Below, piece by piece: positions 1-64,000 of a stretch of DNA of 64,000 nucleotides. The position numbers and the translations under genes are program-made. How positions within the stretch are numbered: position 1 is the first letter of the stretch; each line of letters starts with the position of its first letter. Source of the stretch: Paracyclopina nana (Eukaryota > Arthropoda > Copepoda > Cyclopoida > Cyclopettidae); contig JAGUCH010000003.1 in assembly GCA_019096065.1 (NCBI GenBank), forward strand, positions 11,510,029 through 11,574,028, given 5' to 3'. The notes under the pieces are model-generated. The model was not told the DNA's origin. It was given only the letters and a program-made list of their open reading frames with translations, and did no database searches.

Positions 1-3000
1 TCAAAAATTGGTTGCTGCTTTGTGTACCAAAAGGTAACAGGCCTTGTCATATTGACACAAAAGGGTTCATAGCCTTCTTGCAAACCGCAAATAGTGAAGA
101 ATTTGAGGGTGTCAACATCATGGCCAAAATTAAACTTGATTCTCTGTCCTGTGCCCAGTGTACAAGCAGGGACAAAAGAATCACCATTGACTTCAGTAAA
201 CGCTGAGTCTCCAGCGGCTGGGTCAACCAACAGCTCTCCATTCAATGAAAAACCTGAAGCACTCAAATTAGGTGTGTTTGGTTTCTAGCAGTTTTAACTT
301 TGACAACTTACTGATTGTGTGATCAGTCATATCCAAGAAGACTCCAACAATGTCTCCAACTGCCCAGTGCTTTCCATAAGAATCACATCCAGCAGCATGG
401 ACTTTCTCCTCATTGAATCCATCATAGGCCCAAGAGGCATCATCTCCTCCAATCTCATGGTCGGGGCTGCATGTGGCCAAAGTCCAACCCAATTTGATCG
501 GTCCCTCAGTCATGATTTCAACTTCATAGTACCACTTTCCAGATGTGACTCCATACAACTTTTCAACTCTGTAGGTCCTGCTGGTTGGTCTTCCTCCAGA
601 AGCCTCTTCCTCAGCTTCAGTGCTGGTCTGATCTGCAGGTGGAGGGTCCAGAATGTACCCATATACTAGGAGGGTCCGAACAGTCTCAGAAGCTGTGTTT
701 CTATTGGCAATCTTGATGGCCTCATCTACATCCTTATACTGCACCAGATGAGGGCTTCTTCTCTTCTCAGTATCTTCATTGAGGCCATAAGTCCAATTCT
801 GGGAAATCCTTTCCCTAGCCCAAACATTATGGGTATTTTCAGCAAGTCTATCAACCAACTCCTCCATTTTGGCAGTCAATTCAATAGCACTCAAATCAAG
901 TGGGGCTGGTTTGTAGCCATTGGACTGGAGGTAAGGATCATTTGGAAGCCTCACTGATCTGATCCTAGCTGGTGGTTTATCCATGGAGATGCTGTAGCCT
1001 AAAGCTACAATGGTTCTCAGGGTTTGCAAAGCAAGTTGAATATTGTATCTTTTTTCAGCAGTTGGCAAATTTTGGAATTGAGTCAAGCATGGATGATACA
1101 TCATCTGATCATCCCTTAGTTCTCCAAAGCACCAACCAGTCTCAATTTTCGTGACTGCCCACATTTCATGAATATTTTCAGCCAACTTGTCGCGAATGTT
1201 TTCAACAAAAGGCTGCAATTGAATTGCAGTGGTGTCAACTGGATTAGGGACAAAAGAGACATCATCATTGATGGCAAGAGGTCCACTGAGCACAGTCTTG
1301 TGGAGCTCTCCAAAGTAAAATCCAGGATCAATGTAAAGTTGTTGGGATGGAAGAAGGGACTCAAATAGAGGTGAGAAATTCTCTGGAGGAGCATACTTCA
1401 GCCTTCCATGATCACCACCAAACAGAAATCTGCAACTTATTTTGGCAGAGGCACTGATTACTGGGAAAAACATGCCATCTAGGTTGAAATCTCTGAAGTA
1501 GCCAGGGACTTTCATGCCATTGATGAAAAAAGTAACAATGGGAATGTTCAGGTCAAGGGCCACTCCAATGTTGTCTCCTTTTTTAACATGAGGTGGACTC
1601 ACAGAGGGAATAACCATGGTGCTTCTTCCTCCGGTCCATAAATAAGCGCCATCAAATCCAAATGAGTACAAATCATCTCCTACTCCATTTCCACCCCATT
1701 TCTCCCCACCTCCAGGGTAGGGCACATAGCCAGCAGTGTTTGCCCATCCCACTCTGAAATGTGGTGGCAAGCTTGACATTTGCTCCACATGGTCAATTGC
1801 AACTTCAAAGTACCACTTGGAATACAGGGCTGAATTGGGGACATAGCCAACAAAAAGATTGGGAATGGCACTTGCAACATGGTCTACTACTGCAGTGTGC
1901 AACAAAAGATTCTTGCCAGGTAGCAAAAAGTCAGTGATGTTATTTTGGGAAGACCTGACAGCAACTCCAGAGCCAACACAGAGATTGCACAAAATGTCAA
2001 GTACTTTGGGATCCCTGCCAAATTTCTCCAGGAGAGAAATGATGACTTTGATATGCTCCTCTTTCATCATGTTCAAGGCTTCTGGAGAGTCATTGAGAAT
2101 ACAGTACAATACATCCATCATGCCAGCACCTTCACCCCCCAATTTGCTGAAAAGCCAGTTCAATCTCTGGGCTTGGGCAAATTGTGAGCAATTCGTGTGA
2201 TTGCCTCTGATGATGGCAGCCAAAAGTTGAAACAAGTAGGTAGACACTTCATCCCATTGCTGACCAGCTTCCTCTCCAGCCAGCGAAGAGAGCATTCCGG
2301 ATGCAGTTATTACATTCATTTTGTCAATTATCTCCAAAATTAGGTTAAGGATGCCTTCTTCTTGAAATAAATCTTGCCTATTTCTTAGAGCCTTCAAGAA
2401 CTTTTGACGGTCCTCGTGGCTGAGATCTTCTTCAGGCTGAGCAAAGTAAGTAATCAGGTCTTCAAGGCAGCCCACCATTTCTCCTAGGTTGACCATCCTG
2501 AAAAATCCGGAATGTCTTTTGCTCTCAGACATGCTGTCTAGGCCTTTGAAAAATTGGTTGAAAAGCCCAGAGCATTTCCGAATAACTCTGGCAGTTCTAG
2601 CTTCTTCATCTTGGCTTCTGCTAAAGGAAACTGCATCATCCATTCTGCCTTCCTCATGAAGAATGACTTGTTTCTCTTCAACCAGACCCACTCCTTTCTT
2701 CTTCACTTGATATGTTTTGTAGGACATCCATAATCCAGACTCAATGTGTTGAATGATGACCTCAGTATTGTCATATTGAACAGAGGGAGCTCCAATGATT
2801 TCCAGATCCTTGTCTTCCAGAATGACTTTATTGTCATCTTTCTCAGCTCTGAGGTAGAAGCATGAATTGGCCAGAGTGGCATCTTCTTTCCTCAGTAGCA
2901 TCAAAGTGTTATTTTCATCTACCCCCAAATAGAGACCAGAAGTGATATGTTTGATTCTCATTGGGTGGTACCAATTGATGTACCCTCCAGACCATTTGAC

Positions 3001-4330
3001 TCTTGCCAGCTCCAACCTCCATAGTGACCTAGCTTGAAGAAGCACACTTCCACCTTCATACACAACAATGCTGAAAAAAGCATCTTCCTTGATAATTTTG
3101 CCTCATTTAATTGTTAGCCATCATAATTACTTGGTTTCCGGAGAATCTGGAGAAAAATTTGAAGGCACAGTCAAGGCCTCATCTCCTGCATGCAAAAATC
3201 TGATGACATCTCCTCCAAAGACACAGGATACATTCTTCAATCTGGATAATCCCGTGCCATATGGAGAAATAATCCAATGAGTGACATGAAATGAGGCATT
3301 CACAATGGCCTTTTCTCCTTCCTTGGTTGCTTGCTATATAGTCAGTTAACTCATTAGTGATTACTGAAAGATTTGAATTCATAATTACCAAATATCTCTC
3401 TGTTGCCACAGAGACAAGAATGGCATCATCACCAACCCTGACTTTTTCACCTTCTGACCTTTGCTTTGATGAAGGATGAATTGTCCACCAGCAAGCTTCA
3501 CCTAAAATGAGTTTTGAGCTCACTAGATTGTTAAGGTTACTTAAAGTCATTTTGGAAAGTACCTTCGGACTGCTCTTGCAGACCAACATCAAAGGCCAAC
3601 TTGTCACTGCTTGTGCTGCTTGACAAGCATGCCAAAAACTAATAAAAATAGTTTCAGTTCAAAAAGTGTAGAGATCTTAAAATCATCCTTTACCATGTTA
3701 CTATTAGCATGTCTTAGTAGGATTGCATTTCCATAGAGTAGCGTTTTGTGTCCTGACCCCATTCCAGAGCTCTAAAAAGTTTTTGTAATTAAAATGAAAT
3801 TCACATTATGATGTATAGGTTTTATTACAGCTCCATCACTTCCAGCTGTAATGAGCTCTTGCAAAGCTCTGACAGACAATGCTTGATCAATCACAAAGAC
3901 ACATTGAGACAAATCTGGAGGATAGTTCTGAAATGCAGAAGACAATCCTCATTAAAGGAACTATGAAGATTTATCTGATGATGTACTCTATCAGCTATTC
4001 CTTCGAGGAAACAGTGACGATTTCCAAATCCTTCAGCAGACAAGCAGACACGTTCACCCGTTCCAGTGCATGAAAGACACACCATGTCTTCCTAGAATTG
4101 TGAAACAAGCTTAAATTAGACTAGATTTTGGGAACGAGCCTTTTTAAAAGAAGTGATTTCTTGGGAAAAATAAAAGGAGCTTTTTTCAGCAAAATTGAGT
4201 GGCAGCAACTTGTTTCACAAGAAGCAGATTAGGCTACTTAGTTTTTTTTTTTTGCTTTAAAAAAATTTAATTGGCTTACCGTTCTGAGGAATGAAACATC
4301 ATCTTGCTCGCCTTCACCTCCTTCTGCCAT
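1..4330 (-). CDS. RyR: Ryanodine receptor, N-terminal part (3' truncated by window edge)
   Basis: Encodes the cytoplasmic N-terminal part of the ryanodine receptor, the tetrameric ER/SR Ca2+ release channel. I could join nine exons in phase on the minus strand: 4280-4330 (start, [17 protein letters not shown]), 3987-4091, 3829-3927, 3694-3771, 3563-3638, 3389-3501, 3131-3309, 312-3070 and 1-253 (runs off the edge). Introns are about 52-79 bp with GT/AG ends; the acceptor at 3310 lacks a good pyrimidine tract and is the least certain. About 1,237 residues are present, of roughly 5,000 in the family. Domain order: inositol-trisphosphate-receptor-like N-terminal domain, MIR region (about 235-400), RIH region, SPRY1 (about 650-800, with [20 protein letters not shown]), two RyR repeats (around 855 with [10 protein letters not shown] and 970 with [10 protein letters not shown]), SPRY2 (from about 1088). 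The pore and C-terminus lie outside. No disabling mutation seen. Confidence 0.96.
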
Positions 4331-4801
4331 GATGAAGTTAAGGAAGGAGGGATTTTAAAATGTATCCATAACCGAACTAAAGTATTCCGAGTTGTATATT
4401 GCACTAGCAAGATTTGCTTCAGGTGAACTTCTTGCGGACAACAGACCGGCCTGTGTGGAAGAAGGAAAAGCTAGCAGCAGCTTTCACCTATGTAATGGCA
4501 AAATTCGAAAGCAACATAGCTAAAGTGCTTTCTTCTCCGTATTTTTAGCCAGCAATGGGCAATAGGCATACAGAAAGTAGCATACATCTTTAGTTTTACT
4601 CATTTTTTAAATTTGGTGATACTCTATGATAGATAGTGGGATCACAGACATATAGTATAATGTAGAATTTTTCAATTATATATATGTGCACACTTAGTGT
4701 ATATCAATTCAAGCTAACAAATCTTCTAGCGCAGTTTCTGTAGCAGTAAGCATATAGGGTAATAATGCCTTGGAATTTTTTGTAGGTGGTTGGTGAAGGC
4801 A
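4331..4801. other. Intergenic, RyR 5' flank and Socs36E 3' flank
   Basis: This AT-rich gap between two minus-strand genes must hold the RyR promoter and the 3' UTR of the SOCS gene. I see no convincing TATA box, initiator or minus-strand AATAAA in it, and no further coding sequence. Confidence 0.5.
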
Positions 4802-5854
4802 TCAGCAATCATTGTTCCAATTCGTTGTTGACAACACTGGTTGAGTCAATTCCAGAGATCGAGATTCTAATTTGTGCTTGTAGTGGTATTCTCGTAGGTA
4901 ATCTTGCAGCGAATTGGGAATGGGCAATTGGCTCACTTCGCTGTAGCCAGCCATGTTGTCGCAGATCACTGTACGAGCCAATTCTTGCAAGGAAAAGGGC
5001 GCTTTCCTCAGCACAGGGAACAGGAGCATGGGCTCGAAAAACATGCATGACAGGGGATCTTTGTAGTGGTCCAAAAGGCCTCGTATCGACCTCGAGGCAT
5101 GCACACCAGGATCATGGCAGTCAAAGCTGAATTTGTGCCCAGTTTCCTCAATCCTGGCATGCAGGGACCTGGAATATCTGCGAAAAGACACCGAGAACAT
5201 GTAGTCATCCTGGGCAGAGTCCCTCAGCAAAAATGAGCCTTCCGGCTTGTTGTTAAGCAAAGCCTCAGCTTCGTATCTGTCCATTTTGCCCCAGTAAAAG
5301 GGGCAGCTAAAAATGTCCCTAAGCCTGGGAATCAGGTAGTTGATGTAGTCCACCTGATAATTGGCCCTGGGATTATTAACAATGGCCTCATCATTGCTTC
5401 GAGTCACAATTGCACCTCGGTTGCCATTTTGCAAGGCCTCCAACACTTCTCTGGGAGTAGCCATATTTGTTTGGAAATGTGCTGCAGAATTCATGCTATA
5501 CTTGATGCAGATACATGTGGCTGGATCACTGCTCTGAAGAAGAAGATTGCCACCGCCAGATTCCACTAGAGAATGTTCCTGCTGCTTGAGTTTGCTGCGG
5601 TGCTTCTCCAAATTCACTGATCGCCTCCAACTCAAAGGCTTCCTTTTTTTCCATACACTTTTGAAGACTAGCTTCAGTCTTGAGGGAGCCTTGCTAATTT
5701 TGGTGGCCTCATCCTCCTCTTCTTCTTTGGTGGTGGTTGTATCAATGTCAGCAGCTGAGTTATCGACTGAAGCAGCTAATGACATCCGTGTGGTATTAGA
5801 GAGCCAAGGCCTATTGCCAAATTTTGCTATGTATTGTGTTTGTCTACAGAGCAC
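4802..5854 (-). CDS. Socs36E: Suppressor of cytokine signalling, SOCS4/5 class
   Basis: A 350-residue protein in one uninterrupted frame. The basic, low-complexity N-terminus (1-180) includes a [11 protein letters not shown] stretch. An SH2 domain follows at about 186-285 ([21 protein letters not shown] with the phosphotyrosine-binding Arg at 211; [14 protein letters not shown]), then a C-terminal SOCS box at about 287-326 ([25 protein letters not shown]). The SH2 wording, especially [29 protein letters not shown] and [13 protein letters not shown], is that of the SOCS4/SOCS5 branch, called Socs36E in flies. Family members recruit Elongin B/C-Cullin E3 ligase to down-regulate JAK/STAT and EGFR signalling. 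The first ATG in frame was taken as start; an upstream exon cannot be excluded. It lies 0.5 kb downstream of, and parallel to, RyR. Confidence 0.93.
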
Positions 5855-8084
5855 TCGTAGTGAAGTGAAGCTGATATGATGTGCTCAACTTTACAGGGAA
5901 ATATGACTGCTATATGATTCAGCTGCTACTATGTGACTGTGGCCTGGCCACTGTGTAGGCAGGGAAAGGAAAAGAGGCGAACTGGGTCGACAACACTCAA
6001 GGATAACTTAAATTAAAGAGGTTGCGAGAGTTATTATTGTAGACTATCTGCAAAAATAATTCTTTACCACGGATTTGCTAACTTCTTACACATAATTCTG
6101 AATTAATGAACATCTGCCAGAAATATGCACTATTTTTGATCATTTGCAGGAAATGGCCCAAAATAAATGTAGCTTGACTTTCCAGATAAAGAGATCCCAT
6201 AACGAATTAATCTTGATCCAAGTCTTGAATTTATACTTGAGCCATTAGCATTGCTTTAGTGCTTCGCAGCCAAGCTTTAATTGAAGCCAAAAAACCATTC
6301 TGAATTAAATCTTAATCTCAAAAATACTGCATATTTGCATAGCTGAATTCAGAGTAAAAAAATGGTTTTTGAGTCAGAACGTCGAAAAAACGGCCAGATA
6401 TCTATATGAGCTTGTGGTAAAAGCGGCCAAAGAAAAAACATAGAAAACATTTTGCATATACTTGACATCTTTGATGTTATTTCTTGTGGATACGGATTTG
6501 AGTAGTGCATTCTCCTCTAGGAGTCACTTTTTTTAGTTGATCCAGTGCACTTACTACTTTACTGGAGCTATGTGGAAATTCCTAGAATCGGATAATGCTA
6601 TTTTTCTTGGGCTTCAGCCACTCATGAAGGCAATTGATGATTGCTTAGTAACTTAGAGGCTCAGTGAGGACTGTTGTTACCAACACTTAAGAGCATTTTT
6701 GTTTAAAAGCAGATTTCTAGGGAAGTAGAAAGCAAAAGCTATTATGGGATTTCAGTGGAATGAAAAGCTTTGGAATTCTAGGGTAATTATGCTCATGGAA
6801 AATATCCTGGAAAATTCATTATTAACCAAAGCTCGTTTTTTATTATCAAGCAATTTGCCTCTTTATCTAAAATTAAAGGCCAATTCCAAAAAAGTGAATG
6901 ATTCACATCACTATAATTTTTCAGAGAAATGTAAAAATACATGCACATACGGTTGTAAAACTCTTGAAGCACCTGAGTGCAAAAGTAGATTCCTTCATAA
7001 TCTTTTGAATTGTGAAAATTTGAGAATGGCATAGAAAACCGGATAACCATTCATGCAAAGTAATACACTGCTACATAAGAAAACGCACACTTTTAAGTTG
7101 CTTGATTCAATTCTCCTCTGATTTTTCTCTCCTAGAAGGCGCAAAAATTGGCCCACAATTCTCGCAACTTAGCTTGGGCAACAGAAAGCTTTATTAGTGT
7201 CACAAAATGATATTAAGCCTCGAAAATATCACCTATAAAAATTACCCTACATAAGAAGCAAGGGATTTTTTGCCTTTTCAGAGGAGAACAAGAGGCTACA
7301 AAATCTCATCTGTGATGGAAACAAAAGAGCTGAAAGGGCGCAGAAACAAAAAATTAGGTGTCCAGCGGGAGAGAACATTGCGATTTTTCAAAGTGCAGAT
7401 TGTTTTGTCATCATTCAGCGGAGACTTTCTTTTGGCAAAAGAAAGCCTACTATAAAGAAGAAGCTGAACGAAGCTGAAAAGTAGGCTAGCCGGTCTTGAA
7501 AACTTCAACAATCCGTTGTCCTCTTAGTGACAAGGCCGGCTTTCGAGACTTTTTCTGGGTCGAGTTTCTTACAGGATGATGGCTTTCTTTGAAAATCATA
7601 GCTGTGAATTATAACAGCTTCAAAAGCTCCACGTTTTGTGATACTGTAATAGATTGATAATATACTATGATTTCCTTTCATGAATCACGGATTTTCAATC
7701 GTCATAGCTCGAATCTCGTAGCTTTGCAAGACTGCAGGAGAATGCTAGAAATTCGGCCCTTGAGCCCTGTGTCCCATCAAACCTGTCCTTGTAAGCCATT
7801 CCTTCCTAATTGATGAGGAAGGCAGGCTCTCAAACATGCTGCATAATTTTATCTATAAATGTATTGAGCTAGATTGAGGGCAGAATTTCCGCGACATTTG
7901 TGGATATTGAGCATATGTAGCCAGTAGCTCATGGGCTGCGTGCATACATTTAGAAAGCAGCCCAAAGCAACGTTTAGAAAGCTGCCTGAAATCTTCAGTA
8001 TAGGTTGCTCGATCCTGGCAACTTGTCAACTCAAAATGTCTCAGCTTCAACCTCGTGAAAAATAGTAGAAGCAGCAGCTAGGGG
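5855..8084. other. Divergent intergenic region between Socs36E and Doa
   Basis: This 2.2 kb gap separates the 5' ends of the minus-strand SOCS gene and the plus-strand kinase, so it should hold both promoters. It is AT-rich. Open frames of up to 96 codons occur on both strands but show no recognisable protein and no supporting splice structure. I see no repeats or RNA genes here. Confidence 0.5.
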
Positions 8085-11000
8085 ATGTCCAACATGGTGC
8101 CAGGGAGGCCCAGGCGGCAGCAGCAGGCCTACCGCAGGGCCAACACCAGCCTCACTCTCATGTCCAACAACATGGACAGTGACCCGGATCCCTACATCTC
8201 CTGCTCAAACATCCTGGACAAGTTCAACGGGAGCAAGGACAGCACTCTGGCCAATGGGAGCCCTCTGCGAAAGTCCTCGGGCGGCATCAAGGACTTTCTG
8301 CTCGGCCGGTCATCAGCTGCTCGCAAGGAAAGCACAGCATCCAAGGACAACCTTGACGGGACCATCATGCCGCAGTGGTCCGTTCAGGAATCGGTCATCG
8401 ATGACCTGAGGATTTCAGCTGTGCCCAGGCAGCCCAAGTATTCCTACTTGATCGGCAAGTCGGCGCAGAAGGATGATTTTTGGCGCAAAAGCAACGCCGG
8501 GTCCATAGTGAATAACAACATTTACTCAAGTAGCCGGGCGCCACCGCAAGATGGCGCTGCCATGAATAATAGCAGCTACTACATGCCCCAGCACAATTCC
8601 AGCAGCTCCAAAAGGTTGACGGACTACTCCTCGCTGCACAACAGCAATCACAGCGTGCAGAGTGCAGCGTATGAGGACCGGATCAGCACAGCGCTGCGCA
8701 AGGCGCCATCTAGCGGGAACTACGGCGGCACCACGAGCAATAGCAGTGCAGTGCAGAAATCCAAGAGCTACTCCAATTTTGACTTTGTCCGCAGCAGAGA
8801 CCTGACCTTCCAGGTGTGTAGATATATTTTACGTAGGCTGCACAGGTGATATATGGTAGCAATACATTTATGAATACATTTCGGGCAAGTGGCTCTCCTG
8901 CGGAAATGCGACTCGAGCAGCAGGGCCAGCTTTTCTGCGTTGACCTTCTGCGACATCAAATTGCTATATGTGAACTTGTAGAGAGACGACCCGTTGCACC
9001 GTTATGGAGGCTTTGGGACCTTGGCCACCTCCTCCATTTATGGGAGCAAAATTAGGGAGACCTCGGACGAGAAAGAGCAGAACCGCAAGAAGGAAGTGGA
9101 CGACCTCATTTCAAAGTACGCCAGGAAAAAGCCAGCCCCTCCCCCGCCCATCCAAAGAGACTACTCTTCCACCAGCCTCAAATATGGAGCCTCCAGGGAG
9201 AACATCTACGGCCCAGCAACGTCCAACAACAGGGACAGCCTCTACGGCCTCTACGGAGGAGCCTCGAGTACCAGCCTCTATGCACCGCCGGGCTCCTCGA
9301 GAAGGTCCAGTCAGTACGAGGCCCCCTCTTACGCCCCGCCGGATCCCCCCATCTACGACTCAGCCCACCAGCGGCAGACCCGATACATTTCGGCCTCCAA
9401 GTCCTCCTCGAACCTCTACTTGCAAAGCCAGTACGGTGGAGGGCCTGGATTCGTGGATACATCCGGACGATCCTTGAGTAGGCAGCAAAAAACGCTGTCG
9501 ATGCACGGCGGCGCCGCGCCAGCTAGCTCGGGGCGAAACAATAGCGTTATGGAGGCCGCGGCCTCCATTATAGCTGCCAACGCCCACCAAGGCCTCGGTA
9601 CATCCGAGTGGTGGAGTACTAGTCAACTGGGCCCAAGTGTAGCCCAACCTGTGCCTCTGCAGCATGATTGGAGCCAAAAGAACCTCTGGTCTGCGAGTGG
9701 GGGCATTGGTGGGGCAGCTGCGCCCACTGGAATACATCATCATCCTGTATTGCCGGTACAGACACTTTTTACATATTCTTACAGTGCTCCCTACTAGGAT
9801 ACACCTGTGTAGCCATTGTGTTGTTCCCCATTCTACTGTATTTATAGCATCTGCTGTATCTCCTGTATTTTGACTGTATCCGTCGTTTTTTCTCTCTAGA
9901 ATGTGGCTCCCATTGGGGATGATGGGGATGGGCATTTGGCGTACAAGTTGGGAGATATAATCGAGCACGACAACCAGAGATGTAAGCTGCTTTCTCCTTA
10001 CATTTGCCATTGTAGCTTGTCGAGATTTGAACGCAAGATTAATGCTTTTTGGCCCGCGTACATACTTCTTCTGCTGAATTTTCGTATTTTCTCAATACTC
10101 TAGTAGCTTTAGTGTATCGGCTTCTTTTCCAGTCAAAATCCTTGCTACCCTTGGCGAGGGCACATTTGGCAAAGTGGTGAAAGTCAAGGAGCTGAGCTCG
10201 TAAGTGTTCAACATTTGGTCGCAAAATGCCAAGTTCAAACGATTGTTTTTCTCCTCCTTCAAAACAGAGACAAAATCCTTGCTTTGAAGGTGATCAAGAA
10301 CGTGGACAAATACAGAGAAGCAGCCAAGCTTGAGGTGAATGTATTGGAAAAAATTCAAGAAAAAGACCCAATGGGCAAGCAGTACGTCGTTTCCCAATTA
10401 GCCTACTTTCTGCTTGATCTGTTTTCTTTTTCTCCAGCCTCTGTGGGAAAATGCTGAGCTGGTTCAACTACTTTGGCCACATGTGCCTCGTTTTCGAGCT
10501 GCTCGGACTCAGCGTCTTTGATTTCCTCGTAATGATTGCTCAAATAACTGTAGTAAACAATTCCGGTTATTACCACTTTTGGCTTACAGAAGGAAAACAA
10601 CTACCATCCGTACACTCTGGACCAAGTGAGGCACATCACGTATCAATTGTGTTTTGCAGTTAGATTCCTGCATGATTGCAAGTTGACCCATACAGATCTT
10701 AAGCCAGAAAACATCTTATTTGTGTCCTCTGACTGGGAAGTGTGCTACAACGCCAAAAAGGTATTCTAGTTTTGGCAAGAAAGCATAGTTTCCTCACTTT
10801 CCCCCTTTTTTTGCAGAGGAGAGACATTAGGCGAGTGAAGAACACAGAAGTAAGATTGATTGATTTCGGATCAGCAACTTTCGACTGGGAGCATCACTCA
10901 AAAGTGGTCTCAACTCGCCATTACCGAGCTCCAGAAGTGATATTAGGTAACCCCGAGTGACCTTTTAATCCCGCACCACTTTTAGAGCTGTACTGTTTTC

Positions 11001-12303
11001 CTTAGAGCTTGGCTGGTCTCAGCCCTGCGATGTCTGGTCAGTGGGATGCATTATGTTCGAGCTGTACCTTGGATTCACCCTATTTCAAACTCACGACAAT
11101 CGTGAGCATCTAGCCATGATGGAAAAAATACTAGGCCCCATTCCAGAAAGGTGAGAAGAACAGTGAGAGCTTTCTCTTAGCGCAACCTGAAGTGGAAACA
11201 AACTCACGCAACCTCGATTTCGCAACCTTGCTCATTCCAGCTCGCAACCTCGATCAGCATTTAAGCCTTTTCTAGATTCAAAGAATCCTTTGAAAATTGC
11301 TACAACCAAAACTGTTTTTCTACTATATAAAAGGAAGAAAAATTTTACACTTGTAAACAACATTCTGGTTCATAATTAGTGTTCTTGATTGGCCAGGCTT
11401 AATTTCAGGCTTAGGCCCTGTTCACCTGCAATATTATAAGCAAAATAACGCGCGATATTATGTTGATATTTGCAAAAATCCGGTATTTGAAAAATCATTT
11501 TTCAGATTTTGACTTCGGAATCGATATATTGGTACCAAAAGCCATCCTACACCAAAAATGAAATTATCAGTTTCTCAGTATTTCTCTTCAATATTTTGCC
11601 AAAATAACGGCCATAATAAGCAGGTGAACAGGCCCTTAAATTGCATCAGGCTTCATAAACACTTGCTATGAGCTTTTGCCCCAAATTTTTCAAGCTCAAA
11701 ATTTGCACAGCTGTTTACCTTTAACATTTTTAATGGTTATAGAGTTTTACTGATGCAATTAATTTTGTTGCAGACTAGTTCGGCGGACAAAAACGAAATT
11801 CTTCAATGGAGCACACTTGGTGTGGGATGAAGAGAGTTCTGCTGGAAAATATGTCAGAGACAACTGCAAACCACTTCAAGTAAGTTATAAATGGCCATAA
11901 CTCCGAGTGTTGGCCTTGCCAACGGCGACGTAGCCCCGAAATGGACATTGTTAGCGGAGTGACCTCGATTCTGCAATACGAAACCTCAAAAGTGGAAATA
12001 AATGTCATGGAAGCTTGACCACAACATCTGTCTTGGTGCCAAAGGGGCAAAAAATTTGAGAAGAAGAACTCATTATTACAAAGCTCGTTTCCCTTGGGTC
12101 CACTCTTGGAAATAATGCTCATTTTTTCCTTGCAGAAATACCGAATGAGTGACTCTGAGGATCACTTGCTGCTCTTTGATCTGGTCATGAAAATGCTAGC
12201 CTATGATCCCAACGATCGCATATCAATGGATGAAGCTCTCAGACACCCATTTTTTGACGCAATTCCGCAACACCATCGATTCGAAACGTACTCATTTCGA
12301 TAA
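8085..12303 (+). CDS. Doa: LAMMER (CLK/STY) dual-specificity protein kinase Doa
   Basis: Eleven exons join in phase: 8085-8813, 8982-9755, 9900-9981, 10133-10199, 10268-10381, 10438-10528, 10590-10760, 10817-10946, 11006-11150, 11774-11879, 12136-12303. The predicted protein is about 858 residues. The first 500 residues are Ser/Asn/Tyr-rich and low-complexity (exons 1-2). The kinase domain follows: glycine loop [12 protein letters not shown]-binding Lys in ILALKVIKN, catalytic HTDLKPEN (Asp about 655), [25 protein letters not shown], and the diagnostic [11 protein letters not shown] motif (about 753). The protein ends [22 protein letters not shown]/Doa kinases phosphorylate SR splicing factors. 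Kinase introns are mostly short; the exception is the 623 bp intron 11151-11773, which contains a MITE. The exon 1/2 junction (donor 8814, acceptor 8981) has a weak pyrimidine tract. An alternative upstream first exon is possible, since Doa is multi-promoter in flies. Confidence 0.95.
11414..11635. mobile_element. 222 bp MITE, PIF/Harbinger-like, in a Doa intron
   Basis: The termini are inverted: GGCCCTGTTCACCTGC on the left and the complement of GGGCCTGTTCACCTGC on the right (one mismatch in 16). The element is flanked by a TTA direct repeat at 11411-11413 and 11636-11638. The interior is AT-rich and has no coding capacity. A 3 bp TTA target duplication with GGSCCTGTTC ends fits non-autonomous PIF/Harbinger elements; that assignment is inference from the ends only. 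Confidence 0.75.
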
Positions 12304-12387
12304 TTGGAAATCACTGAACTGCTACGAATTTGCTGATAAAAATACTCCTCCTGTTTTTCATATATGCTAACTATTATCAGACGACGC

Positions 12388-12393
12388 AATAAA
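12388..12393 (+). terminator. Poly(A) signal of Doa
   Basis: A canonical AATAAA lies 85 bp past the Doa stop codon, followed by a T-rich stretch. It gives a short 3' UTR of about 100 bases. Confidence 0.6.
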
Positions 12394-12919
12394 TTATTGT
12401 TAGCTTTCAAACAGGCAACTTTTTCGTGCGAAATTGAATTCGAGCATGGTTAGATGGATTTGCAGAAATTGCCTTATTGTGCAAGCTTGCTGTGAGAAAT
12501 GGGAGCTTTTCATGGAGGCAATTAGAAAGGCCATCAAAAATGCGTTAGCCTTCTAGCTTTCTTTAAGCATAAAATGAATGCACTACTTTGTAGCTAAACA
12601 CAATCCACTTTTACGCAAATCTGCTGATACGCAGTCCATCTAAAATGAAAAGCAGTCAAACTTTCACAGTAAGTAAATGCTTTTGAATTGAGCTCAGATG
12701 AAGTAGTACCTATGTGCAGACAAATCTTTAATTGTGTAAACTTAGATACTTGCGAAAAGTAGGCTATAATCTACAAGCTCATGAAATGCTGAAACTCTAT
12801 TTGCCTGTTAGTCAAGTTAAGTTAGGTAAAAAGTTAAGTTTAGTTCAGTTCCATTCCAAGATATTTATGTAGGTAGAACTTAACTTAGCTTGATTTTATG
12901 TAGTACAAGCTTGCTTGCC

Positions 12920-12953
12920 TAGCTAAGTTCAGTTGCCAAACTGAACTTAGCTA
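12920..12953. repeat. Perfect 15 bp hairpin
   Basis: The 15-base arms at 12920-12934 and 12939-12953 are exact complements around the loop GCCA. The hairpin sits in a stretch (12810-13110) rich in the words AAGTTAAGTT, AACTTAGC and TTCAGTT. Confidence 0.8.
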
Positions 12954-13210
12954 CAAAAAGTGTTCTCATATGCGTAGTAGCTGAAGCTCGCTTAATTGAG
13001 AAAAGCTAACTTTGCTCATCAGCTACTGATGTACAACGCGTTGGCGTGTCAACTCAGCGGTCAACTGAACATTGCTGAAACGAACCGAACTTGGCAAGAA
13101 CAAGCTGAACTTAACTGATCAAGTAAGGTTGCTGTTTTAGCAACGTAACTTGACTAAAAATTCGAAAATAGGATCGCCCTAATATGAAATGATTATGTTT
13201 GTGCATTGTT

Positions 13211-13300
13211 AGATTGCATTCAAGTAGACTGCTTTTAGAAGGACTGCATTGAGGTGGACTGAGTTTTGGCGGACTGCGTTTAGGTGGATTTGGGTTGAGG
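13211..13300. repeat. Six-copy 15 bp tandem repeat
   Basis: Six imperfect 15-base units run end to end, of the type GGACTGCATTGAGGT. No frame through it is supported as coding. Confidence 0.8.
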
Positions 13301-16300
13301 CAGATACACCCATAAAATCCCTTCTTGCTTCGGAAAACAAATAATTTTCTTCCGTAGTTCAAAAATTATCATTGCGATCTTTTCAATCAAAGTAGGCATC
13401 TACCGTAATATTTCGGACAAAATGATGGCACCCTCAAAAACAGCTTGATTTTTTAATCTATCTCGCTAAGAACCTGAGTACACTTGGACTTGGTAAAGGA
13501 ACTAACCCGAACTATTTACAAAACCCAAGAATTGTACATTTTCTAAAAGCGTAAGTTCCAATGGCTCATCTGGCGGAAAAATAAAATTCTGATCTTTCGC
13601 TTCCAAGAACATATATTTAAAAACGTTTAGCGCAAAGACTGTTCATTTTTTGGGAGTAATTAGGTTCAATGACCCCCAATAAAATTATAAAATAAAACTT
13701 TTGTTATTTGATAGTAAAATCGCTAGGGTGAACGAAAACGTAGATACAGCCATGCTAAACGTTGTTTACAACTTTTTTGGATTCATTTAGCTTAATAAGT
13801 TAGGTAGCAAATATCTCAATTTGAGTGAATTTTACAGACTTGCTTATGAACAAGTTTGATCTTCATTTTCAGATTGAAAATTCCCAAAAGTAGAAAAATT
13901 TAATGGCTAGACGATTCTGAAAGCATTTTTAAAAAATACAGCCAAATGAACCCTAAGAACATAAGCTTTCAGAAAAAATTTGGTTTCATTGCATTTTTAC
14001 CAACTTATCTAAAAGCTGATTATTGCAATCAGAATTCTTAGTTAAGCTAGCTGTCAAATAACATGAAATTATATCATAAGGCCTTTTTTTACTGGAGCTT
14101 GAAAAAAACTCATTCGAAAGAGCAATGAGCAAACATTTTGGAAAAATTCATTTGCTGCTTTGAAGGCAAAAATAGCCATGTTTAACTAATGAGCTTTTTC
14201 ATTGAAGTTGATTAGTCAATTCTCAGCTAATGACCGTATATACTACAGAGTGTATTCATAATTTTGCCAAGTCTGACATCACCGTCAGACTTCTGTCCTG
14301 ACGAGCAAGTAACATGCTTTGTCTCTTCCATCTTCTCGAGTAACATCTGTCCATCTTCAACTTGGCCTACGACCCTTAATAATTACGGTAAAACCTCGAA
14401 AAGTGCTTGGAAAAAGCCATGAAAATACCGCTACGCATAGCATTTTCAATGCATCAATATTTTTTCTACCTTCTCTTTTGATGGACAAGGAAGGGTTTTT
14501 TTGTCGCATTTGCAGCTAATGAACATTTTTTCGGCGACTTTCTCGAGAGAAATCACCGAGATTAGTTTCAATTGCTTGCTACACTCCGCCTTATTCCTTT
14601 TTAACAAATGAACGCGACCGTGGCCAAAGCTATCGGTAAAAGTCGTCTAATAACAAACAGCTTTTGAAATGCAGCAACCCTTTCTTTCACACGATGATGC
14701 ATTTGTAGCTTTGAAATGAGAGGTATCGAGTTCACAATTTGAAGCTGCCGCAGAGCGGTAGTAAAAATCGGCAATTCATGCGAATTCCATCAAAATACAT
14801 CACGCGCTACGCTCGGCCGTGCCAAATTGCACTCGGTTTCAATACAAATCAAATCACAATTTCAATAGTCAGAAATGAGAATAACAAATCAAGCTACTAC
14901 TACTCAAGTACTATAAATTCGAATTTGGTAATTTGTGAGGAGAAAGCAGGTAAATCATTTAGGGAGTTTTCACATAAAGCAGTAGGCATATAATAGGGCA
15001 ATGAAAATTGTGCGAGACGCGCTTAAAATGGGAAGCTTTGCTGAGCTTTTGCTTTCTAGTTCGGGTCACCTCGCTTCGAAGCCATTGGCTGAACATGGCG
15101 AGCTTAGACCCGCCTCTACTTGTTGCAGCAACGACTTGAGAGCGCTTTCCTCCACCGCAAATAAATCTCCACCACAAGGGAGAAGCAGCAAGTCTTGATT
15201 GCCAGTCAAGTGCATCCAGTGATGCAGTCAAGCACAATTTGAATTACGCCGCAGGTTTTACGCGCATTTCACAATAATGGGTAAGAAATTGTCTTCACGC
15301 TTTTTTGACCGGAATACAGCAGCAGCAGCGATAGGCTTCATTAATTCTGACCCCCTTCATGCATTAATGAGGCTGGAAGTTCCGCGTATTAGCTCAGTCC
15401 TTGGCCGAGCTCCCTTGGGAAACTTGCTGCTTTCGCAAGAGCCATACAATGAGGTAGGAATGCACAAAGGTCCCATGGGACGCCTTGCTAAATTGGCCGC
15501 AAACTACGCGCAAAAACGTGGGAATCCGCTGGGCTTTTTACGATTTTGAGAACAGTTGCCTCAGTTTCCGAATTATTTGCAAAGAAACACTATTAGTACT
15601 AGTATTAGTAACTCGAATTGGCCAAGATCAAAAATCCGATTTGACGCGCACGAGAAATTACGTCAAATCGCAGATTTCCGATTTCAGCACCAATTTTCAG
15701 CTTCTAATTTGCCTGACTTCTAGGCTATCTAAAGAGCACAAATTAATGTAAATTGACAGATAAAGAGTCAAATTTGGCGCAGAAAAAATAGCTTTTGAGC
15801 AAAAGTTGATTAGTAGAACAGCAGTTTTGCACAATTGGAGCAAAAATTGAGTCTTCCACAACTTTTGATTCCAAACGAATCCAATTGAGTGACCAAGTCA
15901 GGGAAGTCAAACTTAAAGCATAAATTGAACGAAAATTCAAATATCAGCAAATATTAATTTTCGTGGTTTTGAGAATTTATGCCTATGAAGGAAATTCCGC
16001 TAACTTGCGGCAGATCAAGAGTTTACCTCCATTTTTAGACTTAAAAAATCGAAACAACAAGCTAGGATTATTGGTCTTTTGTTCACATTTTAAAGGCCTC
16101 ATTTGCACAATAAAACTTAATTTAAAATTAATTCTTAAAAACCATGCCACACAGTAGTTCAAAAAATTTTCACGCGAATGAGAAATTCCGCCCAAAAAAT
16201 CGCCAAATTCTTAATTTTGCCACCAATTTTCAGCTTCTTTTTTGGTAAGCTTCAAATTATCAGAAATTGGACGACAAATGCCGGGTTTTTAAATGTCTGA

Positions 16301-17050
16301 AACATTTTCCATGATGGAAAACAACAATTCGAGCGATTTCACCTAATAAAAACGTTGTTTGTCCTACCTTTTTTTGATGGCGTACTCCATTCAAATCTTT
16401 TCTATTCTCATCTCCAACGAAGCACAAGTGAATTTGCGCATTTTTCAGCGCGAAACTGGATTATTTTGGCAATTGCTAACCATCGACTCAGCTGATGAGA
16501 ATCGCCAACGAGAAACACAATTCGCTCTCTCAGCTTTTGTAGCGATCATTCGATACCGAATATGAAAAAAATCCCGAATCGCCAATAATTGCCTTCGGTT
16601 ATTTTTTGGGCCGAGTTGACGTACAATTCGGCCGCAATTTCTGCTGTCAAGTGATATTTCACACCAGAGGACGACGGCCTCATTTATTTTCAAGAGGGAT
16701 AAAATGCGCGGAATGGCAATTTATTCAGCGCGAAATTGGCTTTTTTGACGGGCTTTTTGGGACAATAGTTCGAAAGGGCCAGAGCAGTAGATTTTGATGA
16801 GAGTATCTCGCTCTCAACAATAGCTGACTTTTTTATGAAAATATTTACTTTGGTAGAGCTCAAACTACTGCCTCAATCGGAACGATTTGAGGTGTTCATT
16901 GTTTTTCACTAAAATTACGAATTCCAAAAAAAATCTAGCATAACAAAAAATTTTAAACGGTGGAACAAAAATGGTCAAATTCTCTACTACCTTAGGCTGT
17001 TTTTTTTTTGGTGCTAAGTTTTGTTCTCATATTGGACTTTGGGCTAACTA

Positions 17051-17141
17051 AAACCTGATTTAGTGAACCAAAAACTTAAGTCAACCGCTATTTAGTGGTT
17101 GCCTACCTAAAACAGGATTTCGGTTAACTCAAATCAGGTTT
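17051..17141. repeat. Short inverted repeat
   Basis: AAACCTGATTT (17051-17061) and its exact complement AAATCAGGTTT (17131-17141) enclose about 70 bases with further partial self-complementarity. It may be a MITE remnant or a chance hairpin; no target duplication is evident. Confidence 0.45.
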
Positions 17142-18442
17142 GGGCAACCTTAATATCCCGTTCATGTGCCCCCAAATTCCTTCCGATAATGCACGTCGAA
17201 CGCCTTATGAAAAGGAGAAAAATTGTCTTACGACAAACGCAAAAGTAAACTTCTGCTGATGCTAATACTTAGGAAAAAACGGGTCAATTTTAAGACTATT
17301 GAAAAGTAAACACTCAAAGTTTATTTCAATTTCAGAGCCAAACTGGTTACTTTTGAATCAATATGTTTCCCACAAATTCACATGAACCAACTCAAAAATT
17401 GCAGCATTATTACATGTAAGAAACAGGTGAAATTATCATTGTTTATCGGAATATTGCCCTAAATTTGTTAACTCGATTCCTGGTTCAACTAGTTGAGAAG
17501 CCCTTCTTAAGTTGTTTGATAGCAAAACTCCGTTGCCTTATGACAATTTTTTACTTTCCGAAAAGCAACTTTGCACATGAACGGGATATAAGTCCGATAT
17601 GAGAACGTGTTACTCTCGTCAAAATTTACTGCTCTGGTAGCGGCCTTTCGTAAAGTACACTCGGCATTCCGCATTAAAGTGAGCATCAGCCCTGCTGCAC
17701 CCTCGATTTTCGTGGTAACTTGAAACACATGCTCAAGTACGTGGTGAGCAGCAACATCTGGAGTCTCATGTCATTCATCAATATCAGTCTGAGATATTTC
17801 TTCGGCTCTTTCCAGAATACCGCGCGCTTCAAAGTTACAAAGGAGCAACTTCCCTTCACAACTTTTGTGCCTTCAAAAGCATGAGTTATGAAGATGAATT
17901 CGGGCCCAGAATTTTCACATTTTCCAAGCGAGTCCACCCAAAAAAAGAAAGATTTTTTATAAGCTAGGGAAAAACATTTATTCCTGGTCCCAGGAGCCGG
18001 AATTTTCTCCTTAATTTGGGCGATATTTTCCCAGAATGAGACAAGCGCAATGTCTACAGTAAAAGAGTCCAGATCTCGGTTGTCCTAATTAAAAGATGTG
18101 CGAGGGGGGAAAATGTGAGCTGCTGCGGCTTTTGCGCGCACTATTTGCCCGCAGGGCGCTTTTGGCGGCTTTTTAAAAGCACTTTTCTGGCCAACTTGCG
18201 GTCACGGCCAACTAAATTCAAGGGAGAAAAAGCAGACCTTTTTTTCAACCACTCTGTTGTTCGCGAATAAGTTGCTGTCAAGCAAATTGACAGCTAGCGC
18301 GTACTTCTTCCCTTCATGCGGGTAACGCAATGTGGGTGGTAATTTTAACTAAGGCTGAGAAAAAAGCCGAGATTGACTTTATAAGCCTTGCTAGAAAGTT
18401 AAGCTTTTCTAAGTATCACTTCAAAGTTTGCCCGCCAGCCAG

Positions 18443-18613
18443 GGGGCGCTGCATGTTTTTGTTTAGATGACGCCCAACAAGGAATCGAACCTAGGTTTAT
18501 GCAAACATTTTTGCCATTTTGACTCCTGGCGCGCTGCATGTATTTTGAATTCTTGATAAAAAGCGCGCCCTAAGCGGGAATCGAACCATGATTCATGCGG
18601 AGAAAGACATTGC
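18443..18613 (-). repeat. Diverged duplicate with tRNA-like B box (SINE-like?)
   Basis: Two related segments, 18443-18515 and 18526-18613, share GGCGCGCTGCATGT, a GCGCCC/GACGCCC word, GGAATCGAACC and a TTATGC/TCATGC word in the same order. On the minus strand the shared core reads GGTTCGATTCC, a match to the pol III B-box consensus. I cannot fold a complete tRNA from either copy, so a degraded tRNA-derived SINE is the best reading. Confidence 0.4.
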
Positions 18614-19348
18614 TTTTTGAAGATAAATTGGCCTTCAAAAAATAAGGCAATTGATGCTAGTGCTCGACTAATTTGCACCAGCCTAGCTTGGAAAATGCAT
18701 TTTTTTTTTTGCTTGAAGACAAATAGGGATCGATTTCTCCCTGTGTGTCATAATGAGCCGCGTTCTCAAAGACAATAATGATCCCCATTTTTCTCAAGTT
18801 ATAATGTGAATTCTTGCAAAACTCGCTTCAATTACGCGCGGCTGGAGCTAAAGCAGTTCCGCCAAAGCCGCGCGCGACTTTCCAGACATCATTTCAGCTT
18901 TCTGAAAATCACCCTCAAAGTCATGTAAATGAGCCAATTTCGGCTTCTCTCACAAAAACCCGAAAGCAAGTAAGGGGAAGATACTGAAAATTAGATAAGC
19001 TGGACACTTTGCGGGCGAAAAAAAGCTATCAAATGTCTTGTAGCTTAATTAGTTGGTTACATTTAATTTCCTTTACTCAATTCAAAGTGTTTTCAGGAAA
19101 GTTTTTGAATTTTGTCTTTCCCAAGCATCTGCTGTCATCATCATTTGAGAATTCAGCTTTCGGGGCTAGGGTAACCTAATAAGGAAAAGGAATTTTAAAG
19201 CAGATGCAGATGGCTTTTTTACGCGCAAGATCTTCAAGCCAGTCAGTTTTGAAGCGGCTTTTCCCATTTTTCTTTTGCATTTTCGCCCTATGACCACTGC
19301 AGCAGGTGAATAAAACAGGCGACAAATCATGGAAAAAAGCACTTATTA

Positions 19349-19523
19349 AGATAAATACAACTTTTAAAGTATTTTTCAAAAATACAGCCTTTGAAGCAAA
19401 AATAAAACCTTTAGGGCAATTTTCATAAATACAACCTTTAAATACAATGAACACAACTTTTAGGGCATTATCAATGAATACAGCCTGTAGGGTGATTTCA
19501 AGGGCATTTCCAATAAATACAAG
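19349..19523. repeat. Degenerate tandem repeat upstream of Pox meso
   Basis: Loose repetition of AAATACAACCTTTAGGGCA-like units of about 25-40 bases, six or more times, ending about 250 bases before the paired-domain exon. No function can be inferred. Confidence 0.5.
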
Positions 19524-19772
19524 TCGTTTTCAGTCTTGTCAAGTCTTCTTCGTCTTCGTTGTCGGCAATTTTTTAACGTGCTTTGAACTACATATATCCC
19601 AGCGAGGAACTCTGCTTAATACGCGCATTCATATATATGTATTCCACTACATACGTAGTATACATAGAAGTCGTGGTGCACTTCATGTAATTTGAGGAGC
19701 CGAAACACATTTTTACTACTGCGGTATAGCTGCCAAGCCACATAAACTAAATAGCACAATTTCCATTCCTAG

Positions 19773-20947
19773 ATCCGCAACTGAGCCAATATGGAGAGGT
19801 GAACCAGCTCGGCGGAGTCTTCGTCAACGGCAGACCTCTGCCAAATCACATACGAGTGCGAATCATCGAATTGGCCCAGCTGGGCATTCGCCCATGCGAC
19901 ATTAGCAGGCAATTACGAGTTAGCCACGGATGCGTCTCGAAAATCCTGGCGCGCTACAACGAGACCGGCTCCATTTTGCCCGGCGCAATCGGCGGGTCCA
20001 AGCCACGGGTCACCACTCCCAAGGTGGTCAATTACATCAGGGAATTGAAGCAGAAAGACCCGGGGATTTTCGCCTGGGAGATCCGCGACAAGTTGCTCAG
20101 TGACGGCGTCTGTGACAAGTACAACGTGCCCTCGGTCTCCTCCATCAGCCGGATTCTGCGCAACAAAATCGGCACGCTAGCTCACTTGACCGGCCAGAAC
20201 CACTACAGCTCAAAACATCAACAAACAGCTGCAGTCGCGTCAGCTGTCGCCGCCTCAGCTGCGGCCGTGGCCTCGCAGCAGGCGCCGCCATCTTCCGTCT
20301 ACAACGGGCTCTACCAGAACTACGGCTACAGCTTGACCTCGGCAGCTGCAGCTGCGGCGGCTGCCGCAGCTGTCGCAGCCACCACGACCAGCAGCAAGAA
20401 CAACAATAACAACAACAACAATAACAACAACAACGAGGAGGAAAACTTGCTGAAGGCAGAGGGTGCCACTTCCTCGGTCAAAATCAATGGGGAGAAGAAT
20501 GAGCCGGCCACGCCCTCCCCGCCCATTATTGTGACCTCAACAACTAGTGCCTCAAACGGCTCGACCACGCCCACTGCAGCCGGCTTCAAGGGGGCGTGGC
20601 CGAATTGCAACATGTCTGATTTGTTCATGAGCTACTGCAGCTCTCCACCGCCTACGGCCAATGCGTACCAACAGCCTCAACAGCTGCAGCACCAGCCTCA
20701 GCAGCCTCAAATGGGTCAACAGCAGCCTCATCAGCAACCTCATCACCATGAGCAGCAGCAGCAGAACAATTTGAACTATTACATGTACCTGCAGAGCCAG
20801 GGACAAGTGTTGGGCCATAACAGTTTGGCCAATGTCATCAATGGCCACCATGGCCACCATCATCATCATCATCATGGGCATCATCACCATGCTCATCACC
20901 AATTGGCCTACCCTGCCCCATCTCCAGCTCACGCTGCTAGTCTTTGA
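19773..20947 (+). CDS. Poxm: Pax1/9-class paired-domain transcription factor (Pox meso), 5' exon missing
   Basis: The exon starts after an acceptor (CCATTCCTAG) at 19772 with a split codon, then reads [20 protein letters not shown]. The paired domain covers about residues 8-135 ([74 protein letters not shown]). This wording is Pax1/9 (Pox meso), not Pax2/5/8 or Pax6, and there is no homeodomain, as expected. The tail holds Ala runs, a 12-residue Asn run encoded by AAC/AAT triplets, Gln-rich and His-rich tracts, and ends AHAASL. I see no HSxxxILG-type octapeptide after the paired domain. The start codon must lie in an upstream exon that I could not place. Expected role: nuclear DNA-binding regulator in mesoderm patterning. 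Confidence 0.93.
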
Positions 20948-23098
20948 ATTTCAGTTTCAGTCATTAGGATTTGCAGGTTGCCCGCACTGTTAAAACTGCT
21001 CAAATAATAATGGATCGGGCTCCAAGTCGATCTAGATTTATGTGCCCGGGAAATGTAGGCTCGATTCGCCTTGCTCTGCTTCCGCGAGGAAGGTGGGACA
21101 ATCTGTATACGTATATATATGCTATTATATTGTGTGTGTGTCTTGTAATATGAAACTCACTTTAATTTGTTGGGAGGCCAAAAACAGTTACTAGAATTCT
21201 GCTACAGTAGTAGCTGTAATAATGCTTCAATTCAACGCTAAAAGGAAAAATATATTCTACACTTGCTCTTTGTCATCTGATATTGTATTTCAGCGTTTTG
21301 CAATCTGATTGAAAAAGCCCACACTTTGGCGCAAAAGCTGAGAAATTCTGGCGACAGATAACCTTGCTGCAGTTGCATTTTCTCATCCCAGCTAATTGGA
21401 AAATTTTCCTGTAAAAATTAGAGAAGGCGTGGGAGCTGTGACCTTTTACTTTTATCTGGAATTCATTAAAGATTTTCTTCAAAACCTCAAAGAGGACGGG
21501 AATGTGTCAAAAGATAGCGACGACACAGGGGATCGGCTGCCGCGACCCCCTCAAGGATGAAAATTCTGCTTTCTCGTAAATTCTTCAGCTAATGCGAGAA
21601 CAATATTTGCGGCGAAATTGCATTTCATGACTATGATGGATATGTTTTCAAAGGTTGAAACTTGTCGGCTCCAAGCTCATTTCCGCTCTCCAAAGGAAAT
21701 CCGAATGTTTTAATACTGTTTACCTTTCCATGCGCGCACTGGGCTCGCAAACTCTCATAATTAAAACACGCAACCTCGCTCAAGTAAAAGTTACAGAAAC
21801 AATAATATCATAGGCGAAATTGTATTGACAATGACGGATATGTTTGTCTCCAAGCTCATTTCCGTTCTAGAAAAGAAGCCCGAACTTTTAAAGCTAATTT
21901 TGTTTACCTTTCCAAGCGCGCACATGGCTCGCAAAATCTCATATTGAATCACGCAACCTCGCTCAAAAAATATTATAAAAACAATATTACAGGCGAAATT
22001 ATATTGACAATGACGGATATGTTTGTCTCCAAGCTCATTTCCGTTCTAGAAAAGAAGCCCGAACTTTTAAAGTTAATTTTGTTTACCTTTCCAAGCGCGC
22101 ACATGGCTCGCAAAATCTCATATCGCATCACGCAACCTCGTTAAAATAATTTTAATTCAACCTTTTTAGCTAGACCTTAATTTTCAGGTTGCGTTTTTCC
22201 CGGAAATTTTCCGAGCAAGGTTGTGTGACTGAAGACTGCTTTAAAAAGCTTAAAGTTGCTTTCACTGCCACAACTGAGGGAACATTAGCGTCATTTTAAA
22301 GCTTGCAGCGAATAGTAAATGGAATTCCCTGAGGAGAATGTAGCAAAAGCAATTTAACCGAGCGAAACGTCAAACTCAATAAGTCAATGATGCTGTCTTG
22401 GAAACAAAAGCTTTGAGCTCACGTGAAGATAGAATTACGGCTGATTTGAAGACTACCCGCGAGTCTACCTTTACTCAAAGCTGCTTTTGCCGCCAAAAGA
22501 ATTCACCTTCCTTGAGAAAAATCGATGCTGAACACTATCAAATATCTCACAACTTGTTTCCCAAATTGATTTAAATTATTCCTGGCCAACTGCAATTCTG
22601 CTTTGATTTCCGAGCCGGGATTTTCCGAATTCCTCCAAAAAGACAATAATTCGTTAGTCGGACTGTTGAGCGGAAATTGGAAATGAGGTTGAGCTACTTC
22701 TTGCTGAAATGGGGTCATTGATCATCATGAATGCTGCCATTCAAGTAATGTAAACTCTCCTGTCAGTCAAGGGCAAGAATCCTTGATGCTCACCTCGCCA
22801 CCTGCTTTCTCTTAGATTCATCCTTTTTTTATTATATTTTCAAACAGATCTGAGCCAAGAATTGATTTATGATCCAATAAAAAGGTGAGAAAAGGAAGTT
22901 TTCGGAAATTTTAGCAAGTGTCCATGATAGCTTTCACATTCGTATTTTGGGGCCAAAACGCTTTCTCCGCCCGTTATCCACAGAAGCCCTGCCAAGAAAT
23001 CATCGTGTAGGCCTGCTTGCACTTGCTTTCACTGTTTGCAAGATTGTCTTTGAATGTGAGTGTGAGTAGTGGGGCTGCTTGAAAATTCAATCTTCATC
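20948..23098. other. Intergenic, Pox meso 3' flank and next gene's 5' flank
   Basis: No coding sequence is supported here. It contains TATATA/GTGTGT simple sequence near 21110-21140 (likely Pox meso 3' UTR or just beyond) and the roughly 180 bp tandem repeat at 21594-22145. A possible small exon lies at 22857-22893 (after TTCAAACAG, before GTGAGA), which could be 5' UTR of the gene starting at 23099. Confidence 0.5.
21594..22145. repeat. Tandem repeat of ~180 bp, three copies
   Basis: The units start ACGCAACCTCG at 21768, 21951 and 22130. The first two full copies are 183 and 179 bases apart and nearly identical (shared CTCCAAGCTCATTTCCG and CTTTCCAAGCGCGCACATGG). A more diverged copy precedes them (about 21594-21767). 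Just downstream (about 22185-22235) the same edge motif appears inverted. The CGCAACCTCG word also recurs in the Doa intron near 11210-11255, so this is a dispersed family. Confidence 0.8.
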
Positions 23099-24255
23099 AT
23101 GTATAAAGTCAACAACAGCTTGACCAGTGCTTATGGACCTCAAGACATGCTGGACCTGAAGGCCAAAAATGGCCCTGTGAGTACTTTTGAATTCGTATAT
23201 CTAGATTAAGTCAGCTATTGTTTTGTTCAAGGAGATGCCCAGAGTGTCTATAAATAATAAAAAGCTGACCAATGTGTACGTGGGCAATGGTGAGCATGTC
23301 ATGGGAATCCGCCAGAATGTGGAAGATGACACGTACAGTGACCCCAAGTTGGCTGGAGATGCCATGGAAAGGCCCATTACCAGGCCCCTGAGGTACACGC
23401 CTGGGCTCAAGTGTGATGCTCACTTGGAAAGCTTGCGCCCCGAGCGAGCAGGAAATCACAGACCCATTCAGGTAAAAACAGGAAAAAAATGGAAAAATTT
23501 GATGCCTTGCCAAAAACATGCAATGCAGCTGTAGCCTTGATCATTAGATAACTTCCTGACTTGTGCTGAATCATAATAGTAAAAATATGTCCTGAATAAT
23601 GCCCAGCTTTGGCGATAGAGGGCGCTTTCTATTTTTAATCTATATGACAGGGAGGTGAAGACTGGAAAAGGAAACTGGTTCAGCCTCCCAATCATTTCGA
23701 TGGCTCCTTTGTGGATGCTGACATGCAAAAGTTCCGGCCAGAGCCTAACCAGAACCCTGCTGAAGATCCCTGGTACGCCTCCAGGATGCCAGACCAGACC
23801 ATGATGGCCTATGACAGACTCACCGGTCCTGCCAGTACCTATGGGTTCCCAGAATTGCCCCTCAGTGGCCCATACGGCTCCATGTATCCTCAGGACGAGT
23901 TGAGCCGCATCAAGATGCGCAACAGGAGGTTCATGAATGCCTGTGCCCAGGATATGTACTTTGGCAACATGGGCATGATGATGATGCAGCCACAGCAGCC
24001 AATGATGATGATGGGACCACCAATGATGGACTATGAGTTGGCTCAGGATGAATTGGGGGTGAGACACTCATAAATTAAATTGGCCTACTTCTCTATAAAT
24101 CCACTTGCTTTCTAATGGACTCTTTTTGTAAACTAGTAAGCTTTGAGTAAGTCTGCTTACTTCGCCGGGGCTACAAATGTTGTCTCCAGTATCCAAACCA
24201 GATGTACATGTCCACATTGCATTGTGGACAGCTAGGGTCGAGCACGTTCTCTTAA
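23099..24255 (+). CDS. Unrecognised 263-residue protein with Met-rich C-terminus
   Basis: Four exons join in phase: 23099-23176, 23232-23471, 23651-24058, 24190-24255, with good GT/AG borders and introns of 55, 179 and 131 bases. Reading on through the third donor would end after four residues (VRHS); splicing gives the more sequence-like ending YPNQMYMSTLHCGQLGSSTFS. The protein is hydrophilic with no signal peptide or membrane segment. Features: a DAMERPITRPLRYTPGLKCD stretch; a Pro/Tyr-rich middle (PEDPWY-like, YGFPELPLSGPYGS); and a Met/Gln/Pro tract (MGMMMMQPQQPMMMMGPPMM) before an acidic YELAQDEL. I recognise no family. Clean splice sites and non-random composition argue for a real gene. 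Confidence 0.75.
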
Positions 24256-24752
24256 AGTAGGCTCAAACTTAGGGCATAATGACTCTGATTCTTTTTAAAA
24301 AATAAGAGGCTATAAAAATCAGTTGAAAAAAAGTGATATTAAAAATTGGCACTTCTGATTGGCTACAAAGAAAATAACGCAGCCAGCTCGTGGGTACCAG
24401 ATTAATTGCTGACTCGTGACTTCTTTTTTAGCAAAAAATGCCGTTTGACCATACCAGATCAATTTTCTAATCTGGAAACTTTGCACAAAATCTCGACTTT
24501 TCCTTCCCGTATTAGAGGATAACTGCAAATTATATAATTTTTTAAAACAGAAGGAATTCAGCCCTTAAAATTGAAAAAAAAAACAACGCTAGATATTGCC
24601 CTAGTGTTTGAATTCGTGCTCGATTCCCTCTCTGCGGAGCTGAAATTCGATCACGCGTTAAAATCAAAACAAAACAAAGCTCCCACGTGCTACGCCACTG
24701 CAAGAGCTTTGTTTTCTCGTTTCTTGAATTACTAAAGTTGTTTCACTTGAAA
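24256..24752. other. Intergenic, no feature seen
   Basis: AT-rich gap between two plus-strand genes. It presumably holds the 3' UTR of one and the promoter of the other. No repeat, RNA gene or coding sequence is apparent. Confidence 0.5.
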
Positions 24753-25678
24753 ATGGCCGAAATGGAGCTTGAGAGTGAGTTCGTTGCAAATTCTAAGGCT
24801 TTCAATCCTTGATTCATATTTTGCTTCGCAGATCTTGGACCAAGAGTTGAACATGACTCGTCGTGCCAATCGTCCTTTCATTCCCTCTCACCACCAAGAC
24901 TACTTCTCCCTCCAGAAGCAAGTTCAAGATATGGAGCAGCCGATTGAAACACCTCGAAGGCCGTAAGTAATTTATCAGTGGAAAAATGTCAAAAATACCG
25001 CCGACATCATGCAGGAATTTCCTGTTTACCAAATTGCTCCTGTCCATTGAACCTGAAAAATCACTTGGGCAGGATGTGTGGTATTATTTTTTCATGATGA
25101 TCTTCATTATCCCGAATCTTACCAGAACATCTGGTGACAAAACATGAGATCTGATCCTTTAAAAATGCTGGATAAATCCTTCATGCTTCATCCTTGAATA
25201 AAAGATTTAAGGTACTTTTTATACTTTCAGCCTGCATGAGGTGACCTCTGTGGAACAATTGCCTTTGCCAAAACGCACCGTCAGAACCACAGCTGAAAGT
25301 AAGTGTACCAAATTTGGTATACCACAAGGGTAATTTACATTTTTCACATTTTTTTCAGCATTGGCTGCCTCCTCTTCTTCATCTCACAGACCTGAAATCA
25401 ACATTGCTGATCAAATTGCAATTCGGGCTTTTGCTCTGGGCAAAAACCTGGGCAGAATCGGAGGACAAGCGAGTAATTATTCGATTTGCTTATCTTCCAT
25501 CAAGGCTAGTTTTTCAATTATGATTTCCTTTAGATTGAAAAAGATGAAGAACAATGAACAAGCGAGAAATCATCATGATGGACGTCAGCATTCCCCCTTG
25601 AAAAAGAAGATGCGAAAGGAAGCAACTGGACCCGATTATTTGCGAAACAGTGTGTGTAAATATTCATATGTATGCTAA
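24753..25678 (+). CDS. Unrecognised small multi-exon gene
   Basis: Exons 24832-24962, 25231-25298 and 25359-25678 join in phase with good splice sites. They read LDQELNMTRRANRPF, HHQDYFSLQKQVQDMEQPIE, then LPLPKRTVRTT, then a Ser-rich stretch and ADQIAIRAFALGKNLGRIGG, ending in a Lys/Arg-rich tail (KKKMRKEATGPDYLR). The start is uncertain. ATG 24753 has a good context (MAEMELESEF) and reaches the frame only through a weak donor after 24782; the stronger donor at 24775 puts the next exon out of frame. ATG 24853 is the alternative. The last exon may contain an unrecognised intron around 25473-25533. No family recognised; the basic tail could suggest a nuclear protein, but that is a guess. It is the gene nearest the telomere. 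Confidence 0.5.
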
Positions 25679-26037
25679 AACTTGATGACTACGGGCCCAA
25701 GAAGTCTTGTCTTGAAAATGTACTCTGTACACACTTGCTGAGATTTGAAACTTTTTTCGGAATAAAAAGCTTTCTTTTTCAAAACTGGTTAACACCTTGC
25801 CATTATCAGGCAAAACGGAAACGCTATGCAGGTATGAGCCAGGAACTGAAATTTCTTTTTAGAGATAACTTTCTTGGACACGACGGGCTCTTATTTCAAG
25901 ACGCGGCCTTTATTTTCAAGGTTTTCATTTTCTCGAGTTTCTGTCTAACCGGCTGAGTGTTAGTGAATGCAAGCTACCAGCAAGCTGTGTTCAGGTGACA
26001 AATGTGTGCGCTACGTGTTTACCTAAATTAAAAAAGA

Positions 26038-26822
26038 TTGAGCGGAAAAACGGAAAGAAATGAAAATGAAGTTACCCAACCTTTGAGCAAAAACGGATTC
26101 ACCCAACCTTCAAACACTCAGTCTTTGATTCAGTCTAAGCTGCCATTCTGCCGAGTAAATTCAAGAAGAATAAAAGTCACAATTGTTGAAGGAAAAAGAG
26201 CCAATTCTCACCTGTACAAGACCAGTGATGGATATACCTACAATCTTCAATCGGGTTTGTAGAGACAGTCCATACGCTTCTCAAGTAACCTACAACCAAG
26301 CTGTCAATGGAATGAAGGCCCATCGGAGGATAACTATGCCCAAATTACCACAAGATACAAACGAACTGGGTGAACAACTACAAAAATATGATCAACTGTC
26401 AAGGTCATACATTCAGCCCCTTTTGGTCAGGCAATAAAAAGTAGGCATCTAATTGTCCAGTCCTTCACTTTTACGAGGGTTGGAATCTTCCACTGTAATA
26501 GCTTTTGATGGAACATTTTACACATGCCCCAAGCAATTCAAGCAAATCTTCACTCTTCTATTCAACTACAATGGCCATTTTTTCCCAGGTGCTATTGCCC
26601 TTTTAGATGGGAAGATTAAGTCAAGGTATAAAGCTGTCTTTGACTCTATTAAGTCTCTTGTCCCTAATTTTTTGCCAAGTTCTGCTTCTGCTGATTTTGA
26701 GAAAGGCAGTAGAGATGCTTTTTTTGGAAGTTTTTCCGAATACTCGTGTGTTTGGTTGTCGCTTCCATTACACGCAATGTCTTCGCCGTCGAGTCAGCAA
26801 ACTAGGTCTAATTAAAAAGTAG
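26038..26822 (+). pseudogene. Frameshifted MULE-type transposase relic
   Basis: Three consecutive reading frames carry pieces of one transposase. First, about 26038-26262 (RRIKVTIVEGKRANSHLYK, SDGYTYNLQS), which resembles the FLYWCH-like start of these proteins. Second, about 26244-26437 (MKAHRRITMPKLP). Third, about 26453-26720, with the MULE core VIAFDGTFYTCPKQFKQIFT, GAIALLDGKIKSRYKAVFD and ADFEKGSRDAF. The domain then continues in another frame (VFPNTRVFGCRFHYTQCLRR) to about 26822. The DGTF Asp, the later DFE acidic pair and the GCRFHYTQ motif are those of the DDE MULE domain. At least two frameshifts make it dead. No terminal inverted repeats found. Confidence 0.8.
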
Positions 26823-28646
26823 AGGGTACCTGCCTTCTCAGAATGAATCAATTTATAAAAAATACAGGCTTGCTGTTGACATTCCAATTTGCTTTCCATT
26901 GATACTCTGACAGAAGTTTATGAAGTCCTCAATAACTTTGTCCTCAGTTTTCAAACACCCATTCTCTTGAGGCCTTGGAGGAGAATGAAGCAGGTGACAC
27001 AGTTGGTAGAAGAGTTGCAGAGCTGGTTGAAGGAATGGCAGGTCTAGCCTTGGGAACTGCATAGGCAACAGCAGTATGACCTACAGCGGCACTGGGGGAT
27101 GGAGCCACATTTCCAGCCCTCACGCACCTAGGTTTAGGGCATCCACCCTGGCACGCCAATGCGTGGCTAGCAAAATTGGCGGCAGTCACACCACGAGAAC
27201 ATTTCTTGCTCACTCTTTTGGCTGGCTGTGCCTCTAAAAAGTTTTCTGGCAACTGTCCATGAACATTGAATGTCTCTTGAGGTTGAACTTCAGGTCAGTT
27301 GAATACTTTAAAATTGGCATTTCAGCACCATTTTGTTGGACCAAACACAAAATCTTGAACTGGCACAGAAAGAGCTAGTGATCGCGAACATTTTTGACTG
27401 AATAATTTTGCAGAAGGGCACTAGTAGTTTTGCAGAAATGTACAAAATTATGAATGTGCGAAAAGTGAAATTTTTTTTACAAAAGTTGGTGATCACGAAC
27501 TGTTTGAGTTAGCAATTTGCTTGAGCTTACTAAAATTAAGGATTAATGTACAAAATGAAGAATGTGCGAAAGGGCAAAACTCTTAAAAGGTAATAATGCA
27601 ATTTTTGTAACACTAAGATTCCTTTATTTGAAAGTATGTTTTTTACTTAATTCTTCTTTTTAAGATGAGTGAGAGGGAAATAACATTGCAAAGGGGAGGG
27701 CAAAAAATGAATGCCATAAGCGCAAAATTTCTAAGGGCCTCTCTCAGGTTCGAGTTCATGGATGAACAATGCATTTGTTGGATGTTCCCACTCGCTGAAA
27801 ATCTCCAAAAATTTGGACCACACCCAAATTGGATGGTCCAGAAGAGGGGACCCAATAAGGACAATACGTCCATTGATGTCCAATACCCAAGCCTTATGTC
27901 CTGGCTGCCAATGGTGAAAATTGAATGCCCCATCTAGTTCAGGGGCTATTCTCTGGAGTCAGCTGTCAGTCACTTCCACTTCTTTGGCCCATTTCAACAG
28001 GTATGCAGCATACCGCTCCTCATCCAAGTGAATTTCTGGCAGCCAATCCAAATCATCTCACTCCTGCCAGTAATAATTGGGAACGTTGTTCCTTACATCA
28101 GTTGGAATGTTGAAGGCTTCCGACGTTCGCATCAAATGCTTCAAATCCAATTTGAAAAGTTTGTGGGCTCGCAAACTTTTACAATTATTGTTATTGCTGT
28201 AACTTGTTTCATATTGATAATAAATGTGCAAAACGAAAAATGTGCAAAATATGCCAAATGAGCTAAAAAAATAGCATACTTCATCAATTTTTGATCCAAT
28301 TTCAGCCATGGAGTCTAGAGGCTCAGCTGAACCTTTTTTTATTTCATGTTCAAATTGGCCAATTTTAAAATATATGTGACATCCAGGTGCAGCTCAATCA
28401 TTTGGCGAATATTGGTCATGGATTTCTTGGAGGCAAATTCGGCGCAGAATCACAGGCAATTGTTATCATCATATAAAAGTTGTTTGAAAGTTTCGTCGCT
28501 GTCGCAAAATTCTTCTAAAAATAATTTAGGATACATTCAAAAAAAGGGAGGCAAAAACGTGACTAAAATGGCCATGAGGCGGATGACGACCTGCTCACGT
28601 GTCCACATGGTTGGAAGTCAGTTTTTTCTTCTTTTCTCTCTTCTTT
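26823..28646. other. Subtelomeric AT-rich interval with decayed coding remnants
   Basis: Between the transposase relic and the first TTAGG array I see no intact gene. It holds a Cys-containing decayed open stretch on the minus strand (about 26944-27252), an unidentified minus-strand relic (27725-28065) and a pyrimidine-only run (28622-28648) directly against the array. Confidence 0.5.
27725..28065 (-). pseudogene. Unidentified coding relic with an internal stop
   Basis: A minus-strand frame from about 28065 reads DLDWLPEIHLDEERYAAYLL, then KWAKEVEVTDS, one stop, then QRIAPELDGAFNFHHWQPGH, KAWVLDINGRIVLIGSPLLD, HPIWVWSKFLEIFSEWEHP and FIHELEPERGP. The amphipathic, Trp-rich wording on both sides of the stop looks like former protein rather than noise. 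I do not recognise the family. Its position beside a transposase relic suggests, without proof, another mobile-element or duplicated-gene remnant. Confidence 0.45.
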
Positions 28647-29699
28647 TTAGGTTAGGTTAGGTTAGGTTAGGTTAGGTTAGGTTAGGTTAGGTTAGGTTAG
28701 GTTAGGTTAGGTTAGGTTAGGTTAGGTTAGGTTAGGTTAGGTTAGGTTAGGTTAGGTTAGGTTAGGTTAGGTTAGGTTAGGTTAGGTTAGGTTAGGTTAG
28801 GTTAGGTTAGGTTAGGTTAGGTTAGGTTAGGTTAGGTTAGGTTAGGTTAGGTTAGGTTAGGTTAGGTTAGGTTAGGTTAGGTTAGGTTAGGTTAGGTTAG
28901 GTTAGGTTAGGTTAGGTTAGGTTAGGTTAGGTTAGGTTAGGTTAGGTTAGGTTAGGTTGGGTTAGGTTAGGTTAGGTTAGGTTAGGTTAGGTTAGGTTAG
29001 GTTAGGTTGGGTTAGGTTAGGTTAGGTTAGGTTAGGTTAGGTTAGGTTAGGTTAGGTTAGGTTAGGTTAGGTTAGGTTAGGTTAGGTTGGGTTAGGTTAG
29101 GTTAGGTTAGGTTAGGTTAGGTTAGGTTAGGTTAGGTTAGGTTAGGTTAGGTTAGGTTAGGTTAGGTTAGGTTAGGTTAGGTTAGGTTAGGTTAGGTTAG
29201 GTTAGGTTAGGTTAGGTTAGGTTAGGTTAGGTTAGGTTAGGTTAGGTTAGGTTGGGTTAGGTTAGGTTAGGTTAGGTTAGGTTAGGTTAGGTTAGGTTAG
29301 GTTAGGTTAGGTTAGGTTAGGTTAGGTTAGGTTAGGTTAGGTTAGGTTAGGTTAGGTTAGGTTAGGTTAGGTTAGGTTAGGTTAGGTTAGGTTAGGTTAG
29401 GTTAGGTTAGGTTAGGTTGGGTTAGGTTAGGTTAGGTTAGGTTAGGTTAGGTTAGGTTAGGTTAGGTTAGGTTAGGTTAGGTTAGGTTAGGTTAGGTTAG
29501 GTTAGGTTAGGTTAGGTTAGGTTAGGTTAGGTTAGGTTAGGTTAGGTTAGGTTAGGTTAGGTTAGGTTAGGTTAGGTTAGGTTAGGTTAGGTTAGGTAGG
29601 GTTAGGTTAGGTTAGGTTAGGTTAGGTTAGGTTAGGTTAGGTTAGGTTAGGTTAGGTTAGGTTAGGTTAGGTTAGGTTAGGTTAGGTTAGGTTAGGTTA
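28647..29699 (+). repeat. Telomeric (TTAGG)n array 1
   Basis: About 210 uninterrupted pentamers, broken only by a few TTGGG variants and one GGTAGG. This is the canonical arthropod telomere repeat with the G-rich strand on +, pointing right. It follows a pyrimidine tract and is the most proximal array. Confidence 0.98.
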
Positions 29700-29720
29700 T
29701 CGTAACCCAGGCGATGATAC
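29697..29720. repeat. Module A left inverted terminus
   Basis: TTATCGTAACC (29697-29707) and CGATGATAC (29712-29720) are both exact complements of words at the module's right end (GGTTACGATAA at 35847-35857 and GTATCATCG at 35827-35835). Confidence 0.8.
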
Positions 29721-30956
29721 ATGTCCCTTCCGCCCCTAGCGCCCAGGGGCCTTGCCCCAGGGGCCAATGTCATTAATACAAAAGGACCCGATTTTTGTGC
29801 CCTACATTTGATATTAATGATGTTTTCAAGATTCTACCTATTCGTTTTCGAGCAAACGTCCTTTTTGTTGTTTTCCTTAATGTTTAGTGGAAAAAGGTGT
29901 CCCTTCCAAGGCCCACGGACCCGGGGGTGGCCCCAGGGCCCTGCCCTTTATATCCTAGCCTATTCATGCCACGCCCTACAACTTCTATTAATGAAATTTT
30001 TCAATCCACCTATCCGTTTGGCCCGCTCGTTTCATAAGTATCATCGTTTGAACCCGATTTTTCACTTTTTGGCCTCCATTTTCAACTTTGAGGCCAGGGT
30101 TGACCCCATTTTTGTAGGTGTGGTGGTCTGAAAAAAAAGACGTAAACTTAATTATTTTGTTGGGAACCCGATGGCATTGGTCCCGAGTTCTCGGGGCAAG
30201 CCGTTTGCCCTCCAGGCTTGGAAGGGACATCAATTTTGGACAGCCTGACCCCGCCAAGATTCAGAAGGAGTGGCCCAGGGGCCACACCCTCTCATTCTTA
30301 TTATGAAACTTGGGGTCTGTGAACCCCAATCAGTTGTCAAAATCGGGTTAGGACCCGATTTGGGGGTACCTTATTAGTGAACTGCACTTTTTGACATAAT
30401 GCCACCCCCCAGGTGGAGGTCAACTTCTACGTGGAGTGGCCTATCGGGTCGGCTGAGGTGTCCTCGGACAGGTTTTCAGGGGTGGAGAACCCAAATCTGC
30501 AGTCGGATTGGCGCTAGCTCCACTCCTAGTACCCGCAGGGTCCCAAATGGGGTACCCTATGTACTCCAACTCCCTCTTGGGGGGGTCTGACCCCAATGAC
30601 CCATAAAATAAAAGTTGTTCAGTTTGGCCTCAGCTTTCATTTGCTGTATCGCGCGACCCGATCGGACCGGAAATAGCGATACTGGGCGTTCGCGGTCCAT
30701 GTGGGCGCGCGCGGGTTTTGGGGCAAGTTAGGGCCCCAGGGGTAACTCGGGGGTCCTTTGAGATATCGGGACGTGCTCGGTGTCCTTGGTAGGGTTTTTG
30801 GGGGTGCTGAACCCGATTCTGGACCCCGATTTGGGCTACGAGGACCCGGTCCGCGACCCTGACTTGGGGCGTCACCCCAAAACTTTAACCCGCCCTAGAT
30901 GGCTCATTTTTCACCCAAACTCGATGAAACTTTGGATTCTCGCTCCCAGCACTTTC

Positions 30957-31190
30957 CTTTATGGAGCCTACTCAGCACAGTCAGCTGATTTCAAAACTAC
31001 TGAGTGGTTTTCTCAGCACTCGGTAGAGCCCAAACCGTAAGAGATATCAAAAAACTTATTTAGCAAAAGTTGCTCAGCACCCCAAAATATGTAAACATAC
31101 CGAATCGCAGCATCTCAGTTAAGCGACTCAGCACCCCAAAACGGCGAGATACAGCAAAGTCATTGAAGCAAAAGTTGTTGCAAATAAATC
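30957..31190. repeat. Module A internal inverted repeat, left arm
   Basis: About 234 bases (from TTTATGGAGCCTACTCAGCA to GTTGTTGCAAATAAATC). Its reverse complement, imperfect, is found at 34713-34947. Modules B and C have the same arrangement. Confidence 0.8.
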
Positions 31191-31465
31191 ACTGAGTTCA
31201 GAACTGGTCTTGTTTTTGAGCTAGGCCGCTTTTTACAAAATCGTCGAAAAATCCCTAAGGCTCTGGCCTTGGGAAACTCGACTTTCTCCTGAGTCATTTA
31301 ATTGACTTGACTATGAAGTCAAAAGTTGTAGAGGAGCTCAGCCTGACTTCAGAACAGTAAATTGATGTCTGCTGAGACGCTCTGTTGCTGAGATAGCGCT
31401 GAGCTCGGAGCACTATATAACTTCGTAAATGAAAATGCGCTGAGCTACTTTGAGTACTAATAAAA

Positions 31466-31885
31466 GTGATAGAGAATGTCAAGACGAATACATGGATGTA
31501 AAAAGAAGCCACCTGAGACGCTCCGTTGCGGAGATATCGCTCCCCAAAGTTTACTATATAGAGGCTTTGTTTACTTTTCATTTTGGGCTCGAATTCGGCT
31601 TGTTTTGGGGCCTAAAATTGCCCGAAATGGGTCAATTCTTCCTCCTAAGCTTCCTCTTATTGTTTTCTTGGACTTTTGCATGAATTTGAGGACTTTATAG
31701 CAGTCTAAAGTGGAATTTTCCGCGAAAAACGGCTCGCGTCAAATTTTGAGCGATCAAATAAAAGTCGGTCTACGGTCTTTGACACCTTGAAACCTTGTAG
31801 AGGAGGTTGCCCTGACTTCATAGCATCAAATTGGGGCAAAATATCTGGTCTAGAACCGGAGATATCGCGCGCCAAAGTTTACCGC
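31466..31885 (+). repeat. Module A internal block, copy 1
   Basis: About 420 bases from GTGATAGAGAATGTCAAGAC to CGCCAAAGTTTACC, with the shared word TCTTCCTCCTAAGCTTCC. Further copies are at 32300-32718 and 32930-33347. Confidence 0.85.
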
Positions 31886-32299
31886 TTAATAGCATCCGTC
31901 TGCTGAGTTTTACGGAGACAAGGAGCTGAGATATCTTGTTTACTATGTAGCAAAAAGTGTTCAGTTTGGTCTCCCATTTTCAAAACTGTAAAGATATCAA
32001 AAATCGGAGCATTTTTCGAATTTTCGTGTTGATTAGACAGATGAAACGCAGCCTTATGTACTACGTACTACATAGGGCTTTTCGTTAAGAAGTAGCGCCA
32101 GTAAAAGTGGACTTATGAACTTTGCTATGAAATGAAAAAATGATCTGCTGAGCCTCAGGATTCCATTGGTATAAATAGTTTTAAAATCGGACAATTACGA
32201 GCTGAGATAGCGCTGAGCGCCGGTACCGCTAAATAGCAGCCTAGCGGGTAAGTTTTACGGAGACTGAAAGCGGAGATGCTGAGTTGCTTACTTATAAAA

Positions 32300-32718
32300 G
32301 TGATAGAGAATGTCAAGACGAATCTCTGGGTGCAAAAAGAAGTGATCTGAGACGCTCCGTTGCTGAGATATCGCGGGTCGAAGTTTACTATATAGAGTCT
32401 TTGTTTACTTTTCATTTTGGGCCCGAATTCGGCTTGTTTTGGGGCCTAAAATTGCCCGAAATGGGTCAATTCTTCCTCCTAAGCTTCCTCTTATGGTTTT
32501 CTTAGACTTTTTCACGAATTTGAGTACTTTATTGCATTCTAGAGTGGAATTTTCCGCGAAAAACGGATCGCGTCAAATTTTCGCCGATCGATTTAAAGTT
32601 CAAATGCGGACTTGGACTGCTGATAAACCTTGTAGAGGAGGTTGCCCTGACTTCATAGAAACAAATTTGGGCCAGATATCTGGTCTAGAACCGGAGATAT
32701 CGCACGCCAAAGTTCATT
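32300..32718 (+). repeat. Module A internal block, copy 2
   Basis: Second copy, diverged in its 3' half (CGCCGATCGATTTAAAG in place of GAGCGATCAAATAAAAG). Confidence 0.85.
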
Positions 32719-32929
32719 GTAGTAAAAAATGTCCCTTCCATGGATTGCTCGCAAACGGGTTGCCCCCTGGCGTTGCCCTTTGAATCATGAATACATAAAG
32801 TCATTCTCTAGAACTTTTATTATTAAAGTTTTTAATTTTACCTATGATTTTTGGAATTGGCTCAGCACAAAAAGTGCTGAGATCGAGCGGGAGAGGTTGC
32901 TGAGATATGAAAATGACTATGAACCAAAA

Positions 32930-33347
32930 GTTGTAGAGAATGATCCCACGACTTCAAAACAGTAAATTGAAGTCAGCTGAGACGCTCCGTTGCGGAGATA
33001 TCGCGGGTCGAAGTTTACTACATAGAGACTTTGTTTACTTTTGCATTTGGGCCTGAATTCGGCTTATTTTGGGGCTTAAAACTGCCCGAAATGGGTCAAT
33101 TCTTCCTCCTAAGCTTCCTCTTATTGTTTTCTTGGACTTTTTCATGAATTTGAAGACTTTATTGCATTCTAAAGTGGAATTTTCCGCGAAAAACGGATCG
33201 CGTCAAATTTCGAGCGATCAAATTAAAGTCGGTCTACGTCCTTTGACACCTTGAAACCTTGTAGAGGAGGTTGCCCTGACTTCATAGCAACAAATTTGAG
33301 CCAGATATCTGGTCTAGAACCGGAGATATCGCGCGCCAAAGTTTACC
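32930..33347 (+). repeat. Module A internal block, copy 3
   Basis: Third copy. Its 3' half is nearly identical to copy 1, but its left edge (AAAAGTTGTAGAGAATGATC) differs. Confidence 0.85.
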
Positions 33348-34712
33348 GCTTTTTAGCATCCGTCTGCTGAGTTTTACGGAGACAAGGAGCTGAGCTATCT
33401 TGTTTACTATTTAGCAAAAAGTGTTCAGTTTGGTCTCCCGTTTCCAAAACTGTAAATAGTTCCAAAATCGGAGCATTTTTCGAATTTTTGCATGCTTAAC
33501 GAGTTTTAAGTACAGTGCTATGTACTATGCACTAAATAGAGCGTTTCGTTCTGAACTAGCGCAAGTAAAAGTGGAGATATCAAGTTTGCTATGAAGTAAA
33601 AGTAGTTTCTGCTAAGCCTCAGGATTCCATAGATGTAAACAGTTTTAAAATCGGACAACTACGAGCTGAGATAGTGCTGAGCGCTCAGCAGTACAGAACC
33701 AGCGGACTTGGAAGTGGACTTGTGGACTTGGCTTTGAAGTACAAAGTGATAGAGGAGCTCATCACGACTTCAGAACAGTAAATTGATCCGAGCTGTGACG
33801 CTCCGTTGCTGAGATATCGATCGTCAAAGTTTACTGCTGCTGAGCCCCCTGAAAAAGTGCTCATTTTCGCTGAGTTCTCCGATTGGGCTGAGACTTGGCA
33901 CAAATGATCTACTAGATGCCATGACTCAGCACACCAAAGGATTTGGTGCTCAGCAGCTCAGCAGCGGAGTTATTCAGCCAGGTATACTCAGCATAAAACC
34001 CTGCTCAGCAGAGAACCAGCTGAGCTGTGATAAAATCTGATGACACTTTCTAATAGCCCATAAGACAGTGATCATTTATCAGTAAAGACTTTTCATATAT
34101 CTCATCATTCTGCTGAGTTATTAAGTAAAAACCTGAAAATGGGGTCAAATGGGAGGCTGAATAACTCGGCTGCTGAGCGTTTTTGGGCATATGTTTACTT
34201 GAGATTATCTGCTCAGAATGTGACGGAGAACATTCGTACAAAGTTTCAGCTCAATCCGAGCACTTTGAAAAATCGGCCACTTTTTCTAAGGCTACCCCCT
34301 TAGGAAAACTCGACTTTTTGCCAAGTCATTTTATGGACTTGACTATGAACCAAGACTTGTAGAGGAGCTCGGCCTGACTTCAAAAACGTAAATTGAAGTG
34401 TGCTGAGACGCTCCGTTGCTGAGATATAGGGGGTCAAAGTCTCGAAATCGGGCCCCAGAAGGAGCGGTCTCTCAGAAAATTTCATAAAATAAGAAATGAT
34501 GGGGACATCAAGGGCTACTTTCATATCAAATTTCAGCTCTGTAGCTCAAGGTTTAGAGTTGCTGAGTCAGTTGGTTACTTTGCTGAGACTCGGTCAAAAT
34601 GATGTTTGATTTATTTGCAACAACTTTTGCTTCAATGACTTTGCTGTATCTTGTCATTTTTGGTTGCTGAGTCAGTTTACTGAGATGCTGAGACTTGGTC
34701 AAAATGATGTTT

Positions 34713-34947
34713 GATTTATTTGCAACAACTTTTGCTTCAATGACTTTGCTGTGTCTGCTCATTTTGGATTGCTGAGTCACTTGGCTGAGATGCTGAGACT
34801 TGGTATATAAGGGTATTTTGGGGTGCTGAGCAACTTTTGCTAAATAAGTTGTTTGATATCTCTCACCGTTTCTGAGATACAGAGTGCTGAGAAAGTGACT
34901 CAGCAGTTTTGAAATCAGCTGACTGTGCTGAGTTGGCTCCATAAAGG
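34713..34947. repeat. Module A internal inverted repeat, right arm
   Basis: Reverse complement of 30957-31190. A further partial copy of its first ~95 bases (GATTTATTTGCAACAAC onward) precedes it at about 34608-34707, so this arm is partly duplicated. Confidence 0.8.
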
Positions 34948-35826
34948 ACTCAGCTGTATCTCAAAAATCAGTTTTGGGCTCGTTCCGAGTGAAAATCTGC
35001 GAAAAAAACGGGGTCCATATTCGGGGTGGCCCCCCCCAAACGGGGTCAAAATCGGGGTCAGGGGGCCATAGTTAGGGTCTATGTAAGGTATATTGGGTCA
35101 GTAATGTGCTCAGTAGCTAAGAAACGGGTTATATAGTGGGGGCGGGGCCCAAAATCGGGGTCAAAATCGGGGTCCTAGGCCCCCTAGGGGTCATCTGGGG
35201 GGGTTGCGGTAGGTTGCGGTAGGTCGCGGTAGGGTAATGGGCGAATCGCTGAGCGATTCCCCAATGGGTGAAAAGTTAAAGTCCTTGTCTCTAGTCGTTT
35301 GCTCCGTCAGCTGGGGGTGGGGCTAACTTGGGGCCCGATCGGGGTAGAGGGCCAATTCCAACGCCAGTGCATAGCCCTGACCCTAAGGAACCCGGGGGTA
35401 CCAGCCCCGGGGCCCCCAGGCCACTGGGGGCGGGGCCAGGGGCGTTAGTGCAGTTGTTTGTAGTTTGGTCAAAAAAATACATAGTAGTATATATATACCC
35501 TATGTAGGTAACCTAGGTCCCAGAAAACCTTATGTAGTAAAGCTAGAGTTGGTGCTGGAGCAAAGTGGTCATAGGGAAAGTTGTTCATCTTGATGAGGGG
35601 CATCTTTTATATTAATGAAATTTTTCACCTAGGCCTAAGGCCTGGGAGCTGGGGCCTAACCCAGTTTCAAAATGTATTGAGGGCTGCCCCAAAAACGTAC
35701 ACGTGGAATCAGCTGATTTTTGGTGGAGAGGTGGGGGGGACCAAGGTCTATCACCTCACCAAAAATGAACTTCCGGTTCCAACGTTCAGGGGTGAGCATA
35801 CCCGGTATCATCAGTATCATCGGCAG

Positions 35827-35857
35827 GTATCATCGTTTATTGTACTGGTTACGATAA
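35827..35857. repeat. Module A right inverted terminus
   Basis: GTATCATCG (35827-35835) and GGTTACGATAA (35847-35857) complement the two left-end words at 29712-29720 and 29697-29707. Confidence 0.8.
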
Positions 35858-37284
35858 GTTAGGTTAGGATTGGGTTAGGTTAGGGTAGGGTTAGGTTAGG
35901 TTAGGTTTGCTTTGGTTAGGTTAGGTTAAGTTAGGTTAGGTTAGGTTAGGTTGGTTTAGGTTAGGTTAGGTTAGGTTAGGTTAGGTTAGGTTAGGTTAGG
36001 TTAGGTTAGGTTAGGTTAGGTTAGGTTAGGTTAGGTTAGGTTAGGATTAGGTTAGGTTGGGATTGGATTGGGTTAGGTTAGGTTAGGTTAGGTTAGGTTA
36101 GGTTAGGTTAGGTTAGGTTAGGTTAGGTTAGGTTAGGTTAGGTTAGGTTAGGTTAGGTTAGGTTAGGTTAGGTTAGGTTAGGTTAGGTTAGGTTAGGTTA
36201 GGTTAGGTTAGGTTAGGTTAGGTTAGGTTAGGTTAGGTTAGGTTAGGTTAGGTTAGGTTAGGTTAGGTTAGGTTAGGTTAGGTTAGGTTAGGTTAGGTTA
36301 GGTTAGGTTAGGTTGGGTTAGGTTAGGTTAGGTTAGGTTAGGTTAGGTTAGGTTAGGTTAGGTTAGGTTAGGTTGGGTTAGGTTAGGTTAGGTTAGGTTA
36401 GGTTAGGTTAGGTTAGGTTAGGTTAGGTTGGGTTAGGTTAGGTTAGGTTGGGATTAGGTTAGGTTAGGTTAGGTTAGGTTAGGTTGGGTTGGAGGTTAGG
36501 TTGGGTTAGGTTAGGTTAGGTTGGGTTAGGTTAGGTTAGGTTAGGTTAGGTTAGGTTAGGTTAGGTTAGGTTAGGTTAGGTTAGGTTAGGTTAGGTTAGG
36601 TTAGGTTAGGTTAGGTTAGGTGAGGTTAGGTTAGGATAGGGTAGGTTAGGTTAGGTGAGGTTAGGTTAGGTTAGGTGAGGTTAGGTTAGGTGAGGTTAGG
36701 TTAGGTTAGGTGAGGTTAGGTTAGGTGAGGTTAGGTTAGGTTAGGTTAGGTTAGGTTAGGTTGGGATTAGGTTAGGTTAGGTTGGGTTAGGATTGGGGTT
36801 AGGTTAGGTTAGGTTAGGTTAGGTTAGGTTAGGTTAGGTTAGGTTAGGTTAGGTTAGGTTGGGTTGGGTTAGGTTAGGTTAGGTTAGGTTAGGTTAGGTT
36901 AGGTTAGGTTAGGTTAGGTTAGGTTAGGTTAGGTTAGGTTAGGTTAGGTTAGGTTAGGTTAGGTTAGGTTAGGTTAGGTTAGGTTAGGTTGGGATTAGGT
37001 TAGGTTAGGTTAGGTTAGGTTAGGTTAGGTTAGGTTAGGTTAGGTTAGGTTAGGTTAGGTTGGGATTAGGTTAGGTTAGGTTAGGTTAGGTTAGGTTAGG
37101 TTAGGTTAGGTTAGGTTAGGTTAGGTTAGGTTAGGTTAGGTTAGGTTGGGATTAGGTTAGGTTAGGTTAGGTTAGGTTAGGTTAGGTTGTTAGGTTAGGT
37201 TAGGTTAGGTTAGGTTAGGTTAAGTTAGGCTAGGCTAGGATAGGTGAGGTTTGGTTAGGTTAGGTTAGGTTAGGTTAGGTTAGG
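35858..37284 (+). repeat. Telomeric (TTAGG)n array 2
   Basis: About 1.4 kb of TTAGG with more variants than array 1. It is degenerate at both edges, has a cluster of GTGAGG variants at about 36621-36730, and has recurrent GGGATTAGG and GGATTGG units. Orientation as in array 1. Confidence 0.97.
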
Positions 37285-40200
37285 ATAAGTTAACCTAAGC
37301 GATGATACATGTCCCTTCCGCCCCTAGCTCCCTGGGGCCTTTCCCTATCTGAAAACTTCATTAATACAAAATGACCCGATTTTCATGCTCTACATTTGGT
37401 ATTTTATGAGTCTTCAAGATTCACCTACGTTTTCGGCCGCAAAGTTGAAAAAACCACTTTTCCCTATGTTTCGGTCAAAAGGGGTGTCCCTTCCGTACCC
37501 TGTGGGCCCGGGGCTTTCCCTATTGACACGCCCTTTATATCCTAGCCTATTCATGCCACGCCCTACAACTTCTATTAGTGAAATTTTTTAATCCACCTAT
37601 CCGTTTGGCCCGCTCGCTTCATAAGTATCATCGTTTTAACCCGATTTTTCACTTTTTGGCCTCCATTTTCAACTTTGAGGCCAGGGTTGACCCCATTTTT
37701 GTAGGTAGAATGGGCTGAAAAAAAAACACCAAATTGATTTGAAACTCTGGGAACCCGATGGCGTTGGTCCCGTTCAAATAGGGACAGCGGCTTGCCCGCC
37801 AGAGGCGGAAGGGACATCACTTTCGGACTGCCTGACCCCGCCAAGATTCAGAAGGAGTGGCCCAGGGGCCACACCCTTTGAATCTTATTATGAAACCTGG
37901 GCTCTGGGAACCCCAATCAGTTGTCAAAGTCGGGTTAGGACCCGATTTGGGGGTACTTTATTACTGAACTGCACTTTTTGACAGGAAGCCACCCCCCAGG
38001 TGGAGGTCAACTTCTACGTGGAGTGGCCTATCGGGTCGGCTGAGGTGTCCTCGGACAGGTTTTCAGGGGTGAGGAATCCAAATCTGCTGTCAGATTGGCA
38101 CTAGCACCCCTCCAAGTACCCGAAGGGACCCAAATGTGGTACCCTGTGTACCCCAACTCCATCATGGGCGGGTCTGACCCCAATGACCCATTAATAAAAG
38201 TTACTCCCCTTGACCCCAGCTTTCGTTTGACGTATCGCGCGACCCGATCCGACCGCAAATAGCGAAAAAGGGCATTTTGCCCTCTCGGGTGTACCCCGGG
38301 GCTCAGGGGCAACTTGGCCATACTTTGAGATATCGGGACGTGCTCGGTGTCTAGGGTATGGTTTTTGGGGGTGCTGAACCCGATTCTGGACTCAGATTTG
38401 GGCTACGAGGACCCGGTCCGCGACCCCGACTTGGGGCGTCACCCCCAAACTTTAACCCGCTCTAAATGGCTCAATTTTCATCCAAATTCGATGAAACTTT
38501 GGATTCTGGCTCCCAGCACTTTCCTTTATGGAGCCTACTCAGCACAGTCAGCTGATTTCAAATCTGCTGAGTCGTTTTCTCAGCACTCGGTAGAGCCGGA
38601 ACGGTAAGAGATATGAAAAAACTTATTTAGCAAAAGTTGCTCAGCACCCCAAAATATGTAAACATACCGAATCTCAGCGTCTCAGTAAAGCGACTCAGCA
38701 CCCCAAAACAGAGAGATACAGCAAAGTCATTGAAGCAAAAGTTGTTGCAAATAAATCACTGAATTCAGAACTGGTCTTGTTTTTGAGCTAGGCCGCTTTT
38801 TAGGAAATCGTCGAAAATTCTCTAAGCCTCTGGCCTTGGGGAACTCGACTTTGTCCTGAGTCATTTAATGGACTTGACTATGAAGTCAAAAGTTGTAGAG
38901 GAGCTCAGCCTGACTTCAGAACAGTAAATTGATGTCTGCTGAGACGCTCTGTTGCTGAGATAGCGCTGAGCTCGGAGCACTATATAACTTCGTAAATGAA
39001 AATGCGCTGAGCTACTTTGAGTACTAATAAAAGTGATAGAGAATGTCAAGACGAATTCATGAGTTCAAATAGAAGTGAGCTGAGACTCTCCGTTGCTGAG
39101 ATATCGCGCGCCGAAGTTTACTATATAGACTTTGTTTACTTTTGCATTTTGGGCCCGAATTTGGCCTGTTTTGGGGCCTAAAACTACTCGAAATGGGGCA
39201 ATTCTTCCTCCTAAGCTTCCTCTTATTGTTTTCTTGGACTTTTTCATGAATTTGAAGACTTTATTGCATTCTAAAGTGGAATTTTCCGCAAAAAACGGAT
39301 CGCGTCAAATTTCGAGCGATCAAATTAAAGTCGGTCTACGGCCTTTGACACCTTGAAACCTTGTAGAGGAGGTTGCCCTGACTTCATAGCAACAAATTTG
39401 AGCCAGATATCTGGTCTAGAACCGGAGATATCGCGCGCCAAAGTTTACCGCTAAATAGAAGCCTAACTGCTGAGCTTTACGGAGACAAGGAGCTGAGATA
39501 TCTTATTTACTATGTAGCAAAAAGTGTTCAGTTTGGTCTCCCATTTCTAAAACTGTAAATAGATCCAAAATCGGAGCATTTTTCGAATTTTCGTATTGAA
39601 TAGACGGATGAAACGCAGCTCTATGTACTACGTACTACATAGGGCTTTTCGTTAAGAAGTAGAGCCAGTAAAAGTTGACTTATGAACTTTGCTATGAAAT
39701 GAAAAAATGATCAGCTGAGTCTCAGGATTCCATAGCCGTAAAGAGTTTTAAAATCGGACAATTACGAGCTGAGATAGCGCTGAGCGCTCAGCAGTACAAG
39801 TAAGCGGACTTGGAAGTGGACTTGTGGACTTGGCTTTGAAGTCCAAAGTGGTAGAGGAGCTCAGCCTGACTTCAGAACAGTAAATAGATCCTTTCTGTGA
39901 CGCTCCGTTGCTGAGATATCGATCGTCAAAGTTTACTGCTGCTGAGCCCCCTGAAAAAGTGCTCATTTTCGCTGAGTTGTCCGATTGGGCTGAGACTTGG
40001 TACAAATGATCTACTAGATGCCATGAGTCAGCAAACCAAAGGATTTGGTGCTCAGCAGCTCAGCAGCAAAGTTATTTAGCCAGATATGCTCAGCATAAAA
40101 CCCTGCTCAGCAGAGAACCAGTTGAGCTGGGATAAAATCTAATGCCACTTTCTAATAGCCCATAAGACAGTGATCATTTATCAATAAAGACTTTTCATAT

Positions 40201-41960
40201 ATCTCATCATTCTGCTGAGTTATTAAGCAAAAACCTGAAAATGGGGTCAAATGGGAGGCTGAATAACTCCGCTGCTGAGCGTTTTTGGGCATATGTTTAC
40301 TTGGGATTATCTGCTCAGAATGTGACGGAGACCAATCATACCAAGTTTCAGCTCAATCGGACCACTTTGAAAAATCGGCCACTTTTTCTAAGGCTACCCC
40401 CTTAGGAAAAACTCGACTTTTTCCCAAGTCATTTTATGGACTTGACTATGAACCAAGACTTGTAGAGGAGCTCGGCCTGACTTCAAAACACTAAATTGAA
40501 GTGTGCTGAGATGCTCCGTTGCTGAGATATTGGGGGTCAAAGTGTGGAAATCGGGTCCCAGAAGGAGCGGTCTCACAGAAAATTTCATAAAATAAGAAAT
40601 GATGGGGACATCAAGGGCTACTTGCATATCAAATTTCAGCTCTGTAGCTCAACATTTAGTGTTGCTGAGTCAGTTAATTACTTTGCTGAGACTCGGTCAA
40701 AATGATGTTTGATTTATTTGCAACAACTTTTGCTTCAATGACTTTGCTGAATCTTGTCATTTTTGGTTGCTGAGTCAGTTGTTTACTTTGCTGAGACTCG
40801 GTCAAAATGATGTTTGATTTATTTGCAACAACTTTTGCTTCAATGACTTTGCTGTATCTGCTCATTTTGGATTGCTGAGTCACTTGGCTGAGATGCTGAG
40901 ACTTGGTATGTAAGGGTATTTTGGGGTGCTGAGCAACTTTTGCTAAATAAGTTTTTTGATATCTCTCACCGTTTCCGAGATACAGAGTGCTGAGAAAGTG
41001 ACTCAGCAGTTTTGAAATCAGCTGACTGTGCTGAGTTGGCTCCATAAAGGACTCAGCTGTATCTCAAAAATCAGTTTTGGGCTCGTTCCGAGTGAAAATC
41101 TGCGAAAAAAACGGGGTCCACATTCGGGGTGGCCCCCCCAAACGGGGTCAAAATCGGGGTCAGGGGGTCAAAGTTAGGGTCATTGTAAGGTATAGTGGGT
41201 CAGTAATGTGCTCAGTAGTTAAGAAACGGGTTATATAGTGGGGGCGGGGCCCAAAATCGGGGTCAAAATCGGGGTCCTAGGCCCCCCAGGGGTCATCTGG
41301 GGGGGTTGCGGTAGGTTGCGGTAGGTCGCGGTAGGGTAATGGGCGAATCGCTGAGCGATTCCCCAATGGGTGAAAAGTTAAAGTCCAGTCTCTCTAGTCC
41401 TTTCCTCCACTTTCGGGGCACTTGCCCTTTTTGGAGCCCGATGGGGCTAGAGGGCTGATTCCAACGCCAGTGCGTAGCCCTGACCCTAAGGAACCCGGGG
41501 GTACCAGCCCCGGGGCCCCCAGGCCCCTGGGGGCGGGGCTAGGGGCTTAAGGGCAGTTGTTTGTAGTTTGGTACAAATAATCCATAGTACTATGTATATA
41601 CCCTATGTAGGTACTTAGGGTCCGGAAAATCCTTATGTAGTAAAGTGGGAGTTGGTGCTAGGGCAAAGTGGTCATAGGGAAAGTTGTTCATCTTGATGAG
41701 GGGCATCTTTTCTATTAATGAAATTTTTCACCTAGGCCTAAGGCCTGGGAGATGGGCCTAACCTAAGTTTTGCCCTTTAGGCAGGGCTGCCCTAAAAACG
41801 TACACATGGATTTGGCTGATTTTTGGTGAGGAGGTGGGGGGTACCAAGGTCTACCATCATGCCAAGTTTCAGCCACCAGTTCCTAGAATTACTATGAGGC
41901 ATAACCGGTATCATCGGTATCATCGCGAAGTATCATCGCGCTATGTAGTGATTGACTTAT
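37285..41960 (+). repeat. Subtelomeric module B (4.7 kb, noncoding)
   Basis: Collinear with module A but about 1.5 kb shorter, because the ~420 bp internal block occurs once (39029-39446) rather than three times. It differs from A by scattered substitutions, so it is a true diverged copy. It begins with CGATGATAC (37300-37308) and ends with GTATCATCG three times (41908, 41917, 41930). The outer TTATCGTAACC pair of module A is not preserved. Confidence 0.9.
39029..39446 (+). repeat. Single internal block in module B
   Basis: The only copy in B of the ~420 bp block that is triplicated in modules A and C. Confidence 0.85.
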
Positions 41961-43157
41961 GTTAGGTTAGGTTAGGTTAGGTTAGGTTAGGTTAGGTTAG
42001 GTTAGGTTAGGTTAGGTTAGGTTAGGTTAGGTTAGGTTAGGTTAGGTTAGGTTAGGTTAGGTTAGGTTAGGTTAGGTTAGGTTAGGTTAGGTTAGGTTAG
42101 GTTAGGTTAGGTTAGGTTAGGTTAGGTTAGGTTAGGTTAGGTTAGGTTAGGTTAGGTTAGGTTAGGTTAGGTTAGGTTAGGTTAGGTTAGGTTAGGTTAG
42201 GTTAGGTTAGGTTAGGTTAGGTTAGGTTAGGTTAGGTTAGGTTAGGTTAGGTTAGGTTAGGTTAGGTTAGGTTAGGTTAGGTTAGGTTAGGTTAGGTTAG
42301 GTTAGGTTAGGTTAGGTTAGGTTAGGTTAGGTTAGGTTAGGTTAGGTTAGGTTAGGTTAGGTTAGGTTAGGTTAGGTTAGGTTAGGTTAGGTTAGGTTAG
42401 GTTAGGTTAGGTTAGGTTAGGTTAGGTTAGGTTAGGTTAGGTTAGGTTAGGTTAGGTTAGGTTAGGTTAGGATTAGGTTAGGTTAGGTTAGGTTAGGTTA
42501 GGTTAGGTTAGGTTAGGTTAGGTTAGGTTAGGTTAGGTTAGGTTAGGTTAGGTTAGGTTAGGTTAGGTTAGGTTGGGTTATGTTAGGTTGGGTTAGGTTA
42601 GGTTAGGTTAGGTTAGGTTAGGTTAGGTTAGGTTAGGTTAGGTTAGGTTAGGTTAGGTTGGTTGGTTAGGTTAGGTTAGGTTAGGTTAGGTTAGGTTAGG
42701 TTAGGTTAGGTTAGGTTAGGTTGGGATTAGGTTAGGTTAGGTTAGGTTAGGTTAGGTTAGGTTAGGTTAGGTTAGGTTAGGTTAGGTTGGGTTAGGTTAG
42801 GTTAGGTTAGGTTAGGTTAGGTTAGGTTAGGTTGGGTTAGGTTAGGTTAGGTTAGGTTAGGTTAGGTTAGGTTAGGTTAGGTTAGGTTAGGTTAGGTTAG
42901 GTTAGGTTAGGTTAGGTTAGGTTAGGTTAGGTTAGGTTAGGTTAGGTTAGGTTAGGTTAGGTTAGGTTAGGTTAGGTTAGGTTAGGTTAGGTTAGGTTAG
43001 GTTAGGTTAGGTTAGGTTAGGTTAGGTTAGGTTAGGTTAGGTTAGGTTAGGTTAGGTTAGGTTAGGTTAGGTTAGGTTAGGTTAGGTTAGGTTAGGTTAG
43101 GTTAGGTTAGGTTAGGTTAGGTTGGGTTAGGTTAGGTTAGGTTAGGTTAGGTTAGGT
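41961..43157 (+). repeat. Telomeric (TTAGG)n array 3
   Basis: About 1.2 kb of TTAGG. The first ~500 bases are perfect, and sparse TTGGG, GGATT and GGTTGG variants follow. Same orientation as the other arrays. Confidence 0.98.
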
Positions 43158-46100
43158 CATCTAACCCAGGCGATGATACCATGTCCCGCTTCCGCCCCTA
43201 GCGCCCAGGGGCCTTGCCCCAGGGGCCAATGTCATTAATACAAAAAGGACCCGATTTTTGTGCCCTACATTTGATATTAATGATGTTTTTCATTCTACCT
43301 ATTCGTTTTCGAGGCAAACATGTCCTTTTTGTTGTTTTCCTTAATGTTTTAGTGGAAAAAGGTGTACTTTCCAAGGCCCACGGACCCGGGGTGGCCCCAG
43401 GGCCCACTGCCCTTTATATCTCTAGCAACTATTCCATGCCACGCCCCCTACAACTTCTATTAATGAAATTTTTCAATCCACCTATCCGTTTGGCCCGCTC
43501 GTTTCATAGAAGCTATCATCGTTTGAACCCGATTTTTTTCACTTTTTGGCCTCCATTTTTCAACTTTGAGGCCAGGGTGGAGGCCAAACAGGTAGGTGTG
43601 TTAGTCTGAAAAAAAAAGACGTAGGCACTTAATTATTTTGTTTAGGGAACCCGATGGCATTGGTCCCGAGTTCTCAGGGCAATTGTCCCGTTTGCCCTCT
43701 CCAGGCCTTCAGGAAGGGACATCAATTTTGGACAGCCTGACCCCGCCAAGATTCAGAAGGAGTGGCCCAGGGGCCACACCCTCTCATTCTTATTATATGG
43801 AAACTTGGGGTCTGGGAACCCCAATCAGTTGTCAAAATCGGGTTAGGACCACGATTTGGGGTACACTGTATGTAGTGAACACTGCACTTTTTGACATAAT
43901 GCCACCCCCAGGTGGAGGTCAGCTTCACTGCGTGGAGTGGCCTATCGGGTCGGCTGAGGTGTCCTTGGACAGGTTTTCAGGGGTGGGGAATCCAAATCTA
44001 CCCAGTCAGATTGGCGCTAGCTCCACTCCCTGAAGTACCCGCAGAGGTCCCAAATGGGGTACCCTATGTGCTCTCCAACTCCCTCTTGGGGGTCTGACCC
44101 CAATGACCCATAAAAATAAAAGTTGTTCAGTTTGGCCTCAGCTTTCATTTGCCGTATCGCGCTGACCCGATCGGACCGGGAAATAGCGATACTGGGCGTT
44201 CGCGGTCCATGTGGGTGCGGCAGCGGGTTTTAAGGGGGCAAGATTAGGGCCCCAGGGGTAACTCAGGGGTCCTTTGAGATATCAGGACGTGCTCCAGTGT
44301 CCTCGGTACGCGGGTTTTGGGGGTGCTGCACCCGATTCTGGACCCCGATTTGCAGGCTACGAGGACCCGGTCCCACGACCCCGACTTGAGGCGTCACCCC
44401 AAAACTTTAACCCGCCCTGAAGATGATGGCTCATTTTCACCCAAATTCGATGAAACTTTGGATTCTGGCTCCCAGCACTTTCCTTTATGGAGCCTACTCA
44501 GCACAGTCAGCTGATTTCAAAACTACTGAGTGGTTTTTCTCAGCACTCAGTAGAGTAACCGAAACGGTAAGAGATATCAAAAAACTTATTTAGCTTGAAA
44601 GTTGCTCAGCACCCCAAAATATGTAAACATGCCAAATCTCAGCATCTCAGTAAAGCGACTCAGCACCCCAAAACTGCAGCGAAGATACAGCAAAGTCATT
44701 GAAGCAAAAGTTGTTGCAAATAAATCACTGAAGTTCGGAGATGAATTCTTATTTTTTCACTGAGTCGTCAAGTAATGACTTTGGCTTTATGAAGTGCAAA
44801 GTTGTGAGAGGAGGTTGCCCTGACTTCACATAGGTTCCAAGAATTGGGGCCAGATATCTGGTCTAGAACCGGAGATATCCGCTCGCCGCCGGTACCGCTA
44901 AATAGCAGCCCGTCTGCCAAGGTTTACGGAGACTTGAAGCGGAAGATGTACATTTTGAGTTTGCTTTGTTACAAAAGTGATAGAGAATGTCCAAGACGAA
45001 TACATGGATGTAAAAAAGCCACCTGAGACGCTCCGTTGCGGAGATATCGCTCCCAAAGTTTACTATATAGAGGCTTTGTTTACTTTTTCATTTTGGGCTC
45101 GGAATTCAGAAGCTTGTTTGAGGCCTAAAATTGCCCGAAATGGGTCAATTCTTCCTCCTAAGCTTCCTCTTATTGTTTTTCTTGGACTTTTTCATGAATT
45201 TGAAGACTTTATTGCATTCTAAGAGTGGAGATTTTCCGCGAAAAACGGATCGCGTCAAATTTCGAGCGATCAAATTAAAGTCGGTCTACGGCCTTTGACA
45301 CCTTGAAACAACTTGTAGAGGAGGTTGCCCCTGACTTCATCTGCGGAAATCAAATTACAGGGCAAAATATCTGGTCTAGAACCGGAGATATCGCGCGCCA
45401 AAGTTTACCGCTTAATAGAAGCCTAACTGCTACAGAGCTTTACGGAGACAAAGGAGCTGAGATATCTTGTTTACTATTTAGCAGCAAAAAGGAAGATGTT
45501 CAGTTTGGTCTCCCATTTACCAAAACTTCATAAAGACATCGAAAATCGGAGCATTTTCGAATTTTCGTATTGAATAGACGGATGAAACGCAGCTCTGGCA
45601 TGTACTACGTACTACATAGGGCTTTTCTTTAAGAACTAGCGCCAGTAAAAGTGGACTTATGAACTTTGCTATGAAATGAAAAAATGATCTTGCTGAGGCC
45701 TCAAGGATTCCATTGGTATAAATAGTTTTAAAATCCATGGACAATTACGAGCTGGAGATAGCGCTACTGAGCGCCGGTACCGCTAAATAGCAGCCTGGCG
45801 GGTAAGTTTCTTACAGGAGACTGTGAAAGCGGAGATGCTGAGTTGCTTACTTATAAAAGTGATAGAGAATGTCAAGACGAAGATCTCTGGAGTGCAAAAA
45901 GAAGTGATCTGAGACGCTCCGTTGCTGAGATATCGCGGGTCAGAAGTTTACTATATAGAGTCTTTGTTTACTTTTCATTTCTATGGGCCCCAATTCAGCT
46001 TGTTTTTGGGGCCTAAAACGTTGCCCAAAAAATGAGTCCAATTTAACTTCCTCCTAAGCTTCCTCTTATGGTTTTCTTAGACTTTTTCACGAATTTGAGT

Positions 46101-49100
46101 ACTTTATTGCATTCTAGAGTGGAATTTTTTCCGCGAAAAACGGATCGCGTCAAATTTTCGCCGATCGATTTAAAAGTTCAAATGCCCGGACTTGAACTGC
46201 TGATAAACCTTGTAGAGGAGGTTGCCCTGACTTCATAAAAGAAACAAGATTTGGGCCAGATTATCTGGTCTGAAGAACCGAGAGATATCGCACGCCAAAG
46301 TTGCATTGTAGCAGTAAAAAATGCTCCCTTCCATGGATTGCTCGCAAACAGGGTTGCCCCCTGGCGTTGCCCTTTGAATCATGAATACATAAAAGTCATT
46401 CTCTAGAACTTTTATTATTAAAGTTTTTAATTTTACCTATGATTTTTTTCGGAATTGGCTCAGCACAAAAAGTGCTTTGAGATCAGAAGCAGGAGAAGGT
46501 TGCTGAGATATGAAAATGACTATGAACCAAAAGTTGTAGAGAATGATCCCACGACTTCAAAACAGTAAATTGAAGTCAGCTGAGACACTCCGTTGCAGGA
46601 GATATCGCGGAGTCAGAAGTTTACTACATAGAACTTTGTTTACTTTTGCATTTGGGCCTGAATTCTGGCTTATTTTGGGGCTTAAAACTGCCCGAAATGG
46701 GTCGAATTCTTCCTCCTAAGCTTCCTCTTATTGTTTTCTTGGACTTTTTCATGAATTTGAAGACTTTATTGCATTCTAACAAGTGGAATTTTCCGCGAAA
46801 AACTGGATCCGCGTCGCAGAATTTCGAGCGATCAAAATTAAAGTCAGGTCTACGTCCTAACTGACACCTTCCCGAAACCTTGTAGAGGAGGTTGCCCTGA
46901 CTTCATAGCAACAAATTTTGAGGCCATGATATCTGGTCTAGAACCGGAGATATCGCGCGCCAAAGTTTACCGCTTTTTAGCATCCGTCTGCTGAGCAGTT
47001 TACGGAGACAAAGGAGCTTTGAGCTATCTTGTTTACTATTTAGCAAAAAGTGTTCAGTTTGGTCTCCCGTTTCCAAAACGCTGTAAATAGTTCCAAAATC
47101 GGAGCATTTTTTCGAATTTTTGCCATGCTTAACGAGTTTTAAAGTACAGTGCTTTATGTACTATGCGCACTACTAAATAGAGCGTTTCGTTCTGAACTAG
47201 CGCAAAGTAAAAGTGGAGATATCCAAGTTTGCTATGAAGTAAAAGTAGTTTCTACTAAGCCTCCGAGGATTCCATAAGATGTAAACAGTTTTAAAATCGG
47301 ACAACTACGAGCTGAGATAGTGCTGAGCGCTCAGCAGTACACCGAACCAGCGGACTTGGAAGTGAGACTTGTGGACTTGGCTTTGAAGTACAAAGTGATA
47401 GAGGAGCTCATCACGACTTCAGAACAGTAAATTGATCCGAGCTGTGACGCTCCGTTGCTGAGATATCGATCCGTCAAAGTTTACTGCTGCTGAGCCCCCT
47501 GAAAAAAGTGCTCATTTTCGCTGAGTTCTCTCCGATTGGGAGGCTGAGACTTCATGGCACAAAATGATCTGCACTAGATGCCATGACTCCAGCACACCAA
47601 AGGATTTGGTGCTCAAGCAGCTCAGCAGCGGAGTTGGCTTCAGCCAGGTAGCATACTCAAGCATAAAACCCTGCTCAGCGAAGAGAACCAGCTGAGCTGT
47701 GATAAAATCTGATGACACTTTTCTAATAGCCCATAAGACAGTGATCATTTTATCAGTAAAGAACTTTTCATATATCTCATCATTCTGCTGAGTTATTAAG
47801 TAAAAACCTGAAAATGAGGAATTCAAATGGGAGGCTGAATAACTCGGCTGCTGAGCGTTTTTGGGCATATGTTTACTTGCCAAGAATTATCTGCTCAGAA
47901 TGTGACGGAGAACGATTCGTACAAAGTTTCAGCTCCAATCCGAGCACTTTGAAAAATCGGCCACTTTTTCTAAGGCTACCTTAGGGAAAACTCGACTTTT
48001 GCCAAGAAGTCATTTTATGGACTTGACTATGAGACCAAGACTTGTAGAGGAGCTCGGCACTGACTTCAAAAACGTAGAATTGAAGTGTGCTGAGACGCTC
48101 CGTTGCTGAGATATAGGGGTCAAAGTCTCCCGAAATCCAGGCCCCAGAAGGAGACGGTCTCTCAGAAAATTTCATAAAATAAGAAATGATGGGGACATCA
48201 AGGGGCTTCACTTTTCCATATCAAATTTCAGCTCTCTGTAGCTCAAAGGTTTAGAAGTTGCTGAGTCAGTTGTAGTTACTTTGCTGAGACTCCAGTCAAA
48301 ATGATGTTTGATTTATTTGCAACAACTTTTGCTTCAATGACTTTGCTGTATCTTGTCATTTTTAGTTGCCTTGAGTCAGTTTACTAGAGATGCTGAGACT
48401 TAGTCAAAATGATGTTTGATTTATTTGCAACAACTTTTTGCTTCAATGACTTTGCTGTGTCTGCTCATTTTGGATTGCTGGAGTCACTTGGCTGAGATGC
48501 ACAAGAGACTTGGTATATAAGGAGTATTTTGGGGTGCTGAGCAACTTTTGCCACAAATAAGTTTTTGATATCATCTGCACCGTTTCTGAGATACAGAGGA
48601 GTGCTGAAAGTGACTCAGCAAGTTTTGAAATCAGCTGACTGTGCTGAGTTGGCTCCATAAAGGACTCAGCTGTATCTCAAAAATCAGTTTGGAGGAGCTC
48701 GTTCCGAGTGAAAATCTGCAGAAAAAGAACGGAGTCCACTATTCGGGGTGGCCCCCAAGCAGGGAGTCAAAAATCAGGGGTCAGGGGGCCATAGTTAGGG
48801 TCTATGTAGGTATATGTGGGTCAGTAATGTGCTAACAGTAGCTAAGAAACAGGTTATATAAGTGGGGCAGGGCCCAAAATCCCATGGGAGTCAAAATCAG
48901 GGTCCTGAGGGCCCCTAGGGGTCATCTGGGAGGGGTTGCGATGTAGGTTGCAGGCTAGGTCGCGGTAGTGGTAATGGGCGAATCGCTTTGAGCGATTCCC
49001 CAATGGGTGAAAAGTTAAGAGTCGCTTGTCTCTAGTCGTTTTGCTCCGTCAGCTTCAGGGAGTGCAGGGCCTTAACTTGGGGCCCGATCGGGGTAGAGGG

Positions 49101-49633
49101 CCAATGTTCCAACGCCAAGTGCATATGCGACCCTAAGGAACCCAGGGTACCCAGCCCTGGGGCCCCCAGGCCACTGGGGGGCGGGGCCAGGGGCGTTAAG
49201 TGCGAGTTGTTTGTAGTTTGGTCAAAAAAATACATAGCTAGTATATATACCCTAGCCTATGCTTAGAGTAACCTAGGTCCCAGAAAACCTTATGTAGTAA
49301 AGAAGCTAGAGTTGGTGCTGGAGCAAAGTATGGTCATAGGGAAAGTTGTTCCATCTTGATGAGGGCATCTTTTATATTAATGAAATTTTCACCTAGGCCC
49401 TAAGGCCTGGGAGCTGAAAGACTAACCCAGTTTCAAAATGTATTGAGGAGCTGCCCCCAAAAACGTACACGTGGGAATCCCAGCTGATTTTTGGTGGAGA
49501 GGTGGGGGGACCAGAGGTCTATCACCTCACCAAAATGAACTTCCGGTTCCAACGTTCAGGGGGTGAGCATACCCCGGTATCATCAGTATCATCGGCTTAG
49601 GTATCATCGTTTATTGTACTGGTTACACGATAA
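43158..49633 (+). repeat. Subtelomeric module C (6.5 kb), error-laden copy of A type
   Basis: Collinear with module A, including three copies of the internal block (starting about 44970, 45858 and 46530) and the same right end (GTATCATCG, then GGTTAC and CGATAAG, with an extra AC). Compared with A it carries frequent 1-4 base insertions (for example GATACCATGTCCCGCTTCC for GATACATGTCCCTTCC) but few clear substitutions. Confidence 0.9.
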
Positions 49634-52600
49634 GTTAGGTTAGGTTAGGGATTATAGGTTAAGGTTAGAGTTAGGTTAGTTGGGATTGGGGTTAGGATGG
49701 GGTTGGGGTTGGGTCAGTTAGAGTTGGATGGACAGGTTGGATTGGAATTGGGTTAGGTTAGGTTAGGTTAGGATTAGGTTAGGTTTAGGTAAGGTTAGGT
49801 TAGGTTAGGTTAGGTTAGGTTAGAGTTAGGTTAGGTTAGGTTAGGTTAGGTTAGGTTAGGTTAGGTTAGGTTAGGTTAGGTTAGGTTAGGTTAGGTTCAG
49901 AGACTGGGTTAGGTTAGGTTAGAGTTGGGTTAGAGTTAGGATTGGGTTAGGTTAGGTTAGGTTGAGTTGGGTTAGGTTGGATTGGAATTTGGGTTAGGTT
50001 AGGATTAGGATTAGGTTAGGTTAGGTTAGGTTAGGTTAGAGTTAGGATTATAGGTTGATTGGGGTTAGGTTAGGTTAGGATTAGGTTAGGTTAGGTTAGG
50101 TTAGGTTAGGTTGGGTTAGGTTAGGTTTAGGTTAGGTTAGGTTAGGTTAGGTTATTAGGATTAGGTTAGGTGGGTTAGGTTAGAGTTAGGATTAGGTTGG
50201 GTTAGGTTAAGAGGTTGGGATTAGGTTAGGTTAGGTTAGGTTAGGTTAAGGTTAGGTGGGATTAGGTTAGAGTTAGGTTAGGTTAGGTTAGGTTAGGTTA
50301 GGTTAGGTTACTGGTTGGGTTAGGATTTAGAGTTAAGGTTAGGTTAGGGTTAGAGTTAGGTTAGGTTAGGTTGGGATTAAGGTTGGGTTGGAGTTGGGAT
50401 TGAGTTGGAAGTTGGAGTTAGGTTAGGTTGGGTTGGAGTTAGGTTGGATTGGGTTAGGTTAGGTTAGGGTTAGGTTGGGTTAGGTTAAGGTTAAGATTGG
50501 GATTAGGTTGATTAGGTTGATTGGGATTGGAGTTAGGTTAGGTTAGGTTAGGTTAGGATTGGGATTGAGTTAGGTTAGGTTGTAGGATTTAGGTTGGAGG
50601 TTGGGTTAGGTTGGGATTAGGTTGGAACCCAGGTTAGGTTAGAGTTAGGTTAGGTTAGGTTGGGACTGGTTAGTTAGGTTGGGTTAGGTTAGAGTTAGGT
50701 TAGGTTAGGGTTAGGTTAGGAATTAGGTTAGGTTAGGTTAGGATTGGGATTGGGGTTAGGTTAAGGTTAGAGTTAGGTTGAGTTGGGATTAGGTTAGGTT
50801 AGGTTAGGTTAGAGTTGGGTTAGATTAGGATTATAGGTTCTAGAGATTAGGTTGGGATTAGGATTTGGGATTAGGATTAGGATTTAGGTGGGACATGAGT
50901 TAGGATTAGGATTGGAGGTTAAGGTTAGGGATTGGGTTAGGTTAGGTTAGGTTAGGTTAGGTTAGGTTGGAAGTTGGAATTGGTTACAGGTTAGGTTAGG
51001 TTGGAATTAGAACAGTTAGGTTAGGTTAGGTTAGGTTAGGTTGGGATTAGGATTAGGTTAGGTTAGGGTGGATTGGGATTGGGATTAGGTTAGAGTTAGG
51101 TTAGGTTAGGTTGGGTTAGGTTAGGTTGGCGGTTAAGGTTGGAGGTTAGGTTAGGTTAGGTTGGGATTAGGTTGGGATTGGGTTAGGTTAGATTGGGTTA
51201 GGATTTAGGTTAAGGATTGGTTAGGTTAGGATTGAGTTACAGGTTGGGATTAGGTTAGGTTAGGTTAGGTTAGGTTAGGTTAGGTTAGGTTAGGTTAGGT
51301 TAGGTTAGGTTAGGTTAGGTTAGGTTAGGTTAGGTTAGGTTAGAGTTAGGTTAGAGTTAGGTTAGGTTAGGTTAGGTTGGAGGTTGGAGTTAGGTTAGGT
51401 TAGGTTAGGTTAGGTTAGAGTTGCAGGTTAGGTTAGAGTTAGGTTAGGTTAGGTTAGGTTGGGTTAGGTTGGATAGGTTAGGTTAGAGTTAGAGTTAGGA
51501 TTGGGATTGGGATGGACTGGTTGAGTTGGGATTGGGAGTTAGGTTAGGTTAGGTTAGGTTAGGATTAGGATTAGGTTAGGTTAGGTTAAGGTTAGGTTAG
51601 GTTAGGTTGGGAGTTAGGTTCAGGTTGTTTAAGGTTGAGTTAGGTTAAGAGTTAGGTTAAGGTTAGGTTAGGTTAAGGTTGAGGGATTGGGTTAGGTTAG
51701 GTTAGGTTAGGATTAGAGTTGGGATTAGGTTGGAGTTGGAGATTAGGTTAGGTTAGGTTAGGTTGGGGTGAGTTAGGTTAGGTTAAGGTTAGGTTAGGTT
51801 AGGGTTGCAGGTTAGGTTAGGTTAGAGTTGGGATTAGGTTAAGGTTAGGTTAGAGTTAGGTTGGGATTAGGTTAGGTTAGGATTAGGTTAGGTTAGGTTA
51901 GGTTAGGTTGAGGTTAGGTTGGAGGTTAGGTTAGGATTGTTAGGTTAGGTTAGGTTAGGTTAGGAATTAGGATTGGGTTGGACAGGTTAGGTTGGAGTTG
52001 GACAGGATTAGGTTACAGTTGGTTACTGGGATTAGGTTAGGTTAGGTTAGAGTTGGGATTAGGTTAGGTTAGGTTCAGGTTAGGTTAGGTTAGGTTAGGA
52101 TTAGGTTGGGATTGGGTTAGGTTAGGTTAGGTTAGGTTGGGATGGAGAGTTGGAGTTAGGTTAGGTTAGGTTAGGTTAGGTTAGGTTGAGTTAGGTTAGG
52201 TTAGGTTAGGTTAGGTTAGGTTAGGTTAGGTTAGGTTAGGTTAGGTTAGGTTAGAGTTGGGATTGCAGGTTAGGTTAGGTTAGGTTAAGTTGTTAGGTGG
52301 GATTGGGTTAGAGTTAGGTTAGGTTAGGTTGGGATTGCAGGTTAGGTTAGGTTGAGTTGGGTTAGGTTAGGTGGTTAGGTTGGGTTAGGTTAGGATTAGG
52401 TTAGGTTAGGTTAGGGTTGATTAAGGTTAAGGTTAGGTTAGGTTAGGTTAGGTTAGGTTAGGTTAGGTTGGGATATAGGTTAGGATAAGTTGGGTTGCAG
52501 GTTGGAGTTAGAGTTGAGTTAGGATTAGGTTAAGGTTAGGTTGAGGTTAGGTTAGGTTAGGTTGGAGGTTAGGTTAGAGTTAGGATTAGGTTAGGTGGAG

Positions 52601-55600
52601 TTGGGTTAGGTTGGGTTAGGTTGGGTTCAGAGTTAGGTTGGGTTAGACATTAGGTTCAGGTTGGGATTAGGTTAAGGTTAGGTTAGGTTAGGTTAGACCA
52701 GTTAGGTTAGGCATTAATGGTTAGGTTATGGGTTAGGTTAGGTTAGGTTGGGGTTAGGTTAGGATTAGGTTGGGTTAGGTTAGGTTAGGTTAGGTTGGAA
52801 TGTAAATTTAGGTTAGGTTAGGTTTGGATTAGGTTAGGTTAGGTTAGGTTAGGTTAGGTTAGGTTGGGTTGGAGTTAGGTTAGGTTAGGTTGGATTGGGA
52901 TTGGGGTTAGGTTGAATTGGGGTTAGGTTAGGTTAGGTTAGGTTAGGTTGGATTGGGTTAGGTTAGGATTAGAGTTAGGTTAGGTTAGGTTGATTGGGAT
53001 TAGGTTAGGTTAGGTTAGGTTAGGTTAGGTTAGGTTAGGTTAGGTTAGGTTAGGTTAGGTTAGAGTTGGGTTAGGTTGGGTTGGGATTAGGTTAGGTTAG
53101 GTTAGGTTAGGTTAGGTTAGGTTAGGTTAGGTTAGGATTAGGTTAGGTTTAAGGTTGGGATTAGGTTAGGTTAGGATTAGGTTAGGTTAGGTTAGAGTTA
53201 GGTTAGGTTGGGTTAGGTTAGGTTAGGTTAGGATTAGGTTAGGTTGGACAGGTTAGGTTAGAGTTAGGTTAGGTTAGGATTGGGATTAGGTTCAGGTTAG
53301 GTTGGGATTGGGATTGGGTTAGGTTAGGTTAGGTTAGGTTAGGATTAGGTTAGGTTGCCAGGTTAGGTTAGGATTGGGTTAGGTTAGGTTGGGTTAGGTT
53401 AGGTTCAGGTTAGGTTAGGTTAGGTTAGGTTGGAAGTTAGGATTAGAGTTAGGTTGGGTTAGGTTAGGTTAGGTTAGGTTAGGTTAGGAATTAGGTTAGG
53501 TTAGGATTAGAGTTAGGTTAGAGTTAGGATTAGGTTAGGTTAGGTTAGGATTAGGATTTCAGGTTGGGATTAGAGTTAGGTTAGGTTAGGTTAGGTTAGG
53601 TTAGGTTAGGTTAGGTTAGGTTAGGTTAGGTTATAGGTTAGGTTAGGTTAGGTTAGGTTGGGATTAAGGTTAGGTTAGGTTAGGTTAGGTTAGAGTTAGG
53701 TTAGGTTAGGTTAGGTTAGGTTGGGTTAGGTTAGGTTGGGATTAGGATTAGGTTGGGTTAGGTTGCAGGTTAGGTTAGGTTAGGTTAGGATTAGGATTGG
53801 GATTGCAGGATTAGGGTTAGGTTGGGTTAGGTTAGGTTAGGTTAGGTTAGGTTAGGTTAGGTTGGGATTAGGTTAGGTTAGGTTTAGGTTAGGTTAGGTT
53901 GGGATTGGAGTTAGGTTAGGTTAGGTTAGGTTAGGTTAGGTTAGAGTTGGAGGTTGGGATTGGAGGTTAGGTTAGGTTAGGTTAGGTTAGGTTAGGTTAG
54001 GTTAGGTTTAAGGTTAGGTTGGGTTGGGTTAGGTTGGGTTAGGTTAGGTTAGGATTAGGTTAGGTTGGGTTAGGTTAGGTTGATTAGGATTAGGATTAGG
54101 TTAGGTTAGGTTAGGTTAGGTTAGGTTAGGTTGAGGTTAGGTTAGGTTAGGTTGGGTTAGGTTAAGGTTAGGATTGGGTTAAGAGTTAGGTTAGGTTAGG
54201 TTAGGTTAGGTTAGGTTAGGTTGGGATTAGGTTAGGTTAGGTTAGAGTTAGGTTAGAGTTTAGGTTAGAGTTAGGTTAGGTTAGGTTAGGTTAGGTTAGG
54301 TTGGGTTAAGAGTTGGGTTAGGTTGGGTTAGGTTAGGTTAGGTTATGGAGTTGGGTTAGGTTAGGTTAGGTTAGGTTAGGTTAGGTTAGGTTAGAGTTAG
54401 GTTAGGAATTACAGGTTAGGTTAGGTTAGGTTAGGTTAGGTTAGGATTGGGTTAGGTTAGGTTAGGTTAGGTTGGGTTAGGTTGGGTTAGGTTAGGTTTA
54501 GGTTAGGTTAGGTTAGGATTGGAGTTAGGTTAGGTTAGGTTAGGATTAGGTTAGGTGCAGTTAGGTTAGGTTAGAGTTAGGTTAGGTTGGGTTAGGTTAG
54601 GTTAGGTTGGGATTAGGTTGGGTTAGGTTAGGTTAGGTTAGGTTAGGTTAGGTTAGGTTAGGTTGGGTTAGGTTAGGTTAAGGTTGGGATTAGGTTAGGT
54701 TAGGTTAGGTTAGGTTAGGTTAGAGTTAGGTTAGGTTAGGTTGGGATTGGAGTTAGGTTAGAGTTAGGATTAGGTTGGAGGTTAGGTTAGGTTAGGATTA
54801 GGGTTAGGTTAAGAGTTAGAGTTAGGATTTAGGATTAGGTTAGGTTAGGTTGGAGTTAGGTTAGGTTAGGTTGGGTTAGGTTAGGTTAGGTTGGGATTGG
54901 AGTTAGGTTAGGTTAGGTTAGGATTAGGTTGGGTTGGAGTTAGGTTAGGTTAGGATTAGAGTTAGGTTAGGGTTAAGGTTAGGTTAGGTTGGGTTAGGTT
55001 AGGTTAGGTTAGGTTGGGTTAGGTTTAGGTTGGAGTTAGGTTAGGTTAGGTTAGGTTAGGTTGGGTTGGAGGTTGGGATGGATTAGGTTAGGTTAGGTTA
55101 GGTTGGGTTGGGTTAGGTTAAGGTTAGGTTAGGTTAGGTTAGGTTAGGTTAGGTTAGGTTAGGTTAGGTTAGGATTAGGTTAGGTTAGGTTAGGTTAGGT
55201 TGGGTTGGAGTTGGGTTACGAGTTAGGTTAGGTTAGGTTAGGTTAGGATTAGGTTAAGGTTAGGTTAGGTTAGGTTAGGATTAGGTTAGGATTTAGGTTA
55301 GGTTAGGTTAGGTTGGAGTTAGGTTTAGGTTAGGTTGGAGTTAGGTTAGGTTAGGTTGGGATTAGGATTAAGGTTAGGTTGGGTTAGGTTAGGTTAGGTT
55401 GGAGATTAGGTTAGGTTGCAGGTTAGAGTTAGGATTGGGATTGAAGAGTTAGGTTAGGTTAGAGTTGGGTTAGGTTAGGTTAGGTTGGGTTAGGTTAGGT
55501 TAAGGTTAGGTTAAGGTTGAGGTTAGGTTGGGTTAGGTTAGGTTAGGTTGGTTGGGTTAGGTTAGGTTAGGTTAGGTTAGGTTAGGTTAGGTTAGGTTGG

Positions 55601-58600
55601 GGGTTAGGATTAGGTTGGGATTAGGTTGCAGGTTAGGTTAGGTTAGGTTGGGATTGGGTTAGGTTAGGGTTAGGTTAGGTTAGATAGTTAGGTTGAGGTT
55701 GGGTTAGGTTGGGTTAGGTTAGGTTAGGTTAGGTTAGGTTGGGATTAGGTTAGGTTAGGTTAGGTTAGGTTAGGTTGGGATTAGGGTTAGGTTAGGTTAG
55801 GTTAGGTTGGGTTGGGATTAGGTTAGGTTAGGTTGGGATTAGGTTGGGTTAGGTTAGGTTAGGTTGGAGGTTGGGTTACGGATTGGGTTAGGTTAGGTTA
55901 GGTTGGGGTTAGGTTAGGTTAGGTTAGGTTAGGTTAGGTTAGGATTAGGTTGGAGTTAGGTTGGGTTAGGTTAGGATTGGGTTAGGTTAGGATTTAGGTT
56001 AGGATTGGGTTAGAGTTAGGTTAGGTTAGGTTGGGTTAGGTTAGGTTAGAGTTAGGTTAAGGTTAGGTTGGGATTGGGATTAGGTTAGGTTAGGTTAGGT
56101 TAGGGTTAGAGTTAGGTTGGGTTAGGGATTAGGTTAGGTTAAGGTTCAGGTTAGGTTAGGTTAGGTTAGAGTTGGGTTAGGTTGATTGGGGTTAGGTTAG
56201 GTTAGGATTAGGTTAGGTTAGGTTAAGTTTAGGTTAGGTTAGGTTAGGTTAGGTTAGGTTAGGTTAGGTTACAGGGTTAGGATTGGGGTTAGGGACTAGG
56301 TTAGGTTAAGGTTAGGTTAGGATTAGGATTGAGGATTGAGTTAGGTTAGGTTAGGTTAGGTTAGGTTAGGTTAGGTTGGGTTAGGTTAGGTTAGGTTAGG
56401 ATTAGGTTAGGTTAGGTTAGGTTAGGTTAGGTTAGGTTAGGTTAGGTTAGGTTAGGTTGGGATTGGGTTAGGTTAGGTTGGGATTGGAGGTTAGGTTAGG
56501 ATTACTGGTTGGGTTAGGTTAGGTTAGGTTAGGTTAGGTTAGGTTAGGTTAGGTTAGGTTAGGTTAGGTTAGGTTAGGTTAGGTTGGAGTTAGGTTAGGT
56601 TAGGTTAGGTTAGGTTAGGTTGGGATTAGGTTAGGTTAGGTTAGGTTAGGTTAGGTTGGGTTAGGTTAGGTTAGGTTAGGTTAGGGTTAGGTTAGGTTAG
56701 GATTGGGATTAGGTTAGGTTAGGTTGGAGTTGGAGTTAGGTTAGGTTAGGTTAGGTTAGGTTAGGTTAGGTTAGGTTGGAGTTAGGTTAGGTTGGGGTTA
56801 GGTTAGGTTAGGTTAAGGTTAGGTTAGGTTAGGTTAGGTTAGGTTAGGTTAGGTTAGGTTAGGTTAGGTTAGGTTAGGTTAGGTTGGGATTGGAGTTAGG
56901 TTAGGTTAAGGTTGGGTTAGGTTAGGTTAGGTTAGGATTTAGGTTAGGTTAGGTTAGGTTGGGTTAGGTTAGGTTAGGTTAGGTTGGAGTTAGGTTAGGT
57001 TGGGTTAGGTTTAAGGTTAGGTTAGGTTGGGTTAGGTTAGGTTAGGTTAGGTTGGGTTAGGTTGGAGTTAGGTTAGGTTAGGTTAGGTTAGGTTGGGTTA
57101 GGTTAGGTTAGGTTAGGTTAGGTTAGGTTAGGTTGGGGTTAGAGTTAGGTTGGAGGTTGAGGTTGGGTTAGGTTGGGATTAGGTTAGGTTAGGTTAGAGT
57201 TGGGATTGGGTTAGGTTAGGTTAGGTTAGGTTAGGTTAGGTTAGGTTAGGTTAGGTTAGGTTGGGTTAGGTTAGGTTAGGTTAGGTTATGAGTTAGGTTA
57301 GGTTAGGTTGGAGTTAGGTTAGGTTAGGTTAGGTTAGGTTAGGTTAGGTTAGGTTGGGTTAGGTTAGGTTGGGTTAGGTTAGGTTAGGTTAGGTTAGGTT
57401 AGGTTAGGTTGGGTTAGGTTGGGTTAGGTTAGGTTAGGTTAGGTTAGGTTAGGTTAGGTTAGGTTAGGTTAGGTTGGAAGTTAGGTTAGGTTAGGTTGGA
57501 GATTAGGTTAGGTTAGGTTAGGTTAGGTTAGGTTGGGTTAGGTTAGGTTAGGTTAGGTTAAGGTTAGGTTAGGTTAGGTTGGTTAAGGTTGGAGTTAGGT
57601 TAGGTTAGGATTAGGATTAGGTTAGGTTAGGTTAGGTTGAGTTAGGTTAGGTTAGGTTAGGTTGGAGTTAGGTTAGGTTAGGTTAGGTTAGGTTAGGTTA
57701 GGATTAGAGTTAGGTTAGGTTAGGTTAGGTTAGGTTAGGTTAGGTTAGGTTAGGTTGAGTTGGGATTAGGTTAGGTTAGGTTAGGATTAGGATTAGGTTA
57801 GGTTAGGTTAGGTTAGGTTAGGATTAGGTTAGGTTAGGTTGAGTTGGGTTAGGTTGGGTTGGGATTAGGTTAGGATTGGGTTAGGTTAGGTTAGGTTGGA
57901 GTTAGGTTAGGTTAGGTTAGGTTAGGTTGGAAGTTAGGTTAGGTTGGAGTTAGGTTAGGTTAGGTTAGGTTAGCGTTAGGTTAGGTTGGAGTTAGGTTTA
58001 GGTTAGGTTGGGGTTAGGTTAGGTTGTGGGGTTAGGTTGGGTTGGGTTAGGTTAGGTTAGGTTAGGTTAGGTTAGGTTAGGTTAGGTTAGGTTAGGTTAG
58101 GTTAGGTTAGGTTAGGTTAGGTTGGGTTAGGTTAGGTTGGGATTAGGTTAGGTTAAGGTTAGGTTAGGTTAGGTTAGGATTAGGTTAGGTTAGGTTAGGT
58201 TGGGTTAGTTAAAGTTAGGTTGGGTTGGTTGAGGTTAGGTTAGGTTAGGTTGGGTTAGGTTAGGTTGGGTTAGGGATTAGGTTAGAGTTAGGTTAGGTTG
58301 GAGCAGGTTAGGTTAGGTTAGGTTAGGTTGGGTTGGGTTAGGTTAGGTTAGGTTAGGTTAGGTTAGGTTAGGTTAGGATTAGGTTAGGATTAGGTTGGGA
58401 CAGGTTAGGTTGGGTTAGGTTAGGTTAGGTTAGAAGTTGGAGTTAGGATTGGGTTAGGTTAGGTTAGGTTAGGTTAGAGATTAGGTTAGGTTAGGTTGGA
58501 GGTTAGGTTAGGTTAGGTTAGGATTAGGTTAGGTTAGGTTGGGATTGAGTTAGGTTAGGTTAGGTTAGGTTAGGTTAGGTTAGGTTAGGTTAGGATTAGG

Positions 58601-61600
58601 TTAGGTTAGGTTAGGTTAGGTTAGGTTGGGTTAGGTTAGGATTAGGTTAGTTGGGTTAGGATTGGGATTGGGTTAGGTTAGGTTGGGTTAGGTTAGAGTT
58701 CGATTGGGATTAGGTTAGGTTAGGTTGGGTTAGGTTAGGTTAGGTTAGGTTAGGTTGGAGATTAGGTTAGGTTAGGTTAGGTTGCAGGTTAGGTTAGGTT
58801 AGGTTAGGTTAGGTTAGGTTAGGTTAGAGTTAGGTTAGGTTGGAGGTTAGGTTAGAGTTAGGTTGGGATTTAGGTTAGGTTAGGTTAGGTTAGGTTTAAG
58901 AGTTAGGATTGGGGCCAGGTTGGGTTGCAGAGTTAGAGTTAGGTTAGGATTAGGTTGGGTTATTAGGTTAGGTTAGGATTGGGATTGGGATTGGAGTTAG
59001 GTTAGGTTAGGTTAGGTTAGGTTAGGTTAGATTAGGATTGATTTAGGATTATGGTTAGGTTAGGTTAGGTTGGGTTAGAGTTAGGTTGAGGTTGGGATTG
59101 GAGTTAGGTTAGGTTGGGATTGGGGTTAGGTTAGGTTGGGTTAGGTTAGGTTAGGTTAGGTTAGGTTAGGATTAGGATTAGGGATTAGGTTAGGTTAGGG
59201 TTAGGTTAGGTTAGGTTAGGTTAGGTTAGGTTAGGTTGGGTTAGGTTAGGTTAGGTTGGGTTAGGTTAGGTTAGGTTAGGTTAGGTTAGGTTGGGGTTAG
59301 GTTAGGTTGGGTTAGGTTAGGTTAGGTTAGGTTGGGTTAGGTTAGGTTAGGTTAGGTTAGGTTAGGTTAGGTTAGGTTAGGAATTAGGTTAGGTTAGGTT
59401 AGGTTGGGTTAGGTTAGGTTAGGTTAGGTTAGGTTAGGTTAGGTTAGGTTGGAGTTGGGTTAGGTTAGGTTAGGTTAGGTTAGGTTAGGTTAGGTTGGGT
59501 TAGGTTAGGTTAGGTTAGGTTAGAGTTAGAGTTAGGTTAGGTTGGGTTAGGTTAGGTTAGGTTAGGTTAGGAACAGTTGGAACCCGGTTAGGTTGGGTTA
59601 GGTTAGGTTAGGTTAGGTTAGGATTAGGTTAGGTTGGGTTAGGTTAGGATTAGGATTAGGTTAGGTTAGGTTAGGAATTAGGTTAGGTTAGGTTAGGTTG
59701 AGTTGGGATTAGGTTAAGTTGGGTTAGGTTAGTTGATTAGGTTAAGTTAGGTTAGGTTAGGTTGGAGGTTAGGATTAGGTTAGGTTAGGTTAGGTTAGGT
59801 TGATTGGGTTAGGTTAGGTTAGGTTAGGTTAGGTTAGGTTAGGTTGGGATTTAGGTTAGGTTAGGATTAGGTTAGGTTAGGTTAGGTTAGGTTAGGTTAG
59901 GTTAGGTTGGGATTAGGTTAGGTTAGGTTGGGTTAGGTTAGGTTGGGTTAGGATTGGAGTTAGGTTAGGTTAGGTTGGGTTAGGTTAGGTTAGGTTAGGT
60001 TAGGTTGGAGGTTAGGTTAGGTTGGGATTAGGTTAGGTTGGATTAGGTTGGGTTAGGTTAGGTTGGGATTGGGATTGGGTTAGGTTAGGTTGGGTTAGGA
60101 TTGGGTTAGGTTAGGTTAGGTTAGGTTAGGTTTAGGTTAGGTTAGGTTAGGTTAGGTTAGGTTAGAGTTAGGTTAGGTTAGGTTGGGTTAGGTTAGGTTA
60201 GGTTAGGTTAGGTTAGGTTAGGTTAGGTTAGGTTAGGTTAGGTTAGGTTAGGTTAGAGTTGGGTTAGGTTGGAGTTAGGTTAGGTTAAGGTTGGGACAGG
60301 TTGGGACCCAGGTTGGAGTTGGGTTAGAGTTAGGTTAGGTTAGGTTAGGTTAGAGTTAGGTTAGGTTGGGTTAGGTTAGGTTGGGTTAGGTTAGGTTGGA
60401 GGTTAGGTTAAGTTGGAGAGTTGGGATTAGGAGTTGGGTTAGGTTAGGTTAGGTTGGGTTTGAGTTAGGTTAGGTTAGGTTAGGTTAGGTTGGGGTTAGG
60501 TTAGGTTAGGTTAGGTTAGAGTTAGGTTAGGTTAGGTTGGAGGTTAGGTTAGGTTAGGTTAGGTTAGGTTAGGTTAGGTTGGGTTAGAGTTAGGAGGTTA
60601 GGTTAGGTTAGGTTGGGTTAGGTTAGGTTAGGTTGAGTTAGGTTAGGTTGGGTTAGGTTAGGTTAAGGTTAGGTTAGGTTAGGTTAGGTTAGGTTAGGTT
60701 AGGTTAGGTTAGGTTAGGTTAGGTTAGGTTGGGATTTAGGTTAGATTCAGAGTTGGAGTTAGGATTGGGTTAGGTTAGGTTAGGTTAGGTTAGGTTAGGT
60801 TAGGTTAGGTTAGGTTGGAGTTAGGTTAGGTTAGGTTAGGTTAGGTTAGGTTGGGTTAGGTTAGGTTAGGTTGGGTTAGGTTAGGTTGGGGTTGGGTTAG
60901 GTTAGGTTAGGTTGGATGGGTTAGGTTGGGATTGGGTTAGGTTGGGTTGGGTTAGGTTGGGTTGGGTTAGGTTAGGTTAGGTTGGGTTAGGTTAGGTTGG
61001 GTTGGAGGTTAGGTTGGGTTAGGTTGGGTTAGGTTAGGTTGAGTTAGGTTAGGATTAGGTTAGGTTAGGTTAGGTTGGAGGTTAGGTTAGGTTAGGTTAG
61101 GTTAGGTTAGGTTGAGTTAGGATTAGGTTGTAGGTTAGGTTAGGTTAGGTTAGGTTAGGGATTAGGTTAGGTTAGGTTAGGTTAGGTTAGGTTTAGGTTA
61201 GGTTAGGTTAGGTTGAGTTAGGTTGGAGGTTAGGTTAGGTTAGGTTAGGTTGGGATTGGTTTAGGTTAGGTTAGGTTAGGTTAGGATTAGGTTAGGTTAG
61301 GTTAGGTTGGAGTTAGGTTAGGTTAGGTTGGGACATAGGTTAGGTTGGGTTAGGTTAGGTTAGGTTAGGTTAGGTTAGGTTAGGTTAGAGATTAGGTTGG
61401 GTTAGGATTAGGTTAGGAGTTGAGGATTAGGTTAGGTTAGGTTAGAGTTGGAGTTAGGTTAGGTTAGGTTAGGTTAGGTTAGGTTAGGTTAGGATTAGGT
61501 TAGGTTAGGTTAGGTTAGGTTAGGTTAGGTTAGGTTGGAGTTAGGTTGGGTTAGGTTAGGATTGGGATTAGGTTAGGTTAGGTTAGGATTGGGTTAGGTT

Positions 61601-64000
61601 AGAGTTAGAGTTGGATTAGGTTAGGTTAGGTTAGGTTGGGTTAGGTTAGGTTAGGTTAGGTTAGGTTAGGTTAGGTTAGGTTAGGTTAGGTTGGGTTAGG
61701 TTAAGGTTAGGTTAGGTTGGGTTAGGTTAGGTTAGAGTTAGGTTAGGTTAGGTTGGGATTGGGATTACCAGGTTGGGTTAGGTTAGGTTAGGTTAGGTTA
61801 GGATTACAGGTTAGGTTAGGTTAGGTTAGGTTGGGTTAGGTTAGGTTAGGTTAGGTTAGGATTAGGTTAAGGAGTTAGGTTAGGTTAGGTTAGGTTGGGT
61901 TAGGATTAGGTTAGGTTAGGTTGGGATTAGGTTTAAGGTTAGGTTAGAGTTAGGTTAGGTTGGAAGTTAGGATTAGGATTGGGATTAGGTTAGGTTGGAG
62001 TTAGGTTAGGTTAGGTTAGGTTGGGTTAGGTTAGGTTAGGTTAGGTTGGACAGTTAGGTTAGGTTAGGTTAAGGTTAGGTTAGGTTAGGTTAGGTTAGGT
62101 TGGTTAGGTTGGGTTAGGTTAGGTTAGGTTGGGATTCAGGTTAGGTTGGGTTAAGGTTAGGTTGCAGGTTAGGTTGGGTTAGGTTAGGTTAGGTTAGGTT
62201 AGGTTAGGTTAGGTTAGGTTAGGTTAGGTTAGGTTGGGATTACAGAGTTGGGTTAGGTTAGGTTAGGTTGGGTTAGGAATTAGGTTAGGTTAGGTTAGGT
62301 TAAGGTTGGGTTAGGTTGGGATTAGGTTAGGATTGGTTGGGTTGGGTTAGGTTAGGTTAGGTTAGGTTAGGTTAGGTTAGGTTAGGTTAGGTTAGGTTAG
62401 GTTGGGTTAGGTTAGGTTGGGATTAGGTTAGGTTAGGTTGGGTTAGGTTGGGTTAGGTTAGGTTAGGTTGGGTTAGGTTAGGTTAGGTTGGGTTAGGTTG
62501 GGTTAGGTTAGGTTGGGATTAGGTTAGGTTAGGTTAGGTTAGGATTTAGGTTAAGGTTGGGGTTAGGTTGGGTTGTAGGTTAGGTTAGGTTAGGTTAGGT
62601 TAGGTTAGGTTAGGATTAGGTTAGGTTAGGTTAGGTTAGGTTGGGATTGGGGTTAGGTTAGGATTAGGTTAGGTTGGAGGTTAGGTTGGGATTAGGATTG
62701 AGTTAGGTTGGGTTAGGTTGGGTTAGGTTAGGTTAGGTTAGGTTAGGTTAGGTTAGGTTGGAAGTTGGGGTTGGGTTAGGTTAGGTTAGGATTAGGTTAG
62801 GTTGGGTTAGGTTAGGTTAGGTTAGGTTAGGTTAAGGTTAGGTTAGGTTAGGTTAGGTTAGGTTAGGGTTAGGTTAGGTTAGGTTAGGTTAGGTTAGGTT
62901 AGGTTAGGTTAGGTTAGGTTAGGTTAGGTTAGGTTAGGTTCAGGTTAGGTTAGGTTGGGATTAGGTTAGGTTAGGTTAGGTTAGGTTAGGTTAAGGTTAG
63001 GTTGGGATGGGTTAAGGTTAGGTTGGAGTTAGGTTAGGTTAGGTTGGGTTAGGTTAGGTTAGGTTAGGTTAGGTTAGGTTAGGTTAGGTTAAGAGTTAGG
63101 TTGGGATTGGGTTAGGTTAGGTTAGGTTAGGTTACGGTTAGGTTAGGTTAGGTTAGGTTAGGTTAGGATTAGGATTAGGTTAGGTTGAGTTAGGTTAGGT
63201 TAGGTTAGGTTAGGATTGGAGTTAGGATTAGGTTAGGTTAGGTTAGGATTGGGGTTAGGTTAGGTTAGGTTAGGTTAGAGTTAGGTTGGAGGTTGGATTA
63301 GGTTGGGTTAGGTTAGGTTAGGTTAGGTTGGAGGTTAGGTTAGGATTAGGTTAGGTTGGGTTAGGTTAGGATTGGGATTGGGTTAGGTTAGGTTGGGTTA
63401 GGTTGGGTTAGGTTAGGTTAGGTTTAGGTTAGGTTAGAGTTAGGGTTAGGTTGAGGTTAGGTTAGGTTAGGTTAGGTTAGGTTAGGATTAGGTTGGGTTA
63501 GGTTAGGTTAGGATTGAGTTAGGTTGGTTAGGTTAGGTTAGGTTAGGTTGGGTTGGGATTGGGATTGGTTGGGTTAGGTTAGGTTAGGTTGGAGTTAGGT
63601 TAGGTTAGGTTAGGTTAGGTTAGGGTTTAGGTTAGGATTAGGTTAGGTTAGGTTAGGTTAGGTTAGGTTGGAGGTTAGGTTAGAGTTAGGTTCACAGAGT
63701 TGGGTTAGGTTAGGTTAGGTTAGGTTAGGTTAGGTTGGGTTAGGTTAGGTTAGGTTAGAGTTGGGTTTAAAATTGGGTTAGGTTAGGTTAGAGTTAGAGT
63801 TAGGTTGGGATTAGGTTAGGTTAAGGTTAGGTTAGGTTAGGTTAGAGTTGGATGGGTTAGGTTGGTTAGGTTAGGTTGGGATTAGGTTAGGTTAAGGACT
63901 TAGGTTAGGGTTAGGTTAGGTTAGGTTGGGATTAGGTTGGAGTTTAGGTTGGGTTTAGGTTTGGGTTAGGTTAAGGTTTAGGTTGGGTTGGGATTGGTAG
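49634..64000 (+). repeat. Terminal telomeric (TTAGG)n array 4, reaches window end
   Basis: More than 14.3 kb of TTAGG-derived sequence running off the right edge. It is interrupted throughout by GAGTTAGG, GGGATTAGG, TTAAGG, TTGCAGG and similar variants. It is most likely the true chromosome end, with much of the irregularity due to base-calling. No unique sequence occurs inside it. Confidence 0.95.

Follow-up and report, generated by a model that had tools for sequence, protein, structure and literature searches.

To our knowledge, the mobile elements that invade telomeres (TRAS/SART, HeT-A, MoTeR and Terminons) are all retroelements. TRAS/SART and MoTeR/FoTeR occur only in telomere repeats or at chromosome ends and include truncated copies, both of which are shared with the modules described here, and the TRAS/SART LINEs carry a 3' A-tail at one junction. 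Y' elements lie in one orientation and possess a telomere-linked helicase ORF. Among DNA transposons, En/Spm and Tn7 combine short terminal inverted repeats with several asymmetric subterminal binding sites, and Tn7 inserts in one orientation.

Published sources describe TRAS/SART (PMC7265360) and fungal MoTeR/FoTeR (PMC12857005) as non-LTR retrotransposons with reverse transcriptase, Y' and TelKO as degenerate in the internal part but not in the distal part (PMC12408736), and C. elegans TALT1/TALT2 as found in telomerase-deleted survivors, with an existing internal donor (PMC4595603). The recombination cassettes TALT (PMC4595603) and TelKO (PMC12408736) are described there without transposon-like ends. 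Judged by titles and abstract openings, no paper announcing a TTAGG-inserted element with inverted tips was found.

Arrays and modules at one chromosome end

The window analysed is a stretch of 64,000 nucleotides from Paracyclopina nana (C3:11510029-11574028), and its position 64000 is the final base of contig C3 (11,574,028). Four TTAGG arrays, all on the + strand, alternate in it with three related non-coding modules (6.2, 4.7 and 6.5 kb):

28647..29696, + strand: TTAGG array 1 (proximal), 204 exact units, density 0.97
29697..35858, + strand: module M1 (C3R_1), 6162 bp, tips TTATCGTAACC / GGTTACGATAA, 11-bp perfect terminal inverted repeat
35859..37284, + strand: TTAGG array 2, 243 exact units
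37285..41961, + strand: module M2 (C3R_2), 4677 bp, tips ATAAGTTAACC / GATTGACTTAT
41962..43156, + strand: TTAGG array 3, 230 exact units
43157..49634, + strand: module M3 (C3R_3), M1 subfamily, indel-rich, likely unpolished
~49635..64000 (script call from 49597), + strand: TTAGG array 4, terminal, reaching the contig end

These coordinates confirm the original observation of four same-orientation arrays and three collinear modules of 4.7-6.5 kb. Main-block identity between the collinear modules was 89-91% for M1-M2, 91-92% for M1-M3 and 79-89% for M2-M3, and positions 1-28640 of the window contained no stretch longer than 80 bp matching them (E 1e-10). A ryanodine-receptor ORF also lies inside the window; one match reaches 96% identity, and its best named matches are arthropod, at 62-66% identity across 95-99% of the query.

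Array 4 comprises 1911 exact units over 14.4 kb at a density of only 0.66 (82% matches, 10% indels), and alignment of the M3 main block with that of M1 revealed 219 gap openings but 62 mismatches in 4,688 columns. Given this indel excess and the low density of the array, poor polishing probably affects both M3 and array 4; the exact sequence and length of both, and the repeat "variants" of array 4, are uncertain. The length of more than 14 kb first noted for the last array stands at ~14.4 kb as assembled, but neither M3 nor the array is literally readable, given probable consensus errors.

In the window, ten ORFs within the modules (93-136 aa) gave no Pfam match above the cut-off, and no Y'-type helicase was found among them. 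The longest ATG ORF in 10 modules was 138 aa; an antisense ORF of 123-138 aa recurred in 9 of the 10 modules examined, within an internally repeated region, and its two window copies reached only sub-threshold Pfam scores.

Placement, stacks and truncated copies

Searching the genome for the leftmost 1.5 kb of M1, with the best 40 of 81 candidates scored, yielded 26 left-end matches, consisting of 21 modules, two short TTAGG-ending copies, two copies without a detected right end and one relic. Among these best 40 of 81, 25 of the 26 matches were located within 48 kb of contig ends, the exception being the relic on C1, ~56 kb in, and all 26 shared one orientation, "-" at low-coordinate ends and "+" at high-coordinate ends; the left tip of every matched copy faces the centromere. 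Modules or truncated modules were present at 11 of 20 contig ends (both ends of C2, C3, C5 and C6, the left end of C7, the right end of C9 and one end of C10), in a tally that left out reading of the C4 and C8 ends. Since complete ends adjoin TTAGG at contig ends, the prediction of a telomere-associated element is upheld. The expectation of copies at many chromosome ends that are always TTAGG-flanked held for complete modules, but not for interior relics and fragments, which occur on C1, C2, C3 and C9.

The left-tip pattern including its TTAGG flank had 19 exact matches genome-wide, all 19 within 48 kb of contig ends and in a single orientation; its 14 matches with one mismatch comprised 2 further module tips, 3 opposite-strand tip reads and 9 scattered sites (reversed control, 13). 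The right-tip pattern had no exact match and 16 matches at one mismatch, 16/16 at contig ends (<=48 kb) and in a single orientation, and at two mismatches 37 matches within arrays or elsewhere (reversed control, 22). The M1-type tip had 2 exact matches (C3 and C6), both terminal, and 50 at <=1 mismatch versus 189 in the control. At the right end of C1, TTAGG arrays extend from 17,754,369 onward, and the relic, a left-end piece of 392 bp, is located another 38 kb inward. The left-tip, right-tip and M1-type tip patterns detected no module tip in these arrays, so the element looks dispensable. Only fragments and relics, and no full-length internal donor, were found inside chromosomes (best 40 of 81 left-end and best 40 of 72 right-end candidates), and neither an empty nor a recently filled TTAGG site was observed.

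The modules fall into four subfamilies (M1, M2, T3 and T4) that are intermixed in stacks, in the order T3-M2-M1 at C6 right and M1-M2-M1 at C3 right, with six modules and one truncated module at C3 left; the TTAGG linkers between them are 25 bp to 1,867 bp long. In 9 of the 21 modules, 1.0-1.3 kb of interior is unread, and module-to-module identities cover the left 1.48 kb, with gaps not counted. On this measure C2L_2 matched both C5L_1 and its own neighbour C2L_3 at 100% identity, and C3R_1 (M1) was 98.1% identical to C6R_3, compared with 85.0% between the neighbours C3R_1 and C3R_2 (M2). C3R_2 was slightly more similar to C3L_6, at the opposite end of the same chromosome (98.2%), than to C6R_2 (98.0%). 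Judged from these pairwise identities, the nearest relatives of many modules, not all, lie on other chromosomes.

Such relationships would be expected of a cassette spread by recombination only, similar to Y', TelKO or TALT, in which ancient TTAGG-flanked blocks are duplicated onto other ends through break-induced replication or circles, with no element-specific enzyme. Single orientation, mixed stacks, the many modules that resemble copies on other chromosomes at least as closely as their neighbours, the C2L copies equally close to one another and linkers varying from 25 bp to 1.9 kb are all compatible with it, whereas a full-length internal donor was not found (best 40 of 81, best 40 of 72 and tip patterns). 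We regard recombination as the sole process as a serious but rather unlikely account. An assembly artefact is suggested by the error-rich M3 and array 4, and by the N gaps after C6R_3 and C5R_1; however, the same exact junctions are seen at numerous contig ends that differ in linkers and subfamilies, and an artefact can hardly be credited.

Two truncated copies, C3L (M2 1-612) and C5R (T3-type, 655 bp), run straight into TTAGG, and the truncation point of C5R is an internal GGGTTAGG. C6L and C7L, for which no right end was detected (best 40 of 72 right-end candidates and right-tip pattern), are presumably also truncated distally. With the C1 relic, the proximal end is thus retained in all five truncated copies, as read in C3L and C5R and inferred in C6L and C7L. 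All 20 terminal right ends read were paired with a left end, and an interior relic at C9:5030939 retained the right end alone. The loss of the distal part in the truncated telomeric copies (two read, two inferred) is the reverse of Y'/TelKO as PMC12408736 describes them, which argues against the recombination-only account. Part of a TERT RNA-binding domain was detected at C4:2280140 (E 2.6e-8), making healing of broken copies by telomerase plausible.

Fixed orientation together with proximal-end-keeping truncations (C3L, C5R, C6L, C7L and the C1 relic) would also fit target-primed reverse transcription of a non-autonomous element, HeT-A/MoTeR2-like or dependent, in the manner of a SINE, on a TRAS/SART-type enzyme, with the RNA 3' end at the left tip, priming on TTAGG and 5' truncation of the distal end. 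SART and TRAS hit TTAGG at fixed sites, each in its own orientation (PMC7265360). Several observations make this RNA route improbable: the left tip has no A-tail; mirrored tips and iterons at both ends, described below, would be unexpected; the C9 interior relic keeps the right end alone; and none of the best 150 of 658 RVT_1 matches lay in the terminal 45 kb of contigs with known length (C4 and C8 left out). No A-run was found at the left or right tips of the junctions read. The earlier statements that the modules lack reverse transcriptase and are not TRAS/SART agree with these results and with the lack of reverse transcriptase or endonuclease in the ten ORFs tested.

None of the five genomic matches to the MULE transposase domain was associated with module tips; one located 2.1 kb past the C1 relic was considered as a partner and dropped, being at one place and among only five genome matches. 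Helitron- and LINE-like ends were dropped as well, given the absence of an A-tail and of a CTRR-type end, the Helitron motif. Searches of module ORFs by Pfam and of the genome for MULE revealed no transposase or recombinase for the modules and no autonomous partner.

Mirrored tips, short sites and divergence

In all four subfamilies TTAGG ends the left side and GTTAGG opens the right side, flanks that are compatible with a target-site duplication of 1, 6 or 11 bp, unprovable inside the repeat. M1 has TTATCGTAACC at both ends, mirrored, with 0/11 mismatches, and the number of mismatches between ends (of 11) was 1-2 in M2, 3 in T3 and 2-3 in T4. Both tips were read in 20 modules, of which 19 had 0-4 mismatches, including the left-deleted C5R_1 with 4/11, and the error-rich C3R_3 had 7/11. 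Two sets of short sites, A and B, are situated inside these tips:

29713..29720, - strand: M1 iteron B1, GATGATAC
29722..29731, + strand: M1 site A1, TGTCCCTTCC
29898..29907, + strand: M1 site A2
30038..30045, + strand: M1 iteron B2, GTATCATC
30220..30229, - strand: M1 site A3, reverse copy
35805..35834, + strand: M1 right-end iterons B3-B5, three GTATCATC
37301, 37625, 41908, 41917 and 41930: M2 B sites
37310, 37485 and 37807: M2 A sites

Each module has B at ~17 (reverse) and 341, followed by three copies starting 54, 45 (T4: 44) and 32 bp from the right end, and A at 26, ~201 and ~523 (reverse). The B version is GTATCATC in M1 and M2, GGATCATC in T4 (last copy AGATCATC) and CGATCATC in T3 (last copy TGATCATC), which has one additional B at 192; the A version is TGTCCCTTCC in M1 and M2, CGTCTCTTCC then TGTCTCTTCC in T4, and TGTATCTTCC in T3. 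Three site versions thus exist, and each readable outer copy within one module is of the same version. The subfamily representatives contained 5 (M1, M2 and T4) or 6 (T3) B sites, compared with means of 0.09-0.30 and a maximum of 3 in 200 first-order Markov simulations per module representative, and none contained a second B version. All three A sites were present and concordant in 23 of 26 copies, and those remaining in C5R_1 (2), C3R_3 (1) and the relic (1) were also concordant. B1 was absent from C2L_1 and C5R_1 and one base off in C7L, and in the C5R fragment it reads TGATCATC instead of CGATCATC; neither C3R_3 nor C7L yielded a B2 site. The matched mirrored tips and the two short-site sets at fixed positions are new in this analysis.

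Comparison of 58-bp windows revealed a mean identity of 0.58 among A copies within a module, 0.57 at the same position across subfamilies and 0.50 at different positions; A-site concordance is confined to a short core. A-like interior half-sites of M1, T4, C6L and C7L are of their own version, and the one inside both T3 modules (~2,450) is of the M version, not that of T3. With only three site versions among four subfamilies, the A/B covariation rests on few independent events, and within-module gene conversion could be an alternative homogeniser of the sites.

Concordant sites might instead mark the helices (B1-B2 and A2-A3) of a telomere-borne gene for a structured non-coding RNA. In both B1/B2 and A2/A3 the two members are reverse complements and vary in concert, and consensus folding of the leftmost 0.76 kb in six copies gave -170 (+) and -186 (-) kcal/mol versus -96 to -118 in four column shuffles. 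However, A1 and A2 are direct repeats, unable to pair mutually, yet of the same version; 4/5 B copies are in one orientation; both-side changes occurred in only 19-23 of 171-186 pairs versus 8-15 in shuffles; and Rfam gave no match at gathering score in window 28000-50500. Such an RNA gene is very improbable.

Divergence, measured with one representative per subfamily (six pairs), was highest at the ends. It reached 22.6-34.9% at positions 17-349 (6 gap openings per 574 mismatches), 11-18% at 350-700 (0 per 299) and 4-14% at 701-1400 (11 per 390); at the right end it was 34% in the last 60 bp and 24% in the last 61-200, with no gap openings, and the last 500 bp had 0 gap openings per 476 mismatches. 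M1 and T4 were 35% apart at 17-349 but 4-5% at 701-1400; therefore interiors seem to have been exchanged between subfamilies while ends remain subfamily-specific. Exchange of interiors is in keeping with recombination as the only process, which does not predict the mirrored tips and co-varying sites.

The interior of M1 has a wider distribution:

30955..35184, + strand: M1 interior also present in dispersed foldback-like elements, with its inverted arms at 30955-31191 and 34712-34948

This part (M1 ~1259-5488) is common to dispersed repeats at internal sites (best 40 of 142 candidates). The telomere-element reading, first proposed for the whole module, is not supported for this interior, which is not telomere-specific and is common to internal foldback-like DNA elements. 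Inverted arms are 1.78 kb and 99.9% identical in the dispersed relative at C7:823676-830440 and 92% identical in one on C6, and both copies are read as flanked by 8-bp duplications, CGAAAACA and CTGCTGGG. These two relatives contained no B site and no TTAGGTTAGG, and the C6 copy had one A-like half-site. Both dispersed relatives have long, internally repetitive inverted arms at their own ends, which is the basis for calling them foldback-like (cf. Galileo and Tetris); the telomeric modules lack such terminal arms. The border between module and foldback is not sharp, because dispersed copies on C3 and C9 share slightly more of the right part, extending the similarity to M1 5738.

A candidate telomere passenger and known systems

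We propose, at a probability of about 0.47, that the modules are a non-autonomous, non-coding mobile element residing in TTAGG arrays and locked in orientation, with recombination reshuffling its copies and telomerase probably healing them. A mobile element is favoured over a passive subtelomeric repeat because the site-bearing mirrored ends are matched within a module despite fast divergence, and in this respect they resemble cis-acting ends that co-evolve with a trans-acting protein. A more specific form, which we put forward tentatively and with some doubt, is a DNA-level cassette specific to telomere repeats, with transposon-like ends (TIR and two co-evolving iteron sets) and fast-diverging, subfamily-specific recognition, placed by a trans-acting protein into TTAGG or onto ends in a single orientation.

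Under this proposal a predicted recombinase or transposase acting in trans would recognise the A/B sites, which would co-evolve with it, and would insert the element into, or onto, TTAGG in a single orientation. Telomerase may then re-cap the chromosome end and heal broken copies, and recombination between chromosome ends, which appears also to act on interiors, could swap these and help to build stacks. A target-locked or end-attached mode is consistent with the constant orientation and with truncation on the distal side; an RNA route is compatible with them but improbable. Ordinary DDE transposons insert in both orientations, and the 26/26 copies in one orientation (best 40 of 81) count against the proposal. 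If true, the proposal adds a DNA-level route for sequence to colonise telomerase-type telomeres, and on the basis of the A/B sites both a protein that binds them and subfamily-specific mobility are expected. Among telomere passengers the element would be unusual.

TALT resembles the modules as a genomic block flanked by telomere-like sequence and copied to many ends (PMC4595603), but here a partial TERT domain is in the genome and no full-length internal donor was found (best 40 of 81 and 40 of 72). Unlike TRAS/SART and MoTeR/FoTeR, the modules have mirrored tips, and the tested ORFs (93-136 aa) contain no recognisable protein. Foldback or Galileo-like elements share the module interior, as dispersed elements with ~1.8-kb inverted arms and 8-bp flanking duplications, but the modules differ in their short tips, TTAGG location and arms of ~238 bp. 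The modules are like En/Spm and Tn7 in short terminal inverted repeats and subterminal sites, and differ in tips and target, with no transposase found (module ORFs by Pfam, genome MULE).

Y' and N. castellii TelKO also form repeat blocks beside telomere repeats at a subset of ends, with length variants and spread between ends, as described in PMC12408736. The Y' analogy drawn from the outset is retained in that the modules lie between telomere-repeat tracts at chromosome ends, as TTAGG-flanked blocks in one orientation. It does not extend to the mirrored tips, the two co-varying site sets, the lack of a detected helicase and the TTAGG-separated stacks of mixed subfamilies, and the side of truncation is opposite: the modules lose their distal part, whereas Y' and TelKO are degenerate in their internal part (PMC12408736).

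Genes and sequence quality in the window

The following ORFs are located near the telomere in the window:
268–3063, ryanodine-receptor ORF
4802–5854, ORF of what is presumably a SOCS-type gene, by its appearance
19799–20947, ORF that we take, again by appearance, to be a Pax-type gene

Window positions 43157–64000, comprising the third module and the fourth TTAGG array, are rich in indels and probably represent an unpolished consensus.

Other contig ends

At the left end of contig C3 of the assembly (G000), the contig start (G000:C3:1-23) falls within the right, distal tip of a module, and the TTAGG cap is not in the assembly. CCAGG-type repeats adjoin short TTAGG runs immediately past G000:C10:259392 and, on C3, immediately distal of 12863; these repeats are possibly a second subtelomeric satellite.

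MULE domain and foldback-like elements

A MULE transposase domain, one of five in the genome, lies at G000:C1:17718506, 2.1 kb past the module relic of contig C1. Dispersed foldback-like DNA elements were observed at G000:C7:823676-830440 and as a copy on C6 (L071, L072); both have inverted arms of ~1.8 kb, 99.9% identical in the C7 element, and are flanked by 8-bp duplications.
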